Below, in pieces: positions 1 through 64,000 of a stretch of DNA of 64,000 bases. Under the pieces are notes generated by a model that made no database searches, was not told the origin of the DNA, and was given only the letters and a program-made list of their open reading frames with translations. Position 1 is the first letter of the stretch. Every line of letters begins with the position of its first letter. The DNA lies in the NCBI GenBank assembly GCA_000827325.1, contig KN832878.1:992001-1056000 (forward strand), written 5' to 3'. The stretch is from Oidiodendron maius Zn (taxonomy: Eukaryota > Ascomycota > Leotiomycetes > Myxotrichaceae). The translations under genes were made by a program, and so were the position numbers.

Positions 1-1765
1 GTGGCTTAGGTGTCCTAACGGGGAAAAGTAAACAAATATTTTTTTCCTGAGCAACGATAGGATACACGGATCACAACACTTCTTTTATTAGTTAGAATAA
101 GCTGAGCCACAAAGTGGAGTATGTACATTTAGACCAGGGGGGGGATAGTATTCCAAGAAGGCACTGCCATAACCCAGTGGGGTTCCCTCACTATCTAACT
201 TCCAATTGGTCCTTACTCTGTACCTCGTACATTCGCTTATGTTTCTTTATCAGTATATTAGGGGGCACAGATGCCTTATTACATACAACTCTTTGATTGA
301 TAGTTGTAGATGTTGCTGCTAGTCGAGGGATCAATTGACGTAAAGAAAGCAAGGGTCCATGTAACGTATCCTCGTTCTCGTACCGATGCCTGACGAATTT
401 GGCCTTCCTTATGTTCATTGTTTTCGAACTCCCCAAAAATTCCAGAAAATCCCGGCCACTTCCGGCGTCAGTTTCGATCTCGCTTGGTTTGAAACGCGGA
501 GTGAGGTTGGCCTTCATAGCTCTGTGGTGTAGGCATTAGTATCTATTCCATGCTATGATTTCGATGCATAGTGAATGCTCTCGCATGCAAGCCGTTTATG
601 ATGCTTGAGTAAAATCCGTCTAATGATTTTGGCCCGTCCATGTGGCGTAGACGTAGGCGTCAGGATAGAATATCGCCTCGAAGTTTTCCTACTCGCCGGC
701 ATTGCATGAGAAGACTTGAAGTAATATATATTGAATTATTCAACTATTATGTGTCCCACTTTTCACTTACGTCTGGGCTGTCGAACCCGAATCTGAGACT
801 AATACGGCGGATAATAGATCCTGAAGGTGGATCGGATCATACTAGTTCAGGGACCTTGAAATGATTGGTGGCCAGCCGTTCGCCGAAATCGTCGATATGA
901 TGATCGGGCCATTAGATTTCCTTCAAATTCCTTTAGCAAACATCTTACAATACAGTCGCTTACAGAATCAGCTTCCCATTCGTCTGCGGTGACCAAGACT
1001 CTTGCCCAGGGTCTCTACTGCAATCTCACCAATCATCCAACGTAGGATGATAACCGAGTTCAACATGACCTTGGCTGCCGACTCCTAGTCCATCAATGAT
1101 TCGGTTGTTAATCACACGGGGTTTGAAAATGTCAAACAATCATCATTCACGATCCGTTTCTCCTAAATTCACATTTAAATTCTTTAATTGTAGCGTAGAT
1201 AACCAATTGAAGCCTCCCATGCAAGGAAACGCGGCTTTATTGGACAATACCTAGAAGTGTACGGAGAGAAGTCCGAGCGAGCCCTGTGAGACTAAATCAA
1301 CGTACTGCTATATTTTACCTTCAGAGGTTAAAATCCACTGCAGACACGTCAACACCTTGAACAACCAAATAGGTGCCGTTCAGGATCTCTCCATTAATCC
1401 ATTAATTAGTACCTGCCAACATGTTTCGTGCTTCAGAACGGCCATGTTCTGGACACAAGCTGTTCGCGATAGCCGGTACGTGTAAAAAGTTCACTTTCCG
1501 TTATAGATTTAAAGGAACACTACAGGGCGATTTAATTATTAGTTAATGTAGAGGAGCATTTTCGTGCGAAAACTGTTATATAGACACCCGGCTTGATCGA
1601 TAACCGATACTGACATCTCCGCGGCGCTAGAGTAGAATATCGTGGCAATTATAAATAACGGCTAAGATATGTTCGCAGGTTTCCGTTCTAATGTCGTATT
1701 TCTGATATGGGATCACTAATGCTTTACATCATATCTGCACTAGACGTCTTGTAATCTCTTTCCTC
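1..1765. other. No gene recognised
   Basis: Only short open frames of up to about 108 codons, on both strands, with no recognisable domain and no consistent splice pattern. Several homopurine or homopyrimidine stretches but no clear repeat. I see nothing I can support as a gene here. Confidence 0.6.
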
Positions 1766-2348
1766 CTAGGCCCATATTCCTAAAATTGAGACCAGACCGA
1801 TACTAATCCCTATTATAACCTCTTTACTGAATTCTCTCGGCCTCGAAGCAGAAGATGGTGTTGTTGACGTGCCTGATGATGCACTTTTCGAGATAGTAAA
1901 CGACTCGCTATTGAAACTACCACCTTCCGCTCCAGTCGTCACATTTTGCACAATCGAAAAGTAGAATTCCTCCCCCTTCGATAAATCAAAAGTTGGGTTA
2001 CCGTCCGTCCCGCTGATGTCCACCACCCATATGTATGAGCGTTCGTATATATTTTCTAGAATAACATCAGCAGAGTTTTGGCACGACCGGGCCAATTTGA
2101 CTCGTACGTGAATTCGGGAGAAGCGAGGGAGATGAATTGCCCTCCTGCGATAGATAGAGGCCTCCAGTATCGAAGGTCGTCTCCCATGTTATTACTGACT
2201 TCCATCCTTCGACAAGATCGATAGAAGAATTCTGGCAAGTGTTGCAAAAGTTTGGGGCGGGATAGACGAAATAGTTATTACTGTCAGCAGTAACAATCGT
2301 ACATAGGAGCGAGCCAAAGATGGCGAGCACCCAGCTGAGCGGAGCCAT
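1766..2348 (-). CDS. Small secreted or single-pass membrane protein (signal peptide, Ser/Thr stalk, C-terminal TM)
   Basis: Two exons: 2348-2108 and 2055-1766. The 52-nt intron (2107-2056) has donor GTACGAGT, branch CTGAT and acceptor TTCTAG. The spliced frame gives 176 residues. I start at the Met just before a hydrophobic leader ending in IVTADS, because the upstream extension is basic and not leader-like. After cleavage there is a Cys-containing extracellular part (NFCNTCQNSS, then a Trp-rich segment), a Ser/Thr-rich linker around residues 120-150, a basic PREFSKE, and a 17-residue hydrophobic end that stops almost at once. This resembles fungal surface proteins of unknown function with one C-terminal membrane helix. 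The very short tail could also fit a GPI signal. No enzymatic motif is visible. Confidence 0.72.
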
Positions 2349-3336
2349 CGAATATATTTTGAAGGTTGCGAGCGCTCGGAGATGTCGAGTGCGAGATTCT
2401 AGAGGCAAGCTTCTCATCTCGAGAAAAGAGAATGGGGGACAGTCGCAATTTTTCTGGCTCCGGACCTCTTTAGCCATGAGCTACGGGCCAAAGCCGGAAA
2501 TTACTCTCTACGCCACAGGCGGCTCGTAAAAGTTATACAACGAACTAAAGTATGTTTAGTGTGGGGCTGCTACAAGCGCCACTCCACCCCCCGCCGAGGA
2601 ATGCTTTCAGAATACTGTACTTTCGTATGTTGAGCATGAGGTGGCTGCTACAAGGCGTGACCATGCGAGACAACGGCGGGTCCTATCGTTTGCCCGGGTG
2701 GACAAACTCTTTTTCTATGTCTTGGCCGCATTGTGTAAATAGCGTGTTTTCTCACGATCTCGACCTTTCCTAAATTATATTTGCGTAAACGATGCACCAT
2801 AACTTATTAAGACTGCTCCAATTAGTTATGAGCTCTACCTACAGTACAACTGATTGTTACAGTCGCTTGCGAAACTGGGTTCCCCTTGGTCTGAACTTTT
2901 GACTTGCTGGTGACTAGAGGCCCTCGGCCTGTGATTCAAATACGGTTAGAAGCGCGGTTCCCAAACGGCTAATTGACCAAAATTCCTCTCTAATCGCGAG
3001 GATTCCCACCTTCAATCCAATGAGTTGGGTAGCAATTACATAAGCAATCTCTGGCCTGTTGCACAATAGGTGTATTCACGCAACCCGTAAAATTAGTGCT
3101 GCGGACACCTGGGGGCAGATCAAAAGGGGGGGCTCTACTTCGTACAAGGTAGCAGCAATACAAGAATCCGTGATTGGCTCAATACACGTATACTGAAACA
3201 ATAGCCAACACTGCCACTCAATCTCACGTGAAGTTCGCTAACGACAAGCCGAACTTCGCATTTAGTTTCATCCTCTCTCCTAGAGCAATAATGTCTTTGC
3301 CAATCAATCTCATGTTCGCGGTAGCAAAGTGTTAGC
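2349..3336. other. No gene recognised
   Basis: Short overlapping frames only. I looked here for the DH (RhoGEF) domain that should precede the PH-CNH fragment downstream and did not find it in any frame. Confidence 0.5.
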
Positions 3337-5202
3337 ATGGAGCAAGTCGAAGTTAACCTGGATAATCTCGGTCGGGAACCTATCTTCAAGGGAGACTTGT
3401 ATCGAACGGTTGCGGGTCGTCTTGTATGGTTAAAGTCTCATGCTCAACTTTTTGATCACTACTTCGTTCTGGCGAAAACAATGGTGCAGCCTGATGATAC
3501 GAGGAATGAAGAAATCCACGACGTCTCTAAACTTGTAGGGTTCTTACTCTGGTACTCAGAAATGATGTCCAGCTAACTTGTTCGTCCCGATTCCAATGCA
3601 ACTGCTTGTTCTCGAAAGCATGCATGATGACCCGCTCGTGAGATCTCCGGTTCCGGGTTTCGGCGCAGCAGCGGCGGCAGTTGCTCGTTTAACTCGAGCA
3701 CAATCTTTTCCGGTGGAGAATACGAATCTCAACAGTGCATCCGATGGTATTCTCTCGGCTGTCAAGCCTGAAGAGGACACAAGGTTACTATATCCATTTC
3801 GCATCAAGCATCTAGGGAAGCCGGAAAGCTATACTCTCTATGCGCCAACCGCTGCAAATCAAAGAGACTGGTGCGAGAAAATAATCGAGGCCAAAGAACG
3901 CCATGTGGCAACTCTCTTGGCGAAGAACGCTGAGCCGTTCCAACTACGAGTTATAACCAGCCAGTCGTTTAGATATAGCATAGCTTCTAGTACTAGGAGA
4001 GGGAGTGGAGTCCATATTAGGGGATCATCGCTGGACCGGGCGATTAGAGCTATGGAGAGACAATGCACTGATACAGCGGCAGGATACCTAACTTCTGTGC
4101 ATTGCGCAACGGAATTCTTGTGGAATGGACAGTCCAAGCTTGCAATTGGAGCCGACGATGGGATCTACATCTCCGAGGGGTTAACCCCCCGGAAATGGAC
4201 AAGAGTAAGTTTGGCCATGTTGATTCCCACATAGTGGAGTGATAATAACAACTATGTTAGACGGTGCAAATCAAGAATGTCACCCAGATAGCAATATTAG
4301 AAATTCTCTCCTTGTGTCTTGTCATTGCTGACAAGTCCCTAATCGCCTACCCTCTCGATATCGTCGATCTACAGTCTAACGCCTCAGAATCATCCCAAGA
4401 CTCTGCACGCCGAGCTCCTCGGAAACTCTCGGGCGCTCGAGATGTTAGCTTCTTTGCTACTGCAAGTATGAATGAACGGATATTAATCTTCTATAAAGAA
4501 CGAGACAAACCGTCTTCTATATTTAAAGTTCTTGAACCCGTCTTGGAGATGTCGAGTGAGGAGAAACCCAAGCTGTCCCGTGGACTAAGGTCAAATAGTG
4601 GAAATACAGAGTCATTCAGTTTGTATGATGAGTTCTACATTCCTGTCGAATGCTATGCTATCAACCTCTTTCAAAAGTCCATCGCCATATCCACACGACG
4701 CGGATTCGAGCTCCTCTCCCTAGATAAAAAAGTACCGATGAGCATTCCTGACTTCAGACAAGCCGCCATCGCAACATCTGGGGTACGCCTTGCTGGTCAG
4801 AAACCCCTGGGCATGTTTCGCGTCTCGGATACCGAGTTCCTCCTCTGCTACGAAGAATGCGGCGTCTACATGGATAGGAACGGCGAGATAAGTCGCTCTG
4901 TTGTCCTCGAATTTGCAGGCAAAGCGAAGACGGCTGCGATGTATGGCACATATCTGGTCCTCTTCCACAGCGATTTTGTTGAGGTACATAGCGCATTGAC
5001 TGGAAGACTGCGACAGGTAATTGCAGGACGAGATGTGCGTTGTTTGGATTTTGGGGTCGCAGCCACGGAACAGGATGGACAGCCTACATTGAAGTTTGCG
5101 ATGGAGCATCCAGAGATGGCTGATTGCCAACTTGTGCTTGAGATGGTGCTGGATGAGATGAAGAGCATACATCATCCTGCAAGAGACATCAAAAAAGTAT
5201 AG
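3337..5202 (+). pseudogene. Rho guanine-nucleotide exchange factor fragment: PH plus CNH (citron homology) only
   Basis: Three blocks match the C-terminal half of fungal Rom/Tus-type RhoGEFs. Block 1 (3337-3534) is the start of the PH domain (IFKGDLYRT, then DHYFVLAKT). Block 2 (3587-4204) is the rest of PH (PIPMQLLVLES) and the start of CNH. Block 3 (4261-5202) is the remainder of CNH (AIGADDGIYI, then VIADKSLIAYPLD). The 4205-4260 intron is canonical (GTAAGT...TTAG). The first gap, 3535-3586, is 52 nt with donor GTAGGG and branch CTAAC, but ends in TC instead of AG, so the acceptor appears lost. The DEP and DH domains are absent upstream, and the frame before the first Met is closed by a stop. 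Without DH it could not act as an exchange factor. A truncated, decaying duplicate is likeliest; expression as a short CNH protein cannot be excluded. Confidence 0.72.
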
Positions 5203-5328
5203 TTGAATGGTAAATAATGACAGAATAATGTGAGGTGTCTTCAAAGAGGAGAGATTGATATTATGCACCAAATCTCACGTGTAGGAAGAATTTGCGGAGT
5301 AGAGTTCTGTGCTGATTAAACAATTAGT

Positions 5329-5690
5329 TTAATCTAGGTTAGAGACAAAATTGATATCCTCCACATCTATATTTGAAGTTAAGAGCGGCTTAGCACTATT
5401 TGTGATGGTATGATAAAACAACGGTTTGTGTAGACCGCGGTTGGCCACAGATCCGAACATCGTCCCATTGAGATTGATCCCGCCAGCAAACCGCTCATTG
5501 ACGAACATGGCCTGGGCGGCGGTGCCACCGCCAAGGGAGAGTACGAATAGCTAACTCTTGAGGCATCGAGGCGCTCAGAGCAGGGGAGGATCTCAGTAAG
5601 TGATGGTCGAGAGACTTTGTTGAGCACGAAGAAAACGTCTTGCGTACAGACCTTCAGGTCAAAGATGACTCTGATAGAGAAGAATATAAA
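5329..5690 (-). pseudogene. Decayed PAF-acetylhydrolase-like fungal esterase
   Basis: Minus-strand reading gives two pieces in different frames that line up with one family. Around 5690-5545 there is DVFFVLNKVS and then LDASRVSYS. Around 5545-5380 there is LSLGGGTAAQAMF, then FAGGINLNGTMFG and GLHKPLF. In PAF-AH-type esterases the order is DxRFVLxxL, LDxSRVGMF, GHSLGGATAA, GGINLDGTLFG, GLxxPF, so a frameshift falls just before the nucleophile elbow, and the GHSLGG motif reads VLSLGG. Upstream sequence contains stops and the N-terminal half is missing. A dead fragment, not a gene. Confidence 0.6.
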
Positions 5691-5894
5691 AACCGCATCA
5701 TTCCTCTCTAACGTCCGAGAGCGGAATAACTAAAGGTCGAACCAATTAGAGCCGCACAGTATCATCGCAGAAGTTCCTCTATTGGGATAAAGCAATATCA
5801 AAGAGCATTTCAAATGATTCGCAAGATTGATGGTACTGTAGCAAATTACGAGTCGAATATTTCCAACTTTAAGTAGATCCTAGCCGCCACAAAC

Positions 5895-8800
5895 TCACCA
5901 CCACTCTTTGTATATATCAAGATCCAAGAGCTCATCCATAAAGTTTTCTTCCATGCCAAATTGGTTATCCACACCAAGAAATATTTCCTCCATATGAGAG
6001 CATTCAATGTTATTTGTTTCGGTGGCTTCGACACTGGCATCTGTTAAAAAGGTCAGCATGCTGATAAATGATGACCTATATTTATAAGAGCAGGTAATAC
6101 CAAAGATATTGGACTCAGCGTGAAGAAATGTTGTTAAATCCCCGCCGTCATAACGAGTAGTCTCCGGCGCGGTCTTTATCATTTCGTCCTCGCCTTCTAT
6201 AATGTCATCATCACGGTTGGGCCTTTCTCTCTCTTTATCACTCTTTTCCTCATCATCGTCCTCCTCTTCATCTCCACTATTTCCCTCCCCATCGCTCTCT
6301 TCCTCCTCATCACTCTCTTTCTCCCCATCGCTCTCTTCCTCATCGTCACTCTCTTCCTCGTCGTCACTCTCTTCTGCTTCACTGCAAATATATCCTTGCC
6401 CGTCCGGAGGATCTTCTCCATCATATCCAGAGGGTTCTCGCTGTTGACAATACTCTTCAAATGAGAGCTTAGATGCCTGATGGTTTGCCTTGCAGTAATC
6501 GGTACATGGACTTGGGTGCGCTAGGACTTCCTCATTGTCATAACCACATAATTCGAGGGCTTTCATCCACTCCTCGATTCGTCTCTTGCTATTTGCCACT
6601 TTGGATGGAGTTTCACCATACTTATTAAGTGCATAGACATCAGCGCCGGCAGTTATGAAGACTATAAGGAGGTCAAGTGGTTGTCTAAAAGAAAGTATCC
6701 ATCTTGACCGTGATCTGTTTGCATTCACTTTCTTATATGAATCTTCTTCATGGAGACGACGGCAACTAAGAATAGTATGAAGAACTGTATTCCCATGGTA
6801 GTCACGACACGAGATATTAGCCTTTCGACTTAAAAGTAAAATTGCTTTATCAACAATGTGAATTGTACCAGAAAAATAAAGCCCACAACTTCTTGCGAGT
6901 AATAACAACGGGGGCGAATATTCGCCAAACATTTCCGTAGCTGTTATATTTGAGCTGATAAATAGTTCTCCAAAGTCTAGAATGTGTCTGAGTTTTACCT
7001 AGCATGCGTTAGCGCTAATGCGCCTTTAGAGATAAGGAAGTCTTTACAATTGAGTATGAATCAACAGCCAACTCAAATGTGTTTTCCCTCTCGCCTCCGG
7101 GAAAAAAATAGTCCAGTGAAAGATCTGCACCAGCTTGCATCGTTATCTTCATGCAGTCATCACTTATCCTACGGATATGCTCCTCATCCGCACTATCTGT
7201 GGGTGGAAGCATTGAGCATATGGGGCTATATTTGAGTAAGGTAGTCAGCATGATATACTGTGTGATATTGAAGAGTATATATTGTAATAAAAGGCTTATG
7301 ATAACATCAGACTTACCCAAATTCGTCGTAATGACCTAATTCCATCGCATTAACGTCAGCCCCCCTATCTATCAGCAATCTGCACATATCCGGACGTAGG
7401 TTATAAAGAGCATACTAGTGCCAAGGTTAGCTCTTGATAGAAATTTGCTCTATACTAACTTACATTAAGGAGTGATCTTCCTTCCTCGTCTCGATCAGTC
7501 AAGGACGCAGCTCCCAATTCAAGGGCATTGGTGAGGTCTTCAACTGTACCAGTAGCAATAATTGTAAACAATTCTGAGTCATTCGGTCTCATCGCCTGGT
7601 ATGTTAAATGTGGTGTAAGACGAAGAGTAGGATCGAAGCCAAAGACTGCACGACAGGAAAAGGCTCTAAAATCACGGGGTGTTATCGCCACCGTTCCGGC
7701 TAGGGCCATGTCTCTGGTCTCAATTGTAGCTTTACTGGTCATGGTAGCATTGTTTGAGACGGACCAGAAAAAGGCCTCAACTCTTCCCTGTGCTGAAACC
7801 CAACGAAAATACCTAGGATTAATTCGAGTTGGATTGGTAGTCGACTTCCATTGTGCGGACGTGCCTTCTTTATGCATGCCTAAAGATGTTTTGACATCTA
7901 GATTTCAGTCAACTCTAATCTCAAATTGGCTAAATAGTATTGCAAAGACACATACCATCCCACTCCTTGCTCACAGTGAGATTTTGGGCTAGATTCATTA
8001 GATTTCGCACTCCCATGATGTCTGTTTCCACATTACAGCCCCAAATATCATCCATAACTTTTGCCTCACAGAGACAAAGCTCGCTAAAAATTATCTGGAA
8101 GTCATTAAAAATGGACCGTATTTCTTTGCGTTCCAACTGCATTCTCGGATCCTGAGCGTAGAGCAGAATATTATGTACCGCATCATCTAATTTATCGCCT
8201 ACCGGTAGTGGTGCAACGTCTAGTGGTTGACAGTCAAAGAGTTCAGCCGATGTAGGTTCCGGAGCGCCAGAAACAGAGCTTGTATAGATGCTAATACCAC
8301 TTGGCAACGCTGTTGAAAAATTAGTACACGTCGCAATAAACCCGGGATTAAGAGTCTCCAGCTTACGTGACGGAGGAGACTGGGTTATAAATGATTGATT
8401 CGTTGTAGCCTCTCTCATCCAACGAGATAACTTTTCTGAACTAATCTTATGTCCTCTCACTCGAACAAGACGACTTGACTTGCTGACGGCGTACGTTCGG
8501 TGCTGGATATGATGCACAACCGCTTTGCGTTCTTTCGCTTTTACGTTGCGCTCAAGTTTCAATTGACGGATGAGGCTTTTGTATTGGCGCAAACTATAAC
8601 AAGTCAGTATTGATAGCCCCCATAGACTAGGCTTCTTTTTTATGTGTGCCATTTCTTCTTAACGGCGAGAGACACGGTGCTTCTTCTCCATCTCATTTCC
8701 CGCATAGGCCCAATATAGGACTTTTATTACTCACTTGGCTGTGAACCCAGACTCCGCATTTATAATCTCTTGCAATTCTTCAATCGACTTTCTCTCATGA

Positions 8801-9243
8801 ACGTAAAGCTCTCTTATGCGCTTCTCATACGGCTTCCAGCTTTGGAAAGAGATGGTGGGAACCTTTGGCGCACGCTTTTGGGCCGCCTGCACCGACGCGC
8901 TCTGCTGAATATCCGGCGTGTCGTATGAAGGGAGAATTTCCTGGGCATCATCAGGTATATTGGGATAGAACGATACCTCATCATACAAGAGGCCGTAGTC
9001 TGGCATGGGACCAGCGATTTCAGTATCTGCAATACACGGCGTAGAGGAGACCGGTTCCCAAAATCCGGCGATCGGCATGCGGTTTTCCAAAGCCCCAAGT
9101 GGTAGACATGAGCCTTCGGATGAAATGACTTGTGCCTGGAGCTGATTCGCGGTGTTAGGGAGAGAGTTGTTAGGTGCCTGCAGAGAGAAGCTCAATTGCC
9201 CCGCAGCCTCGGCTAGGTCCGTGTCGTCATGGAAGTTCGCCAT
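5895..9243 (-). CDS. Clr5-domain protein with ankyrin repeats and acidic tail
   Basis: Six exons: 9243-8735, 8593-7956, 7897-7464, 7414-7317, 7225-7048, 6998-5895, giving 986 residues. All five introns are GT-AG, and phase is kept at every junction. The Clr5 domain (about residues 134-190) spans the first intron: SWKPYEKRIRELY, then GFTA joined to NLRQYKSLIRQ and LERNVKAKERKAV. Next come a linker, a YFRWVSAQGRVEAFF block, a DSELFTIIATG block, and ankyrin repeats (ASLTDRDEEGRSLL, then RLLIDRGADVNAME, then ITAGADVYALNKYGETP). About 60 residues of Asp/Glu/Ser repeats follow, before a C-terminus with no known domain. Clr5 is a small fungal N-terminal domain of unknown mechanism, often joined to ankyrin or TPR repeats. 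Divergent from the ankyrin gene at 9747. The gene looks intact. Confidence 0.85.
6205..6385 (-). repeat. Acidic Ser/Asp/Glu-coding low-complexity repeat
   Basis: Imperfect 18-24 bp units of a TCATC/TCTTCC type on the plus strand encode ESDDEE and ESDGEK-like units in the Clr5-ankyrin protein. Such a tract can change length by slippage. The antisense Ser/Leu-rich frame here is a by-product. Confidence 0.75.
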
Positions 9244-9746
9244 AGCTGTACGACGGCGGTGGGTGAAACGACATCAACGATGGATTGAGTCTCTTTTACA
9301 GATGAGTATCGTGCTTTAATTGTTAAATTATAATTCTTGTGGGATGGCCGGGGTTTTATGTTGAGCAAGGCTGGACCGATATTGCAAAAAGTGCAATCTT
9401 CGAGTGGGCTGGTCATGTTACACATGTCAGCATTGTACTTTTTTTTCTTCGTCTATGATTCGCTAAGGGATTATGATGGCATATCGAGGACAAACGCTAG
9501 GAGATCGGATTGGCCAGGCGGGTGTAGGAGCCCAGCCTAGATGGTGATTAGTGGCATGAATCTGTTGCGGGAACAGATCACTTGGTTGTCATTCGCCCAC
9601 TCAAGGCATGGATCCAGCGCCCACGATACTTGACACCCACTGACGCTCGCTGCCTTACTAGTAGACAAGACTCTTGAGTATCGATCTGCACGACTACAGA
9701 GCTTCTAGACTGCAGGTTGTCAACAGTGAGTTCTTCGTGGAAATAA
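9244..9746. promoter_or_regulatory. Divergent intergenic region between two ankyrin genes
   Basis: About 500 bp separates the starts of the Clr5-ankyrin gene (minus) and the ankyrin gene at 9747 (plus). No specific binding site recognised. Confidence 0.4.
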
Positions 9747-11039
9747 TTGATAGCTAGCGCTAACAGGCCAGAATTCTTCAACGACACTGTCACCGGCATT
9801 ATCTTTTCTCAAGAGAACGCTCATCGCCTACCTTACAGGACTCCATGGCCAGGCACAACTCCACCCGCTCGAGCTCTGTTCACAAAGGTCTTGGGACTAA
9901 AGATTAATAATAGGACTTCAGCACAGAACCCCTTAAGTCGAACTATAAATTTGTGCGTTGATCTACTAGAGAGCATGCAGGTTCCTTCTCAATCTCTACC
10001 CGCAAATCATCGCCAAATTTATACACGCATACTATGTGCATCTACTATCAGCATGTTAAACATGAGAGCCGCAATTGAACCCCCATCAGCGAGAGTTCAA
10101 ACGGCCATCGAATCTCCTCTAAAAGGAGCTTTAACCGTGGCATCAGTTCTGGGTCATGTACCCCTTATTGAAGCTCTTATCGCTCGAGGATCCCGCGTTG
10201 ACGACCAGAGTGAATTCTTCCAACGCGCAGTCAGAGCAGCTGCGATACACCAAAATATTGATGCAGTAAAGGTGCTACTGAAACATTCCAAGCTGAATCC
10301 TGACGACATATTCTGTGCCATCAAAGGCGGAGACAGAGACATTGTGAAGCTGTTTCTCGAAGAGTGCTACCCTGGAACTTGTTTTACAGCCATGCAACTC
10401 AACGACTCTGGCGCCTACGATGAAAACAGACGACGGAATTCGATGGTCACTTGTGCAGCCTATAACGACCAAACTGCACTCATATATATGCTCATCAAGT
10501 ATTTTGCTCTCGAGAATCGACCGGAGATCTTAAGAGACGCGTTATATTCCGCCGTAATGGGCTCCGCTATGTCGGTCATTAACTCGCTCCTAGATGCCGG
10601 TGTCAACATCTCCAGGGTTATAACAGGCGCCACAAATGCCTTACACATTGCTGTTAACAGAGGCGATCTAAAAATAGCTAAATTACTCATTGAGCACGGA
10701 TTTGAAGACCTGCACGGGTGCTACGGTGATAGTATGCATATTGCGGTAGTGAAAGGTGATACGGATATTGTGCAGCTACCTCTTGACTATGGAGCCGATG
10801 TAAATTGCCCATTTGGTAACCTGATGGAGGTGATCAATTACGAATTTTGGGAGGAGGTATACAAGGAAATCTCGCCGACACCAGCAGCGACGAATGCGGC
10901 GAGGGCAGGCGACTTTCATACGTTCTGTTTTGTGGTGAGGAGGGGAGCGAGGGTAGATGTTGATGAATTTGGATCCTTGCAGCAACAGTGGCTCGAACAG
11001 ATTCGGGAATGGGAGGCACAATCTTCGGTTGCTGAATGA
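9747..11039 (+). CDS. Ankyrin-repeat protein
   Basis: Single open frame, 430 residues. At least six ankyrin-like units are visible from about residue 125: LTVASVLGHVPLIEALIARG, then AAAIHQNIDAVKVLLKH, CAIKGGDRDIVKLFLEE, AVMGSAMSVINSLLDAG, ALHIAVNRGDLKIAKLLIEHG and MHIAVVKGDTDIVQ. The N-terminal 120 residues match nothing I know; an upstream exon is possible. The units are diverged from each other, unlike the near-identical repeats of the NLR downstream, so this is an older or selectively maintained array. The protein probably binds other proteins; no catalytic domain is seen. Confidence 0.75.
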   Translation: MIASANRPEFFNDTVTGIIFSQENAHRLPYRTPWPGTTPPARALFTKVLGLKINNRTSAQNPLSRTINLCVDLLESMQVPSQSLPANHRQIYTRILCASTISMLNMRAAIEPPSARVQTAIESPLKGALTVASVLGHVPLIEALIARGSRVDDQSEFFQRAVRAAAIHQNIDAVKVLLKHSKLNPDDIFCAIKGGDRDIVKLFLEECYPGTCFTAMQLNDSGAYDENRRRNSMVTCAAYNDQTALIYMLIKYFALENRPEILRDALYSAVMGSAMSVINSLLDAGVNISRVITGATNALHIAVNRGDLKIAKLLIEHGFEDLHGCYGDSMHIAVVKGDTDIVQLPLDYGADVNCPFGNLMEVINYEFWEEVYKEISPTPAATNAARAGDFHTFCFVVRRGARVDVDEFGSLQQQWLEQIREWEAQSSVAE

Positions 11040-11102
11040 ATATAGCTGTACAGTCAGTGCAGCCAGTAGTGTGTCTAGTGGTGTAACCGTACAAAAAGTA
11101 CT

Positions 11103-11770
11103 ATGGATCCTGTCTACAATCAAGATGCCGACCAACCCGCCCTTAATACAGATCCAGTCGACTATACCGGAACAACCGACAGAGGCATGTTGGTGCACTG
11201 GCAGAATCTATGCAGATCGGCGGAGCTAGTATCTTAAATTCCAAACCTCATCTGGACGGATATCGTCGCACAAGTCGTCATTGGAATTAAAGGGGTTCTC
11301 AGCCCCAGCAACGCAGTAGCGGAGAATATAATCCCAATATCAATAACACCTATGATATCCCGAGTAAAATACCACTGGCCTATGCTGTCCCGGCTATTCT
11401 AGTGGCTGCGATTCTTCTCCTCATCACTATCGTGGCAATTATCGCGGTACTATTCTGCCGCAACAGCACTGCCGGATTGCGCCCGCACCCGCAAAGGCTT
11501 GCTCCCGGACGCATAGTAACCATTTTACTATATCCAGAGGAGAATAACGGGATGACGATGACAATGACGAGCAAGCAGTGGGCCAAAGCAACAGACAAGA
11601 ATATAATTAATCTCTCAGGAGAGCACCCCACAATGACTAGTGGTGGTGTGGTGGGAGCACCCGGAAAGCCACTTGTGGTCTCTAAAAAAAAGTTGTCAGG
11701 CCCTTTTCAGTGCTTGGAAGAGGTAAAGAAAGACAGATCTGAAGAGGAAGACGAACTACGAGTTCGCTAG
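11103..11770 (+). CDS. Small single-pass membrane protein
   Basis: Proposed exons 11103-11228 and 11303-11770, joined in phase 0 across a 74-nt intron (GTATCT...TTCTCAG), 197 residues. Exon 1 gives a polar, Asp-rich N-terminus (MDPVYNQDADQPALNT). Exon 2 carries one long hydrophobic helix (AILVAAILLLITIVAIIAVLF), then a basic and charged tail ending in EEEDELRVR. This fits a type of small fungal protein with a polar N-terminus and one membrane helix, of unknown role. The branch site is weak, so the intron is a guess; the TM exon itself is clear. It begins only 63 bp after the ankyrin stop. Confidence 0.42.
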
Positions 11771-11889
11771 AGGTTTTTAGAAGATCAAAATCAATGTGCA
11801 CTAAACTTCCAAAGTGATGCAGGATGCCGGAAGTTTGCAAGGGATGCGAGGAACCCCCAAGTCGGTGTGGCACATTAGAACTCTCGTGC

Positions 11890-12143
11890 CTATTGAAAGT
11901 GAAGCCGACCAAGCGACTGTAACCTTTGTCCTCCGTCCGTTGTGTACTTACAATCTCTTCCTTAGAGGGCGGCCAGGACTCGAGGTCCACCGATTTATAA
12001 GTAATATATCGACCGGTTGCGCGGATAGGGAGAATTAATGCTACATCAACCTCGCAAAATTTGGCCATCTCGTATGCTTTCTTGAGTAGGCTGTCTTTCC
12101 TTCTCATTAGCCCTTCGCTACTTCTCTTCGGTTTCATGGGCAT
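11890..12143 (-). CDS. MADS-box (SRF-type) domain miniprotein
   Basis: The N-terminal half of a MADS box is clear: KPKRSSEGLMRRKDSLLKKAY, then EVDVALILP, GRYITYKS and SWPPSKEEI. That is the DNA-binding helix plus first strand. A GTAAGT donor (11951) follows; the two plausible acceptors (ending 11917 or 11891) both lead to a stop within a few codons, so the product is about 70-85 residues. I prefer the Met close to KPKRSS (12143 or 12137) over the one at 12164, because MADS domains usually lie at the N-terminus. No coactivator region is present. Either a small MADS-only protein or a truncated copy. It overlaps the 3' region of the plus-strand membrane-protein gene only in the untranslated part. 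Confidence 0.5.
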
Positions 12144-12164
12144 GGCTAAGTATATGCAGGCCAC

Positions 12165-13058
12165 GGGAGTGAGCTGAATAGCAATTTATCTAATTTTATG
12201 CCCGTCTTCCGCCTCTCAAATCAAAGATTTAACATGGGGAATCACAACTTGAAATCTATTTTCCTAAATATCTAATTTTGTTTTCTTGTTCTTAACGCCA
12301 GATTCTAAGATCCTTTCTTCTGCTTCTGTTAATTTTCTCAAATTCTCCTGACTGCTTATTTAGCTTCTTATTATTCGCCTACAGATGTATGAAATTGGTA
12401 TCCTAAAATATCTGAACCCCACTAAAAGTAAATGAAAAAATCATTACTGTATCTAGTATGTAGTAAACCTTATATAGTATTATAACTTAGTATACTTTGA
12501 AGTATAATATGACCCTATAATTCACAGACAAAAAGCCGATATGGGTATTTGCTCGGAAAACCACGTGACACAAGGACCCCGGCACGTGATGCTAGATTGC
12601 TAGAAGGTTCTATCCCAAATGGCCGAGGCAGATTTCTCTCACGTGACATGAACAAACTCCAGCTAAGGTCGGCACGAATCGAGCACAGTACCACAGAGTT
12701 ATGCGCAGCTTTTCTATTGAGGATAGCTTGATTAATATCTTGTGTTATGGCCCCATATCTTTCCTTTGTCAGGCACGGTTAACTGGTATGGTAATCTATT
12801 TCTGGTATTCTGCTTGGTTTTGGCGCATTGGCGTTTGTTGGCAAGCGCCGCGAGGCTCTGACATTTCAACTTCATTTCCCTCGAACAACGTTCGTGATAC
12901 CCCTTAAACCCTGTTCCTTAAGACATACCAAGGTGCTTGATTTCTCTTTGGGCACTCTATGCTACCGTCCGAACTCCATAGGAGACTCTGCGACCAAACG
13001 ATTCGATCCAAGCTCGTTCTAAAGCTCCTGCATCCGATCTACCTTCATTACTCTGCTA
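12165..13058. promoter_or_regulatory. AT-rich intergenic region upstream of the NLR gene
   Basis: About 890 bp, AT-rich from 12200 to 12540, with no recognisable gene. It must contain the NLR promoter. Confidence 0.45.
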
Positions 13059-16000
13059 GTGGGAATGGCAAATCCTAACGACTATACAATAGGCTGGATT
13101 TGCGCTATAGTCACGGAGTACGTTGCAGCACAAGCTTTTCTTGACGAGGAGCATGAAGGACCGGAATATGTATCTCCTAATGATAACAACGACTATACAT
13201 TAGGCAAGATTGGGAAACACAATGTTGTCATTGCCGTCCTACCTGGCGGAGAGTATGGCATAGCATCTGCAGCTATCGTTGCCAGAGATATGCTACACAG
13301 TTTTCCTAATGTCAGGATCGGTCTGCTAGTCGGCATTGGCGGCGGTGCCCCAAGCCCAAAGCACGATATCCGTCTAGGCGATATTATCGTTAGTGAACCT
13401 CGAGATGGATTAGGCGGCGTGTTCCAGTACGACTTTGGTAAGGCGATACAGGGCCAGACCTTCTACACAACAGGTTTTCTAAACCAGCCGCCAAGCACCC
13501 TACGGACTGCAGTAAACGGAATCAAGGCTCAGTATATAAGGAAAGGACATGGGTTAGAAGGGGCCATCAACGAGATTCTCGATCAAAATCCAAGACTGCA
13601 GCGAGAATACAAACGACCAGACTCGAGAAGTGATAGGCTGTATCAAAGCATAGTTATTCATCCTCCAAATAACGATACAGCCTGTATAGAAGTTTGTGGC
13701 AATGATCTATTGCAATTAGCCTCACGATCAGAGCGGACTAAAGACGAAGATAATCCGGCAATCCATTATGGTCTGATTGCGTCAGCAAACCAACTAATGA
13801 AGGACGCTATAGTCCGGGACAAACTTGCAGCGGAAAAGGATATTCTATGTTTTGAAATGGAAGCAGCGGGGTTAATGAACCATTTTCCATGCCTGGTTAT
13901 TCGAGGTATTTGCGACTACTCAGACTCGCACAAGAACAAGGAGTGGCAAGGGTATGCAGCAATGGCGGCGGCTGCATATACAAAAGATCTTCTGTATCGA
14001 ATTCCACCTAATAAGGTTGAAGCTGAAAAGAGGATTAGAGAGCTTCTTTCTAGTGGTTAGTTTTTCCTAGCGAGCTCTTAGTACTTCTAATAATATATTA
14101 GTTTTTGATAATGTATTCAGAACTGAGGCAAATGTCGAAATGATAAGGTCTAAATTAGATAAAAAGGAAGATCTCAAGATCCTTAACTGGATTACGCCAA
14201 TCAACTACGGTCCTCAGCAGACTGACTATATTAGAAGGCGACAAGCGGGAACCGGTCAATGGCTTCTAGACTCTACTGAGTACCAGACTTGGTTAAACAC
14301 AAGTAAACAGACGTTGTTCTGCCCAGGTATTCCAGGAGCAGGGAAGACAATCCTTACGTCTATTGTTATTGGCGACCTTAGTACACGGTTTCTAGCCAAC
14401 CAGAATGTTGGCATTGCATATGTCTATTGCAACTTCCGTCGTCGAGGCGATCAGAAGATCGATGACTTGCTAGCGAGCCTGCTGAAACAACTAGCTGAGA
14501 GCCTGTCGTCTTTACCAGAGAGCGTGAAAGATCTTTATGATCGACATAAGACTAAACGGACTCGGCCATACTTCAGAGAAGTCTCGGACACTCTCCAGGC
14601 CGTGACTGCTCTGTACTCGAGAGTCTTTTTTGTTGTCGATGCGCTTGATGAATGTCAAGTATCTGACAGCTGCCGCCCGAAATTTCTATCTGAGATTTTT
14701 AGCCTTCAGACCAAGTGTATGCTGAACCTCTTTGCAACGTCAAGATTTATTCCGGAAATAACCGAGAAATTCAATAAATGTCTGCAGTTGGAGATCCGGG
14801 CTAGCGATCAAGATGTGCAGAGATACTTACATGACCACATATCACAGCTAGCTAAATGCGTGCTTGATAGTTTAGAGCTACAAAAAGAAATAAAGGCCGG
14901 AATTTTAAAAGCAGTTAATGGGATGTATGTTAATCCTTAGAGTCTGAACGAACAGCGCTTATACTGTTTAGGTTCTTACTTGCACAGCTTTATCTCGATT
15001 CATTAAAGGGGAAAATGACCCGAAAGGCAATTCGTAATGCTCTACGAGAGCTCCCAACTGGATCCGAGGCGTACGATAGTTCATACAAGGATGCTATGGA
15101 GAGAATTGAAGGCCAGCTAGCCGAAGAAAAAGAGCTTGCAAAGCAGGTTCTCTCATGGATCACGTGCGCAAAGAGGCCGCTAACAACTTCTGAACTTGAA
15201 CACGCCCTTGCTGTCGAGATTAAGGAGCCACAACTTGATATAGAGAATCTGTATCAAGTAGAAGACATGGTTTCTAAATGTGCAGGATTAGTCACTATCG
15301 ATAAAGAGAGCGGGATTATTCGATTAGTCCACTACACGACTCAAGACTACTTCGACCGGACATGGAAGACGTGGTTTCCTAATGCAGAGACTAATATCGC
15401 AACGATCTGTATTACATATCTCTCATTTGATAAGTTTAAAACTGGAATTTGCCAAAACGATGACGAGTTTGAACAACGCCTTCAATTAAACAAGCTATAT
15501 GACTATGCATCACATAATTGGGGATATCATGCCCAAGCGGCTTCTATATTAATCTCTGAAGCTAATAGCTTTCTTGCGAGAAAGGCTCAACTCGAGGCAT
15601 CGATACAAGCACTACTAGCTGTGAAGCGATACTCATCAGATTTTGAATATAGCCAAAGATTCCCAAGGGCAATGACAGGACTGCATTTAGCAGTATACTT
15701 TGGGGCTAAGGTTATCGTCCAACTACTGCTTGAGAAAGGGGCCGATGTGAACGCGGCTGATACATATGGATGGACGCCACTGCGCTGGGCCTCTGAGAAC
15801 GGGCATGTCGAGGTCGTCAAGCTACTACTCGAGAAGGGAGCCGATGTGAACGCGGCTGATAGAGATGGATGGACGCCACTGCGCCAGGCCTCCGGGAACG
15901 GGCACGTCGAGGTTGTCAAGCTACTGCTCGAGAAGGTGGCTGATATGAACACGGCTGATAGAGATGGGTGGACGCCACTGCGCCGGGCCTCTTGGAACGG

Positions 16001-17168
16001 GCATGTCGAGGTCATTAAGCTACTTCTCGAGAAGGGGGCCGATGTGAACGCGGCTGATAGACACGGATGGACGCCACTGCGCTGGGCCTCTGAGAATGGG
16101 CATGTCGAGGTCGTTAGGCTACTGCTTGAGAAGGGGGCCGATGTGAACGCAACTAATGGAGATAAATGGACGCCACTGCACTGGGCTTCTAGGAATGGGC
16201 AAGTCGAGATCGTCCAGCTGCTACTCGAGAAGGTGGCTGATGTAAACGCGGCTGATGGAGATGGATGGACACCACTGCACCGGGCCTCTATAAGCGGGGA
16301 CGTGGAGGTAGTCCAACTACTGCTCGAGAAGGTGGTCGATGTGAATGCGATTGATAGACATAGACGGACGCCACTACACTGGGCCTCTAGGAAAGGGCAC
16401 GTCAAGGTTGTCCGGCTACTGCTCGAGAAGGTGGCTGATGTGAACACGGCTGATAGAGATAGATGGACACCACTACGCTGGGCCTCCGAGAACGGGCATG
16501 TCGAGGTCGCGCAGCTACTGCTCGAGAAAGGGGCTCATATAGCGGCTGATAAAGACAGAGAGACGCCACTGCACTGGGCCTCTATGAGCGGGCACATCGA
16601 GGTCGTGCAGCTACTACTCGAGAAGGGGGCCGATATAGTGGCGGATAAAGACGGAGAGACGCCACTACACCGGGCCTCTGCGAGTGGGCGCGGTGAGGTC
16701 GTACAGCTACTGCTCGAGAAGGGGGCTGACGTTAACGCAGCTGATATGCGTGGACAGACGCCACTACACTGGGCCTCTGAGAAGGGGCACGTCGAGGTCG
16801 TGCAGCTGCTACTACTGCTCGGGAAGGGGGCCGACGTACACGTGGCGGATAAAGACGGAGAGACGCCACTACACCGGGCCTCTATGAGCGGGGACGTCGA
16901 CGTCGTGCAGCTACTGCTCGAGAAGGGGCCAAACGTTAACGCGACTGATACGCGTGGACAGACGCCACTACACCGGGCCTCTGCGAGCGGGCACGTCGAG
17001 GTCGTGCAGCTACTACTCGAGATGGGGGCCGATATAGTGGCGGATAAAGACGGAGAGACGCCACTACTCTGGGCTTCTATAAGCGGGCACATCGAGGTGG
17101 TGCAGCTGCTACTTGAGAAGGAGGCTGATATAGCAGTGGTTGACAGGCATGTCAACGTTGTCAAGTAG
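13059..17168 (+). CDS. NOD-like receptor: PNP_UDP_1, NACHT, ankyrin repeats
   Basis: Three exons: 13059-14055, 14102-14924, 14972-17168, giving 1338 residues. Introns of 46 nt (GTTAGT, branch CTAAT) and 47 nt (GTATGT...TTTAG) keep phase exactly. Domains: nucleoside-phosphorylase-like effector (residues about 8-320; [42 protein letters not shown]); NACHT ATPase with Walker A GIPGAGKT (about 408-415) and Walker B VVDALDEC (about 510-517); winged-helix-like region ([12 protein letters not shown]); then 15 ankyrin repeats. This architecture is common among fungal STAND receptors, thought to act in non-self recognition and programmed cell death. All core motifs look whole. The last repeat is cut short (DRHVNVVK then stop), so the C-terminus may have been lost to decay (see 17215-17655). 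Confidence 0.93.
15676..17151 (+). repeat. Tandem array of about 15 near-identical ankyrin units (99 or 96 bp)
   Basis: Units of 33 codons (KGADVNAAD-type) lie in the first two thirds. Several 32-codon units ([15 protein letters not shown]) lie in the last third, plus one 35-codon unit with an extra Leu-Leu. Units share most nucleotides, e.g. GTCGAGGTCGT and CTACTGCTCGAGAAG. Such homogeneity points to recent unequal exchange or gene conversion, as seen in fungal STAND receptors with variable repeat number. The long antisense frame here is a shadow of the repeat. Confidence 0.9.
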
Positions 17169-17214
17169 TCCAGATTATTTTGAGAGGTGAATGTGTTACA
17201 GTATTGTCACCACC

Positions 17215-17655
17215 GCCTCCAGAAAGATTTCATCCATCTGGCCAAACAAGTTACCAAGCAATAGAGGAGCCAATTATGAAGGGGGTATTAGGGACAAGTG
17301 CTGAATTGAAATGGTACACCCAACCGTAAGCTTGGACGGCAAGATTTGGAGATCAAAGCAAGCGGAAACGACGCTGGCGAATGGTGAAAAAGTTAAAGGC
17401 TCTTTCAAATATATTAGGAGACATAGAGATCACCAAGGCTCATCAGGAGGCGGAGGAGGAGAAGCGGAAGGCGGAGGCGGAAGAAAAGACACAAAAGAAG
17501 GAGAACAGGGGGATAAGGAGGAGGAGGAGGATGAGGAAAAGGCGAAGAAGGAGAAGAAGATGGAGAAGGAGAAGACCAAGAAACAGAGAAGATCTGAAGC
17601 AATAACTGAGAAGGTGGCCACAGAAGACGACGGATCCTATGCAAAACAGGAATAG
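17215..17655 (+). pseudogene. Decayed C-terminal tail, possibly PARP-related
   Basis: Downstream of the NLR stop, broken frames give peptides that look like former coding sequence: ERFHPSGQTSYQAIEEPI and KWYTQP; then LDGKIWRSKQAETTLANGEK; then, one frame over, KALSNILGDIEITKA. The last resembles the regulatory domain of poly(ADP-ribose) polymerases (human PARP1 has KVEMLDNLLDIEVA). It runs into a Lys/Glu-rich stretch. Fungal ankyrin-PARP fusions are known, so this may be the remains of a neighbouring gene or an earlier C-terminus of the array. A similar open stretch at about 17770-17910 starts with HILNDLGDIEGL. No catalytic PARP motif is seen; assignment is weak. Confidence 0.3.
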
Positions 17656-18190
17656 AGTGCTCGATCTAGAATGCTGATGACCTCAAATTAAAGGCCCAGC
17701 TAAATATTCGCCACCTTTCATCTTAATATTAATTCATTTTGGGTACGAGCAAGCTAACCTTATCAGCAACACATTCTCAATGATCTAGGCGATATAGAAG
17801 GTCTAAGGCGTGATGTGCTATTAAAAGAGAACCATAAAGATACCGAGCGGAAGAATAATATGCCGAGAAGGAGCATTTTCAAGAAGCATTATATTTGTAA
17901 AGCTAGTACATGAATTCAACGCCGAATCTGGCTGCATAGCTAAGGACTGAGAAACAGTGACCTCAAAGCCCAGGCCCTGCCTTTTCTCATTGACAAATTT
18001 CGACTTCAGAGGAGCATGCAGAGTAGGTAGATGAAAGGCTAAGACATCAGCCGAGCGATTCTATATCGTGCCGATTCTTGGCATAGACAGTGGACTTTCG
18101 GTGCAAGTAGCTTCGTAAGCTTCACGTATCGATGACCTTCTAATTACTTTCCTAATCTGATAAACACATCTTATACCTATCAATATAGCC

Positions 18191-18270
18191 TGAAATTACT
18201 AGAAAGTTTTTGATTTGGAAAACAAAATCCACAATTGCTAGTTTAGAATGTGCGGAGATGTACTACTCCG
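18191..18270 (+). promoter_or_regulatory. Promoter block with CGG-N12-CCG palindrome, copy A
   Basis: The last 18 bp (18253-18270) read CGGA-GATG-TACTACTCCG, an inverted repeat with CGG/CCG ends 12 bp apart, the form bound by many Zn2Cys6 dimers. It ends 165 bp before the dehydrogenase ATG. The whole 80 bp aligns without gaps, at roughly three bases in four, to 36274-36353. Confidence 0.7.
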
Positions 18271-18435
18271 AAGGATGCTATCCATCTACCTAAGCCCCAT
18301 TATCTCCTGGTGCGAATCGCTACAGGACAATTGCCGTTTTCAGATCACCTTCGTCGTTCTCGCACCGAGTATATATACTATGAACAGAAAACAATCTATC
18401 TTGTGATCTCAATTAGCAGAGCAACGAAACCAAGA

Positions 18436-19897
18436 ATGGCGGAACATTTGCAGCGGCCACTTAGTATTGTGAGATTTCCTTCGCACATTTACGGAGGAGC
18501 ACATTAACTAACATTACAGGCCATCGTCGGCTCTAGTGGATTTATTGGACAGTATCACTTACAGCATGTTCTCCAAGAGAAAGATTCTGGTAAGTTGAAC
18601 GAGACACCTCTGGACAATCGCCTACTGATCCTTTCGGCAGAACTCGCGGCACTCATGTAAGGTTAGGATGCGCTGATTTCAGCAGTAAACTGACCCCTGT
18701 GAGTGATACAGCTCCTTCAGTGGCAACAACTGCGATGCAGCATGATGTACCGCATTTCAAAAATGTCGATGAGTTCTTGGAAGCCTACAAGTCTGGCGAC
18801 TTGGCTGTTGACGCTGTTATTTTGGCTACACCTACACACACTCATGTAACCCTGGCTCAATCGTTTGTGGGCAGTGGCCTCTCGCTCCTCATCGAAAAGC
18901 CTCTGTCTGTAACAGGAGGAGATGGAAAAAGTCTGCTAGCACTCTCAAAACAGGACACCAGAGGAGTATATATGGTTGGGCATCATCGACGGCATAACGC
19001 ATACGTCAAAGCTATTAAGGATGTTCTAGACAAGAAGAAGTTAGGTGACATCGTTGCCGTTAATGGAGGTGAGTTCAAGGACACAGATCATGGCGTCATC
19101 ACTCTGATAGCAGTAATAGTTTGGGCAGCGCGGAAGCACGATGCATATTACGATATCCCATGGCACACACAGGTTGGGGCTGGTGGGGTGGTATGGAAGT
19201 CCTGGCGCAACGCAATCCTACTCAGTTGCTGACTTCTGACTAGATTCTGACGAATGCTATTCATGACTTTGATATGCTGCAATACTGGTTAGGCGATATT
19301 GCAGAGGTTTTTGCTATGGAAGGGCCAAAGAGACGGCCATACGCTGTTGACTCAACTGTTCAACTCATCTTCAAGTTCTCCTCCGGTGTAATCGGATCAT
19401 TTTTGCTGACCGAGTAAGGCAAACCTTGCCTCACCCACAGAATATCGAACACATGTATTAACTCTCTTGCAGCTCGAGTGCCTCTCATGTATCATGGGAA
19501 GCTGGAACTGGAGACATCCCTGCCTTTTCTTCAATAGGGGAAGACTTTCTCACAATTTTTGGAACGAACGGTTCTATTAGTGTACCATCATTGTACGTGA
19601 GTGCCGCGATCTTTCCGTCTATCCAAGGCTTATGTTTTCAGAATACGATATCACTATGACGACAGGCCAGAGAACGAGAAGAACTGGAAATTTCCTCTTC
19701 AGAAAGACCCTGACGCGATGGCTGCGGTGGATGGCATTCCTGCTTTTGCACATCAACTGAAGCACTTCATCGCCGCAACTCGGCATGAGGTAGAACCAAA
19801 TTGCTCCGTAGAAGACGGCCTCAGGGCAGTGCTTGTCACAGAAGCCGTGTTCAGAAGCTTGAAAACGGGAAAGCCTTCTTTAGTCGAAAAGTTCTAA
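18436..19897 (+). CDS. Gfo/Idh/MocA-family NAD(P)-dependent dehydrogenase
   Basis: Eight exons: 18436-18468, 18520-18589, 18641-18656, 18683-19068, 19120-19190, 19244-19413, 19473-19592, 19642-19897. Phase is kept throughout, giving 373 residues, close to the family norm. The Rossmann start is AIVGSSGFIGQYHL; the EKP motif (LLIEKPLS) carries the lysine typical of the family. The C-terminal substrate domain includes DIPWHTQ, NAIHDFDMLQYWLGDIAEV, and PAFAHQLKHFIAA with CSVEDGLRAVLVTEAVFRS. Seven introns are inferred. Six are 49-59 nt with normal signals; intron 3 (18657-18682) is only 26 nt and ends in a CAGCAG tandem acceptor, yet removing it restores the frame. The reaction is unknown: the family oxidises or reduces sugar-like or cyclic polyol substrates. 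Placed tail to tail with the dehydroshikimate dehydratase and sharing its promoter motif, it may work in the same pathway. Confidence 0.85.
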
Positions 19898-20221
19898 AGA
19901 CGGCTTGATATCCATCTTGAACGCATAGAGAAAGTTTTGTTATTACACTCGCAATCTATTTGATCTAAATGGAGATATGTGATAGGTCACATTGCCCATT
20001 TTCTCTCTGTGTTTGATTCAACGTTCTGGGTAGCATCTACCACAAGCTTCGAAATCATAGCTCAACCATTCTTCAAAAGCTGGTGGGCGATATAATTGGC
20101 ATCCCACTTTGACCATGATGAAGGAGATGACCTTACCCAAGTCTAAAAAAATACGGTGTATGAATGATATAGCTCTGTGTTGAAAGAATCTAATGAACAG
20201 TTGTCATTGCGTAGATGAATT
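19898..20221. other. Convergent 3' intergenic region
   Basis: About 320 bp between the stops of two facing genes. It should hold both transcript ends. No other feature seen. Confidence 0.5.
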
Positions 20222-21262
20222 CTAAGCTGGTTGAGACTTTTCTGACGCTTTCTCTAAAAAACCAAGAAATTTTGACCACGAATTCGCAGCTCGGGTAGCC
20301 AGTTTGCCCACCATCTCCGGGCTAGTCTGATACAAGGATTTGTTGAACATCTCCATACTGACCCAGCCCTCCCAACCCAACTGTACAAAGATTGCCTGAC
20401 AGATTCGCTCGAGAGGCAGGTATCCACCGAGATCTGTTTCAAACGCGTATAAGCGTGCATTCCGAGACCAACTCATCCTTGGCTTTATGCCCTCCCCAAA
20501 CAGTGGATGGCCCGGAACAATGGGCTTATCGAGTTGTTCAGCATCTCCAATTTGAACATAAAAAATCTTCTTCGGATCGATGTCTTGCACCAGTCGTTCA
20601 AGCGACCTTTTCAGGTTCTCCTCACAGTTCTCAGTCAAACCTGAAGATGCAGAAGGATCGGCCCAGACCCGACTCGCAATATGGAATACATCCAAGCACA
20701 ATCCAAAATTCGGCAAATTGACTTGTTTTGCAATAGCCCAAGTCTGATCCCAAGTATCAAAGTGCGTCCCCCACGAGACTGCTTCATAAGCGAAGCGTAT
20801 GGGCGGCGATTGTTGCAGACCCAGCTCAGCAACAGTCCTCAGGTCCGTAACGACTCGTTCTAAATCACTTGTAGTGCCATGCTGCCTGGCGTTTGTTGGT
20901 ATTTGTATGAGATCTGTGCCGAGTGCCCGGCAAAGCTCAAACCAAAATTGTAATAGATCTAGCTTTTCTTTTCGCTCATAATCATCTACAAGGCCTTCGA
21001 AATTCATGAATGGCATCAAGCAAACGACTGTTATACGCAGCTTTCCACAGACCTCGTGAACTCGTTGAGCGGCTTCCAGCAGTGTTTTGCGAGATGGTGT
21101 AGTTTTCCGACCTTCGATCTCACAAGCATATAATTCCAAGCACTCGAAGAAGATTTCCACCCCTGAGAACCCTGCCGAAGCTGCTTGTTGAATCTTTGTG
21201 ATCAGCGAATGCCCCGCTGAAGAGCGACCAAGAGAAACCGATGCAATTGCGTTGTAGAGCAT
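20222..21262 (-). CDS. 3-dehydroshikimate dehydratase-like (qa-4/qutC type, xylose-isomerase-like TIM barrel)
   Basis: 346 residues from the chosen Met, against 348-359 for the fungal QutC/Qa-4 enzymes as I recall them. The start MLYNAIASVSLGRSSAG matches the family N-terminus (xxAIxSMSLGR). The promoter motif at 21427 then lies 164 bp upstream, which also supports this start over the longer frame from 21382. Barrel motifs: GFSGVEIFFE, YEAVSWGTHFDTWDQTW, NFGLCLDVFHIASR, FYVQIGDAEQLD, WVSMEMFNKSL; the acidic residues and His in these are the expected metal ligands. Known enzymes turn 3-dehydroshikimate into protocatechuate in quinate and shikimate catabolism. Single exon. The nearby qa-type regulators make this role likely, though other AP-endonuclease-family-2 sugar isomerases or epimerases look similar. 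Confidence 0.82.
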   Translation of the reverse strand: MLYNAIASVSLGRSSAGHSLITKIQQAASAGFSGVEIFFECLELYACEIEGRKTTPSRKTLLEAAQRVHEVCGKLRITVVCLMPFMNFEGLVDDYERKEKLDLLQFWFELCRALGTDLIQIPTNARQHGTTSDLERVVTDLRTVAELGLQQSPPIRFAYEAVSWGTHFDTWDQTWAIAKQVNLPNFGLCLDVFHIASRVWADPSASSGLTENCEENLKRSLERLVQDIDPKKIFYVQIGDAEQLDKPIVPGHPLFGEGIKPRMSWSRNARLYAFETDLGGYLPLERICQAIFVQLGWEGWVSMEMFNKSLYQTSPEMVGKLATRAANSWSKFLGFLEKASEKSQPA

Positions 21263-21426
21263 GACCGCCAATATGATGTCAATCGATAAAATGTCGAATA
21301 TTTTCTTGTCGAAGCCTGCTGGCACAGTCTCGTGTAATTGAAATACTGATTTCAAGTCCAGGTGACTGCGGGTACACTGCAAGTTTCACTCTGCCCTTTC
21401 TGTGGGTTTATTGGAGGCGTCAAAAT

Positions 21427-21444
21427 CGGAGTAGTACTTGTCCG
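21427..21444 (-). promoter_or_regulatory. CGG-N12-CCG palindrome, copy C
   Basis: On the minus strand this reads CGGA-CAAG-TACTACTCCG, identical to copies A and B outside the 4-bp variable part. It lies 164 bp upstream of the dehydratase ATG. Flanking sequence is not alike, so only the site is conserved. Confidence 0.72.
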
Positions 21445-21985
21445 AACCGTCCTCAGGGGCTATTCCGCACTGAACGCAGATTGCACGATCAGTAATCCGC
21501 AACACCAATGCCGGGCCCATGCACAGTATCTGGTTGGGTCGTTGTTATGTGATGAACAGAGTCAAATGGAGGAGCTGTTGCTCTCATTGGCAAACTTAAG
21601 TTTATCTTCCATCTGTCATATATTGATGCCACGCGTAAAATGCACTGCTCGGCATTGTTGCAATCTTTCCACCGGAAGAGCACATTTCCACGAGTCTGTA
21701 CGGAATACCGAAGCTCCCGGCTCATTCACGATACGACATGCCGATATTCTCGCATTCGATAATTACAAATGCTTCATTCAGGCCTTTTCCCATTTTGTTT
21801 GGCTATCGGATAGGCCCCTAAATCAATCATGTTGATATCTCAGCTTCGGCTATATGCGGACCCTGCCCACGGACTCTGTTGTGATGACTATTGACTTGCC
21901 GCTCTTCTAAGATTACTCTAGTTCTGATGTGTCTCTCAAAGTAAAAAAAATTAAAAAAAAAGCACACAGGAGGGTTGCGGATTCC
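21445..21985. other. Upstream region of the dehydratase gene
   Basis: No gene recognised. One 157-codon frame over 21362-21835 has no family resemblance and overlaps the promoter motif. Confidence 0.45.
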
Positions 21986-21990
21986 ATTAT

Positions 21991-22196
21991 TGTTGGAACA
22001 GCGGTGCCAGGAACAACTGACCTAGTCAGGTTAGTTGTACGGAGGAACGGACCGAAGGTTTATCCTAATTAGGAAGCGAATCACACAAATAGTGGTTGTG
22101 TATTCTAGCCTCATAATAATTAATCAATTCAACACGATGAAATGAAGCTGCTAACTCGATATTGCTGAATCAAGGTAATCCCCTTGGTATTTGACA
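21991..22196 (+). repeat. 5' LTR of the Copia element
   Basis: 206 bp, TG...CA ends, preceded by target duplication ATTAT at 21986-21990. One base differs from the 3' LTR. Confidence 0.97.
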
Positions 22197-25160
22197 GGTT
22201 ATAAGCCCGGGAGCGTAACTGCAACCGGGTATCATCATTTTATAGCTTCATTACGCTCTGAGTAGTGGCTTAGTTGAACTACTTGAGCACCAACGCCTCT
22301 GTGGTAGTCCCTGGAGTTAGTATACTCCAACCCACATTGAGCAGCCCTTAATATACCTGATCAGCAGCTTAAGTGGGCTGTTAGAGTGTGGTGTTGTGGA
22401 ATTCGGACGAGTTACTAAGAGTGTAGAACTCGAGTTATGCCTACAACCACTAGTCAACAACCAACCCTTGTATTGATCCTTTGATCAATACAATCAATGT
22501 CTGATTCAGCAAGTCGTCAAAGAAGTAATACAGTCGTTGGTCCTGGTCCTGCAAAGTCAGCAGAGACTAGTTCTTCAAAGTCATCGAATTCATCGAATTA
22601 ATTCAGAATAGCTGAATCAACATCAATATCAAGTCTATCCCTTCTATAGGGTCAGAAGCTCAAGGGATGTGAAAATTATACAGTCTGGAAGGAGAATATA
22701 ATAGTTCTGGCTGCATCATATCGAATTAACTACTATTTAGTCCCCTCAAAGCGATATCTGAAGCCTCAAGATCTCTCGAATGATGACGACTGGGAGGATG
22801 CCTTAACTGAGCAACAGATACAATGGGAGAATTGGGTGGCAATGGATACAAAGGCTTTGATGGCTATATGCAACAATATATTGAGTGGGCCCTTGGATGC
22901 TATATAAGGGAAGAAGACTGCTATTGATATATGGAATACGCTTTAAATCATATATGAAGGCAAGGGTGGAATGCTGGTATATCACGCCCTTAATGATATT
23001 AATCGACTCTAGTACGAGAATACTACAAAGACAGACGAATATATCAATATATTCCGAAAGCTCTTGTTACAGCTATCAGACTTGAAAGCACCACTCTTAG
23101 ATATATATGTAGTTATACTCTTTATGATTGGTGTAAAGAAGGCGTATCCAACATGGGCTGATCGTCATCGTATAGATATAATCAACAGGATTAATAAGAA
23201 CAATCTAGCCTTAAAGGCTATATTAGACAGTCTGATTAAGGACCTCCTTGATACCAGTAAGGCTAAGAAGCCAAATGACTCGAATAACTCAAAACCCACT
23301 GGAGGAGCACTTGCAGCTTAAAATAAGGGTGGAAACAAGGGTGGAAAGAAGGGCAAGAGCTCAGGCTCTAAATACAACAACTGTGGTGATCCAAATGTAT
23401 ATTATAAGCCAGAAGACTGCTTTGCCACGAATATCGAGAGGTGTCAAGCCTAGGAATAGAAGACAGGCAAGACCTATATTCTATACAAGGAGTATAAGAA
23501 TGGATCAAATACAGGGTCTGTAATAGGAAGCCTAGTCTTACCAGTGCTTGTCAACCTTCAATCAAATCAGTGGCTGGCTGACTCTGGCGCTGATGGATAT
23601 ATGGCAAACAACCTTGCCTGTTTTGATACCTTTATACCTGATATACATACAATAGATACGGCTGATAGACTATCAAAGGCCCTTGGATCTGGAACTATTA
23701 ACCTATGGCTACTATACACGGATGGTACGATCTATAATGTTATATTGATAGACGTTATGTATATACCGAAGTGTCTAGTCAACCTCTTTGGAGCCAGGAA
23801 GCTTATAAAGGAGCAGAAGGGGTATATACTCCTAGGTTAACTGATGCTGTGTATATCTAGTAGTAATGAAGAGATCTGTGCTCTTGATGAAAACCTCTTT
23901 CTAAAACAGGTACTAGCTGCTGAAGCTACTTAGGTCCAATTGAGTCAAGTCAACGCCCTCTTGATAGCTAGAAAGCCTGATAATCAGAAGAAGCCAAAGG
24001 CCTTTAATATCGACCTGTGGTATAAGAGACTAGGCCATCTAGGTCTCAAGAATATCAGGAAGATAGCTGATATCATGAAGGGCATTAAGTTGACAGGTAC
24101 TGAACCCTTAAAATCACCCTGTAAGGCCTGCTTAATTGTGAAGCCTCTAAAGTATATGAGAAAGGTATTATCAAAGAGAGTTTTTAAGCCCTTTGATAAG
24201 ATATATATTGATATATTCATGATTAATCCAATCGCCTATAACAAACACAAATACAGATTAATCCTTACTGATAAGGTTTCTTATGTATACTGGGGCTATA
24301 TATTTAAGGAAAAGAATAAAGCCTTTATCTGTATAAAGCAGTTTATAGCCTTAGCTGAGACTCAATATAGCTACAAAATCAAGGCTTTTCGACTGGATAG
24401 TGGAAGAGAGTATAGTCTTGCTTAGCTGCAAGACCTCTGTAATGATATAGGGGTAATCCTTGAGATTACAACTCCCTATTTAGCTAACCAGGACAGTATA
24501 TCTGAACGCTTAATTAGACTAATCCTTAAGAAGGTTAGAAGTGTTATAATAGGCATGAATATACCAGCCTTCTTATGGCCAGAGATCTTCCAATCTATCC
24601 TCAAAATCATGAATCGTACGGCTATATCGAACCTAGACGATATTACTCCAATTGAGTATTTCCTCGATAATACCGATCCTGACCCTGATCACGACTACAC
24701 TCCTTACCTAGGGCACCTATGCGTATTAGGTTGCAAGTACTATGTCCAAATCCCTCAAGAGATTCGAAAACACTCTTGAAAGATTGATCTGTGTGCTGAA
24801 GTGGGTATGCTAGTTGGATACAATAGAGAATATATATACAGGATCTGGGTTCCAGCAAATATAAAGGGTGGTGGATATAGACATATTATACGAAGCTTAA
24901 ATATGGTATTTGATGAATACAGTATATAGTCAGGAGACAAGGTTGATTGCTTCAGCTCTGATATTTAGTCTGAAAGCAGGGGTGAAGAGGACGATATTCA
25001 GGATTTTGGACCAAATATCAGTCACCCTGAACATCGAATTGATCAGTCAGATCAGCAGGACAATATCATGAATCAATCAGATACCTCGGATTCAGAAGAC
25101 TAGCCTACTCTAGGCCAAATCCCTTAACGTGATAATGAAGAAACCGAATTCTTTGACTTA

Positions 25161-25274
25161 GATCAAGCTGATCAAGCTGATCAAGATGATCAAGACGATC
25201 AAGACTATCAAGACGATCAAGACGATCAAGTCGATCAAGTTGATCAAGACGATCAAGACGATCAAGACGATCAA
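25161..25274 (+). repeat. 9-bp minisatellite inside the Copia element
   Basis: About 12 copies of GATCAAGAC-like units between the integrase and reverse-transcriptase regions. Confidence 0.9.
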
Positions 25275-27070
25275 ATCAATCAACCAGCTACAGGGCGCCA
25301 GCGCTAGAGACATGTATAGCAACCAAACCCTGAATATAAGCGCATCACTCGATCAAAGACTATAGCTCTTTACCTTGTAGATCAACTACAGACATTCAGA
25401 GCCTTAATTGTAGCCATAAAGGTTATCACTAATGATCCTTAAACCCTCAAAGAGGCTACTGATTCAAAGGATGCATCTAAGTGGAGGAAGGCTATTCGAG
25501 CTGAATACCTTAAGCTTCAGGAGACTGGAACCTGGAAGCTAGTTGATCGTCTAAAGGGAGTCAAAGTCTTGACTGGAAAGCTAGTCTTCAAGACTAAGCG
25601 TGATTAAAACAGCTATATTGAGAGATATAAGGCATGCTGGGTAGCATGAGGTTATAAACAGCAATACAGCCGAGACTTTGACCAAACCTATACCAGTATA
25701 TACAAGTCAGCCACCTGGAAGATCGTTATAGCTATGGCAGCTATTTATGACTGGGATATTGATCAAATGGATGCAATATCAGCCTTCCTTAACTCTATTA
25801 TACAGGGAGACGTTTATATAGAAGTTCTACCTCTCTAGACTGAATTACTAGGTCTACTAATTGATCAGATCTGCGGTAAGGTCTGCAAGCTACTCAAAGG
25901 CCTTTATGGACTGAAGCAGGCTCCTTGGCTGTGGCAACAAAAGCTCAAGACAACCCTTATTCAGCTAGGATTCTAACTGCTTCTTATAGATAACTCAGTG
26001 TATATTAAGACCTGGCCAGGCGGCAAGGATCTCATTATACTAGTCATGTATGTTGATGATATGCTGATCTGCGGACCTAATTCGAAGCTAATCAGCCAGT
26101 TCAAGCAGCAGCTGTTGAATGCCTTTGATATACAGGACCTGGGACTAGTCACCTACTTCCTAGGGGTGTGAATTGTCCGGAACAGAGCAGAGCGCTCTAT
26201 TCAGCTGATTTAGGACGCATATATTCGGAAGGTTATAAAGCGATATAACCTAGAAGACTCAAAATCGACTTCAACCCCTTTGTAGCAGGGTAGTGTGCTT
26301 ATTTCAAACCCTGATTAAGCGTTAAAAGCCGATATTGAGGCATATCAATCAAAGATGGGTTCAATCACCTACCTGGCTATTCAGACCAGGACTGATATAG
26401 CTTTTGTTTGCTTACTGCTCAGTCGATTCCTCTCAAATCCTAGTGCTGATCACTTGAATACAGCAGATCACTTACTGCAATATATCAAAGGGATAGCTGA
26501 CCTCTGCGTTCAATTCGGTGGCCCTGATCAACAGATATCTGGTAACCTATACGGATATTCAGACTCTGATTTTGCGGGTGATATTGAGCTATGCAAATCA
26601 ACCTCCGGCTTTATATATTTCCTGGCTGGTGGAATTATATCAGCTTAATCGAAGCGTTAATCAATTATAGCTCTTTCTATGACTGAAGCCGAATATTACG
26701 GATTAGCTAAGGCAGTTATGGAAGCAACCTGGCTGAGGGAGACTTTGAAACAGCTCAAATATCAGAACCCTGATGCTGAGTGTATCAAAATATATGGGGA
26801 TAATCAAGCTGTGCTTTAACTGGCTGAGAACCCTTCCTTTTACCAGCGTACTAAGTATATAGCGGTTAAATACTACTATATTCGGGAAGAACGTGCCAAA
26901 GGTCTTATTCAACTATATTACTGTCCAACCAAGGACATGAAGGTAGACAGACTAACTAAGCTTCTTACTCCGATTAAACACAAGACCTTTATACAACAGC
27001 TAGGTCTGTGTCCTGCTACACTCAACTAATAGCTCTTTAACGTGATATACACACTCAGAACTAAGGGGTG

Positions 27071-27276
27071 TGTTGGAACAGCGGTGCCAGGAACAACTGA
27101 CCTAGTCAGGTTAGTTGTACGGAGGAACGGACCGAAGGTTTATCCTAATTAGGAAGCGAATCACACAAATAGTGGTTGTGTATTCTAGCCTCATAATAAT
27201 TAATCAATTCAACACGATGAAATGAAGCTGCCAACTCGATATTGCTGAATCAAGGTAATCCCCTTGGTATTTGACA
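27071..27276 (+). repeat. 3' LTR of the Copia element
   Basis: 206 bp, followed by the second target duplication ATTAT at 27277-27281. Confidence 0.97.
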
Positions 27277-27582
27277 ATTATGTACTGTACGTGTGCCTGC
27301 TAACCAGTTGCAGTATGCTCAGCTAGGATCAGGGATGTTTAAAAAGACAATGTTCCTTCTGTTGTGAAAGCTCTTGTAGCTTGCGGGTAAACCTGAAGAT
27401 ACCCATATCCACGACTGGCCGTCTAGCGTTAAGAGAAACCCTCTGGCGCATAATAGATAAACGGAAATTGACTTACTGGAACTCTTCCAGCCTGCTCAGT
27501 GTTCTTGAAGGGCAACAAAGTGGTGAACTAATTCACCTGTTCTCACACAACACTATCGCCCACCACGCCCATCTTTCTTACC

Positions 27583-28356
27583 ATGTCCAAACCCGCCATC
27601 CTCCTCGTCCCCGGCGCCTGGCACACCCCTTCCAGCTTCTCTCCGCTCACCAACTACCTAATCCAGCATGGCTACACCGTCGAAGGTATCTCTCTTGCCT
27701 CCGTCGGCTTATTTCCGCCCCAGCCCAACTTCGACGCCGACGTCCAAGTGATCGCTTCAACCATCAGCAAACACGCCGACCAAGGCTCCGACGTTGTCAT
27801 CCTCTTCCACTCATACGGCAGCATTCCCGGCACCTCCGCCTGCAAGGGCTTCTTGAAGTCCGACCGCGAAGCCGCAGGTAAAAAGGGCGGCGTCGTGCAC
27901 TTGATCTTCTGCTGCGCGTTCGCCGTTGACGAAGGCGTGTCTCTCATGGACGGTCTCGGTGGGCAACCACTACCATGGTTCGATATCGCTAGTGACGAGA
28001 AGACGTTAACACCCAAGACACCTGTAGAGACGTTTTACAACGATATCGATGATAAGAAGATATTGGACGAGTTGGTAGGCAGTCTCAAGCCACAGAGCTA
28101 CGGCGCATTTTGGAGCAAGAGCACGTATGCAGCGTGGCTAGATGTGGAGAGCACGTATATTGTGTGTGGGGTGGATGAAGCGCTGCCGGTGCAGGTGCAA
28201 CAGGGGATGGTGACGAATGTGAGGAAGTTAATCGAGGAGAAGGGTGGGAAGGGAAATATGCAGGAGGTTACGATGAAAGCAAGCCATAGTCCGTTTGTAA
28301 GTCAACCGGTGGAGTTGGGGAGGATTGTGAGGGAGGTGGTAGGGGAAAGGGTGTAG
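27583..28356 (+). CDS. Alpha/beta hydrolase (AB_hydrolase_6-like)
   Basis: Single exon, 257 residues. N-terminal strand ILLVPGAWHTPSSF gives the oxyanion-side motif. The nucleophile elbow reads LFHSYGS, with Ser in an HSYG context in place of the standard GxSxG. A late acid (CGVDEALP) and His (KASHSPF) complete the triad. The substrate cannot be told; relatives include small esterases and lactonases of secondary metabolism. The gene is visibly richer in G+C than its neighbours, with C-ending codons in the first half (GTCCCCGGCGCC). It starts about 300 bp after the Copia element, so its promoter region may have been altered by the insertion. A lactonase or esterase releasing a ring acid would fit the cluster, but that is inference. 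Confidence 0.85.
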   Translation: MSKPAILLVPGAWHTPSSFSPLTNYLIQHGYTVEGISLASVGLFPPQPNFDADVQVIASTISKHADQGSDVVILFHSYGSIPGTSACKGFLKSDREAAGKKGGVVHLIFCCAFAVDEGVSLMDGLGGQPLPWFDIASDEKTLTPKTPVETFYNDIDDKKILDELVGSLKPQSYGAFWSKSTYAAWLDVESTYIVCGVDEALPVQVQQGMVTNVRKLIEEKGGKGNMQEVTMKASHSPFVSQPVELGRIVREVVGERV

Positions 28357-28840
28357 TGTGTGGGGGATCGGTATATGGGGTTGTGCGGGCGACTCGGGGA
28401 AGGTGGGCGGAGGGGAACTGGTGCAAATGAAAAGAAATCATGACAACGCAAGTATGGGCAGTGAGGATGTAGCTTATATCACAATAACCTTTAAAGTTAG
28501 TATGAAGAAATCTAGTCCTTATATCAACTTCCTGCAGACGATCTCGGTCCCCACTTGGTCTACTGCCACAGAGTGTGGAAAGGCAACCAGATCAATCCTT
28601 CACCTGCGCGGTGTGCGCACGCTATCTCCGCAGGCTCCAGCTCCTTTTTCAAACAAATGTTGCTAAGCAGATGTTTGATTCTAAGCATCTTGTTCGGGAG
28701 CTCGAAAAAGTATAAAGAGCTTCAGTTCCCGCCACGATTGACGGCTCCAGTTCATGAAGCTATGCCCAGTCTCATACAATAATTTGAACAAGCTTGCAGT
28801 ATGAGTGGGATGTCCATCCGCTGGTTCAATATTATAGCTC
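28357..28840. other. Convergent 3' intergenic region
   Basis: Between the stops of the hydrolase (plus) and the quinate-repressor-like gene (minus). Short open frames without resemblance to known proteins. Confidence 0.5.
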
Positions 28841-31300
28841 TTAGGATTTAGATTGCATCCGGCGCAATTGGCTTTCAATGTATTGACAAACTTCGGCATC
28901 CTCTTTGTTGCTATTCAGATAATGTTGCAATGCTGCAATGCGCATTAAATTTCTGGGTAATTTTCGGCATGTGAAGACTTCAAACTGCGCGGAAGCTTGT
29001 TCAACAAGACTCTCTAGACCGTCCACGGCAACCCAGCCGCGCTGAGCCTGACTCCGCACCTGACGAAGAAGTGGAGTGATTAATGCACGATAGTTCGTAT
29101 CAATAACTACGCCTCCAGTCGGACTTTTCATCCATTGAAGAGGAAGTAAGAACTGATCTTGAGGGCTTTCATATGTTTTGGGTGCTGGTATGCAAGAGAC
29201 CACCGCTATTGGCGGTGCCAAGTCATCATACCAGTCCGCCTCAAGGGAATCGAGCACACGGATGTCCCTCTTAGACAGAGGATTGATATAAAAGCCTTTC
29301 TGCAAATTCGACGCAGATGTATGTGCTAGAGATGTGTCCAATCTTACTTCTGAGAAGTGATCAGCCAGCGTACGGGCATGCATGTATGTACGATTGTATA
29401 TCACGATGTGCTGTACACCTAGATTCAGCAATGCGTATATCGCAGCTCTAGCCATGCCGCCAGCACCGATGACTAGCGCAGTTGAGGTTGGTGTTATGAC
29501 ATTGGCAGGTGAGAGATTTTGCTTAATGCATCTCGTTATGCCTACCCAATCAAGATTGTCGCCGTAGAAGGCCAAAACTGGTCCAGCTCGATTGCGATTT
29601 GCCCAAAATTCTTGTGGTGCGGGCTTTGTGTAGTCGAAGGCTGCTCGAATTGGCAGAACCGTATTTATTGCACCAATGTTTCTGGCATGAATGCTTACCG
29701 CAGACATGCGTGACAATAGGGTCATTTTGAAACCTTGAGCCATGGTAAGTCCGCCAAAGTTTTCGTCACTGGTGAGGGTGGATAATTCATCCAAAGTAGA
29801 CATCGACCTAATGTGTAACCGGTGGGGCATACCGAAAAATTCATGTGCCGCATTGTGCACCACCGGAGAATATGTGTATGACACGTCAAGTCCAATGATA
29901 TAGTATTTCATTGGATCATAAACAAACGACGCATATATGGAGCTCTGAGACTGCTGAATGGTTATCTCCGATAGTAAATTGCGCTCTCCGACGGCATTGG
30001 AGAGGTGACTGCGAAGCTCTTCTGTTGTTACAGGAGTAAGAATCTCGTTGAAACAGCGAGAGGTGCGCCCCAATGGTCCTGTATTATAAGCAATAACGAA
30101 TGGCCTTGAATTTCGTCCTCTATTTGCGGACACAGCGAAACTGGCTGCTTCGCGATTGTCGCTCGAGCTTAGTGCAGGTTGTGTCAGTCTAATACCATCA
30201 AATCCAAGATTCACAGCTTTGGTGAGGATATTGCGACGATCTAGACTCGTCCAGCCATTTTCCGAGGGTGTGCTGTCATGGTAATCGCCGATCAGTCTGG
30301 TGCCTCTGGAAAGTTTGATCAATTCCTTCAGCACTTGAACAGTGAGTCCCAGTTGTACTGTGACAAAATCAACTCCGAGTCTGAAGCCATGATCAAGAAG
30401 GTCCAGGTATAATGATCTGAAACTGCCTGGCGGCTTTGCTGAAGCTGGTCTCAGGTGATAGATGACAGGTCCACTGAAAGTCCTGGTTACGGCGGCAAAT
30501 GCTCTACTGATCTGCTCTTTTATCAACATTGGTGACGATTGTGCATCCTCCATCTCTGATTCAATCTCAAGTTGAATTGCGTCCGCCCCACAATCCAACC
30601 ATCTCATATTGAAATCTTCTAAGCTTATTTGAGCGACCGAGGTTGTAAGCAAATATGTATAGGTCGCTCGAGACTGTGGGATGGGGGGTCGACCAGAGTC
30701 TTGATCTGGCAGTAAATCTGGCTCCATAATGTTCTTGACGAGACGCAAAAAGCTCTCCTCTACACGTTTTAGTCGCAGAGACCTTGGTGCCCGATCGGCA
30801 TGAAAGATGTCCTCGGCAGAATGTCCGGTTAGAGTTAACGCCTCCGTCTCGTCGAGATTGAAGTATTCGTAGTTTGAGCAGGACCTGTATGTAGGTATCA
30901 TAAACTTCATTATCCTTTCAATCTTGTTTGGCTCAGGTAGCTGCAGATATTTCTCAATGGCGGTAGTCTCCCGTTGCACGAGAATGACGGGATGGTCTTT
31001 ACCATACTGCTTCAGAAGTGATAGACCAGCCTCTTCGATGTAGTCCTTAGGCCATACTATGACGCAGTTCTTCGAGTATGTGCTCAACAGTTTTGCAAGA
31101 AAGGAAAGCCATCGTGTACGACTTTCTTCAGCTCCGAACTGTTTACGAAAATGTAGCGCAGAGACACCGGTTTCCTTGTGGAAAGCATCGTCCGCATCGA
31201 TATGCTGCAGCCCCAACGAGGCCTGTGCGATGATGGCTAAACTCGTCTTCCCGCAGCCTCGAACGCCAAGAAGCACGATTGAAGCGTCGCGTTGAAACAT
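28841..31300 (-). CDS. Quinate repressor-like protein (qa-1S/qutR type)
   Basis: Single exon, 819 residues. Domains follow the C-terminal half of the AROM protein: a shikimate-kinase-like part at the N-terminus with a P-loop (GVRGCGKTSL, residues about 13-22) and DADDAFHKETG; a type I dehydroquinase-like part (about 205-430, e.g. LDCGADAIQLEIE, VIYHLRPAS); and a shikimate-dehydrogenase-like part (about 470-800; GLDVSYTYSPVVHNAAHEFF, VIGAGGMARAAIYALLNLG). This is the make-up of fungal quinate repressors QutR and Qa-1S, which bind the activator and silence quinate genes. About 100 residues shorter at the N-terminus than the classic repressors (about 920). Divergently arranged with the activator, as in Neurospora. 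Confidence 0.87.
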   Translation of the reverse strand: MFQRDASIVLLGVRGCGKTSLAIIAQASLGLQHIDADDAFHKETGVSALHFRKQFGAEESRTRWLSFLAKLLSTYSKNCVIVWPKDYIEEAGLSLLKQYGKDHPVILVQRETTAIEKYLQLPEPNKIERIMKFMIPTYRSCSNYEYFNLDETEALTLTGHSAEDIFHADRAPRSLRLKRVEESFLRLVKNIMEPDLLPDQDSGRPPIPQSRATYTYLLTTSVAQISLEDFNMRWLDCGADAIQLEIESEMEDAQSSPMLIKEQISRAFAAVTRTFSGPVIYHLRPASAKPPGSFRSLYLDLLDHGFRLGVDFVTVQLGLTVQVLKELIKLSRGTRLIGDYHDSTPSENGWTSLDRRNILTKAVNLGFDGIRLTQPALSSSDNREAASFAVSANRGRNSRPFVIAYNTGPLGRTSRCFNEILTPVTTEELRSHLSNAVGERNLLSEITIQQSQSSIYASFVYDPMKYYIIGLDVSYTYSPVVHNAAHEFFGMPHRLHIRSMSTLDELSTLTSDENFGGLTMAQGFKMTLLSRMSAVSIHARNIGAINTVLPIRAAFDYTKPAPQEFWANRNRAGPVLAFYGDNLDWVGITRCIKQNLSPANVITPTSTALVIGAGGMARAAIYALLNLGVQHIVIYNRTYMHARTLADHFSEVRLDTSLAHTSASNLQKGFYINPLSKRDIRVLDSLEADWYDDLAPPIAVVSCIPAPKTYESPQDQFLLPLQWMKSPTGGVVIDTNYRALITPLLRQVRSQAQRGWVAVDGLESLVEQASAQFEVFTCRKLPRNLMRIAALQHYLNSNKEDAEVCQYIESQLRRMQSKS

Positions 31301-31869
31301 TTTACGCTACTTCGCTTGCGAATGGTGTCGCGGCGAGCATGTCATTGATGGGATTTCTTACATCGTTATGAGACGACTGTCGATAGCAAATCAAGCACAT
31401 GCGACAGTCATGGCTTGGAGTCCGCTGTTGCTGGAGTCGATATCGCCTTACAAAGGACCCTCATCGGAAATAGTAGACTATTGCGAATAAGAAAGTTGAC
31501 GATGGTGGCTGGTACAAAGAGTGCACATCGTCAGGAAATGCCATGAGAAAGTTTTAGCCTTTTCGCGAGCGACTGTTGGTCGGAAAAAGTTGCTCCGATT
31601 CAGGTCAGGGCGTTCAGGGCGTACAGTAATGGCAGCCTAGGCAGCTGAAGACCCCCGCATCTGCTTTGAAATGCACCAGTCCACTTCCCTACTCCATGCT
31701 CCAATCTTGCTAGAACCATGATTTGTGGGCGACAGTTTATGCCCTTGTTTGGTGTGCTACGACAGTCTTCAACATTTCCGGTTATATTTATCCATCCAGC
31801 CCAAAAACAATGAATTGAGGTCGTCCTCATTTGCCGGATGCATAGCAATCAAGTCTCGTATCGCTACGA
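31301..31869. promoter_or_regulatory. Shared divergent promoter of the repressor and activator genes
   Basis: 569 bp between two start codons. It holds one near-match to the cluster palindrome at 31581-31597 (CGGA-N9-TCCG, one base shorter) and one half-match to the known QutA/Qa-1F site (TTATCC end) at 31778-31793. Neither is strong. Confidence 0.45.
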
Positions 31870-34119
31870 ATGGCGGACGAAAATTGTCATGCCCAAGTTG
31901 AGCGGCCTCGAAAGCGGCAGCGTACAAAAGGACTCACCGAAATGGACATGTCTGGTGCTCTGAGTGATCCCATCAAACGAGCAACAAGAGCTTGCGACCA
32001 ATGTCGAACACAAAAGAAGAGGTGTGACTCAGGTCGACCATGCAAAACATGCATTAAAGCCTCCCTAAACTGCTATTACGGAAAACAGGCCAGGAAGCGT
32101 GGCTTTCCGACGGGCTATGTACGTATCATCGAGGCTCTGTGGGCTCTTGCATTCAGAGCCGTGCCTAGCAGCCAAGAGACTGCTCTACAATTGCTTCGCA
32201 ATTCAAGAGTCGGATTTGACGATGAAGGGAAAGTCACTCTACTCAATCTCCATTTTGATAGGGTAGATTCGTCTCGAAAGGTCTGGCTTAGCAGCTCAAT
32301 TCGGCACGAAATAGACAAGTTGGCGTCAGAGCTTGAGGATGATGAAAAGGCTGGCTTGGCACCTGAGGGAAGTACCTCAAGATCTGATCTAACTATGAGA
32401 ACATCCCAATCTTCAGCATCGAGTTTTGCTACTTGGACAATGCCCGAGGATATTTTGAGTGGAAAACTTAACTGCAAGCACATGGACGACCTTGCAGCTC
32501 CCGAAAATTTCGGAACCGATCGTCACACCGAACTCTCTTTACCACTCCCTGCCGACGCCTGGAAGCTCACTGAGGTATATTTCAAGTACTACCACTCTTG
32601 GCTGCCGCTTATGCCAAAGCACAGTATCGTTCGTGCACTGAGCGAACTACAAGACGGAGTGAAATGCAGCTCAAGTCAGCTAGGCGTATTGTGGGCCATA
32701 TTGGCTCTTGCCTCTGCACGGCAACCTTGTAGCGATGGGGAGCAATTGTCGATATCAGATAAATACTATCATGAGGCGATGAAAAGTATTCCAAATGAAC
32801 TCACAAGGCTGGATTCTGACCATGTGAAAGCACTGGTACAGTTGACAGTATTAAATATGACCAAGGGCCGCTGGGATACAGCATCCATTGTTCTACGTCG
32901 TATCATTCGTGTTATACTCCAATTGCAGCGATCATATAGCTATCAGCAGCAGCACGCTACAATGGAATCGGTTCTAAATCGGATCATCCTTGCAGCTTTT
33001 ACTATGGATACGCTTCTTGCGGCTCGATCAGGTACCATACCACAACTACGTTCACATGATGTCAGCTGGGCTGCACAATACGACGAGAATGAGGCCGACG
33101 AATGGGAACAGTGGCCAACAAATACTGGTGTTCAGACGAGTGGTAATGAACATATGGTTTCACGAAGGCCACTAAGAACACTTAGCACTTTTAAACAATA
33201 CATTAAGCTCCTGTCAATTTTAAACGATTCTCTCTGCGATCTTCATCCCGTCGAAGACTATGAAGTCAAGCTCAATGATTATCAAGGCAAAATTTTATCC
33301 TGGAAAGCGCAACTGCCAAAGCATTGTCAATATCCAACTACTGTGACAGCCGAAAATGGGCTGGAAGTCTTGCCATCTGTCGCTAACTTGCATCTCACTG
33401 CCGAAGCTGTATCACGATTTCTCTTTGCGAGGCAGTACATGTCCACAGACAAATTGACCCAACCGTTGATGAGTAATGAAAGCTCTCCGGTTTCTCTGTA
33501 CAAGACAGCGTATCAAAGCGCTTTTGGTCCTGCGGCATGGCGCGGTATCCTAGACTTCCATGAGTATGCGAATCACCTCGAGAAGAAGAGCAATCAAACA
33601 CAAATGTTATCCTCGGACAGAGACAGTAAGCTCGACACGCGTCAGTTACCTGTCTCTGATACTAATAACTACCGTGTTACAATGTCTAAGCAACATGGTC
33701 AGACTAGTCTTGAGATGCTAAACTCCGAACCAGCTGCTGAAGCCTTGCCTGCAAGGAATTTTACGCGCCTTCATGATACGATTTTGCAACATCCCATAAA
33801 CGAAGGTCTTTTTTCCAATGGCATGGATGGCATAATGACGGAGCATGGCTCTTCCGATGCGCACTTGGACCCGAATGGGTTGCATGTAATGGACAATATT
33901 TTCGGAGCTGACACGGCTTTAGTGTCATTCGATATTAATCAACATGCAATGTCTACTGCACACGCGCCTAGTCATGATAATAATGAGATCGGTGATGAAA
34001 ATTCAATTGAAAATCTCTTGGAAGAGCTCTCTGCGCAGCAGAATGTCAGTTGGGATGAAATGGAAGCCCAGTGCATGTACAATCTTGGGTTTATGCAAGC
34101 AGATCACATTATGCACTAG
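31870..34119 (+). CDS. Zn2Cys6 activator, quinate activator-like (qa-1F/qutA type)
   Basis: Single exon, 749 residues. Zinc cluster with Cys at 42, 45, 52, 58, 61 and 68 (ACDQCRTQKKRCDSGRPC...), then KRGFPTGYVRIIEALWALAF, the segment that follows the zinc cluster in QutA and Qa-1F. A fungal-specific middle homology region lies around 230-560 (KYYHSWLPLMPKHSIV), and the acidic C-terminus (ENLLEELSAQQNVSWDEMEA) is typical of activation domains. QutA and Qa-1F switch on quinate catabolism genes and are held off by the repressor encoded on the other side of the shared promoter. The pairing strengthens both calls. Which site this protein binds in this genome is unknown. Confidence 0.87.
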   Translation: MADENCHAQVERPRKRQRTKGLTEMDMSGALSDPIKRATRACDQCRTQKKRCDSGRPCKTCIKASLNCYYGKQARKRGFPTGYVRIIEALWALAFRAVPSSQETALQLLRNSRVGFDDEGKVTLLNLHFDRVDSSRKVWLSSSIRHEIDKLASELEDDEKAGLAPEGSTSRSDLTMRTSQSSASSFATWTMPEDILSGKLNCKHMDDLAAPENFGTDRHTELSLPLPADAWKLTEVYFKYYHSWLPLMPKHSIVRALSELQDGVKCSSSQLGVLWAILALASARQPCSDGEQLSISDKYYHEAMKSIPNELTRLDSDHVKALVQLTVLNMTKGRWDTASIVLRRIIRVILQLQRSYSYQQQHATMESVLNRIILAAFTMDTLLAARSGTIPQLRSHDVSWAAQYDENEADEWEQWPTNTGVQTSGNEHMVSRRPLRTLSTFKQYIKLLSILNDSLCDLHPVEDYEVKLNDYQGKILSWKAQLPKHCQYPTTVTAENGLEVLPSVANLHLTAEAVSRFLFARQYMSTDKLTQPLMSNESSPVSLYKTAYQSAFGPAAWRGILDFHEYANHLEKKSNQTQMLSSDRDSKLDTRQLPVSDTNNYRVTMSKQHGQTSLEMLNSEPAAEALPARNFTRLHDTILQHPINEGLFSNGMDGIMTEHGSSDAHLDPNGLHVMDNIFGADTALVSFDINQHAMSTAHAPSHDNNEIGDENSIENLLEELSAQQNVSWDEMEAQCMYNLGFMQADHIMH

Positions 34120-34276
34120 AAAATCAAGTAGTTATAGACAGACCTAACATAGAGGGTTCGAACCACTGGAGGACCAAGCCTCTGATGAGGGCAACAACTG
34201 CCAGTGATGCCTACGCTAGTGGACCAGCTCCCTCCACGCGTACTAGCTGGATTCTGCATTGAATTGGTTCACGCCA

Positions 34277-35774
34277 TTATGTATGATGGCCCCAAGCTTC
34301 GCCGACAAACGCTTCTAGGTCCTCCATAAATTCTTTTGGCTGTTCCAATGCTGCGAAATGTCCACCTTTCTCGTGAATTTTTCTCCACACTAAATTACCT
34401 GTTGTCGCTACCCACTCTATTGGAATGGGAATAAGCTCCTTCGGGTAGTAAGAATAGCCTAATGCTACCTTTATGTGATACTTTGGATCGTCGTGCGGTA
34501 TGGATTTGGGGCCGTATGACTGTCACAAGTGACATGTCAGCAGGGTTTCTCTCTATCATAGTATTCTTACCGAAGGGATGAACCCTACGTGACGGTATGA
34601 CCACAAGTTACTGTGCGCGCATTTGCTTAGCCAGTAAAGACTGCTTGCTTCGAGGATAGTATTTAACGGGAGAGGAGCGTCTGTCCAATCCAAAAACTTT
34701 TCACCAACCCTGACATTTTAGCAACGTAAGTGATTTAGGGCTGCAGTGGTATACCATGACAGTAGTGCTAAAGGGTTACTGCTCAGGACGAAGCCAATAG
34801 TGCTGGGCTTTGTAGCGTGCTCAAGGGCATATGCAACCCCAGTTGCTTTCCAGGCCTCCCAACGCTTGAGTCCGTCTTGTTCGATCTCGGATAGCGACGA
34901 GTCATTCACTGCCGACGCAGGTCGATTAATCGAGCAGAAATTAACTAATCAGGTCAGTTTCCTCTCCAAACAGCCAAATCATGGCCAAAAGCTCGAGGGT
35001 AGATCTTACGATGCACAGCTACGGAGCCTGTCAGCAATCTATAATTTTGGGAGACTTGTTAGCTCGAAAAGCTTACCTTTACACGCATCGTGGTTAACAG
35101 CTATAATTCTAGCCACCCTAGAGCCTACATCGCCACCCTGCGCAATGTAACCTTCTCCAAAGCCTATTTGTTTCATCAAATTATCCATGATTCTCGCCAC
35201 ATCCACCTGGCTGATGTCATGACTGATAGATGGAAGAGCCGAGAGCGTATACCCTGGTAGGCTTGGAACCACGAGATGGTATGGAAGAGTTTCAGGCGTA
35301 TATTTCTTCCTGAATAGTTCGAGCATAGGCAGAAACTCGAGGAAAGAACCAGGCCACCCGTGAAGGAGAACAACAGGAACTGCGTCCGGTCGCTTTGAGA
35401 AAAATGCTACGAAATGAATGTCGAACTTTCCGAGCTTATCATCGACGGGTACCTGGAAATTTGGAAAAGAGTTGATGTGCTTCTCTGTCTCCCTCCTGAA
35501 GTAGTGTTAGAAGTCTAAACGAATCAACACAAGAGACTTGCCATTTGAAATCCGTTTCCCACACTCGCTTGGCTTCGACCAGCCAGTCTCGTCGGATGCC
35601 CAAGTGACGGTCGCCATCGGGAAGAGAGTTCTCGTAGGCAGGGCCAGCTACAGGAGTAAGCTTTAGAAGATCCAGCATATGCTTGATTTCTGAATCGGGA
35701 ATATGTAAGTTGTATGCTTCGATGTTTGATGCCGCATTCGATGGCAATTCGCCAAACACATTCGATTGCGTCAT
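34277..35774 (-). CDS. Epoxide hydrolase (EHN domain plus alpha/beta fold)
   Basis: Six exons: 35774-35542, 35495-35077, 35018-35010, 34944-34755, 34709-34571, 34519-34277, giving 410 residues. An upstream in-frame Met at 35831 would add 19. The N-terminal EHN lid (IPDSEIKHMLDLLKLTP, GIRRDWLVEAKRVWE) precedes HGWPGSFLEF (oxyanion), QGGDVGS (nucleophile Asp), a lid Tyr region, and GGHFAALEQP (catalytic His). These match microsomal/juvenile-hormone-type epoxide hydrolases, which add water to epoxides. Intron 1 is GC-AG (GCAAGT donor, 46 nt). Exon 3 is only 9 nt (CTGTGCATC), supplying Ala-Val-His between ACK and LNFC as the family expects. All phases agree, so the gene looks intact. Its upstream region carries promoter-motif copy B. 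Confidence 0.88.
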
Positions 35775-36273
35775 GATTGTAGATGCGGGACCTTGGAATG
35801 TTAAAGCAGCTGCCAGAGTCAGATGGATCACGAGTAAACTGGGGATCGGCTTCTAGCTGGTGTTTATTATCTATACTGATTCTTTGCTTGATTTGCAAGG
35901 GACATGCTAGTTGGTTGCTGCACATCTAAGAGTTCTCTTTCACGTCACTCACGCCGGAAAAGATGTAAGCCGAAGGGCGCGATCCGAACAATCCCGCCGA
36001 TCATTTCGGAGCTTGCCCCGTATGTACAGTACATATACATGATCTGTAAGCATTCTCAACTTGCCTACTGTTACCTACTTCAATACCAAAGTTTTAACTC
36101 GTAGGAACGAATTATCAAGATTCGACTAGAATTTAGGGACTCCTTTTCTTGGAAAAAGTCTTTTGATAGCCCAACCTAACAGCACGAAAACCCATGATCC
36201 CCCACCTGTGATAAGATCCCGCGTCAGGTGGCCTTTGATCTGCCAACCGCAGCATGTATCTGCCCATCTAATT

Positions 36274-36353
36274 TGATATCACTCAAAGACTTTTGAAATG
36301 AGCGACAAAATACACAATTACTAAGTTAAAATGTGCGGACTTTTACTACTCCG
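36274..36353 (+). promoter_or_regulatory. Promoter block with CGG-N12-CCG palindrome, copy B
   Basis: The site 36336-36353 reads CGGA-CTTT-TACTACTCCG. The block lies about 500-560 bp upstream of the epoxide hydrolase start and is the partner of 18191-18270. The rest of 35832-36668 shows no gene. Confidence 0.66.
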
Positions 36354-36668
36354 GGTGACGGCTAACAGAACCCTGCCTTGTACGGAACACCCGGAAGAAT
36401 TGCCCCCATTCTTATGTCGAAAAGCCTGCCATCGAGGTTGTACGACCGCGAACACATATTTCAGGCGTGGAGATGCTGCAGTTGCTGTAGATATCTATGA
36501 TATTGATTAGAGCTGGTAAATAGATACGTAAGCTCTTATTATCCGCGTGGTGCTGCGTGTAGATCCATGTACAACTGCTTCAATATGCACCGTATGTAGT
36601 TATGTAGAGTACATATCACTCATTAACCCTCTAAAACTTTGCAAACACACTCAAAGCTTGAAACTTGC

Positions 36669-39294
36669 TTAAAGTCTAAATGGCATTTTCATAAGCCAGG
36701 TAAAGTCATCTAGATCAAAAATTAGATCCAGGTTTGAGAGTAACTGAGAAGATGCAAGATTATTTTTCTCGGAGTTAGAATGCATCTTAAGATCATGGAG
36801 ATGAGATGATGTACGACGGAATTGTTTTACCGGGCACCAGTACTGAAATGTGGCCGCGGTGTTAGCGTCATCAGATGGGGGTAGTTCGGTATTGGTTTCG
36901 CCCCGTTGCGAATCCTGCCTTAATCGAGTGTATTTTTGGGGTATAATCTGAAATAAAATGTGTAAGACAACTACTAGACGGTGGACAGACGCGTTAAAAG
37001 TCGCGTACTGGCTAAGAACCGCAACGGCCTTATGAAACCCATCATGAATTGATTCTTCCGATATCTCGGCCACAACTGAGGGGCTAAGGTGGCCCGCGAT
37101 AAGCACTGTGGCAGATGTGTACAAGAAAATTGCATTGCACCACCAACTGGACAGGTCTCTCGTCTCATTGGAACCCGCAGCTTCGCCAATGTATATGGTA
37201 TCAATAGCTTCTTGAGCGATCTTAACGCATACGATTGCGCATTGCAGAGAGATTCGGTGAGAGAGCAAGCTTCCAAAAGGAACAGATTCCCCTTTGTTTT
37301 GAAACTCGAATGCAACGAACGCTGCAAGCATAGGTCTTAACAACAATATGTGGATGTGAAGATGCCTTAGAGCGATGTTAGTTTAACATGAAATTGACCA
37401 TATACTCTAGCGGCGTACCTTTGGTGAAGAATAATTGCTCTACGAACTAGCACAGCATTCACTCCATTGTCTGAAGTGTGGTGTCCAACCTTGAGATACT
37501 CAGGAATCCCTTTTTCCCACTTTGAAAGCCTCCCCTGAAGCTCGAAGATGGCTGTGTTCTTTTCAAAAGATAAGAAATTTCTGGAATCTTGATGTCCATT
37601 TTTAAGGCGTTGTTGAGATTCATTGGAGTAGTAATTGAGGAGGACGTCATGTAAGATATCATACAATCCTAGAGAGGATATGTAGAAATTAGCAGCATGA
37701 GCTTGCTGCGCCTGAATAGTGTGCAATTGAACATCCCCCAGCCTAAGGCTTTTTTCTTCCATAAGCAAAGGAAGAGGTACAGCAGCAGCCGTCTTTGGAT
37801 CTATCATACATGATCGACCATACAGCATGGAAACTTCTCTATCCATCAGGATGCAACCATGCCAGACTTTGCGAAGCAAGTCTCTAGTTCGACTTTCGGA
37901 CTCCCGTTCGCTAGTTTCGAATACGTGAAGTTCAAGTGTTTGCGCTGTGCGTATCGCGAGTCCCACGAACATCCAACACATATGAGACTCATCAGTGCTC
38001 TCAAAGTACAGTGCTAAGAGCAGATATGACTGGACTGAGCTAATCGAGCATATTCCGATGTCCAGTAATTTCCGTGCTCTCAAGCAAAAGGCGGCAGCCA
38101 TGTGCTCAGGGTCTGGATTTGCTGATCTAACGTGTCGACTGCTGATGGCGAATGTAGCATTGAGTAAACATAAAAACAACTGCTTGTTAGTTTTCGAGTC
38201 GCCGTGGTCCCAGATCTTATCGTAGTTTTCTTCCATTTGCAATTTATCCAAAAAGGGATAGAGAATATGCACATATTTCCAGTAAGAACTGAGCAGGCTA
38301 TCGGCTTGTTCTCGGGCAGGTAGGGTGTAGTCCAGATCCTTCTGCCTTAATTCGTATCCTGGACCTAGTGGCGATGGATTATCATGACTTCGACCAAGAA
38401 CATTTGATGCAGACTGTGATGCTCCACCAAACCTTTCCTTGACCAATTTCTCCACTTCTTGCATGAACGTTCTAGCGATGGGGCATCCGACGGACTCCTT
38501 ACTATGATCATCTTCTATGATTGCATGAACGGACTGATTATTAGAGATGAATACAGTATCCGTGCTTTCCGGATGGAGCGATGGAACCAACCCTGGGACA
38601 ATAAAGGTAGCTGAAGTCGGTGGTTGTAGGTCTGTACTTGTCCCTGGAATGGACGAGGATCCCACCGACGGAGCGGACGTAATAGGTTGCCGTATGGTGG
38701 GCTCCGGCAAGGAAGAGGAGGCGACCCCTCTAGTGGTTGTCCGTGGTATTAATTCATCCGAAACGTCACTCATGCTTCGGCGATTGTTGGGTTGGGTTAT
38801 GTAGCCTTGTCTGTTACTCTCTTCCAACAGGCTGATCCTATCCTCGAGTCGCTTGATGCAATCTGTGGGTGCATGTCCAGTACGCAGCGAGTCAGTAGCC
38901 CATGTGCATAATGCCTCGCTTCCAGGTCTTTTCTCGCATGGCTCGCACACTATGGGAAGCATCATTGATCAGCACATATACCCCTCATGAGAATCTAAAC
39001 TGGCGATCTAAATAGCGAGAACAGATCTAGCCACAGGGTACTTTGAATCACAGTAGATAGATGTAGCTGTAGTCTATTCCCTTTCGTGTGGAAAGAGGTA
39101 GCTATGCTTCAATTGTTGCAAATCATCTCGAATGGCTGAAGAGACAGAAGGCCATACCTGGTTGGTGGCCATCACATTTGATCTGTCCGCGAGATTTAGC
39201 AGGTGTCATAGAAATCTGTCTTGGGGCTATCGCAACAAACCTTTCGACTGCGGCAAGGGTCACATGCAATAGTAACCTTCCGCCTCTTAGGCAT
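36669..39294 (-). CDS. Zn2Cys6 transcription factor with fungal-specific middle region
   Basis: Four exons: 39294-39241, 39182-39158, 38949-37419, 37365-36669, giving 768 residues. The zinc cluster is split over the first three exons and is complete once spliced: Cys 11, 14, 21, 28, 31 and 41 (ACDPCRSRKIKCDGHQPVC...). A coiled linker (IKRLEDRISLLEE) follows, then the middle homology region (SSYWKYVHILYPFLDK, SVQSYLLLALYFEST, HGCILMDREVSMLYGRSCMID). The short second exon (25 nt) and the 208-nt intron after it explain why the longest frame alone appears to lack half the cluster. Divergent from the cupin gene, with a palindrome of the cluster type between them, so it is a candidate for the factor that binds that site. 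Confidence 0.86.
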
Positions 39295-39518
39295 TGATCT
39301 ATTCATGGCGTTGGATAGCTGGACCCCTTTACGTACAGTTTACCTCTGTCGCTCACAGTGACATTTTTCGACCAGCAGGTCTAAAGTCCATGAAAGAAAT
39401 AGAAAACGGACGCCGCGGCTGAAGTGGGGCATGGAAGCATATCAACAGGGAGGTACTGTAACAATACGGAACCAACGGAACAGATCCGAAGCCAGAGGCA
39501 CAAACTTGTCGGGCAGTT

Positions 39519-39536
39519 CGGATGAAGGATTGTCCG
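39519..39536 (+). promoter_or_regulatory. CGGA-N10-TCCG palindrome, copy D (looser)
   Basis: CGG/CCG ends 12 bp apart with the outer CGGA and TCCG kept, but without the TACTAC core. It lies 225 bp from the Zn2Cys6 start and about 205 bp from the cupin start, in their shared promoter. About one such 8-base pattern is expected by chance in a window of this size, so this copy alone is weak. Confidence 0.4.
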
Positions 39537-39740
39537 AGTCCAGACATCCCTCCGCCATGACGCAGAAACGGCGGAGAGAAGGCGATTGCAGAGGTCCTCG
39601 GAACAGTTGTTCGTCCGTCCATAACATAAAATGGGCTATTGGCGAAATGTATTCCATGTATCCATATCCGTCGAGAATCTCAACCCTACTTCACGCGTGC
39701 GGCGTACCTGTTACCTTTTTTCCGTACCAAGCAGCCCGCC

Positions 39741-40253
39741 ATGTCCCACTACATCACAACTCACGACGCCAATGGCAAGCCCATATTCTCCAACCTCGTA
39801 GCGGACCACCACGAGATGCAGATACCAATTGGCACTATCAAAACTGTCTGGTCAAGCCACAAATTTCCCACGAATTTGTCTACGGAAGCGGACATCGAGC
39901 AATATAAACACGACCGCACTAATATATTTTTCTTGGGAGATCGACGAATCTGTCCGCAGAATGGCTCGGCTACTTGTATAATAAGCATGAAACCCGGTGG
40001 CGAGAGCGGATTTCACCGCACGATGACACTCGACACCATTGTCATGCTAGAAGGAGAGATTGAATTACATCTCGATTCTGGAGAGAAACGGATACTGAAA
40101 GCTGAAGATACCATTGTACAAAGAGGGACTATGCACAAGTGGGTCAATGTCACGCCTAATGGGGGTTGGGCGAGATGGGTTGCGTTCATTCAGATTATTG
40201 AACAGCCCTTGGAGGTCGCCAACAAAACGTTTCGGGGTGAGTGGGCTCATTAG
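39741..40253 (+). CDS. Cupin_2-domain protein
   Basis: 170 residues from MSHYITTHDANG; the frame is open 34 codons further but that part is not protein-like. The cupin core is plain: PGGESGFHRTMTLD, then VMLEGEIELHLDSGE, then IVQRGTMHKWVN, with His, Glu and His placed as metal ligands. Fungal relatives of this type occur in secondary-metabolite and catabolic clusters and have been described as small decarboxylases or isomerases; the reaction here is unknown. Single exon, divergent from the Zn2Cys6 gene. Confidence 0.82.
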   Translation: MSHYITTHDANGKPIFSNLVADHHEMQIPIGTIKTVWSSHKFPTNLSTEADIEQYKHDRTNIFFLGDRRICPQNGSATCIISMKPGGESGFHRTMTLDTIVMLEGEIELHLDSGEKRILKAEDTIVQRGTMHKWVNVTPNGGWARWVAFIQIIEQPLEVANKTFRGEWAH

Positions 40254-40856
40254 ATTAGATATAAGATTCCAAGAGCCAATATACAAAAGGGGCGCTGAAA
40301 TGGCCTCGCATCTACATCCAGGAAAGGTTGTCAACTTCTCCTCTGATCTACTCGTGAACGTTAAGGGCCTCCTCATAGCCATCGCTCCAGTACATCAAGT
40401 AGTGGCGAACCGACAATTTAAACAGGGTAATAAATTATACCAAACAATTTCATACTGGTGACATGCTACATAACTGCCCTTTTAAGACGCAATGACTGTG
40501 GAAGCGGATGTGATAAAATCTGATCAATAGGAACATTTCCAGGTCAATATGTACTAACAAACAGATTTTACTATGAGGCACTGTTTAAAATATCTACGAA
40601 GCAGGGCATTGGATCTGGAAGACTTCCGGAGCTTCCTGAGCTTCCCGAGCCCCCAATGAATCCTCCATAAATCATGCCTAAATGAATCTTCCGAATTCCG
40701 CCGGGCTTTTTCTCTTTATTTATCCGCTCACCGAATCTGCAATGCAGTGTTCTTTGCCGTCTTTTTATATATAAAAGGCTGGCCTATGATCATGACATGT
40801 AGCCCAACAGCGGATGCGACTCTTATCATATCTTACACAATACTATAATTCAGAAC
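40254..40856. promoter_or_regulatory. Intergenic region upstream of the SDR gene
   Basis: About 600 bp with a TATATATAAAAGG box-like sequence at about 40767-40779, some 80 bp before the SDR ATG. No further gene recognised. Confidence 0.45.
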
Positions 40857-41667
40857 ATGGAAACCGTGTTGATCATCGGAGCAACGGGCAATATCGGTGT
40901 AGCTGCCGTACTAGCAGCACTGCAATCTAAACGCAATGTGCTCGCGGTTGTACGGAATCAGGCATCCGCCAACAAGTTGTTCCAACATATAGGAACAAGG
41001 GACGGGATTACAACCGTGGAAGCCGATATCACGTCGGATCAAGGAGTTCAAACCGTTGTTGATCAGGTCCGGGCTGGGAAGTTGCCATCTTTCCAGCACG
41101 TCTACTCCGCTGGTAAGAATCTGATGTACTCAATCTGTACTCTGCTAAATGCCTCTACTAGCCGGCGGGGGGTACGGTGCAACTCTGTTACAAGATCTCA
41201 GCACTAGTGATTTACGAGAATTTATGAACGTCAACTTTGAATCGAACTTTTGTAAGACCATTCGATGCATAACAGAACTGGATAACGGCTAATTTATAGT
41301 TGCATACCGTGCAACCATTCCATATCTTCTCGAGCAGAAGGGCCAGACTTCATGGACACTCTGTACGGGATCACAGGGCGATATAGGTGTTCGTGCAGCA
41401 CCAGCTCTCACACAAGGTCCTCTGTTCTCGATGGCAAATGTGGCTTGCCGTGACAATGCTGAGACAAATGTCCGCTTCAATGAAGTGTATCTAGCCACTC
41501 GCGTAGAGGTTGATTCAATGGCTGAGCGATCAGGATCGATGAAGGCATCAGATTTTTCTGTTGTGTATACGGAGATGCTCTCTAGGACAGAAATTAAGAG
41601 TTGTCGGATATGTGTGTACACGAATGAGGATTTAAAAGATTTGAAGTATAAAAAGAAGGTAGTTTAA
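40857..41667 (+). CDS. Short-chain dehydrogenase/reductase-like protein
   Basis: Three exons: 40857-41112, 41162-41251, 41300-41667, giving 237 residues with phase kept across introns of 49 and 48 nt. N-terminal Rossmann motif is IIGATGNIGVAAVLAAL. Then come VEADITSDQGVQTVVDQV, YSAAGGGYGATLL (NAG-like position), FMNVNFESNFFAYRATIPYLL, and SWTLCTGSQGDIGVRAAPALTQGPLFSMANVACRD. The usual Tyr-x3-Lys pair is not clear in the last block, so this may be an atypical or inactive SDR. The C-terminus (VYTNEDLKDLKYKKKVV) is lysine-rich. Possibly the distal member of the catabolic cluster. Confidence 0.78.
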
Positions 41668-42237
41668 TATAACTTCAAAGTTCCACTGAATTTATACGGT
41701 ACGCATCCTAGTATAGAGTCTGCCTAGATCAAAATTCCACTCTTTCCGTCCAAGCTGCACAATTTCGGCCTGGCTAAGCTCCCATATCTTTTGGCACATC
41801 CGCACCTTGCAATGCTTTGCAGCTAGCAATAACTGCTGCTCGCACGGCAGAGGAAACTTTGAGTAGGGTAAGCCTTCAAGAAGCTGGCCTAGTCTCTCAG
41901 GCTTAATTTAAAGCATGATATATACATGCCCCACTCCAATGAAATTATATTAACTTAATTTAGATATTACTGGCTTATATTGTAGAAATTTTGTTCGGAA
42001 GGCAAATCCTTCAACTTCGAAAGCGTTGTCATAATTCTAATCTGAAGTGGTAGTCCGGTTACATAATACTCTCTAGACTCCGTTGACTCCAGTATATATG
42101 TACTGTTAGTTATAATATTTCATGATTTTGCTAATCTACAACCCTATCTTAAAAGTGGTTATGTTTGCTTATGAGCTTTTTTCAGCCGCTAAGGGATACA
42201 AATCTCTTCCCACGGGATACTTCGTCTTATTTGTTTA
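41668..42237. other. No gene recognised
   Basis: AT-rich spacer between the SDR stop and the stop of the minus-strand membrane protein. No repeat or gene seen. Confidence 0.5.
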
Positions 42238-42717
42238 TTATAAATTCCCAATTACCATCCCGATATATGCCAGCAAAACTTTAATTGCCAAGCTTGTCAT
42301 TTCGTTAATCTCTGGCCAAATTATAATCATCACAAGAGACACATTTACTGCTCCAAACCCATAGATAAGTCCTTTGTTCCTAGCTGCTATATCGCTTCGC
42401 CCCTTATTTTCAAACCCTTTAAAATAGATTTCGAGCCCGATCACCCAACAGTAACTCGCAAAGGCCACAATGAAAAAGGACAGGAGTCCTACCATTGCTT
42501 CTCTCTGATCAAGCAGTTGCGGAGAGCAGATATTTTGACTAGGAAATTCTAGTCTTTTTTTACTCATTTGCCAGGAGTAGATATTTTGGACAAGAAATTG
42601 TGCAGAGAGTGTTGATAGACACATTATTGACGCCCCGATAATGGCTTCTTGGCGCTCGTAGCTCTGTAATTGACATGGTAATGGGAGTGGCTTTATCTGT
42701 CGTTCTGGCTCTCCCAT
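42238..42717 (-). CDS. Small multi-pass membrane protein of unknown function
   Basis: Single open frame, 159 residues. Four hydrophobic stretches are visible: IIGASIMCLSTLSAQFLV, MVGLLSFFIVAFASYCWVIG, LIYGFGAVNVSLVMIIIW, and SLAIKVLLAYIGMVIG. The cytosolic ends are polar (GEPERQIKP; KGFENKGRSDIAARNKG). I do not recognise the family. Confidence 0.55.
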   Translation of the reverse strand: MGEPERQIKPLPLPCQLQSYERQEAIIGASIMCLSTLSAQFLVQNIYSWQMSKKRLEFPSQNICSPQLLDQREAMVGLLSFFIVAFASYCWVIGLEIYFKGFENKGRSDIAARNKGLIYGFGAVNVSLVMIIIWPEINEMTSLAIKVLLAYIGMVIGNL

Positions 42718-43479
42718 ACTGCCTAAGATAGTACATAGAGTGAATAAATATGTAGAAGGAAAGCATTAGGGAGGTAATAAAGTGCCTTACGTCTTTTCTC
42801 CTCCTTAATTACTATAAATTTTAAGTGGGTTATTTTAGAGTAGAAGCACGTAGCACAAATATACGTAATCGAAGATAACGAGAGAATAGTATAGTAATGT
42901 TGTAGAAGTAAGAGAGGTGGGCTATTGGAATATGAATATAGGACCCTTTATACCTATGATATTCGAAGTACTTAGTATTGTGGTTGACGCTTTTATTTTA
43001 TTGATAACGTAGTAGATCGTACTGGGGTGCGTATGCTCGCTGCTGGTCCTACTAAAATTAGTAACATGTCCCCACACTCTTCTATCCTAGTCAAATACAC
43101 ACCATTAAGATAGCGTAGCGCTTAGATTGGAAATTCGACATAATGTCTTTAAATCACTAACACTTTTCATACGGGAAGTTTACTATTGGCACGCGAATAT
43201 CCTGGAAGGTGATGAGTTCTCCTACACGCCAAAAATCTTGTATTTTGTCATAGTATTCTGTCACACCTATTTCCTGGCTCTATATATCTCTATAATCTTC
43301 GCCATATATCGTATGCAATCCGTAGTTTCTGTCACGATCCCCTAGTCACCTAACAGGTAATCTTACTAGTAATCTCACTGGTCGGATTATACATTAGCTC
43401 ACAGTCAACCAGAAGGGTCCGGCCGGTGATTGGTCGGCTCGACGATTAGCTAGAGTTCACCTACACTGTATATATATTC
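42718..43479. other. No gene recognised
   Basis: AT-rich. A short plus-strand frame at 43127-43345 has hydrophobic residues but no family resemblance. Confidence 0.45.
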
Positions 43480-44170
43480 AAGTCGCTACTACATCAAGAT
43501 ATTTCGAGGTCATTGAAGGGATCTGATGCTGACTCTGTGACAATCAAGTGGGGAAACGTGGAAAAGACAGGTTAAGTGATCGTTGAAAGTCATCTCTTTC
43601 CCGTGACAGGGAATCTGTAGTATGCTTTGCGCTGGTTGCGGAATCTCAATAGAGCCTCAGAGTCTCCCAGCACAGTAACTCGCTTGCTCGTTCTGGGGGA
43701 TTGACGCCATTTGCATCAACCAAGAAGTTGTACTATAACGTAGTCAACAAGTCAAATTAGTGACTAGGATCTATAAGAAAACTCTCGGCGTGCATATCTA
43801 GCTCGGGGAGCAAGCAGACAATAGCGAAGTGGTTTTCCAGGTCGCTTGTCAACTTGCGGATCAGTCTCCAGGGGGACCTAGACAACCAAATATATTTTAT
43901 CCTGAAACGGTTGCACAGCAGCGGGATATCTATCGAAAAGCCGTAGCCAAGCTCTGCGCACGACCATGGTGGGAGCGCGTCTGGGTGCGGCCAGAAATCG
44001 CAGTTGCTTACGAAGCAGCGGTACATTGTGGAAATGAATCATGATCCTTCCACGCACTGACCTTTACCCTCGAAATCCTAAAAAAAATCAATAAAGAGCC
44101 GGGCTTTAAAGTGACCCAAGATGAACCAGTAACTGACTCGAACTCTAATATCACTAGGACAGCTTTCAGC
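43480..44170 (+). pseudogene. Broken HET-domain gene
   Basis: Reading through a few stops gives HET hallmarks in order: VTIKWGNVEKTG, YALRWLRNLN, FWGIDAICINQE, VTRIYKKTLGVHI, DIYRKAVAKLCARPWWERVWV. These are the conserved blocks of the heterokaryon-incompatibility domain (LSYVWG; ALRxLR; WxDAxCINQ; xWWxRxWxxQE). The C-terminal part of such proteins is not found. Broken by several stops; a relic near the intact HET gene downstream. Confidence 0.7.
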
Positions 44171-44948
44171 TGACTACGCTGCCATCTGTTGCAATATTCG
44201 ACGTGGAATTCAGTTTCACGACCCACGTGATGCCACGTGACGAACGAGAACTCATTTCGCTTGAGATACTAAATGGCGCTTGCCCACGTTCTTGCCGGCC
44301 TAACACACCCTAATGTTCTGCAATGCTATGTCTGAGCTATATAATTCAACATGATATCTGCAAAACGTCTCTACAAATAGGACAACCTTACCACTTATTT
44401 CGTTGCTCTGGATCGTAGTGGCCGAGAGACATGTGCGACCTAAAGGAAATGGACTGTGTCGCAATACTGTGGCGCAAACTGAAAGCCCAGTCCAGGTGAC
44501 AAGCATAGCTAAGCCCTGTGATGCACAGCCACTGCTGCCTAAAGGCAAATAACAGCCGACATTTCTCCTTTAAGCCTGGAAGTAACCTGTCTATTTGACC
44601 TTCTTACATTCCAAGACAACTCAGCAGAATTGTCTTCACGAGCGCTGGATTACCAGTAAGTGACTAATTCTTTTGTATCGTTGCGCAGATTGTTTCCCAA
44701 CTCTATACCTGGAAGGAATTATATTCTAGACGGAAGTGATGTCGAATTCCTTGGCTGCTAGCAGTTTCAAGTAGCTGCAGACGTTGACGATCCTTGGTTT
44801 TATTTTAAAACCACTAACACCATCTCCCATTCGTATCATTTCCCTTTATCGATAACCTTGTGAATAATAGAGCCATTCAGCTAAAACGTCGCACTCCTTT
44901 ATAGCTAACAACGCAATCTTCTCGAATACCTGGCCCGATTAGGTCGCG
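44171..44948. other. Spacer upstream of the intact HET gene
   Basis: No gene recognised; contains the presumed HET promoter. Confidence 0.45.
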
Positions 44949-47012
44949 ATGGATGTCCTGACCGCAAACTGCATGCGCCAAAAGGGCAACAGTACAGCCG
45001 CACATTTAGTTTATCAACCCCTGAATCAATTAGAGGTCCGACTGCTTCGATTACAGCCTGCATCGTTTGGTGGCCCTATCTACTGCACCATTGCTGCTTG
45101 GTCCCTTGACAAAGATCTAGTATACAATGCCCTTTCATACGTTTGGGGAGACCCGACAGTTCGCCTTCCTATCAAGCTCAATGGTCAGCCAATTACCATC
45201 ACGAAGAATCTGGAAAATGCATTGAGGCATATTCGACGGAGAGACACGGTTCAGATATTATGGGTTGATGCATTATGCATAAACCAAGAGGATCAGTGCG
45301 AAATAAATGCTCAAGTCCAAAAGATGGGTCGTATATATGAGCGAGCCGAGAGTGTCATCATATGGCTTGGGCCAGAGGACTATCTAAACTCTTTCGCCAA
45401 CACTGCGAAAGTATTTGAGTACATGAAGAAACTTGCGAGATTGGCCCACGAAGAGAGATCTTCTATTGTTCGGAAACTAAGTTTCGACGATCTGCAGTGT
45501 CTAAACATGATGGTTACACTAAGAGCCTCCAGACTTCCTTTAGATAAGGAATACTGGGAAAGATTGTGGGTTGTTCAAGAAGCAGCTCTGGCTAAAAATC
45601 TGGTTGTGCTCAACGGACGACAATCAATACCCTTTGATGACATTTTTAAGGGGATTTCCCTTGCTCTCGATATTATGCCGTGGGGTTTAAATGCTCATGC
45701 AAAATTCATATCCGGGCTCTCACGAATAGGGTATTACAGGAACCTCAGAAATAATGCAACACCTCTCCCACTCAGTGAAATCCTGCGAGATGCCCATAAC
45801 CTTCACTGCAGTGAACCTCGGGATAAAATTTACGGACTTCTTGGACTAGCCGATGACGGGAGCGATATTACTCCAGACTATTCTCTATCAATCGAAGATG
45901 TATATATCAAAGCCGCAAAGCATGTGGCGAGTTTGGGCGATTTGACGTTGATGGCATTTTTTAGTGGAGTGAACAACAAGAAACATGGACTTCCATCCTG
46001 GGTATCAGACTGGACAATTCTGGATAGAACATCACCAGCACCACTAACAGTTGGGGCCGGTTATAGCATGTATCACGCTTCAAAACATCTAACCATGGAT
46101 ATAACATTTACTAACAACGACCGTATCATGGTTGTCAAAGGCACTCAAGTGGATAATATTGATACGTATGGTTTTACTATGGATATCGAAGAATCATCAC
46201 ACTTCGATATACTGTCACAGTGGGAGGCTGTTATCCTACGGCGATTTGGCTGTGATAATGGCTACAATGAATCCCTCGACAAACACAAACCAATGCAGAG
46301 TGACTCCGACATGGGTATGATGTTGCAAATTCATAAAGGAAGACGAGCAAACTTCGTTGTCTCTGACATATTGGACCACTGGTATCGTCGGACTACTACA
46401 GGAAATAGTTCCTCGACAGGAGGATATTCCAAATATAGAAAGGATATTGTAGGCGACTGGAGTATACTTCCCCAAACGCCACACTCTTTAGGAACAAAAG
46501 CGCAGAGAATGGAATGCCTTAGAGGAACTCTGCCCCCACTTCAAAAAATATACCTTACTGGCGAAAATGTAGCAGAAGCATATATCCGTGTCTTGCTCTT
46601 AGATAGAGACTTCACCCGAGATGACAGGTTTGATTCAGATACCCTTGAAAGATTTTTAGACAGCAATATACCGCAAGCCGATGAAACCGAAGACAAGCCT
46701 GAAGCATACGAGTACAGAAGGCTCCGATTATGCAGGGAAAATAAAGACTTTGATGACCTACTCCGACTCGCAGTTTCTTATCGGCGACTGTTTATCACCG
46801 TGAAAGGTTATATTGGCTTGGGTCCAAGCGATATGCAAAAAGACGACAAGGTGTGTCTTCTTTTTGGTTCATCCGTACCTTTTGTCATGAGACAAGATGG
46901 AAGTACTTGGCGCTTGATTGGCGATTGTTATGTTCATGGGATCATGGATGGTGAGATCTCAAATCTATTAGACTCTGGGGAGTTAGATTGCCAGATGTTT
47001 GATTTATGTTAG
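44949..47012 (+). CDS. HET-domain (heterokaryon incompatibility) protein
   Basis: Single exon, 687 residues. The HET domain runs from about residue 58 to 215 with all blocks kept: YNALSYVWGDP, ITKNLENALRHIR, ILWVDALCINQEDQCE, MGRIYERAESVIIWLGPED, then YWERLWVVQEAALA. The next part (REPRDKIYGLLGLA-like SEPRDKIYGLLGLADDG; LPSWVSDWT) is usual in these proteins. The C-terminal lid (GLGPSDMQKDDKVCLLFGSSVPFVMR, then LIGDCYVHGIMDGE) is also typical. HET proteins trigger cell death on fusion of unlike strains, and the domain is TIR-related. It looks whole. Flanked by broken HET copies at 43.5 and 52.8 kb. Confidence 0.92.
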   Translation: MDVLTANCMRQKGNSTAAHLVYQPLNQLEVRLLRLQPASFGGPIYCTIAAWSLDKDLVYNALSYVWGDPTVRLPIKLNGQPITITKNLENALRHIRRRDTVQILWVDALCINQEDQCEINAQVQKMGRIYERAESVIIWLGPEDYLNSFANTAKVFEYMKKLARLAHEERSSIVRKLSFDDLQCLNMMVTLRASRLPLDKEYWERLWVVQEAALAKNLVVLNGRQSIPFDDIFKGISLALDIMPWGLNAHAKFISGLSRIGYYRNLRNNATPLPLSEILRDAHNLHCSEPRDKIYGLLGLADDGSDITPDYSLSIEDVYIKAAKHVASLGDLTLMAFFSGVNNKKHGLPSWVSDWTILDRTSPAPLTVGAGYSMYHASKHLTMDITFTNNDRIMVVKGTQVDNIDTYGFTMDIEESSHFDILSQWEAVILRRFGCDNGYNESLDKHKPMQSDSDMGMMLQIHKGRRANFVVSDILDHWYRRTTTGNSSSTGGYSKYRKDIVGDWSILPQTPHSLGTKAQRMECLRGTLPPLQKIYLTGENVAEAYIRVLLLDRDFTRDDRFDSDTLERFLDSNIPQADETEDKPEAYEYRRLRLCRENKDFDDLLRLAVSYRRLFITVKGYIGLGPSDMQKDDKVCLLFGSSVPFVMRQDGSTWRLIGDCYVHGIMDGEISNLLDSGELDCQMFDLC

Positions 47013-47635
47013 GGGGTGATTATCGAGGTATTCTTTAAGCATAGCACGTGTCGTAACGAGACTATTTGTATCACGGCTGTATAGTCTATCTTGCTCGTGA
47101 ATTAAGTCTACGCTACAGAGTAATAACTAATTTCTTGTTATACGGTGTGACAAATACATCCATTTATTTGTGCGTATAATAAGTAGTTGGGAATATTCTA
47201 AAACAATTTTTCGATTATCTAGAATAAGGTCTAGTTAAATTTAATGTTATTATTATAGCTGCTTATCTATTATTGAGGGCAGTTAGATGGTAGTTCATGA
47301 CATTATTTCGAGTTGCTCCTGGGTATAGTACGTTACACGTCGATTACTATCAGGCATACGTCTGCAAATCACTCTAATGCATTGTAAACCGTCCACTCAA
47401 ATTCCGTTCACCCATCTCTTGTTGTAATGAATGAGAGATAATAGATCCAACGAATGGCCTCAGTCAATGCCGCAATGGTATGATTACCCCGTGGCTTGGC
47501 CTGCTTTTATTGTTCGAGCTTTTAAGGCCCTTAACAACCCTCGCCTGCCCCAAACAAACCTCAGTCACTTTCTCACCCTAGCATTTAACAATTCCCACCA
47601 CGAATGACATCCCTGGAAATTTAAATTTCGCGCTG
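47013..47635. other. Convergent intergenic region
   Basis: AT-rich, about 620 bp between two stops. No gene or repeat recognised. Confidence 0.5.
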
Positions 47636-49408
47636 TCACAAGGCTTCTTTCATACTTATCTCCGCCACAGACTCCGCAAGCCCCTCAATGTCGAGAGTCA
47701 ATCTCAGACTGTGCACCATAGGAACTGCTTGTTGGACCCCCATAGTCTCTGCAATGTACCCCAAACGGTTTGCAGCCCATCGGCGCATCTCATCGGACGC
47801 GATACTCGTCTGGGAAGCAAGGTAGAGTGGCCACAGGATCAGATTGCCGGCCAGGGCGCGAGGAGTGCCTTGCGTGGTTGTGGAGAGGAAGAAGGGAGAA
47901 GATGCGAAGATGTCGTCAGCGAGCGTGTGAATTGTCTTGATGGCTGTGTTGAGGATGTTCGTGTACGACGTTTGTTCATGGTCGCCGGACGTAGGCGTAT
48001 TGGTTAACTGAAGGAGATGTGAAGCTAGGTTTCGCAGCAGTTCATTGGCAAGGATACGGGCACATCGGTAGTTGTTCCAGATACTAGCGATCCATATGCT
48101 CGAGTAAAATAGGTAGTGATTGCCGTAGACCTCTTTAAAATGAGAATCATCACCGGCGGGAACTTCTTTGGAGTCAAACTCGGGAGGTAAATTATGCGTC
48201 CATTCGAGGTAGTTTAGATCGAGCGCCCAAAGGGAAGCAACAATGCTCGCGACACTTTCGTAGTCCTGGGGGTGCTTCATAGAAGCGCGAAGTGCGGCAT
48301 GTTCAGTGATGAGGAGGCCAAGCTTAGTTGAGGCTGCTTCCACTGGGCTTTCATATTGTAATGAGAATTTAGTCAGTTCAGTGATGCTCTTCGGAACAGC
48401 TGTATGTCTCTGAATGCAACTTGCAATCTGATTCTTCTGTTAGCCTTTGAATTGTGATCAGGATTAATAAAAGTACAATTCCATTTCGTAAATGAACGAA
48501 TATGTTGCGTCCCAAAGGACTTTCGAGGGACTTTTTCCCTCGTAATTGTACCAGAGCTGTAGCACCAAGGATATGCTGTGTCCATGACTTGTGAGACCGA
48601 GGACCACCCCAGTTATTTACCTAGGCTTCATATTAGCTTGAAGCGGAAATAGAGAAACTACCAGGAGCTTCTCCTGTACCTCATATAGACTTAGTAACAA
48701 AATAGACGCCAAACTTTGATCCGATTTTGCCTCCTCGATATTGGTGAGTCTGGAATTGACCAACTGCAAAGCTGAACAATATGCATTGTTTGCCTGTGCC
48801 ATGATATTTGGAGCGCTCCAGAAGTTCGCAAGTCCCGCCAAACCAACAGCAACTACCGCTTGTCGTAAAGGTCTCCCAACCGGTTGGTTGGCGTAAATAG
48901 CGGACAAATATTGATAATTGCCGCAGGTATTGAGCATATCGGAACCCGTAACATAGTTACCGAAGAAGAAGCACAGTGCTTGGTCTTCAGCCGACGTGCT
49001 TGGAGCTAGAATCATGGGAGAAAGCCAGTCCTGTGGCTCAATGGTGCGATCCAGTCTGGAGGCATTAATTGAGAAAGCAAAGGCTGATGTTGAGTCAACA
49101 GCCGGTGCGAGCGATATTTTTGATGATGAAGGTCCGTCTTCCTGTTGCTGGGACGTAGCAGCATATTTGGCAGAGAGAGTCTGCGACTCGTCATGGATCA
49201 CCAACTCTTCTCGATATCCGGGGCATGTACGATGGGCTCGGACGCATTGTGAGCATGACGGCTTTGATAAATCGCACTAGGGTTGTCAGTGGACTATTTC
49301 AGAGAGCTCGGTATTGGAACTGCAAAAATTTCTCTATTGGTGCTGTACTCTTGTCCTTCGTCTCCTGCATTCTTCACACGCCTTGCTAGGCTTCCCGTGA
49401 AATACCAT
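47636..49408 (-). CDS. Zn2Cys6 transcription factor (Fungal_trans_2 type)
   Basis: Four exons: 49408-49349, 49276-48662, 48620-48477, 48436-47636, giving 539 residues; all junctions are in phase 0 (introns 72, 41 and 40 nt). The zinc cluster is split by intron 1 and complete when joined: Cys 11, 14, 21, 28, 31 and 38 (KACEECRRRRTRCDLSKPSC...). The middle region follows a common fungal pattern: CFFFGNYV, VVAVGLAGLANFW, ASILLLSLYE, then SWTQHILGATALVQLRG, FVHLRNGIKNQIASCIQR, and LASQTSIASDEMRRWAANRLGYIAETMGV. Target genes unknown; no metabolic cluster adjoins it on this side. Confidence 0.85.
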
Positions 49409-50328
49409 GACAACGGGTAGTGGATATTGGGCTTCGGTTGAAGTCAAATTTCTGCCTCGAGAGCATTTATCACAACACACAATTAAGTCACTCCCGTCGT
49501 AGGAGCGGAAACCTGGTCAATACTTGCAGGCTCGCGAGCTTTTGCTTAAGAGGGCTAGCATGGCGTCATGGATTGGTGACTGGGGTATAAGCGATACTGC
49601 ATACAGCAGCGAATGCGATATCCATCGAGGACGGCTGCGGACGGAGCACATGTGTTCGTGAGAATGCCAGACCAGCATATACGCAATGGCGAGAATAATC
49701 GGGCACGCACTTGTGTTAGCGAGTAGCGAATAGGGGAGACAAGCGAGCCAGCGACGCTAACCCCTTATGGAGCGTGTTGCGCATGCACTCTCGTGCAGCT
49801 GGACGCAGAGCAGTGGCGCTGAAATCTGACGGACGACTTCCGCCTCCCTCTCCAACATCATGGCCTAATCGATTAGATCCACGGTCTGTAATATTTGGAA
49901 TCAAAATCTAGGCAGTAACGTATCAAGATGTACGAGCTCACACATCGAGGAAATTCGGTGTGTTCTGAATGCCAAGGACTTGTCCCGGTTTAGCGTCATC
50001 TACATGGGCGAAAGACATCAGAAGTAATTTATAAAAAAGTCCCACCAGCAGAGGAAGAGGTAATCGCTTCGCAGCTATCCCGTGGTAGAATATGCCAAGA
50101 AGGATAGCTTCTCCGCAGTTTTGGGAGATCAGCAGTAGGTGTAAGACATATGTGAGTTCAGATGCCCAGACAATGCTGCTTTCTCCGAGCACATCCATAT
50201 GGTCGTTCCATCTCTTCTGCGACCATTTTACATTTGCTTTTCTCTCTTGCTTTGAACCTTTTCATTTCGACTCTAGTCAAAAGATTACCAAGGTCTTAAA
50301 ATTCTTCATATTCGGCTCAAATTTCATA
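49409..50328. other. No confident gene
   Basis: A minus-strand frame at 49938-50198 with hydrophobic stretches (LPLPLLVGLFYKLLLMSF) could be part of a membrane protein, but I cannot complete a gene model. Confidence 0.35.
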
Positions 50329-50718
50329 ATGAACACTTCATCCTGTCGACTTAACCTTGCTCCCGAAGCTACTGCATCGGAACGACGGCCCTCATCTCAG
50401 GACGCCGCACCACCCCCAAAGCTCCAAATCTCTTCGAATTTCACCGATCAAGCTCCTTCGCCTCTTAATCATCCACCAGCGGCTGGAAGCCACGATAGAA
50501 TACCGCCCAAATCTCTCTCGGGTTCATCAACTGTATACAGCGACTCTGCAAAACACCAGGTTGCTCGCGAAGAACAAGATATTGGGAAAGCAGTTGCGGT
50601 GGACGGAAATAATGCGCATGAAGAAGCACTCCGAGCTCTAGAGGTCTATGCGGCTTTCCAAGTCACTCTTCTACGCGAACTCACAGATGATATGACTTTC
50701 AAAAGCCTTCATGGGTGA
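50329..50718 (+). CDS. Hypothetical protein, 129 residues
   Basis: Open frame starting MNTSSCRLNLAPEA. The first 80 residues are rich in Pro, Ser and Ala (likely disordered); the last 45 look helical (EEALRALEVYAAFQVTLLREL). No domain recognised. The codon pattern looks coding but the evidence is slight. Confidence 0.35.
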   Translation: MNTSSCRLNLAPEATASERRPSSQDAAPPPKLQISSNFTDQAPSPLNHPPAAGSHDRIPPKSLSGSSTVYSDSAKHQVAREEQDIGKAVAVDGNNAHEEALRALEVYAAFQVTLLRELTDDMTFKSLHG

Positions 50719-51463
50719 TCCAATGGTCTCGAGAAATAAATCTTTAAATCGGCTAGTCTTCTGAAGGATTCTGTATTGCGTCCTGGCCTCAGCAGTGTAA
50801 CGCATCTTGAACAACTTCTTCCCCGATGGTGTACACTAATTTTCTTTCCATTGCTATGAAAGCGTGCAGGGTTCGGCATTATGCTGTGAGCCAACCTAGA
50901 ACCGTCAGGCCTTCATGCTGTCCTACTGTAATGCTGGACTCGGGGCTTATCAGTTTACTACCTCAGAATACGCCAATTGGTCGCCATATCCCGAGCCTTG
51001 TTAAAATGGTATCCCTCAATATATCATACCGTCTTTAATTAGAAAACCGATCAGAAGATGCCGTTGGACTTGTACTTTTCAACTTGATCCTTGACCGTTA
51101 CGCTAACTATATCAGTATCTCGTTATGCAACGCATGTCGCATAAGCACGGAACTACAGCATGCCTCAAGCCACAACAAATTTTACCTGTAAACACATTGG
51201 TCCGCTTCCTCGACGACAGAAACACCGTACGTCCCCAACTTATATTATGTTACAGGGCATATTTAGCCTTATGTGTAAGTCCAGCTGCAGACCTGCATGC
51301 ACTGACTTGGGAAACGTTTAAATAGAGGTAGTTAAACGAAAAATCCTACAATTCGTAAAGAGCAGCTCTCTGGCCATTCAGTTCTGGTTTCACTCATCGC
51401 TCACTCCTCTTCTGTTACCACCACTAGAACTATCTCACAGCACACTCGCCCTTCAAGGACATT
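50719..51463. other. No gene recognised
   Basis: Short frames only; holds the promoter of the downstream membrane-protein gene. Confidence 0.45.
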
Positions 51464-52276
51464 ATGATCTCAACCCCCGAAGCCATCGCTATTGCCGAAC
51501 TCAGCGTCTATTCCCCTATACTCCTCCTCACCTTCATAATCGTCTTCCGATACGGCTTCAAACGTCAATCCGGCTGGATCTACCTCGCCATTTTCTGCAT
51601 CGTGCGCATCGCTGGTGCCGCACTCAAGATCCTAAGCGCCGAGCATCCTCAATCCATCGACGACGCAGAGTGGGCTGCAATCTTGCAATCCGTGGGAATC
51701 TCTCCTCTCCTGCTCGCAACCTTTGGACTGCTCAAGAGAATCACTGATCTCGTCACCACTAGTGTACGCTCCGAAGGAACGAACATTGCCATGATAGGAA
51801 CCGGTGGGAAAATTGGGAATCTCATCGCGAACCGTGCAAATGCTGCGTCACTTCGTTCTAGGATTATCCAGTTATCACATATTCCCATCGTCATCGGGCT
51901 TGTGTTGTGCATCGTTGGAGGCACTGATACAGGCGACGTGAAGAAGGGATTAACTTTCACGAAAGCCGGGATCGTCATCTTCTTGGTGTTCTATATCGTT
52001 CTCGCTATCCTTATTGCCGTTACCGCCAGAGATGTCGGCAATGCGCCTGGAGGAGAGAGAAGACTTTATTGGGTTATTGTTGCTGCGCTTCCGTTTCTTG
52101 CTGTGAGGTTGCTCTGGAGCCTAATTGCGGTGTTCGGTCACGACAAGAAGTTTTCGATTACGGGGGGAGATCCGTGGGTTAATTTTGGAATGGCAATTGT
52201 TGAAGAGTTCATTATTGTGTGCATGTACACCGGATTGGGCCTTACATTGGGAAAGGGCAATGTTCTGCGTGAATGA
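51464..52276 (+). CDS. Seven-helix fungal integral membrane protein (DUF7702-like)
   Basis: Single exon, 270 residues. About seven hydrophobic helices, e.g. SPILLLTFIIVFRYGF, IYLAIFCIVRIAGAAL, ISPLLLATFGLLKRI, IPIVIGLVLCIVGG, GIVIFLVFYIVLAILIAV, and LYWVIVAALPFLAVRLLWSLI. The RQSGWIYLAIFCIVRIAGA block and the late ALPFLAVRLLWS and EEFIIVCMYTGLGL are typical of a widespread fungal membrane family of unknown function, related in layout to RTA1- and opsin-like proteins. It has strong C-ending codon use near the start, unlike most of the window. Confidence 0.78.
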   Translation: MISTPEAIAIAELSVYSPILLLTFIIVFRYGFKRQSGWIYLAIFCIVRIAGAALKILSAEHPQSIDDAEWAAILQSVGISPLLLATFGLLKRITDLVTTSVRSEGTNIAMIGTGGKIGNLIANRANAASLRSRIIQLSHIPIVIGLVLCIVGGTDTGDVKKGLTFTKAGIVIFLVFYIVLAILIAVTARDVGNAPGGERRLYWVIVAALPFLAVRLLWSLIAVFGHDKKFSITGGDPWVNFGMAIVEEFIIVCMYTGLGLTLGKGNVLRE

Positions 52277-52829
52277 GTGAAGTTGTGGACGTACTGAATT
52301 TCAAGTTACGTTTACTTGGGTCCAATCAGAGAGGTCTTGCGTATAACTTGGTCGCGGCTATAGTGTGAGGGAATGCTCTCTACTTCCCCAAATAACATCC
52401 GGTGTACAAGACTTGGATGGAGTGTATGGTTAAGATTTTGCCTCTCTATGGAGTCAATATCTCCTATCCCTCCTTCATAGAAGAATTGTTCTTTAGCTAC
52501 GAAGCTAAGTTTTCACCTTGACTTATATCGACAGCCACCTTCGCACCTCTCCAACCTCCCTAAAGTTATAATTTAAAGCTTTAGACTATTTGACAACACT
52601 ATGCTGTATCTTTAAGCATATCATTAGCATTACCCTGTTGCTATAATAGCTAGTTGTTTAGCTTAAATCCTTACCTATACAAAATCTATTTCTTTAGAAA
52701 GGTAGTCAAGGCTGCTTTATCGGATTAGCTTTCGGGGACTTTATAATTGAAAGCGTGCGCCAACTTCTAGCCCGCTTCTAAAAGATTAAAACGGGACATG
52801 AGGAAGAAGTCAGGAGTATATTAACGAGT
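52277..52829. other. No gene recognised
   Basis: AT-rich spacer with no open frame of note. Confidence 0.5.
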
Positions 52830-53345
52830 GTGGATTACGACCGTACCGTGTCAATATACTTTGATGGCCCATCAACCTCGAAGGCTGATATACAGAAGAA
52901 TGCGAACGATCCTGGAGGGAACGGATAGAAACTCTCATAACACTCTCATCTTGGGAAGAACTATCAATACAAATATATACCAAAAGTTTCCCCGATGGCG
53001 CACGGCCGAAAACCTTCCTCCCGCACATTCAAGCTGCCACAGCTATTCCATCATACCAGCTCAAGGGTCCAAAAGATGGCCATTTAGAATGGTCCAGACA
53101 ATTATACATGGAGAAATCCCTCTTCAGCATGTCGACTGGAAATATTGGCTCATCATCCACGGCTACCAGGACGGGTGATGAAATATGGATCTTAGCGGGG
53201 TCAAATTTCCCGTTCATTCTTCGACCATTACAGAATGGGCATTACGAGCTCGTAGGCGAGACATATATATACGCGGTATTATGAACGGTGAGGCGGTGTG
53301 GTTAGAGAACAATCTGAGTTTCACGGACATTATTTTGGAGTAAGG
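52830..53345 (+). pseudogene. C-terminal fragment of a HET-type protein, broken
   Basis: Near 53170-53340 the plus strand reads TRTGDEIWILAGSNFPFILR, HYELVGETYIYA and, one frame over, RGIMNGEAVW. This is the standard C-terminal lid of HET proteins (GDxIxxLxGxxxPxxLR ... LVGExYVHGxMxGE; compare the intact gene at 44949). The HET domain itself is not present. Broken by at least a frame change. Confidence 0.6.
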
Positions 53346-54567
53346 ATCGTCATTGTTTGCAACTACAGCCTCCACATGCTGGCGCGGATTCCCACCGAAT
53401 CATCCTCGAGAATCGGCCTCTGCTAGATGTGTCGACATGAGAAACCAAAGCTTGCTTAGTGACAACTAACGCATCTTAATCCTGGTAATAGTAAGCTTAA
53501 TTACCTAAAGCTTATTTCGACAGCGCCACCTACTTTCGACTGATGAATGCTGTGCTGGCTTGTTCTATCTCTGAGTAATCTAGGTCGCGTCCAAGAAAAT
53601 ATCTAGTGATGAGAAGGTTTAGTGGTTATTGTAAGCTCGCCTTACATTTGCACCTTTAGCCCAACTTATATTCGCTGGATTTTCTATGGAGTCGGGAAGG
53701 TCGAAGTTCGTACAGACAATGATCCGCAAACTCTCATATGCGGGATGTCGTTTATTATAATTGTTCAAGCATTATCCTCGGAATCTATTTCGTTACTGTA
53801 CCTCAATAATATACTGGAAGCCGTTTCAACTTCTGTCTCGCTCCCGCTGTCAACTATATTGCCATCGGAAACGATTTTCTGCCAAATTATTTCCGAAACG
53901 TCGCCCCCAGACCAGTTGGCTCGTATCTATGGATCTCTCAAGGAAGCCCGCGGACTGACACCACGCTTAGCCGGAAGATATTTTCCTGTCTTGCTTGTCG
54001 ATGCCGCAAATTGAGACCTGGCCGCGAGTACCCCTCATGCAACCGACGTCGAAAAGCTCGACATGCGAGCTCTTGCTCCTACGATGACCGATCTGGCTTG
54101 TCCAAGCCGGTTGAATTAACTTTCCTTGTGCCGCAACTGCCGAAGCAGAGCACAGCAGCGCCTCTGGCCCTAGTTTACTAGAGTTTAATTAACTGATTGG
54201 TTGTTGTATTTGCCCTAAAGTGCTCACTCATATGGTTACAGACGGATCCACTCTCATATCCGATCTGCTCGCTTATCCAGTAGAGTATATTAATGTCGAT
54301 GTAATACGACCCGGTGTATATATCTCTCCTCGCCGATGTCATAGGCTGTGTACATAATTACGTAGTAGATTCCTCCTTACATTATGTCATTAACTATTAA
54401 ATATTATATATACCAGATGAGTGGCTTAATAGCTTAATAGAATCTTTGGTTTCTGATCTTGCCCTACTTGTCATACTGGCTACTATTTAAACTTATCCAA
54501 AACTATACTCTCTAGATCTTAACCTCTCGCACTGCCCAGTCCCTATAGGATTATTGAAATTTTCGAT
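53346..54567. other. No confident gene
   Basis: A 130-codon frame at 53622-54014 has no resemblance to known proteins. Around 53980-54100 one frame reads CLACRCRK then PSCNRRRK and SSCSY, which recalls a decayed Zn2Cys6 cluster with two of six Cys lost; too weak to call. Confidence 0.35.
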
Positions 54568-55395
54568 ATGGTAGCAAACTCTAGCCTAGAGGGGTCTGGC
54601 GAGGATCTCAAAAGCCTGTACAATGTGGAAGCCGCGTTCAAGTACACTAGTCGCAATGGCCTTGCACGAGCCCTCCGCACCTTCCAGGAAAATAGCGATG
54701 TTACCTTAGACCATGTGGTACTCGTTACTGGATTTCCTCCCAAGTTGTTCAACATTGAAGACGATAATAACTCGCTTCCAGTGAAAGGAAAATCACTCTA
54801 CTTCCAAGATCTCCAGATATTAATCCTCACCATGAAGGGACCTATCCATGAATTCCTCTCTCTAAAGATACACGACCTCTTTCGTGACAAGATAACGAGG
54901 ATGGGCTGTTGGGATGACTTGAAGGCAATTGGAGGAGCGACGCAATCGCTCGGAAATGTTGGCAAGGAACCAGACCAATCATGGGGACCAATAAGCACAC
55001 GCTACACAACATTGGTTCTTGAAGTAGGCGTGTCCGAGAGCCTCCGGGCAGTAGATGCCGATGCCCAACGCTGGATCAAGAACGGCCGGTCTGTGACCCA
55101 AGTGGTAACCGTGAAGGTATACCCACACAAACGAGAGATCATCTTCGCCATCTGGCAGGGGGAGCCCGGTCGCCAGGCCAAGAAGGATAAAGAAATTCAT
55201 ATAGAGATGAATGGAGGTCAGCTAAGCGTCCGTAAGGCCAGGCAACTAGGCCTCTCTTTTAAAGAGATCTTTGAGCGACAACCTAAGCCAGGAACCAACG
55301 AGGGCGATGTGAACTTCTCGGCACGCGAGCTGGGCATCATTGCCCAGCAAGTCTGGAGGCAGATGGCTCTGTATGATATGATCTCGGATGAATAA
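54568..55395 (+). CDS. Fungal Uma2-like PD-(D/E)XK nuclease-fold protein
   Basis: Single exon, 275 residues. The central block KEPDQSWGPI (residues about 133-142) followed by TLVLEVGVSESLRAVDADAQRWI (about 148-170) fits the PD...(E)x(G/K) arrangement of Uma2-type restriction-endonuclease folds. The usual catalytic Lys after Glu is Gly here (EVG), so activity is uncertain. The next strand, VTQVVTVKVYP, is hydrophobic as expected. The N-terminal 90 residues are variable. Fungal genomes carry many such proteins of unknown role, often near transposons and recognition genes. Confidence 0.55.
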   Translation: MVANSSLEGSGEDLKSLYNVEAAFKYTSRNGLARALRTFQENSDVTLDHVVLVTGFPPKLFNIEDDNNSLPVKGKSLYFQDLQILILTMKGPIHEFLSLKIHDLFRDKITRMGCWDDLKAIGGATQSLGNVGKEPDQSWGPISTRYTTLVLEVGVSESLRAVDADAQRWIKNGRSVTQVVTVKVYPHKREIIFAIWQGEPGRQAKKDKEIHIEMNGGQLSVRKARQLGLSFKEIFERQPKPGTNEGDVNFSARELGIIAQQVWRQMALYDMISDE

Positions 55396-58221
55396 GGGAG
55401 AAGTAGAAGTTTATAAAAAGAAAGTCCGTGGTGGAAGCAAAGTTTTATAATTGATATTATTACCTCTCAAATCATTATCATGCCGACCTCTTGTGGCGTA
55501 GGATGAGTCGCATTTGATGGTGTGTAGCAACTAATAGCAGCAGGCATTACTGCACTATCAATAATAAGTTAAGATTATTCATTTAACATGGCCTAAAATG
55601 AACGTAGTTTCCACTCCTCCTTAAAACAGTGCACTTAGCCACTACCCTGCCACTCTCCATTTGTATAGAGAACCCATTTCGTACCAAGATAGACCCTCAA
55701 TTGAATTCTCAATAGTGGCGGTGCTCGTTCACTCATAAGCGCGATATCATTAGTGCTTCCCGTTATGTACCGGCGAATTATACCGAGAGCTTGGAGTCTC
55801 TCCCTAGCTACCATAACGGTTGACGATAGGCGGATAGTAGTCAGAAGAAAGAGACGCATCAGCCCCACGTGCGTTGTTCAGGGCCCAGTCGTCTACCATA
55901 GCTGGCAGCATGGAAGAGATGCGGGGAAATGAGCGTTGCAAGGACGGTGTCGTCCCAGGTTCTGTCAACGATAGTGTGTCATGTTGGACTACTTCCATAG
56001 ACATACAGTATAAAATCCAATAACTGGTTTGATAAAAGAGCAGCTCCCCTTTATCTCCAGAAAGCCTCCGTTGAGACCATTCTCATCCGTAGGGTCCAGC
56101 CCGACTACTATGAGATCTCGCAGAGAAATTCCCAAAGATATATCACCTAGAGGATCCTCAATCCAAATTGCATGCCATCCTATATCATCGTGTCTACTAC
56201 CACATACGGCATTTCACCTGTGTTTCTTTGGTTTCTTTGAGCCCTTGCTTTTCTTTCGTTTGTGTCGGTCGCCCCGCTTATTCGGGTCACGGAAAGTCTT
56301 ATTATCAGACCTGTGCATTGTGTCATCAGTATTCGTTCACTATTCGTACATCAGGGACTGACCAGTTACGGTATAGTGGCCAACTAATAATATTTGAAGT
56401 AAAGAATCCAATGGGCTATTTCAATGACCATTATTTTAGAGGTTGCACTAGAGCAAAGCCCAGGCGCAGGACTACGAAGAGTCGAAATTTACCTTGTTGC
56501 CGTCGCGGGTCAATCTAGGCCGCATAGATGGAAACCATCGTTCAAAGGCAGGCTGCCACAATCGTTGAAATATATACTTTGTAGACATGATTGTATGCCA
56601 AAGAGCTGCAGAACCAGAGCGAGCAAACAAAGCGTATCTAAGAACTGACTCGAGTGACGAACCTAGAAAAAGTCATACAGGATTTCGCCTCCCTTTATCT
56701 TCTTTTGAGAGTGATCAATAGTCAGCTTGACGCATTGTTTATGTTCAAAACAACCAGTATTAGCCAATCAAGTATCAAGTCTCACACAAACCAACGAAGA
56801 CATTAGAAGGGCAAGGCTGCGACAGGACATCTAAAAACAATAACCAATCACCCGTTGTTTATTTGCAGTTTCCTCACACAGCGCGTTTAGTCCATGGATA
56901 AACAATCAGTTTTAATATGCGACTTAGAATTTCCATTGCCTGATGGCGAACCATCTTAGCTACACAGCTTGCATGTAAAGGGGGTCTCCTGAATCCTTGC
57001 CCTGGGCGATATCTCAGCTTCCTGCTACTTTAGGAAGTCGTGACGAAGGGTATATCCTAATATCCCATCACAAAGGCAGCACATCCTAGCAAATTAGCAC
57101 TGACCTTTAAAGTGTGTCTCGACGACGAAAAACCGTTACAAGATTGATTTACAATATGTTTTGCACTCTTTGATCGCTCTGGCTCACCATACTCTGCATT
57201 TAGGCCTGTTGGTGAGGTTTGACAAAGTCGGGCTCGAAGCAAGTCGGGCACCGCTTTATTTCGGTCGCCATCCACCCGCCATCAACTCTTATTCTTCCCA
57301 TGGCTAATATCTTGGTGCCCAAAGCAGTGCTTGACACTTTTTGCGACCGCAGATAACTTTCGGACGTTTTTGACCCTCGCAGAGGTCTTAGCAAGACTCG
57401 GCCACATTCCTTGCGGCCCAGAACTCTCTAGTCCTTCCTCCTGTTGCTCTTCAACAATCCACGGATCACGAACCAATTTACAAGAACACCAGTAATACAA
57501 GGCAGTGATAGATAACTGGCAGAGTCGGTAAATCGAGGATACTGTGAAGGAAGAGGATACGGTCTCGAACGGAGCTGCTGGGCCATCTACGTGTTTTATC
57601 AAATTCTATCAGGCCAGGCACCGTTCCCTGCACGACCGCCGCTACATCGCTGGGTCTAGCCGTCCAATATTTGTCGCTACATAACTTATGGCGAGTCTCC
57701 CATGATAATAGCAGCGTTTCAGCTGACCCGTCCTCAGGACTTTACCGATGAAGATATCGACGACACGGACGGGACAGTCATTAGTAGTGCCTTGGCCACT
57801 CCTGCCCGAATCCATGGGAAGGGTAAAATGGCATACTGGCGCAACTGTGCTAAGGTATATTTGATGCAGGCCAAAGTGTCACTGAAAAGATGTTGTCCGT
57901 AAGACTGGGTAAGGACCACTAGCCGTAAGGTTAACACTGTATTTCTCCGGGCAAGGAGGGGAAGCAAAGGGAAAATAATAGCATTTCATAGCCGCGCTTT
58001 CATCAGCCTGTCTTAATCAAATACCTTCTCCTTCACTTGAAAAGCTTCGTCCAATGCTAGATATAGGTCAAGAATTCCCTCATCACAAGGTTTGCTGAGA
58101 CCTCTATAGTCACGCAGTTTGTAACAGCAGGTTGGTTAACCCGAATTATAACCTAACTCACGCCACGTCCCAACAATTTCAGTGTTCCCGTAAAAGGCAG
58201 CCAGTCTTAGACTTTCCAATA
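55396..58221. other. Gene-poor stretch
   Basis: About 2.8 kb with only short frames (up to about 116 codons) on both strands and no convincing splice chain or domain. Could hold a decayed element, but I see no terminal repeats. Confidence 0.45.
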
Positions 58222-58824
58222 TCAGTAGCCTAATTCCTCCATCCGTTGTTCAAGCCAATCATCTATTGATTTCTGCTCTTCCTCTGGTGGATCATCCCAG
58301 TAATAAGTGTTAAGAAATTCTCTATGCTACAGGGAGAAATAAATACCGATACAGAGCGGACAGGCAAGGTCCACATCACAACCCGCGAACACCCCAAACT
58401 CCTGAGCACTCCCCCCTGTGCAACCTGGACAGAAGAGCCGGTTCATCACGACAGAAACTACAATCACCACCTTCCATGCGCGAAATGACATCAGGAACCG
58501 TGATGTTGGAGAAGAGACATGCTGAATCGGCCGGTAGATTGTCATCTGCAGAAGTAATGAGGATATCGAACGTATTTCCGTAACCTTGACCGAGGTGTAT
58601 GGTTGGGCAGTGAAGTCAGGAGAGGCAGGCTGATTCGGCTTGTTCATAAAATCCTCAAATGCACGTACCTCCTCGACGCAATCGAAGCTACCACAGAGCG
58701 GGTCATCTTCTAAATAAATTCTGCGGCAGTGGAGGATTCCCTCCATCGAAATTTTCCGCAGGGAAATTGCCTGGACAAAACAGAAGGAGTTGTGTGTATC
58801 GACCAAGGCAAATCTGAGGATCAT
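58222..58824 (-). pseudogene. Unrecognised Cys-rich gene, probably decayed
   Basis: Three coding-like pieces lie in order but in different frames. An N-terminal piece from 58824 reads MILRFALVDTHNSFCF and VEEVRAFEDFMN. A middle piece (about 58530-58390) reads GGDCSFCRDEPALLSRLHRG. A C-terminal piece (58328-58222) reads HREFLNTYYWDDPPEEEQK and ends DWLEQRMEELGY. The last starts after a plausible TAG acceptor, but I cannot join the pieces with normal introns. Either I miss an unusual splice pattern or the gene is broken. Function unknown; the CxxC motif hints at zinc binding. Confidence 0.33.
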
Positions 58825-60371
58825 ATTTCACAGCTGTGTAGGTAGGGCGGTACCGCCAGTAGTCGTAATATTGGTATTCATTAAAGTGACAAGTTGTTTA
58901 CGCCTTTCTAAGTCCCACATTAGTATGAGTACATAAGTGGGTGTTTTATAAGAAGAGCACAATCAAGAGATTTAGTAACTACCCTATTCCCGATTCCATC
59001 GAACGTACGCGACTAATACATTTAGAAAAACCAAGCCAAGAAATAAATAACGATGCGTATCTCTAACGCGGCAAGAACCAGCCCAAACGCCTGCAGCCTA
59101 ATGCCAGCCTCAACCTTATCCCATTCCTATTCAAATTTTCGAACTACCTCCCCTCGTAGACGAGTTTCAACGAGTTTCAACTCCTCTCCAATCCAGCAGT
59201 GGTTTCCGCGGTTCGACAGGCCTACAGCAGTGCAAGTGTTGTGAACGCGAACGTTATTGGTCTTGCCTGAAATACCGTTAGAGGTACAAGTTTGCAACAT
59301 GGTTTTGGAGTAGATTAAGCAGGAGTAGGTAAACGAGTTAGAGATCGCCTATCCTAGGCATCGTAAAACCGTACTCTCTTGAGACTAGTTCGTTTGCCGG
59401 CATTAAATTTACCAGGAGGTTGAGTTCAGCAGCGATTAGACCGTGTCTTGACTGGCATTTTGGTGCTTTAATCGATGCTGTTATCGATGTTGATGCTGGA
59501 TGTAGTGTTTTCGGCTAATTGTCGGCGGGTGCATGAGTTAGTGCAACCCCTGGGGTGGGGTTGGAAATGATGACTAAGCTACAGGTTGACGTTGCGTATG
59601 CTTATTTAATTGGTGGGTATCCTCGATATAAAAGACTACTTCACTTGTCCAAAATGCGAACCGATAATTCAGGTGAACGGAACTACCTATTATCCTACTG
59701 AACTGGCCATATTCAGACCGTGGGTCTCTACGATGCGTTGCCAGATTGGAATGTGCGGTTGTGGCTGCCTGACCTCGATGGCGAGGCCACTGCTCAAACG
59801 AAAAGAGGCATTATTCAAGGAGCAGAGCGGTTGGGGAAATGGATGAAGGCCCCAAACCTTGGCAAGACGCGGGAGGTGGCGGTAAGGAGTAAAAGGAATG
59901 CGGAAGAGCACGGGGAAGCAGTGTACATCTTCAACATGCCTGTGGCTTCCCAGGAAGCAGACATGCGTAGTCAAGGTTGAATAGGGAAGATGAGGCAGTT
60001 AGTAACCTCAACGTGAGTCGGTTTGGATTGCTAGGTAATACAACAGGAACCTTGCCATGTATTCAAGCGAGTCAGCTATTTACTACAATCATCACAATCA
60101 AGTCTCGCGTTCAGTCGCCACACAACGCGACTCTCGTTTATTCCTTTATCTCCTGCTCGGCCATCGGATTCTTCATTATTCCTCAAAACAATAACACATG
60201 CGGATATTCGGGTCCGCATCGGATAGTGAGAATTTCCGTAACGGGCCGGTGCGGAGCGAGCGCGCGCAACGCACAATATAAATAGTGTGTAATTCTGATG
60301 AACCCTTTGATCTTGTAACCTCCCACACTACCAATTCGACCACCCTTTATCCAATCAGATTCATAGCCACA
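58825..60371. other. Gene-poor stretch
   Basis: Short frames only. The open frame at 59720-59980 (GLYDALPDWNVRLWLPD) looks mildly coding but cannot be placed in a gene. Confidence 0.4.
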
Positions 60372-63053
60372 ATGAGCAACAATTCACAGACCCCAGCCGA
60401 TGTCGTTTCTCCAGCGACTTCCGATCAACATTGGATGAGAAACCCGCGTTGTATCAGCTGTCTTGCGCGGAGGCTGGATATCAAGGATTGTCCATTTTAC
60501 AATGTCTGCCCAAGCTGTGGAGGCGGTTCAGACGCTCACGACGAACACTGTCGATTACGAACCCGTACACCGATTATTAACTTCTTTAGACTTCATCCTC
60601 TGGAGCCAGGAAAAAATCCATGGTGGAAATCCTTGAATATTTTTGATCCGGATTTCCGAACGTTTATTCCAAATCCCAATAGCATCGATCCTCTCGTCAC
60701 ACTCCTCTCTCCTGGTTGGGAATTCCCACCAAGGACGACCCTCCGAATGGAATATTTTGTGATCAGAGCAGCCTGGGATAATGAAATCTGGGAATACGGA
60801 ATTACGGATCCTCCTGATCCTCCTGCCTTTATTCAGTTTACTCCACCAATCACCACATTCGGGGAGTGGGAAGCCGAGCGTCAAGCGCTTGAGTCAGAAA
60901 GTCAGACAACTCATTCAAATCACTTCAAAACACATAACACTCGAAGCGACAGGGACCCACCCAGAAGCCTCCACGGCGATTCTATGCTCAAGCATAAGGG
61001 CCTTCCCAGAGATTCCACAAGTGTTCCGACTTCATTGGTAGCTCCTGGCATAAGATCAGAGGTTCAAGAGCCTCTCAGCAGTGATATAGTAAGATTCCGT
61101 GTTGTTTTTTTGGAACGTGAAATGTAGGCTAACGAGCATACACCTATAGTTCAGACCCGATATGCCACAATCCTTGGTTCGCTTTCCGTCATCTCTTGCT
61201 AGCGTTGCAAAAAAGCTTGTTTTGTCTCTTCGAGACGGCAATCACGCCGAAATATCTAGTCTCGACTATTCCGCACAAATTCAACGGCACGGTAGGGACG
61301 CGTTAGTCAGTGCTATACTGAGCTTTGTACACCCGACTGTTTTCAACCTCCAAGGACAAGAGCTCACACCTGATATGTAAGCTGCCTTTTTTCCTGCGGG
61401 ATTTTGACTATAGATCTGACGAAGAATAGCCTGAGAAAGGTCCAGAAAGATCAACTAGAAGGACAATCATTCATGCAATGGCCAAAGTTTGGTGGGTATC
61501 TAGACTTTGTGACTGACGATCGGAGCCGCTTCTATGTCCGATTCTATGTTGGACAGTCCATCGTGGTTGCTCTCCGTCTTGATACTCACTGCAGGCACAT
61601 CTTACAAGGCGCTTTCGATACGCTTCATTACTACATCCTAAATATGGGAGATGGTCACCGAAGAGCAAATTGGTTGCAGCTTTGGAGCATGCCAGAGGAG
61701 ATGCAATACAGGGAGACATTTTCTGGGTTCAGCATCTCAATCATTCAATGCTGCCTAGAAATGATGTTTTGTCGGGCATTCGAATCCCTTCCTAATCAAA
61801 CACTTGCAGAGTATTTTGGCACTGCTCTTCATGGTCAATATTCTGGGCGAGGGTTGAATGTACTCTCTCCACTTCTGCAGCCAGTCGACTTGTGCTTGTT
61901 AGAATCATCAAGATCGCAACATCGGTCGCGCCTGTCTAGCTCTTCGGACCCTGAGGTCGCGTCTTGGCCTGCAGTAAGAGTCAAAATGATAGCCAAAGAA
62001 CGCCAAGACGCGTTTGCGACATCCAAGGCCTTACCGCCGAGCATTAGTGCTTACGGCAGATTGATTCAGGAGCAACTTCAAGCTCAAAATGTAGAGCACT
62101 TCAGTCTTAATGCACTCCTATCCAAGTCTCGGTTCCAGACTGAACACTTTCGTCTCGAATATCAATTCGCAAAGGCCTTCGGTGAATCAGACAACTTCCA
62201 CACTCTCCCATTTGGATCACTCGAGGCAACAGTCTGCGTTGTTTTGGACAATAGACACATTGATATTGGGACGAAGACATCGGAGTCCGGTTGGATTCCT
62301 TGGCTCCTTCGTTCTGTTGGGTTTCATGAAGGCAACGCTCTCCTGTTCACCTATAATCACACATACCGTGGGTTGTACAACTCTATCACAAACCCCGAAG
62401 GCGAGGATCGGATTGCGCTACGTCGAAAATTCACGAGGCTCTTGATAAACAATAGTAATCTACGCATCGTCCTTCTGTGCGGTCCTCTGTCAAGAGATGA
62501 AATTCTTGCTAGCATTCGCTCGGGGACAGCGGCGGTTGATGGACCATATACACTGGACTTTCGGAGACAAAAATTGTCTTGCTGGCTTCAGAGGCACCCG
62601 AATAATTACATTTGTCGCATGTTTATTGAATCGCCAGAGCCGTTCCCAGTTCTTTTAGGCAGCAACTGGCGTAAATCTACGAAGCTGGGAGAGGTCTTCA
62701 AGATTGCTGTTGCACTGACAGACATCAAGGTAGACGCTTACCATTTCGAAAGCTGTTCATTCACCGCCAAAGTCTTAAAGAAGCGTTGGTCCGAGAGCAG
62801 GAATCAGGATATCGAGCCATGGACTCCCGAGAATCTTGATCCGGTCGTTCGACACTACTTACAGCGTCGCGGATTTACGACAAGGGAGGAGCTAGAACAG
62901 CTGCAAAATACTAACAGCGAGAAATCCTTGACGCGCGCTCTGATAGTGCTCCTCCACTGCTATCGAGACGACCAGAAACAAGCAGGTCCCCGGAAGCGTC
63001 TCGCCCCTGATCATGTCAAATCCGGAGGCATTACCCCGTCAAAGCATCAGTAG
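60372..63053 (+). CDS. Large protein with N-terminal zinc ribbon and GIY-YIG-like domain
   Basis: Three exons: 60372-61088, 61150-61376, 61430-63053, giving 855 residues. Introns of 61 and 53 nt keep phase; the second uses acceptor AATAG with a CTGAC branch. The N-terminus has paired Cys (CISCLARR, CPSCGGGSDAHDEHC), a likely zinc ribbon. Around residues 350-410, FYVRFYVGQSIVVALRLDTHCRHI followed by LHYYILNMGDGHRRANW resembles GIY-YIG nuclease cores (YxGQS, R-x-H, LHYY). The C-terminal 450 residues match nothing I know but are well formed (SGWIPWLLRSVGFHEGNALL; NNSNLRIVLLCGPLSRDEIL). An upstream Met at 60285 is also in frame. The stop is TAG, and the same frame stays open downstream (next entry). 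Confidence 0.6.
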
Positions 63054-63068
63054 ATTGAGAAACATGAG

Positions 63069-63881
63069 ATGGAAGTGGTACGGAAGCTATATGCTGAGGC
63101 GGACGCTAGGCGTGCCGCTCTGCAACCGACAGAGAAGCCCCTTCACGCTGACTCGATGGATGATTCGATACGGCAACCGGGTATCGGACTACCTACTGAG
63201 GCAGTCGCGAGGCGTGCTGCTCTGCAACCGACAGAGAAGCCCCTCCACGCTGACTCGATGGATGATTCGATACGGCAACTGGATATCGGACTACCTCCTT
63301 CTGCAGATGCTGTTCAGACCTTGTTGGAGCATGAAGACGACCTGCCCACCTACCAAAGCGGGATCTATGCGTCAAGATCCGAGAATGTGATAGATTGCTA
63401 TTATCATTTTGATTCAGACACATATACCGCTCACTTGCTTGCACATGGGCGGCTTTATACATGTGCTAACCACACAGAGACAAACGGCCGGTTTTTCCAT
63501 ATGAAAGACTTCGCAATCAAGATTCCTGACGGCATGAATTCTATCAATATTCGTCCCGAGCTAGCACCACAAGGCCAAGTTCATCCTGACAGGTTTATAC
63601 GCAAGTGGCTTCCGGAACTAGAGCCTGCATCAAGACTTGCTATAAGAGGATGGGGTCGAAAAGAAGACGGTTCGGACTTTGATGGTTGGCTACACGATAC
63701 GGTCGGACAGAAAGATCATTTGGTTACTGCCATGCGGATCTTTAGGGCAAATACCGTCGTGGACTGGCTTGAAGGCATAATATGGTCGGTCTCATTGAGG
63801 CCACGCCGCTATGCTGGAAGATCACAGGAGACAAGCAGCGTGGAGGATTTTGCCAAGGAGTGCCAGAGTAAATGGCGCTAA
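63069..63881 (+). CDS. Unknown ORF in frame with the upstream gene
   Basis: 270 residues from ATG at 63069, in the same frame as the 855-residue gene and separated by one TAG and five sense codons. The N-terminus holds a 34-residue tandem duplication (ARRAALQPTEKPLHADSMDD twice). The rest (ENVIDCYYHFDSDTYTAHLL, FHMKDFAIKIPDGMNSINI, RPELAPQGQVHPDRFIRKWLPE) looks like a folded domain of unknown family. It may be the true C-terminal part of the upstream protein, joined by a weak in-frame 39-nt intron (63015-63053, GTCAAA...CAGTAG) or cut off by a recent nonsense change. As a separate gene it would have almost no promoter space. Confidence 0.5.
   Translation: MEVVRKLYAEADARRAALQPTEKPLHADSMDDSIRQPGIGLPTEAVARRAALQPTEKPLHADSMDDSIRQLDIGLPPSADAVQTLLEHEDDLPTYQSGIYASRSENVIDCYYHFDSDTYTAHLLAHGRLYTCANHTETNGRFFHMKDFAIKIPDGMNSINIRPELAPQGQVHPDRFIRKWLPELEPASRLAIRGWGRKEDGSDFDGWLHDTVGQKDHLVTAMRIFRANTVVDWLEGIIWSVSLRPRRYAGRSQETSSVEDFAKECQSKWR
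63108..63311 (+). repeat. 102-bp tandem duplication inside the ORF
   Basis: Units 63108-63209 and 63210-63311 are near-identical and in frame, with a few changes clustered at the 3' end of each unit. Recent duplication. Confidence 0.9.
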
Positions 63882-64000
63882 TGCATGGTCGAAGGCGAGA
63901 CTTATTCTTCTCCCCTAGTAGGATCCAGGCGCATAGGTGTTGTCTTGTATACTTCCTCTAGTGCCTTCATAGAACAATCGAGCTTTTTACCTTAGTATAG

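Follow-up and report, generated by a model that had tools for sequence, protein, structure and literature searches.

The promoters of four enzyme genes in the 64-kb stretch of DNA analysed here (the window) carry CGG-N12-CCG palindromes at a similar distance from the start codon, close to a divergently transcribed pair of genes for a Zn2Cys6 activator-type protein (TF1) and a repressor-type protein. The palindromes look like operator sites of the Zn2Cys6 dimer type. With moderate confidence we propose that they are dimer operators with CGG-N12-CCG geometry, that TF1 is their likeliest binder and that a repressor/inducer switch controls the four enzyme genes together. The cluster sites are a good testable prediction and not a new kind of system: with a candidate operator, the co-marking of four enzyme genes and a constant position in the promoter, an orphan switch of this kind would become open to a concrete and cheap test. 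Coordinates are collected in Table 1.

Table 1. Palindromes, genes and related features of the window
Feature	Positions	Strand	Remarks
Second CGG-N12-CCG site of the Gfo promoter, CGGAAGAATAATATGCCG	17848–17865	+	570 bp 5′ of ATG; missed by the sequence-only reading
QA-1F-like palindrome GGCTAAGACATCAGCC	18037–18052	+	Best QA-1F matrix score in the window
49-bp block ending with site A	18222–18270	+	Ungapped, 83.7% identical to 36305–36353
Site A, CGGAGATGTACTACTCCG	18253–18270	+	165 bp 5′ of Gfo/Idh/MocA ATG (18436)
Gfo/Idh/MocA oxidoreductase gene, several introns	18436–19897	+	PF01408; start, stop and exon boundaries assigned by eye, splice junction near 18590 provisional
Dehydroshikimate dehydratase-like gene, xylose-isomerase-like TIM barrel, 346 aa	20222–21262	-	PF01261
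Site C, CGGACAAGTACTACTCCG on the minus strand	21427–21444	-	164 bp 5′ of dehydroshikimate dehydratase-like ATG (21262)
Weak palindrome CGGAAGAGCACATTTCCA, one mismatch to CGG-N12-CCG	21673–21690	+	Dehydroshikimate dehydratase-like promoter
QA-1F-like perfect palindrome GGTGAACTAATTCACC	27522–27537	+	45 bp 5′ of alpha/beta hydrolase ATG (27583)
Alpha/beta hydrolase gene	27583–28356	+	PF12697; no CGG-N12-CCG within 800 bp upstream
AROM-like repressor-type protein gene	28841–31300	-	PF01202, PF01487, PF08501, PF01488; ATG by eye
QA-1F-like palindrome TGAGAAAGTTTTAGCC	31544–31559	+	Between repressor and activator genes
TF1 gene, Zn2Cys6 activator-type protein	31870–34119	+	PF00172, PF04082
Epoxide hydrolase gene, microsomal type	34240–35774	-	PF06441, PF00561; 3′ limit approximate
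CGG-N12-CCG site of the epoxide hydrolase gene, CGGAAAAGATGTAAGCCG	35955–35972	+	180 bp 5′ of ATG; missed by the sequence-only reading
Site B, CGGACTTTTACTACTCCG	36336–36353	+	561 bp 5′ of epoxide hydrolase ATG (35774)
TF2 gene, second regulator, fungal transcription factor domain	36669–39306	-	PF04082
Site D, CGGATGAAGGATTGTCCG	39519–39536	+	204 bp 5′ of cupin ATG, 212 bp 5′ of TF2 ATG (39306)
Cupin gene	39741–40253	+	PF07883; PDB 8x0u, 3es1

Distribution of CGG-N12-CCG sites

In the six cluster promoters (3698 bp), a set that was chosen and delimited with the sites already seen, CGG-N12-CCG occurs 6 times compared to 0.372 expected from shuffled sequences. It is the most frequent of 63 CGG dyads counted over these promoters: an inverted CGG dyad with six copies, whatever its spacing, appeared in none of 1000 shuffles and any of the 63 dyads with six copies in 6 of 1000. 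Five further sites lie elsewhere in the window, giving 11 in all, and a comparison with other DNA not masked as coding yielded 6 sites in 3698 bp versus 3 in 21 014 bp (Fisher P 0.0006). These dyad counts against shuffles support an earlier description made from the sequence alone (the sequence-only reading), which had tied palindromes resembling Zn2Cys6 dimer sites to the promoters of this cluster. With sites A–D removed, two CGG-N12-CCG sites are left in the promoters (Poisson P 0.054). CGG-N6-CGG direct repeats rank second among the 63 dyads, with five scattered copies in the promoters.

Each of the four enzyme genes has a CGG-N12-CCG site near its ATG, at 164 bp (dehydroshikimate dehydratase-like), 165 bp (Gfo/Idh/MocA), 180 bp (epoxide hydrolase) and 204 bp (cupin), and in 3000 shuffles it never happened that all four had a site within 600 bp of the ATG. 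None of the 19 control ORFs has the pattern up to 800 bp from its 5′ end. Neither the activator/repressor intergenic region nor the alpha/beta hydrolase promoter contains it or a convincing weaker version.

Exact palindromes and the block common to sites A and B

An exact-match search of the window returned the three CGGA-N4-TACTACTCCG copies of the sequence-only reading at the coordinates and on the strands that it had given; CGGANNNNTACTACTCCG matches exactly at sites A, B and C and nowhere else in the window. The 165- and 164-bp gaps to the Gfo and dehydratase-like start codons had the same values when measured again, and the looser CGGA-N10-TCCG copy at site D was recovered in the window scan. 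This looser pattern occurs five times (0.61 expected), namely at the four sites A–D and at 33839, within the coding sequence of TF1.

A 49-bp block is common to sites A and B, which therefore do not count as independent; C is the only copy independent of A. Judging from this alignment the two sites are probably related by descent. The right edge of the block is the exact last base of the palindrome in both copies. No homology between A and B was found beyond the 49 bp, nor was a third copy of the block found in the window, where its left part occurs at A and B only. A transposon end was rejected as the origin of the block since the homology stops at 49 bp and there is no third copy in the window, and an RNA gene was rejected as no Rfam family matches in 17600–40300. 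We also dropped a lost plus-strand gene downstream of B, of which tblastn with ten cluster protein pieces (the cupin piece in the wrong frame) detected no remnant; one extra match linked TF1 residues 4–54 weakly to the start region of TF2 (E 0.43).

The sequence-only reading had argued by base counting that such a pattern should almost never recur. There is indeed no fourth copy in the window, but the rarity argument itself falls, because the pattern was picked after the fact and A and B are related. In 2 of 300 shuffles, two or more CGG-N12-CCG sites had an identical 10-bp half-site, a figure for spacing 12 alone that carries no correction for other spacings. Half-site sharing across all spacings was discarded as a statistic: it was reached in 299–300 of 300 shuffles and is uninformative because half-sites are truncated at small spacings. 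One could suppose that A and B are a single duplicated or transposed fragment and that C, D and the remaining sites arose by chance, with no regulatory role for any of them; the common block, the two shuffles with shared half-sites and the match inside the TF1 coding sequence agree with this. However, the block ends precisely with the palindrome, it includes none of the sites at 17848, 35955 and 39519, no Rfam family matches in 17600–40300, and a single duplication explains neither the promoter enrichment nor the placement at 164–204 bp. We consider this explanation improbable.

Regulators and enzyme genes of the cluster

Structural relatives of TF1 in the PDB include the Zn2Cys6 proteins Pho7, Ppr1, Lac9, Put3 and Gal4. 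Its gene and that of the repressor-type protein diverge from the region 31301–31869. The repressor-type protein bears shikimate kinase, 3-dehydroquinase and shikimate dehydrogenase domains and matches the AROM structures 7tbv and 7u5s; as in the Qut, Gaa and Tan modules, the neighbour of the Zn2Cys6 activator gene thus codes for a protein resembling the last three domains of AROM. A lost Schiff-base lysine was considered as the mark of a dead dehydroquinase domain, an idea that was dropped because AROM sequences carry arginine at the same aligned place. A search of viral contigs confirmed no relative of the repressor-type protein.

In the quinic acid and galacturonic acid systems, deletion of the repressor leads to constitutive, activator-dependent expression (PMC6528562). 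In the proposed mechanism, the repressor-type protein would keep TF1 inactive as long as no inducer is present, and a quinate- or shikimate-like metabolite would release it. TF1 could then occupy the sites 164–204 bp upstream of the start codons, together with the distal second sites of the Gfo (570 bp) and epoxide hydrolase (561 bp) genes, and would jointly turn on the genes for the Gfo/Idh/MocA dehydrogenase, the dehydroshikimate dehydratase, the epoxide hydrolase and the cupin.

The second regulator, TF2, offers another candidate binder, in which case TF1 would work elsewhere. Its gene lies within the site-bearing stretch, the protein has a fungal transcription factor domain and, by visual inspection of the DNA, a Zn2Cys6-like N-terminus rich in Cys, and the position of site D upstream of its own ATG would fit self-regulation. 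However, the sites agree with the QA-1F patterns in geometry and in their conserved inner A, and the layout of QA-1F with its partner repressor, as far as the available text describes it, is that of TF1 and not of TF2. We therefore regard binding by TF2 as unlikely and keep TF1 as the preferred binder.

Among the enzymes, the Gfo/Idh/MocA protein has inositol 2-dehydrogenase (4hkt) as its first PDB relative, and the relatives of the epoxide hydrolase include 1qo7. Residues 15–206 of the dehydratase-like protein match PDB 5hmq, which is titled 4-hydroxyphenylpyruvate dioxygenase and which we take to be a QuiC1-type dehydratase fusion; a dehydroshikimate dehydratase function of this gene is thus suggested. 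A Pfam scan of 39 ORF pieces, part of the listed ORFs, detected dehydroquinase and shikimate/quinate dehydrogenase domains in the repressor-type protein only and no transporter family. Genes for a quinate dehydrogenase, a catabolic dehydroquinase and a quinate permease, which accompany the dehydroshikimate dehydratase gene in quinate utilisation (qut/qa) clusters, could lie elsewhere in the genome.

Half-site composition

The QA-1F/QutA consensus is GGRTAARYRYTTATCC, close to the published patterns of the element. QA-1F elements consist of two 6-bp halves separated by 4 bp (PMC3114802). That paper prints 16 patterns, and 14 of them (28 halves) went into our matrix. At a gap of 4 and a score of at least 9.5 the matrix matched five times in the cluster promoters (Fisher P 0.010 relative to the rest of the non-coding DNA); each of the remaining 12 gaps in the range 0 to 12 gave 0 or 1 promoter match. 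Without sites A–D, four promoter matches were left compared to 0.52 expected, and none of 1000 shuffles contained at least four, an enrichment that varies with the threshold (P 0.051 at 8, 0.163 at 11). Site D ranks 6th in the window with this matrix, and sites A, B and C rank poorly (100, 1714 and 44, respectively). Over half-site positions 4–7, the QA-1F matrix gives negative scores at four of the six sites, and a nearly flat AtrR matrix made from 8 published AtrR response elements (ATREs; 16 halves) fits three of the six (17848, A and B) better. Of the 10 distinct halves here, 8 have an A at half-site position 7, and the corresponding counts are 27 of 28 for QA-1F and 2 of 16 for AtrR; T at position 5 is found in 2 of 12 halves here versus 23 of 28 QA-1F halves.

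The sequence-only reading had set the sites apart from the published QutA/Qa-1F consensus. This holds in so far as GGRTAARYRYTTATCC with up to two mismatches has no match in the 64 kb, but the GG-N12-CC geometry and the A at position 7 are common to both. Given these two shared features, a description as a QA-1F-type variant seems more apt, despite the low matrix scores of A, B and C.

Comparison with known systems

A text search for TACTACTCCG, CGGAGTAGTA, CGGN12CCG and CGG-N12-CCG returned, among the matches listed, CGGN12CCG in PMC10294635 and PMC12505884, both of which, judging from title or abstract, deal with AtrR and Aspergillus fumigatus. TACTCCG was not found in the literature searched on binuclear regulators and Aspergillus promoters, and in the excerpts of Zn2Cys6 motif literature covered CGGAGTA occurred solely inside a primer. 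The AtrR consensus in A. fumigatus is 5′-CGGN12CCG-3′ (PMC10294635; PMC6414702, Table 2), so that triplets and spacing are identical to those of the sites described here. Binding by a global regulator such as AtrR would agree with this consensus and with the better fit of three sites to its matrix. However, 6 of the 11 window sites sit in the promoters of one cluster and none precedes the control ORFs, the A that prevails at position 7 here is rare in ATRE halves, and no sterol or iron gene family appeared among the cluster genes scanned with Pfam. We judge it very improbable.

GaaR and GaaX, which respond to D-galacturonic acid, form an activator–repressor pair of the same kind as that of the cluster, with CCNCCAA as the GaaR element. 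Its longer form is YCCNCCAAT. In this form the motif was rejected as the operator, with 3 occurrences in the window (3.6 expected) and none in the cluster promoters.

In Aspergillus niger four activator–repressor pairs are described, one of them without known function (PMC10512348, PMC12610400). This pair, NRRL3_07604/07605, is likewise divergent and, by gene number, appears to adjoin the dehydroshikimate dehydratase paralogue NRRL3_07603 (PMC10512348, PMC12610400), just as a dehydratase-like gene lies near the pair in the window. In contrast, no dehydroquinase domain is reported as detected in NRRL3_07605 in the available text of PMC10512348, whereas the repressor-type protein here matches it with 80 bits. 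Orthology of the two pairs, likened by descriptions and not by sequences, is a lead only. It is conceivable, and we put it forward tentatively, that the sites are the operators of an uncharacterised activator–repressor module, possibly kin to this fourth pair, which would respond to a shikimate-like cyclic acid and control the dehydratase, dehydrogenase, epoxide hydrolase and cupin jointly. If so, QutA-type activators would have changed their inner base contacts and kept the fixed N12 geometry. A joint pathway of these four enzymes was not found described in the literature examined, nor was a fungal gene cluster with both a dehydroshikimate dehydratase and an epoxide hydrolase.

The quinate systems are among the closest known ones. 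TF1 is likely a relative of the known quinate-use switch: its divergent arrangement with the repressor gene is that described for qutA/qutR and tanR/tanX (PMC10512348), a likeness to the Qut and Tan modules in layout and domains. As with QA-1F/QutA in Neurospora crassa and Aspergillus nidulans, the palindromes are 16-bp inverted repeats GG-N12-CC with a 4-bp central gap and an A conserved at half-site position 7, and they precede genes in the neighbourhood of a Zn2Cys6 activator gene that diverges from an AROM-like repressor gene. Unlike QA-1F, the half-site here is CGGA-N-W-A without the preference for T at position 5. The cluster may also exemplify an operator geometry that is kept while the inner base preference of the half-site shifts.

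Promoters of the cluster are enriched in CGG-N12-CCG palindromes

We counted 63 CGG dyads (inverted, everted and direct repeats with spacings of 0–20) in six promoter stretches of the cluster totaling 3698 bp, a set that was drawn after the palindromes of the sequence-only reading had been seen. The inverted repeat with a spacing of 12 was the commonest dyad: six copies were found (17848, 18253, 21427, 35955, 36336 and 39519) compared to a mean of 0.372 in shuffled promoters, followed by the direct repeat with a spacing of 6 (five copies). Six copies were reached at any inverted spacing in 0 of 1000 shuffles and at any of the 63 dyads in 6 of 1000. The remaining window contains five CGG-N12-CCG sites outside the six promoters. 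Compared to other DNA not masked as coding (21 014 bp with three sites, one of which, at 63100, falls in an ORF left unmasked) the promoters showed an excess with a Fisher P of 0.0006. Without the four sites of the sequence-only reading two new sites are left (Poisson P = 0.054). The palindromes are probably genuine Zn2Cys6 sites of the cluster.

Genes of the cluster and the retroelement between them, basis of their assignment and CGG-N12-CCG sites upstream of the ATG
Feature	Position	Assignment	Site-to-ATG gap
Gfo/Idh/MocA protein		Pfam	165 bp; second site at 570 bp
Putative dehydroshikimate dehydratase		Pfam xylose-isomerase-like barrel; N-terminal part matches PDB 5hmq	164 bp
Copia-type retroelement	21991-27276	Pol_BBD and gag_pre-integrase domains
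Alpha/beta hydrolase	27583-28356	Pfam
Repressor-type protein	28841-31300	Pfam shikimate kinase, dehydroquinase and shikimate dehydrogenase domains; AROM structures align over most of length
Zn2Cys6 protein (TF1)	31870-34119	Pfam
Epoxide hydrolase, microsomal-type		Pfam	180 bp (site 35955); second site at 561 bp
Second regulator (TF2)	36669-39306	Pfam fungal transcription factor domain	212 bp (site 39519, shared with cupin gene)
Cupin		Pfam	204 bp (site 39519)

The nearly equal gaps claimed before the Gfo/Idh/MocA and dehydratase genes (165 and 164 bp) were confirmed by site-to-ATG measurement. A site in all four 600-bp stretches upstream of the enzyme genes occurred in 0 of 3000 shuffles and in three of them in 2 of 3000, and CGG-N12-CCG was missing within 800 bp of the 5′ ends of all 19 control ORFs tested in the window, these ends being those of stop-to-stop frames and not annotated starts. 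The same upstream search yielded no site for the alpha/beta hydrolase, TF1 and repressor-type genes, where a matrix built from the six sites gave no convincing match either (P = 0.44 and 0.29).

Independence of the copies

All site counts refer to the 64-kb window, in which a sequence search located the three exact copies (18253, 21427 and 36336) and the looser fourth (39519) where the sequence-only reading had placed them. The copies at 18253 and 36336 are not independent, because both lie inside a common ungapped block of 49 bp (83.7% identical) whose last base is also that of the palindrome; the left part of the block is present only twice in the window (0.00 expected). Their local alignment score was 58 and the best other piece reached 31 among at most 300 random window pieces, of which two overlapping the 36336 copy also scored 58. 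The copy at 21427 has only the palindrome and one or two adjoining bases in common with this pair. Such an identity is unusual, as base counting had suggested, but less extreme than base counting implies, since at least two CGG-N12-CCG sites with an equal 10-bp half were found in 2 of 300 dinucleotide shuffles (spacing 12 alone, uncorrected for other spacings).

Gene neighborhood

The content of the window is fungal, with interrupted genes, Zn2Cys6 and HET domains and a copia-type element. The xylose-isomerase-like barrel protein is taken to be a dehydroshikimate dehydratase. Quinate dehydrogenase, catabolic dehydroquinase and a transporter were absent from 39 ORF pieces (part of the listed ORFs) scanned against Pfam, and a complete quinate cluster is therefore not apparent in the window.

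The copia-type element separates the dehydratase gene from that of the alpha/beta hydrolase. Given the 99.5% identity of its two 206-bp end repeats, the insertion that splits the cluster is probably recent. At the splice junction of the Gfo/Idh/MocA gene (18580-18690, inspected by eye) use of the strong donor GTAAGT would break the reading frame and the weak donor GTTGAA fits; the gene may contain a frameshift or an unusual intron. Elsewhere, consecutive phosphorylase, NACHT-like and ankyrin-repeat frames (13023-17168) follow an order typical of fungal NOD-like proteins. A HET-domain (heterokaryon incompatibility) gene is located at 44943-47012, and 47636-49276 (minus strand) is a possible third Zn2Cys6-like gene, with an N-terminus that appears cysteine-rich by eye and no Pfam match in two pieces.

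Comparison with QA-1F and AtrR elements

The element patterns of PMC3114802, which concern the quinate activator QA-1F, consist of two 6-bp halves 4 bp apart; the resulting GG-N12-CC frame is identical to that of the cluster palindromes. A matrix built from the 14 gapped patterns among them gave five matches in cluster promoters at a gap of 4 and a score of at least 9.5 (18037, 27522, 31544, 35956 and 39520). Compared to other non-coding DNA this corresponds to a Fisher P of 0.010, uncorrected for the 13 gaps tried (0 to 12), and none of the 12 remaining gaps gave more than one match in the promoters. Eight matches lie outside the promoters (five non-coding, three coding). Without the sites of the sequence-only reading four matches remained versus 0.52 in 1000 shuffles, none of which reached four. 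The enrichment weakens at some other thresholds: P was 0.051 at 8 (three matches at gap 3 versus four at gap 4), 0.02 at 8.5, 0.005 at 9, 0.007 at 10, 0.002 at 10.5, 0.163 at 11 and 0.092 at 12. The palindrome GGGTAATAAATTATAC (40425-40440), with the second-best matrix score of the window, precedes a short-chain dehydrogenase/NmrA-like gene (ATG near 40858).

The exact copies scored poorly, ranking 100 (18253), 1714 (36336) and 44 (21427) in the window. An A occupies half-site position 7 in 8 of the 10 distinct cluster halves and in 27 of 28 QA-1F halves, but in only 2 of 16 halves of the AtrR element; position 5, in contrast, is T in 23 of 28 QA-1F halves versus 2 of 12 cluster halves. Summed over positions 4–7 of the QA-1F matrix, four of six sites (17848, 18253, 21427 and 36336) fall below zero and those at 35955 and 39519 above; three of six (17848, 18253 and 36336) score better with the AtrR matrix, which is nearly flat. 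The contrast to the QutA/QA-1F consensus that had been claimed thus does not extend to the frame and one base, which agree, but holds for the remaining half-site positions.

The likeliest binder of the palindromes is the predicted QutA-type activator of the cluster, TF1, judged by geometry, one conserved inner base and gene neighborhood. The palindromes may supply the operator for an orphan activator-repressor pair. Among known elements the closest kinds are that of QA-1F and, by triplets and spacing alone, that of AtrR.
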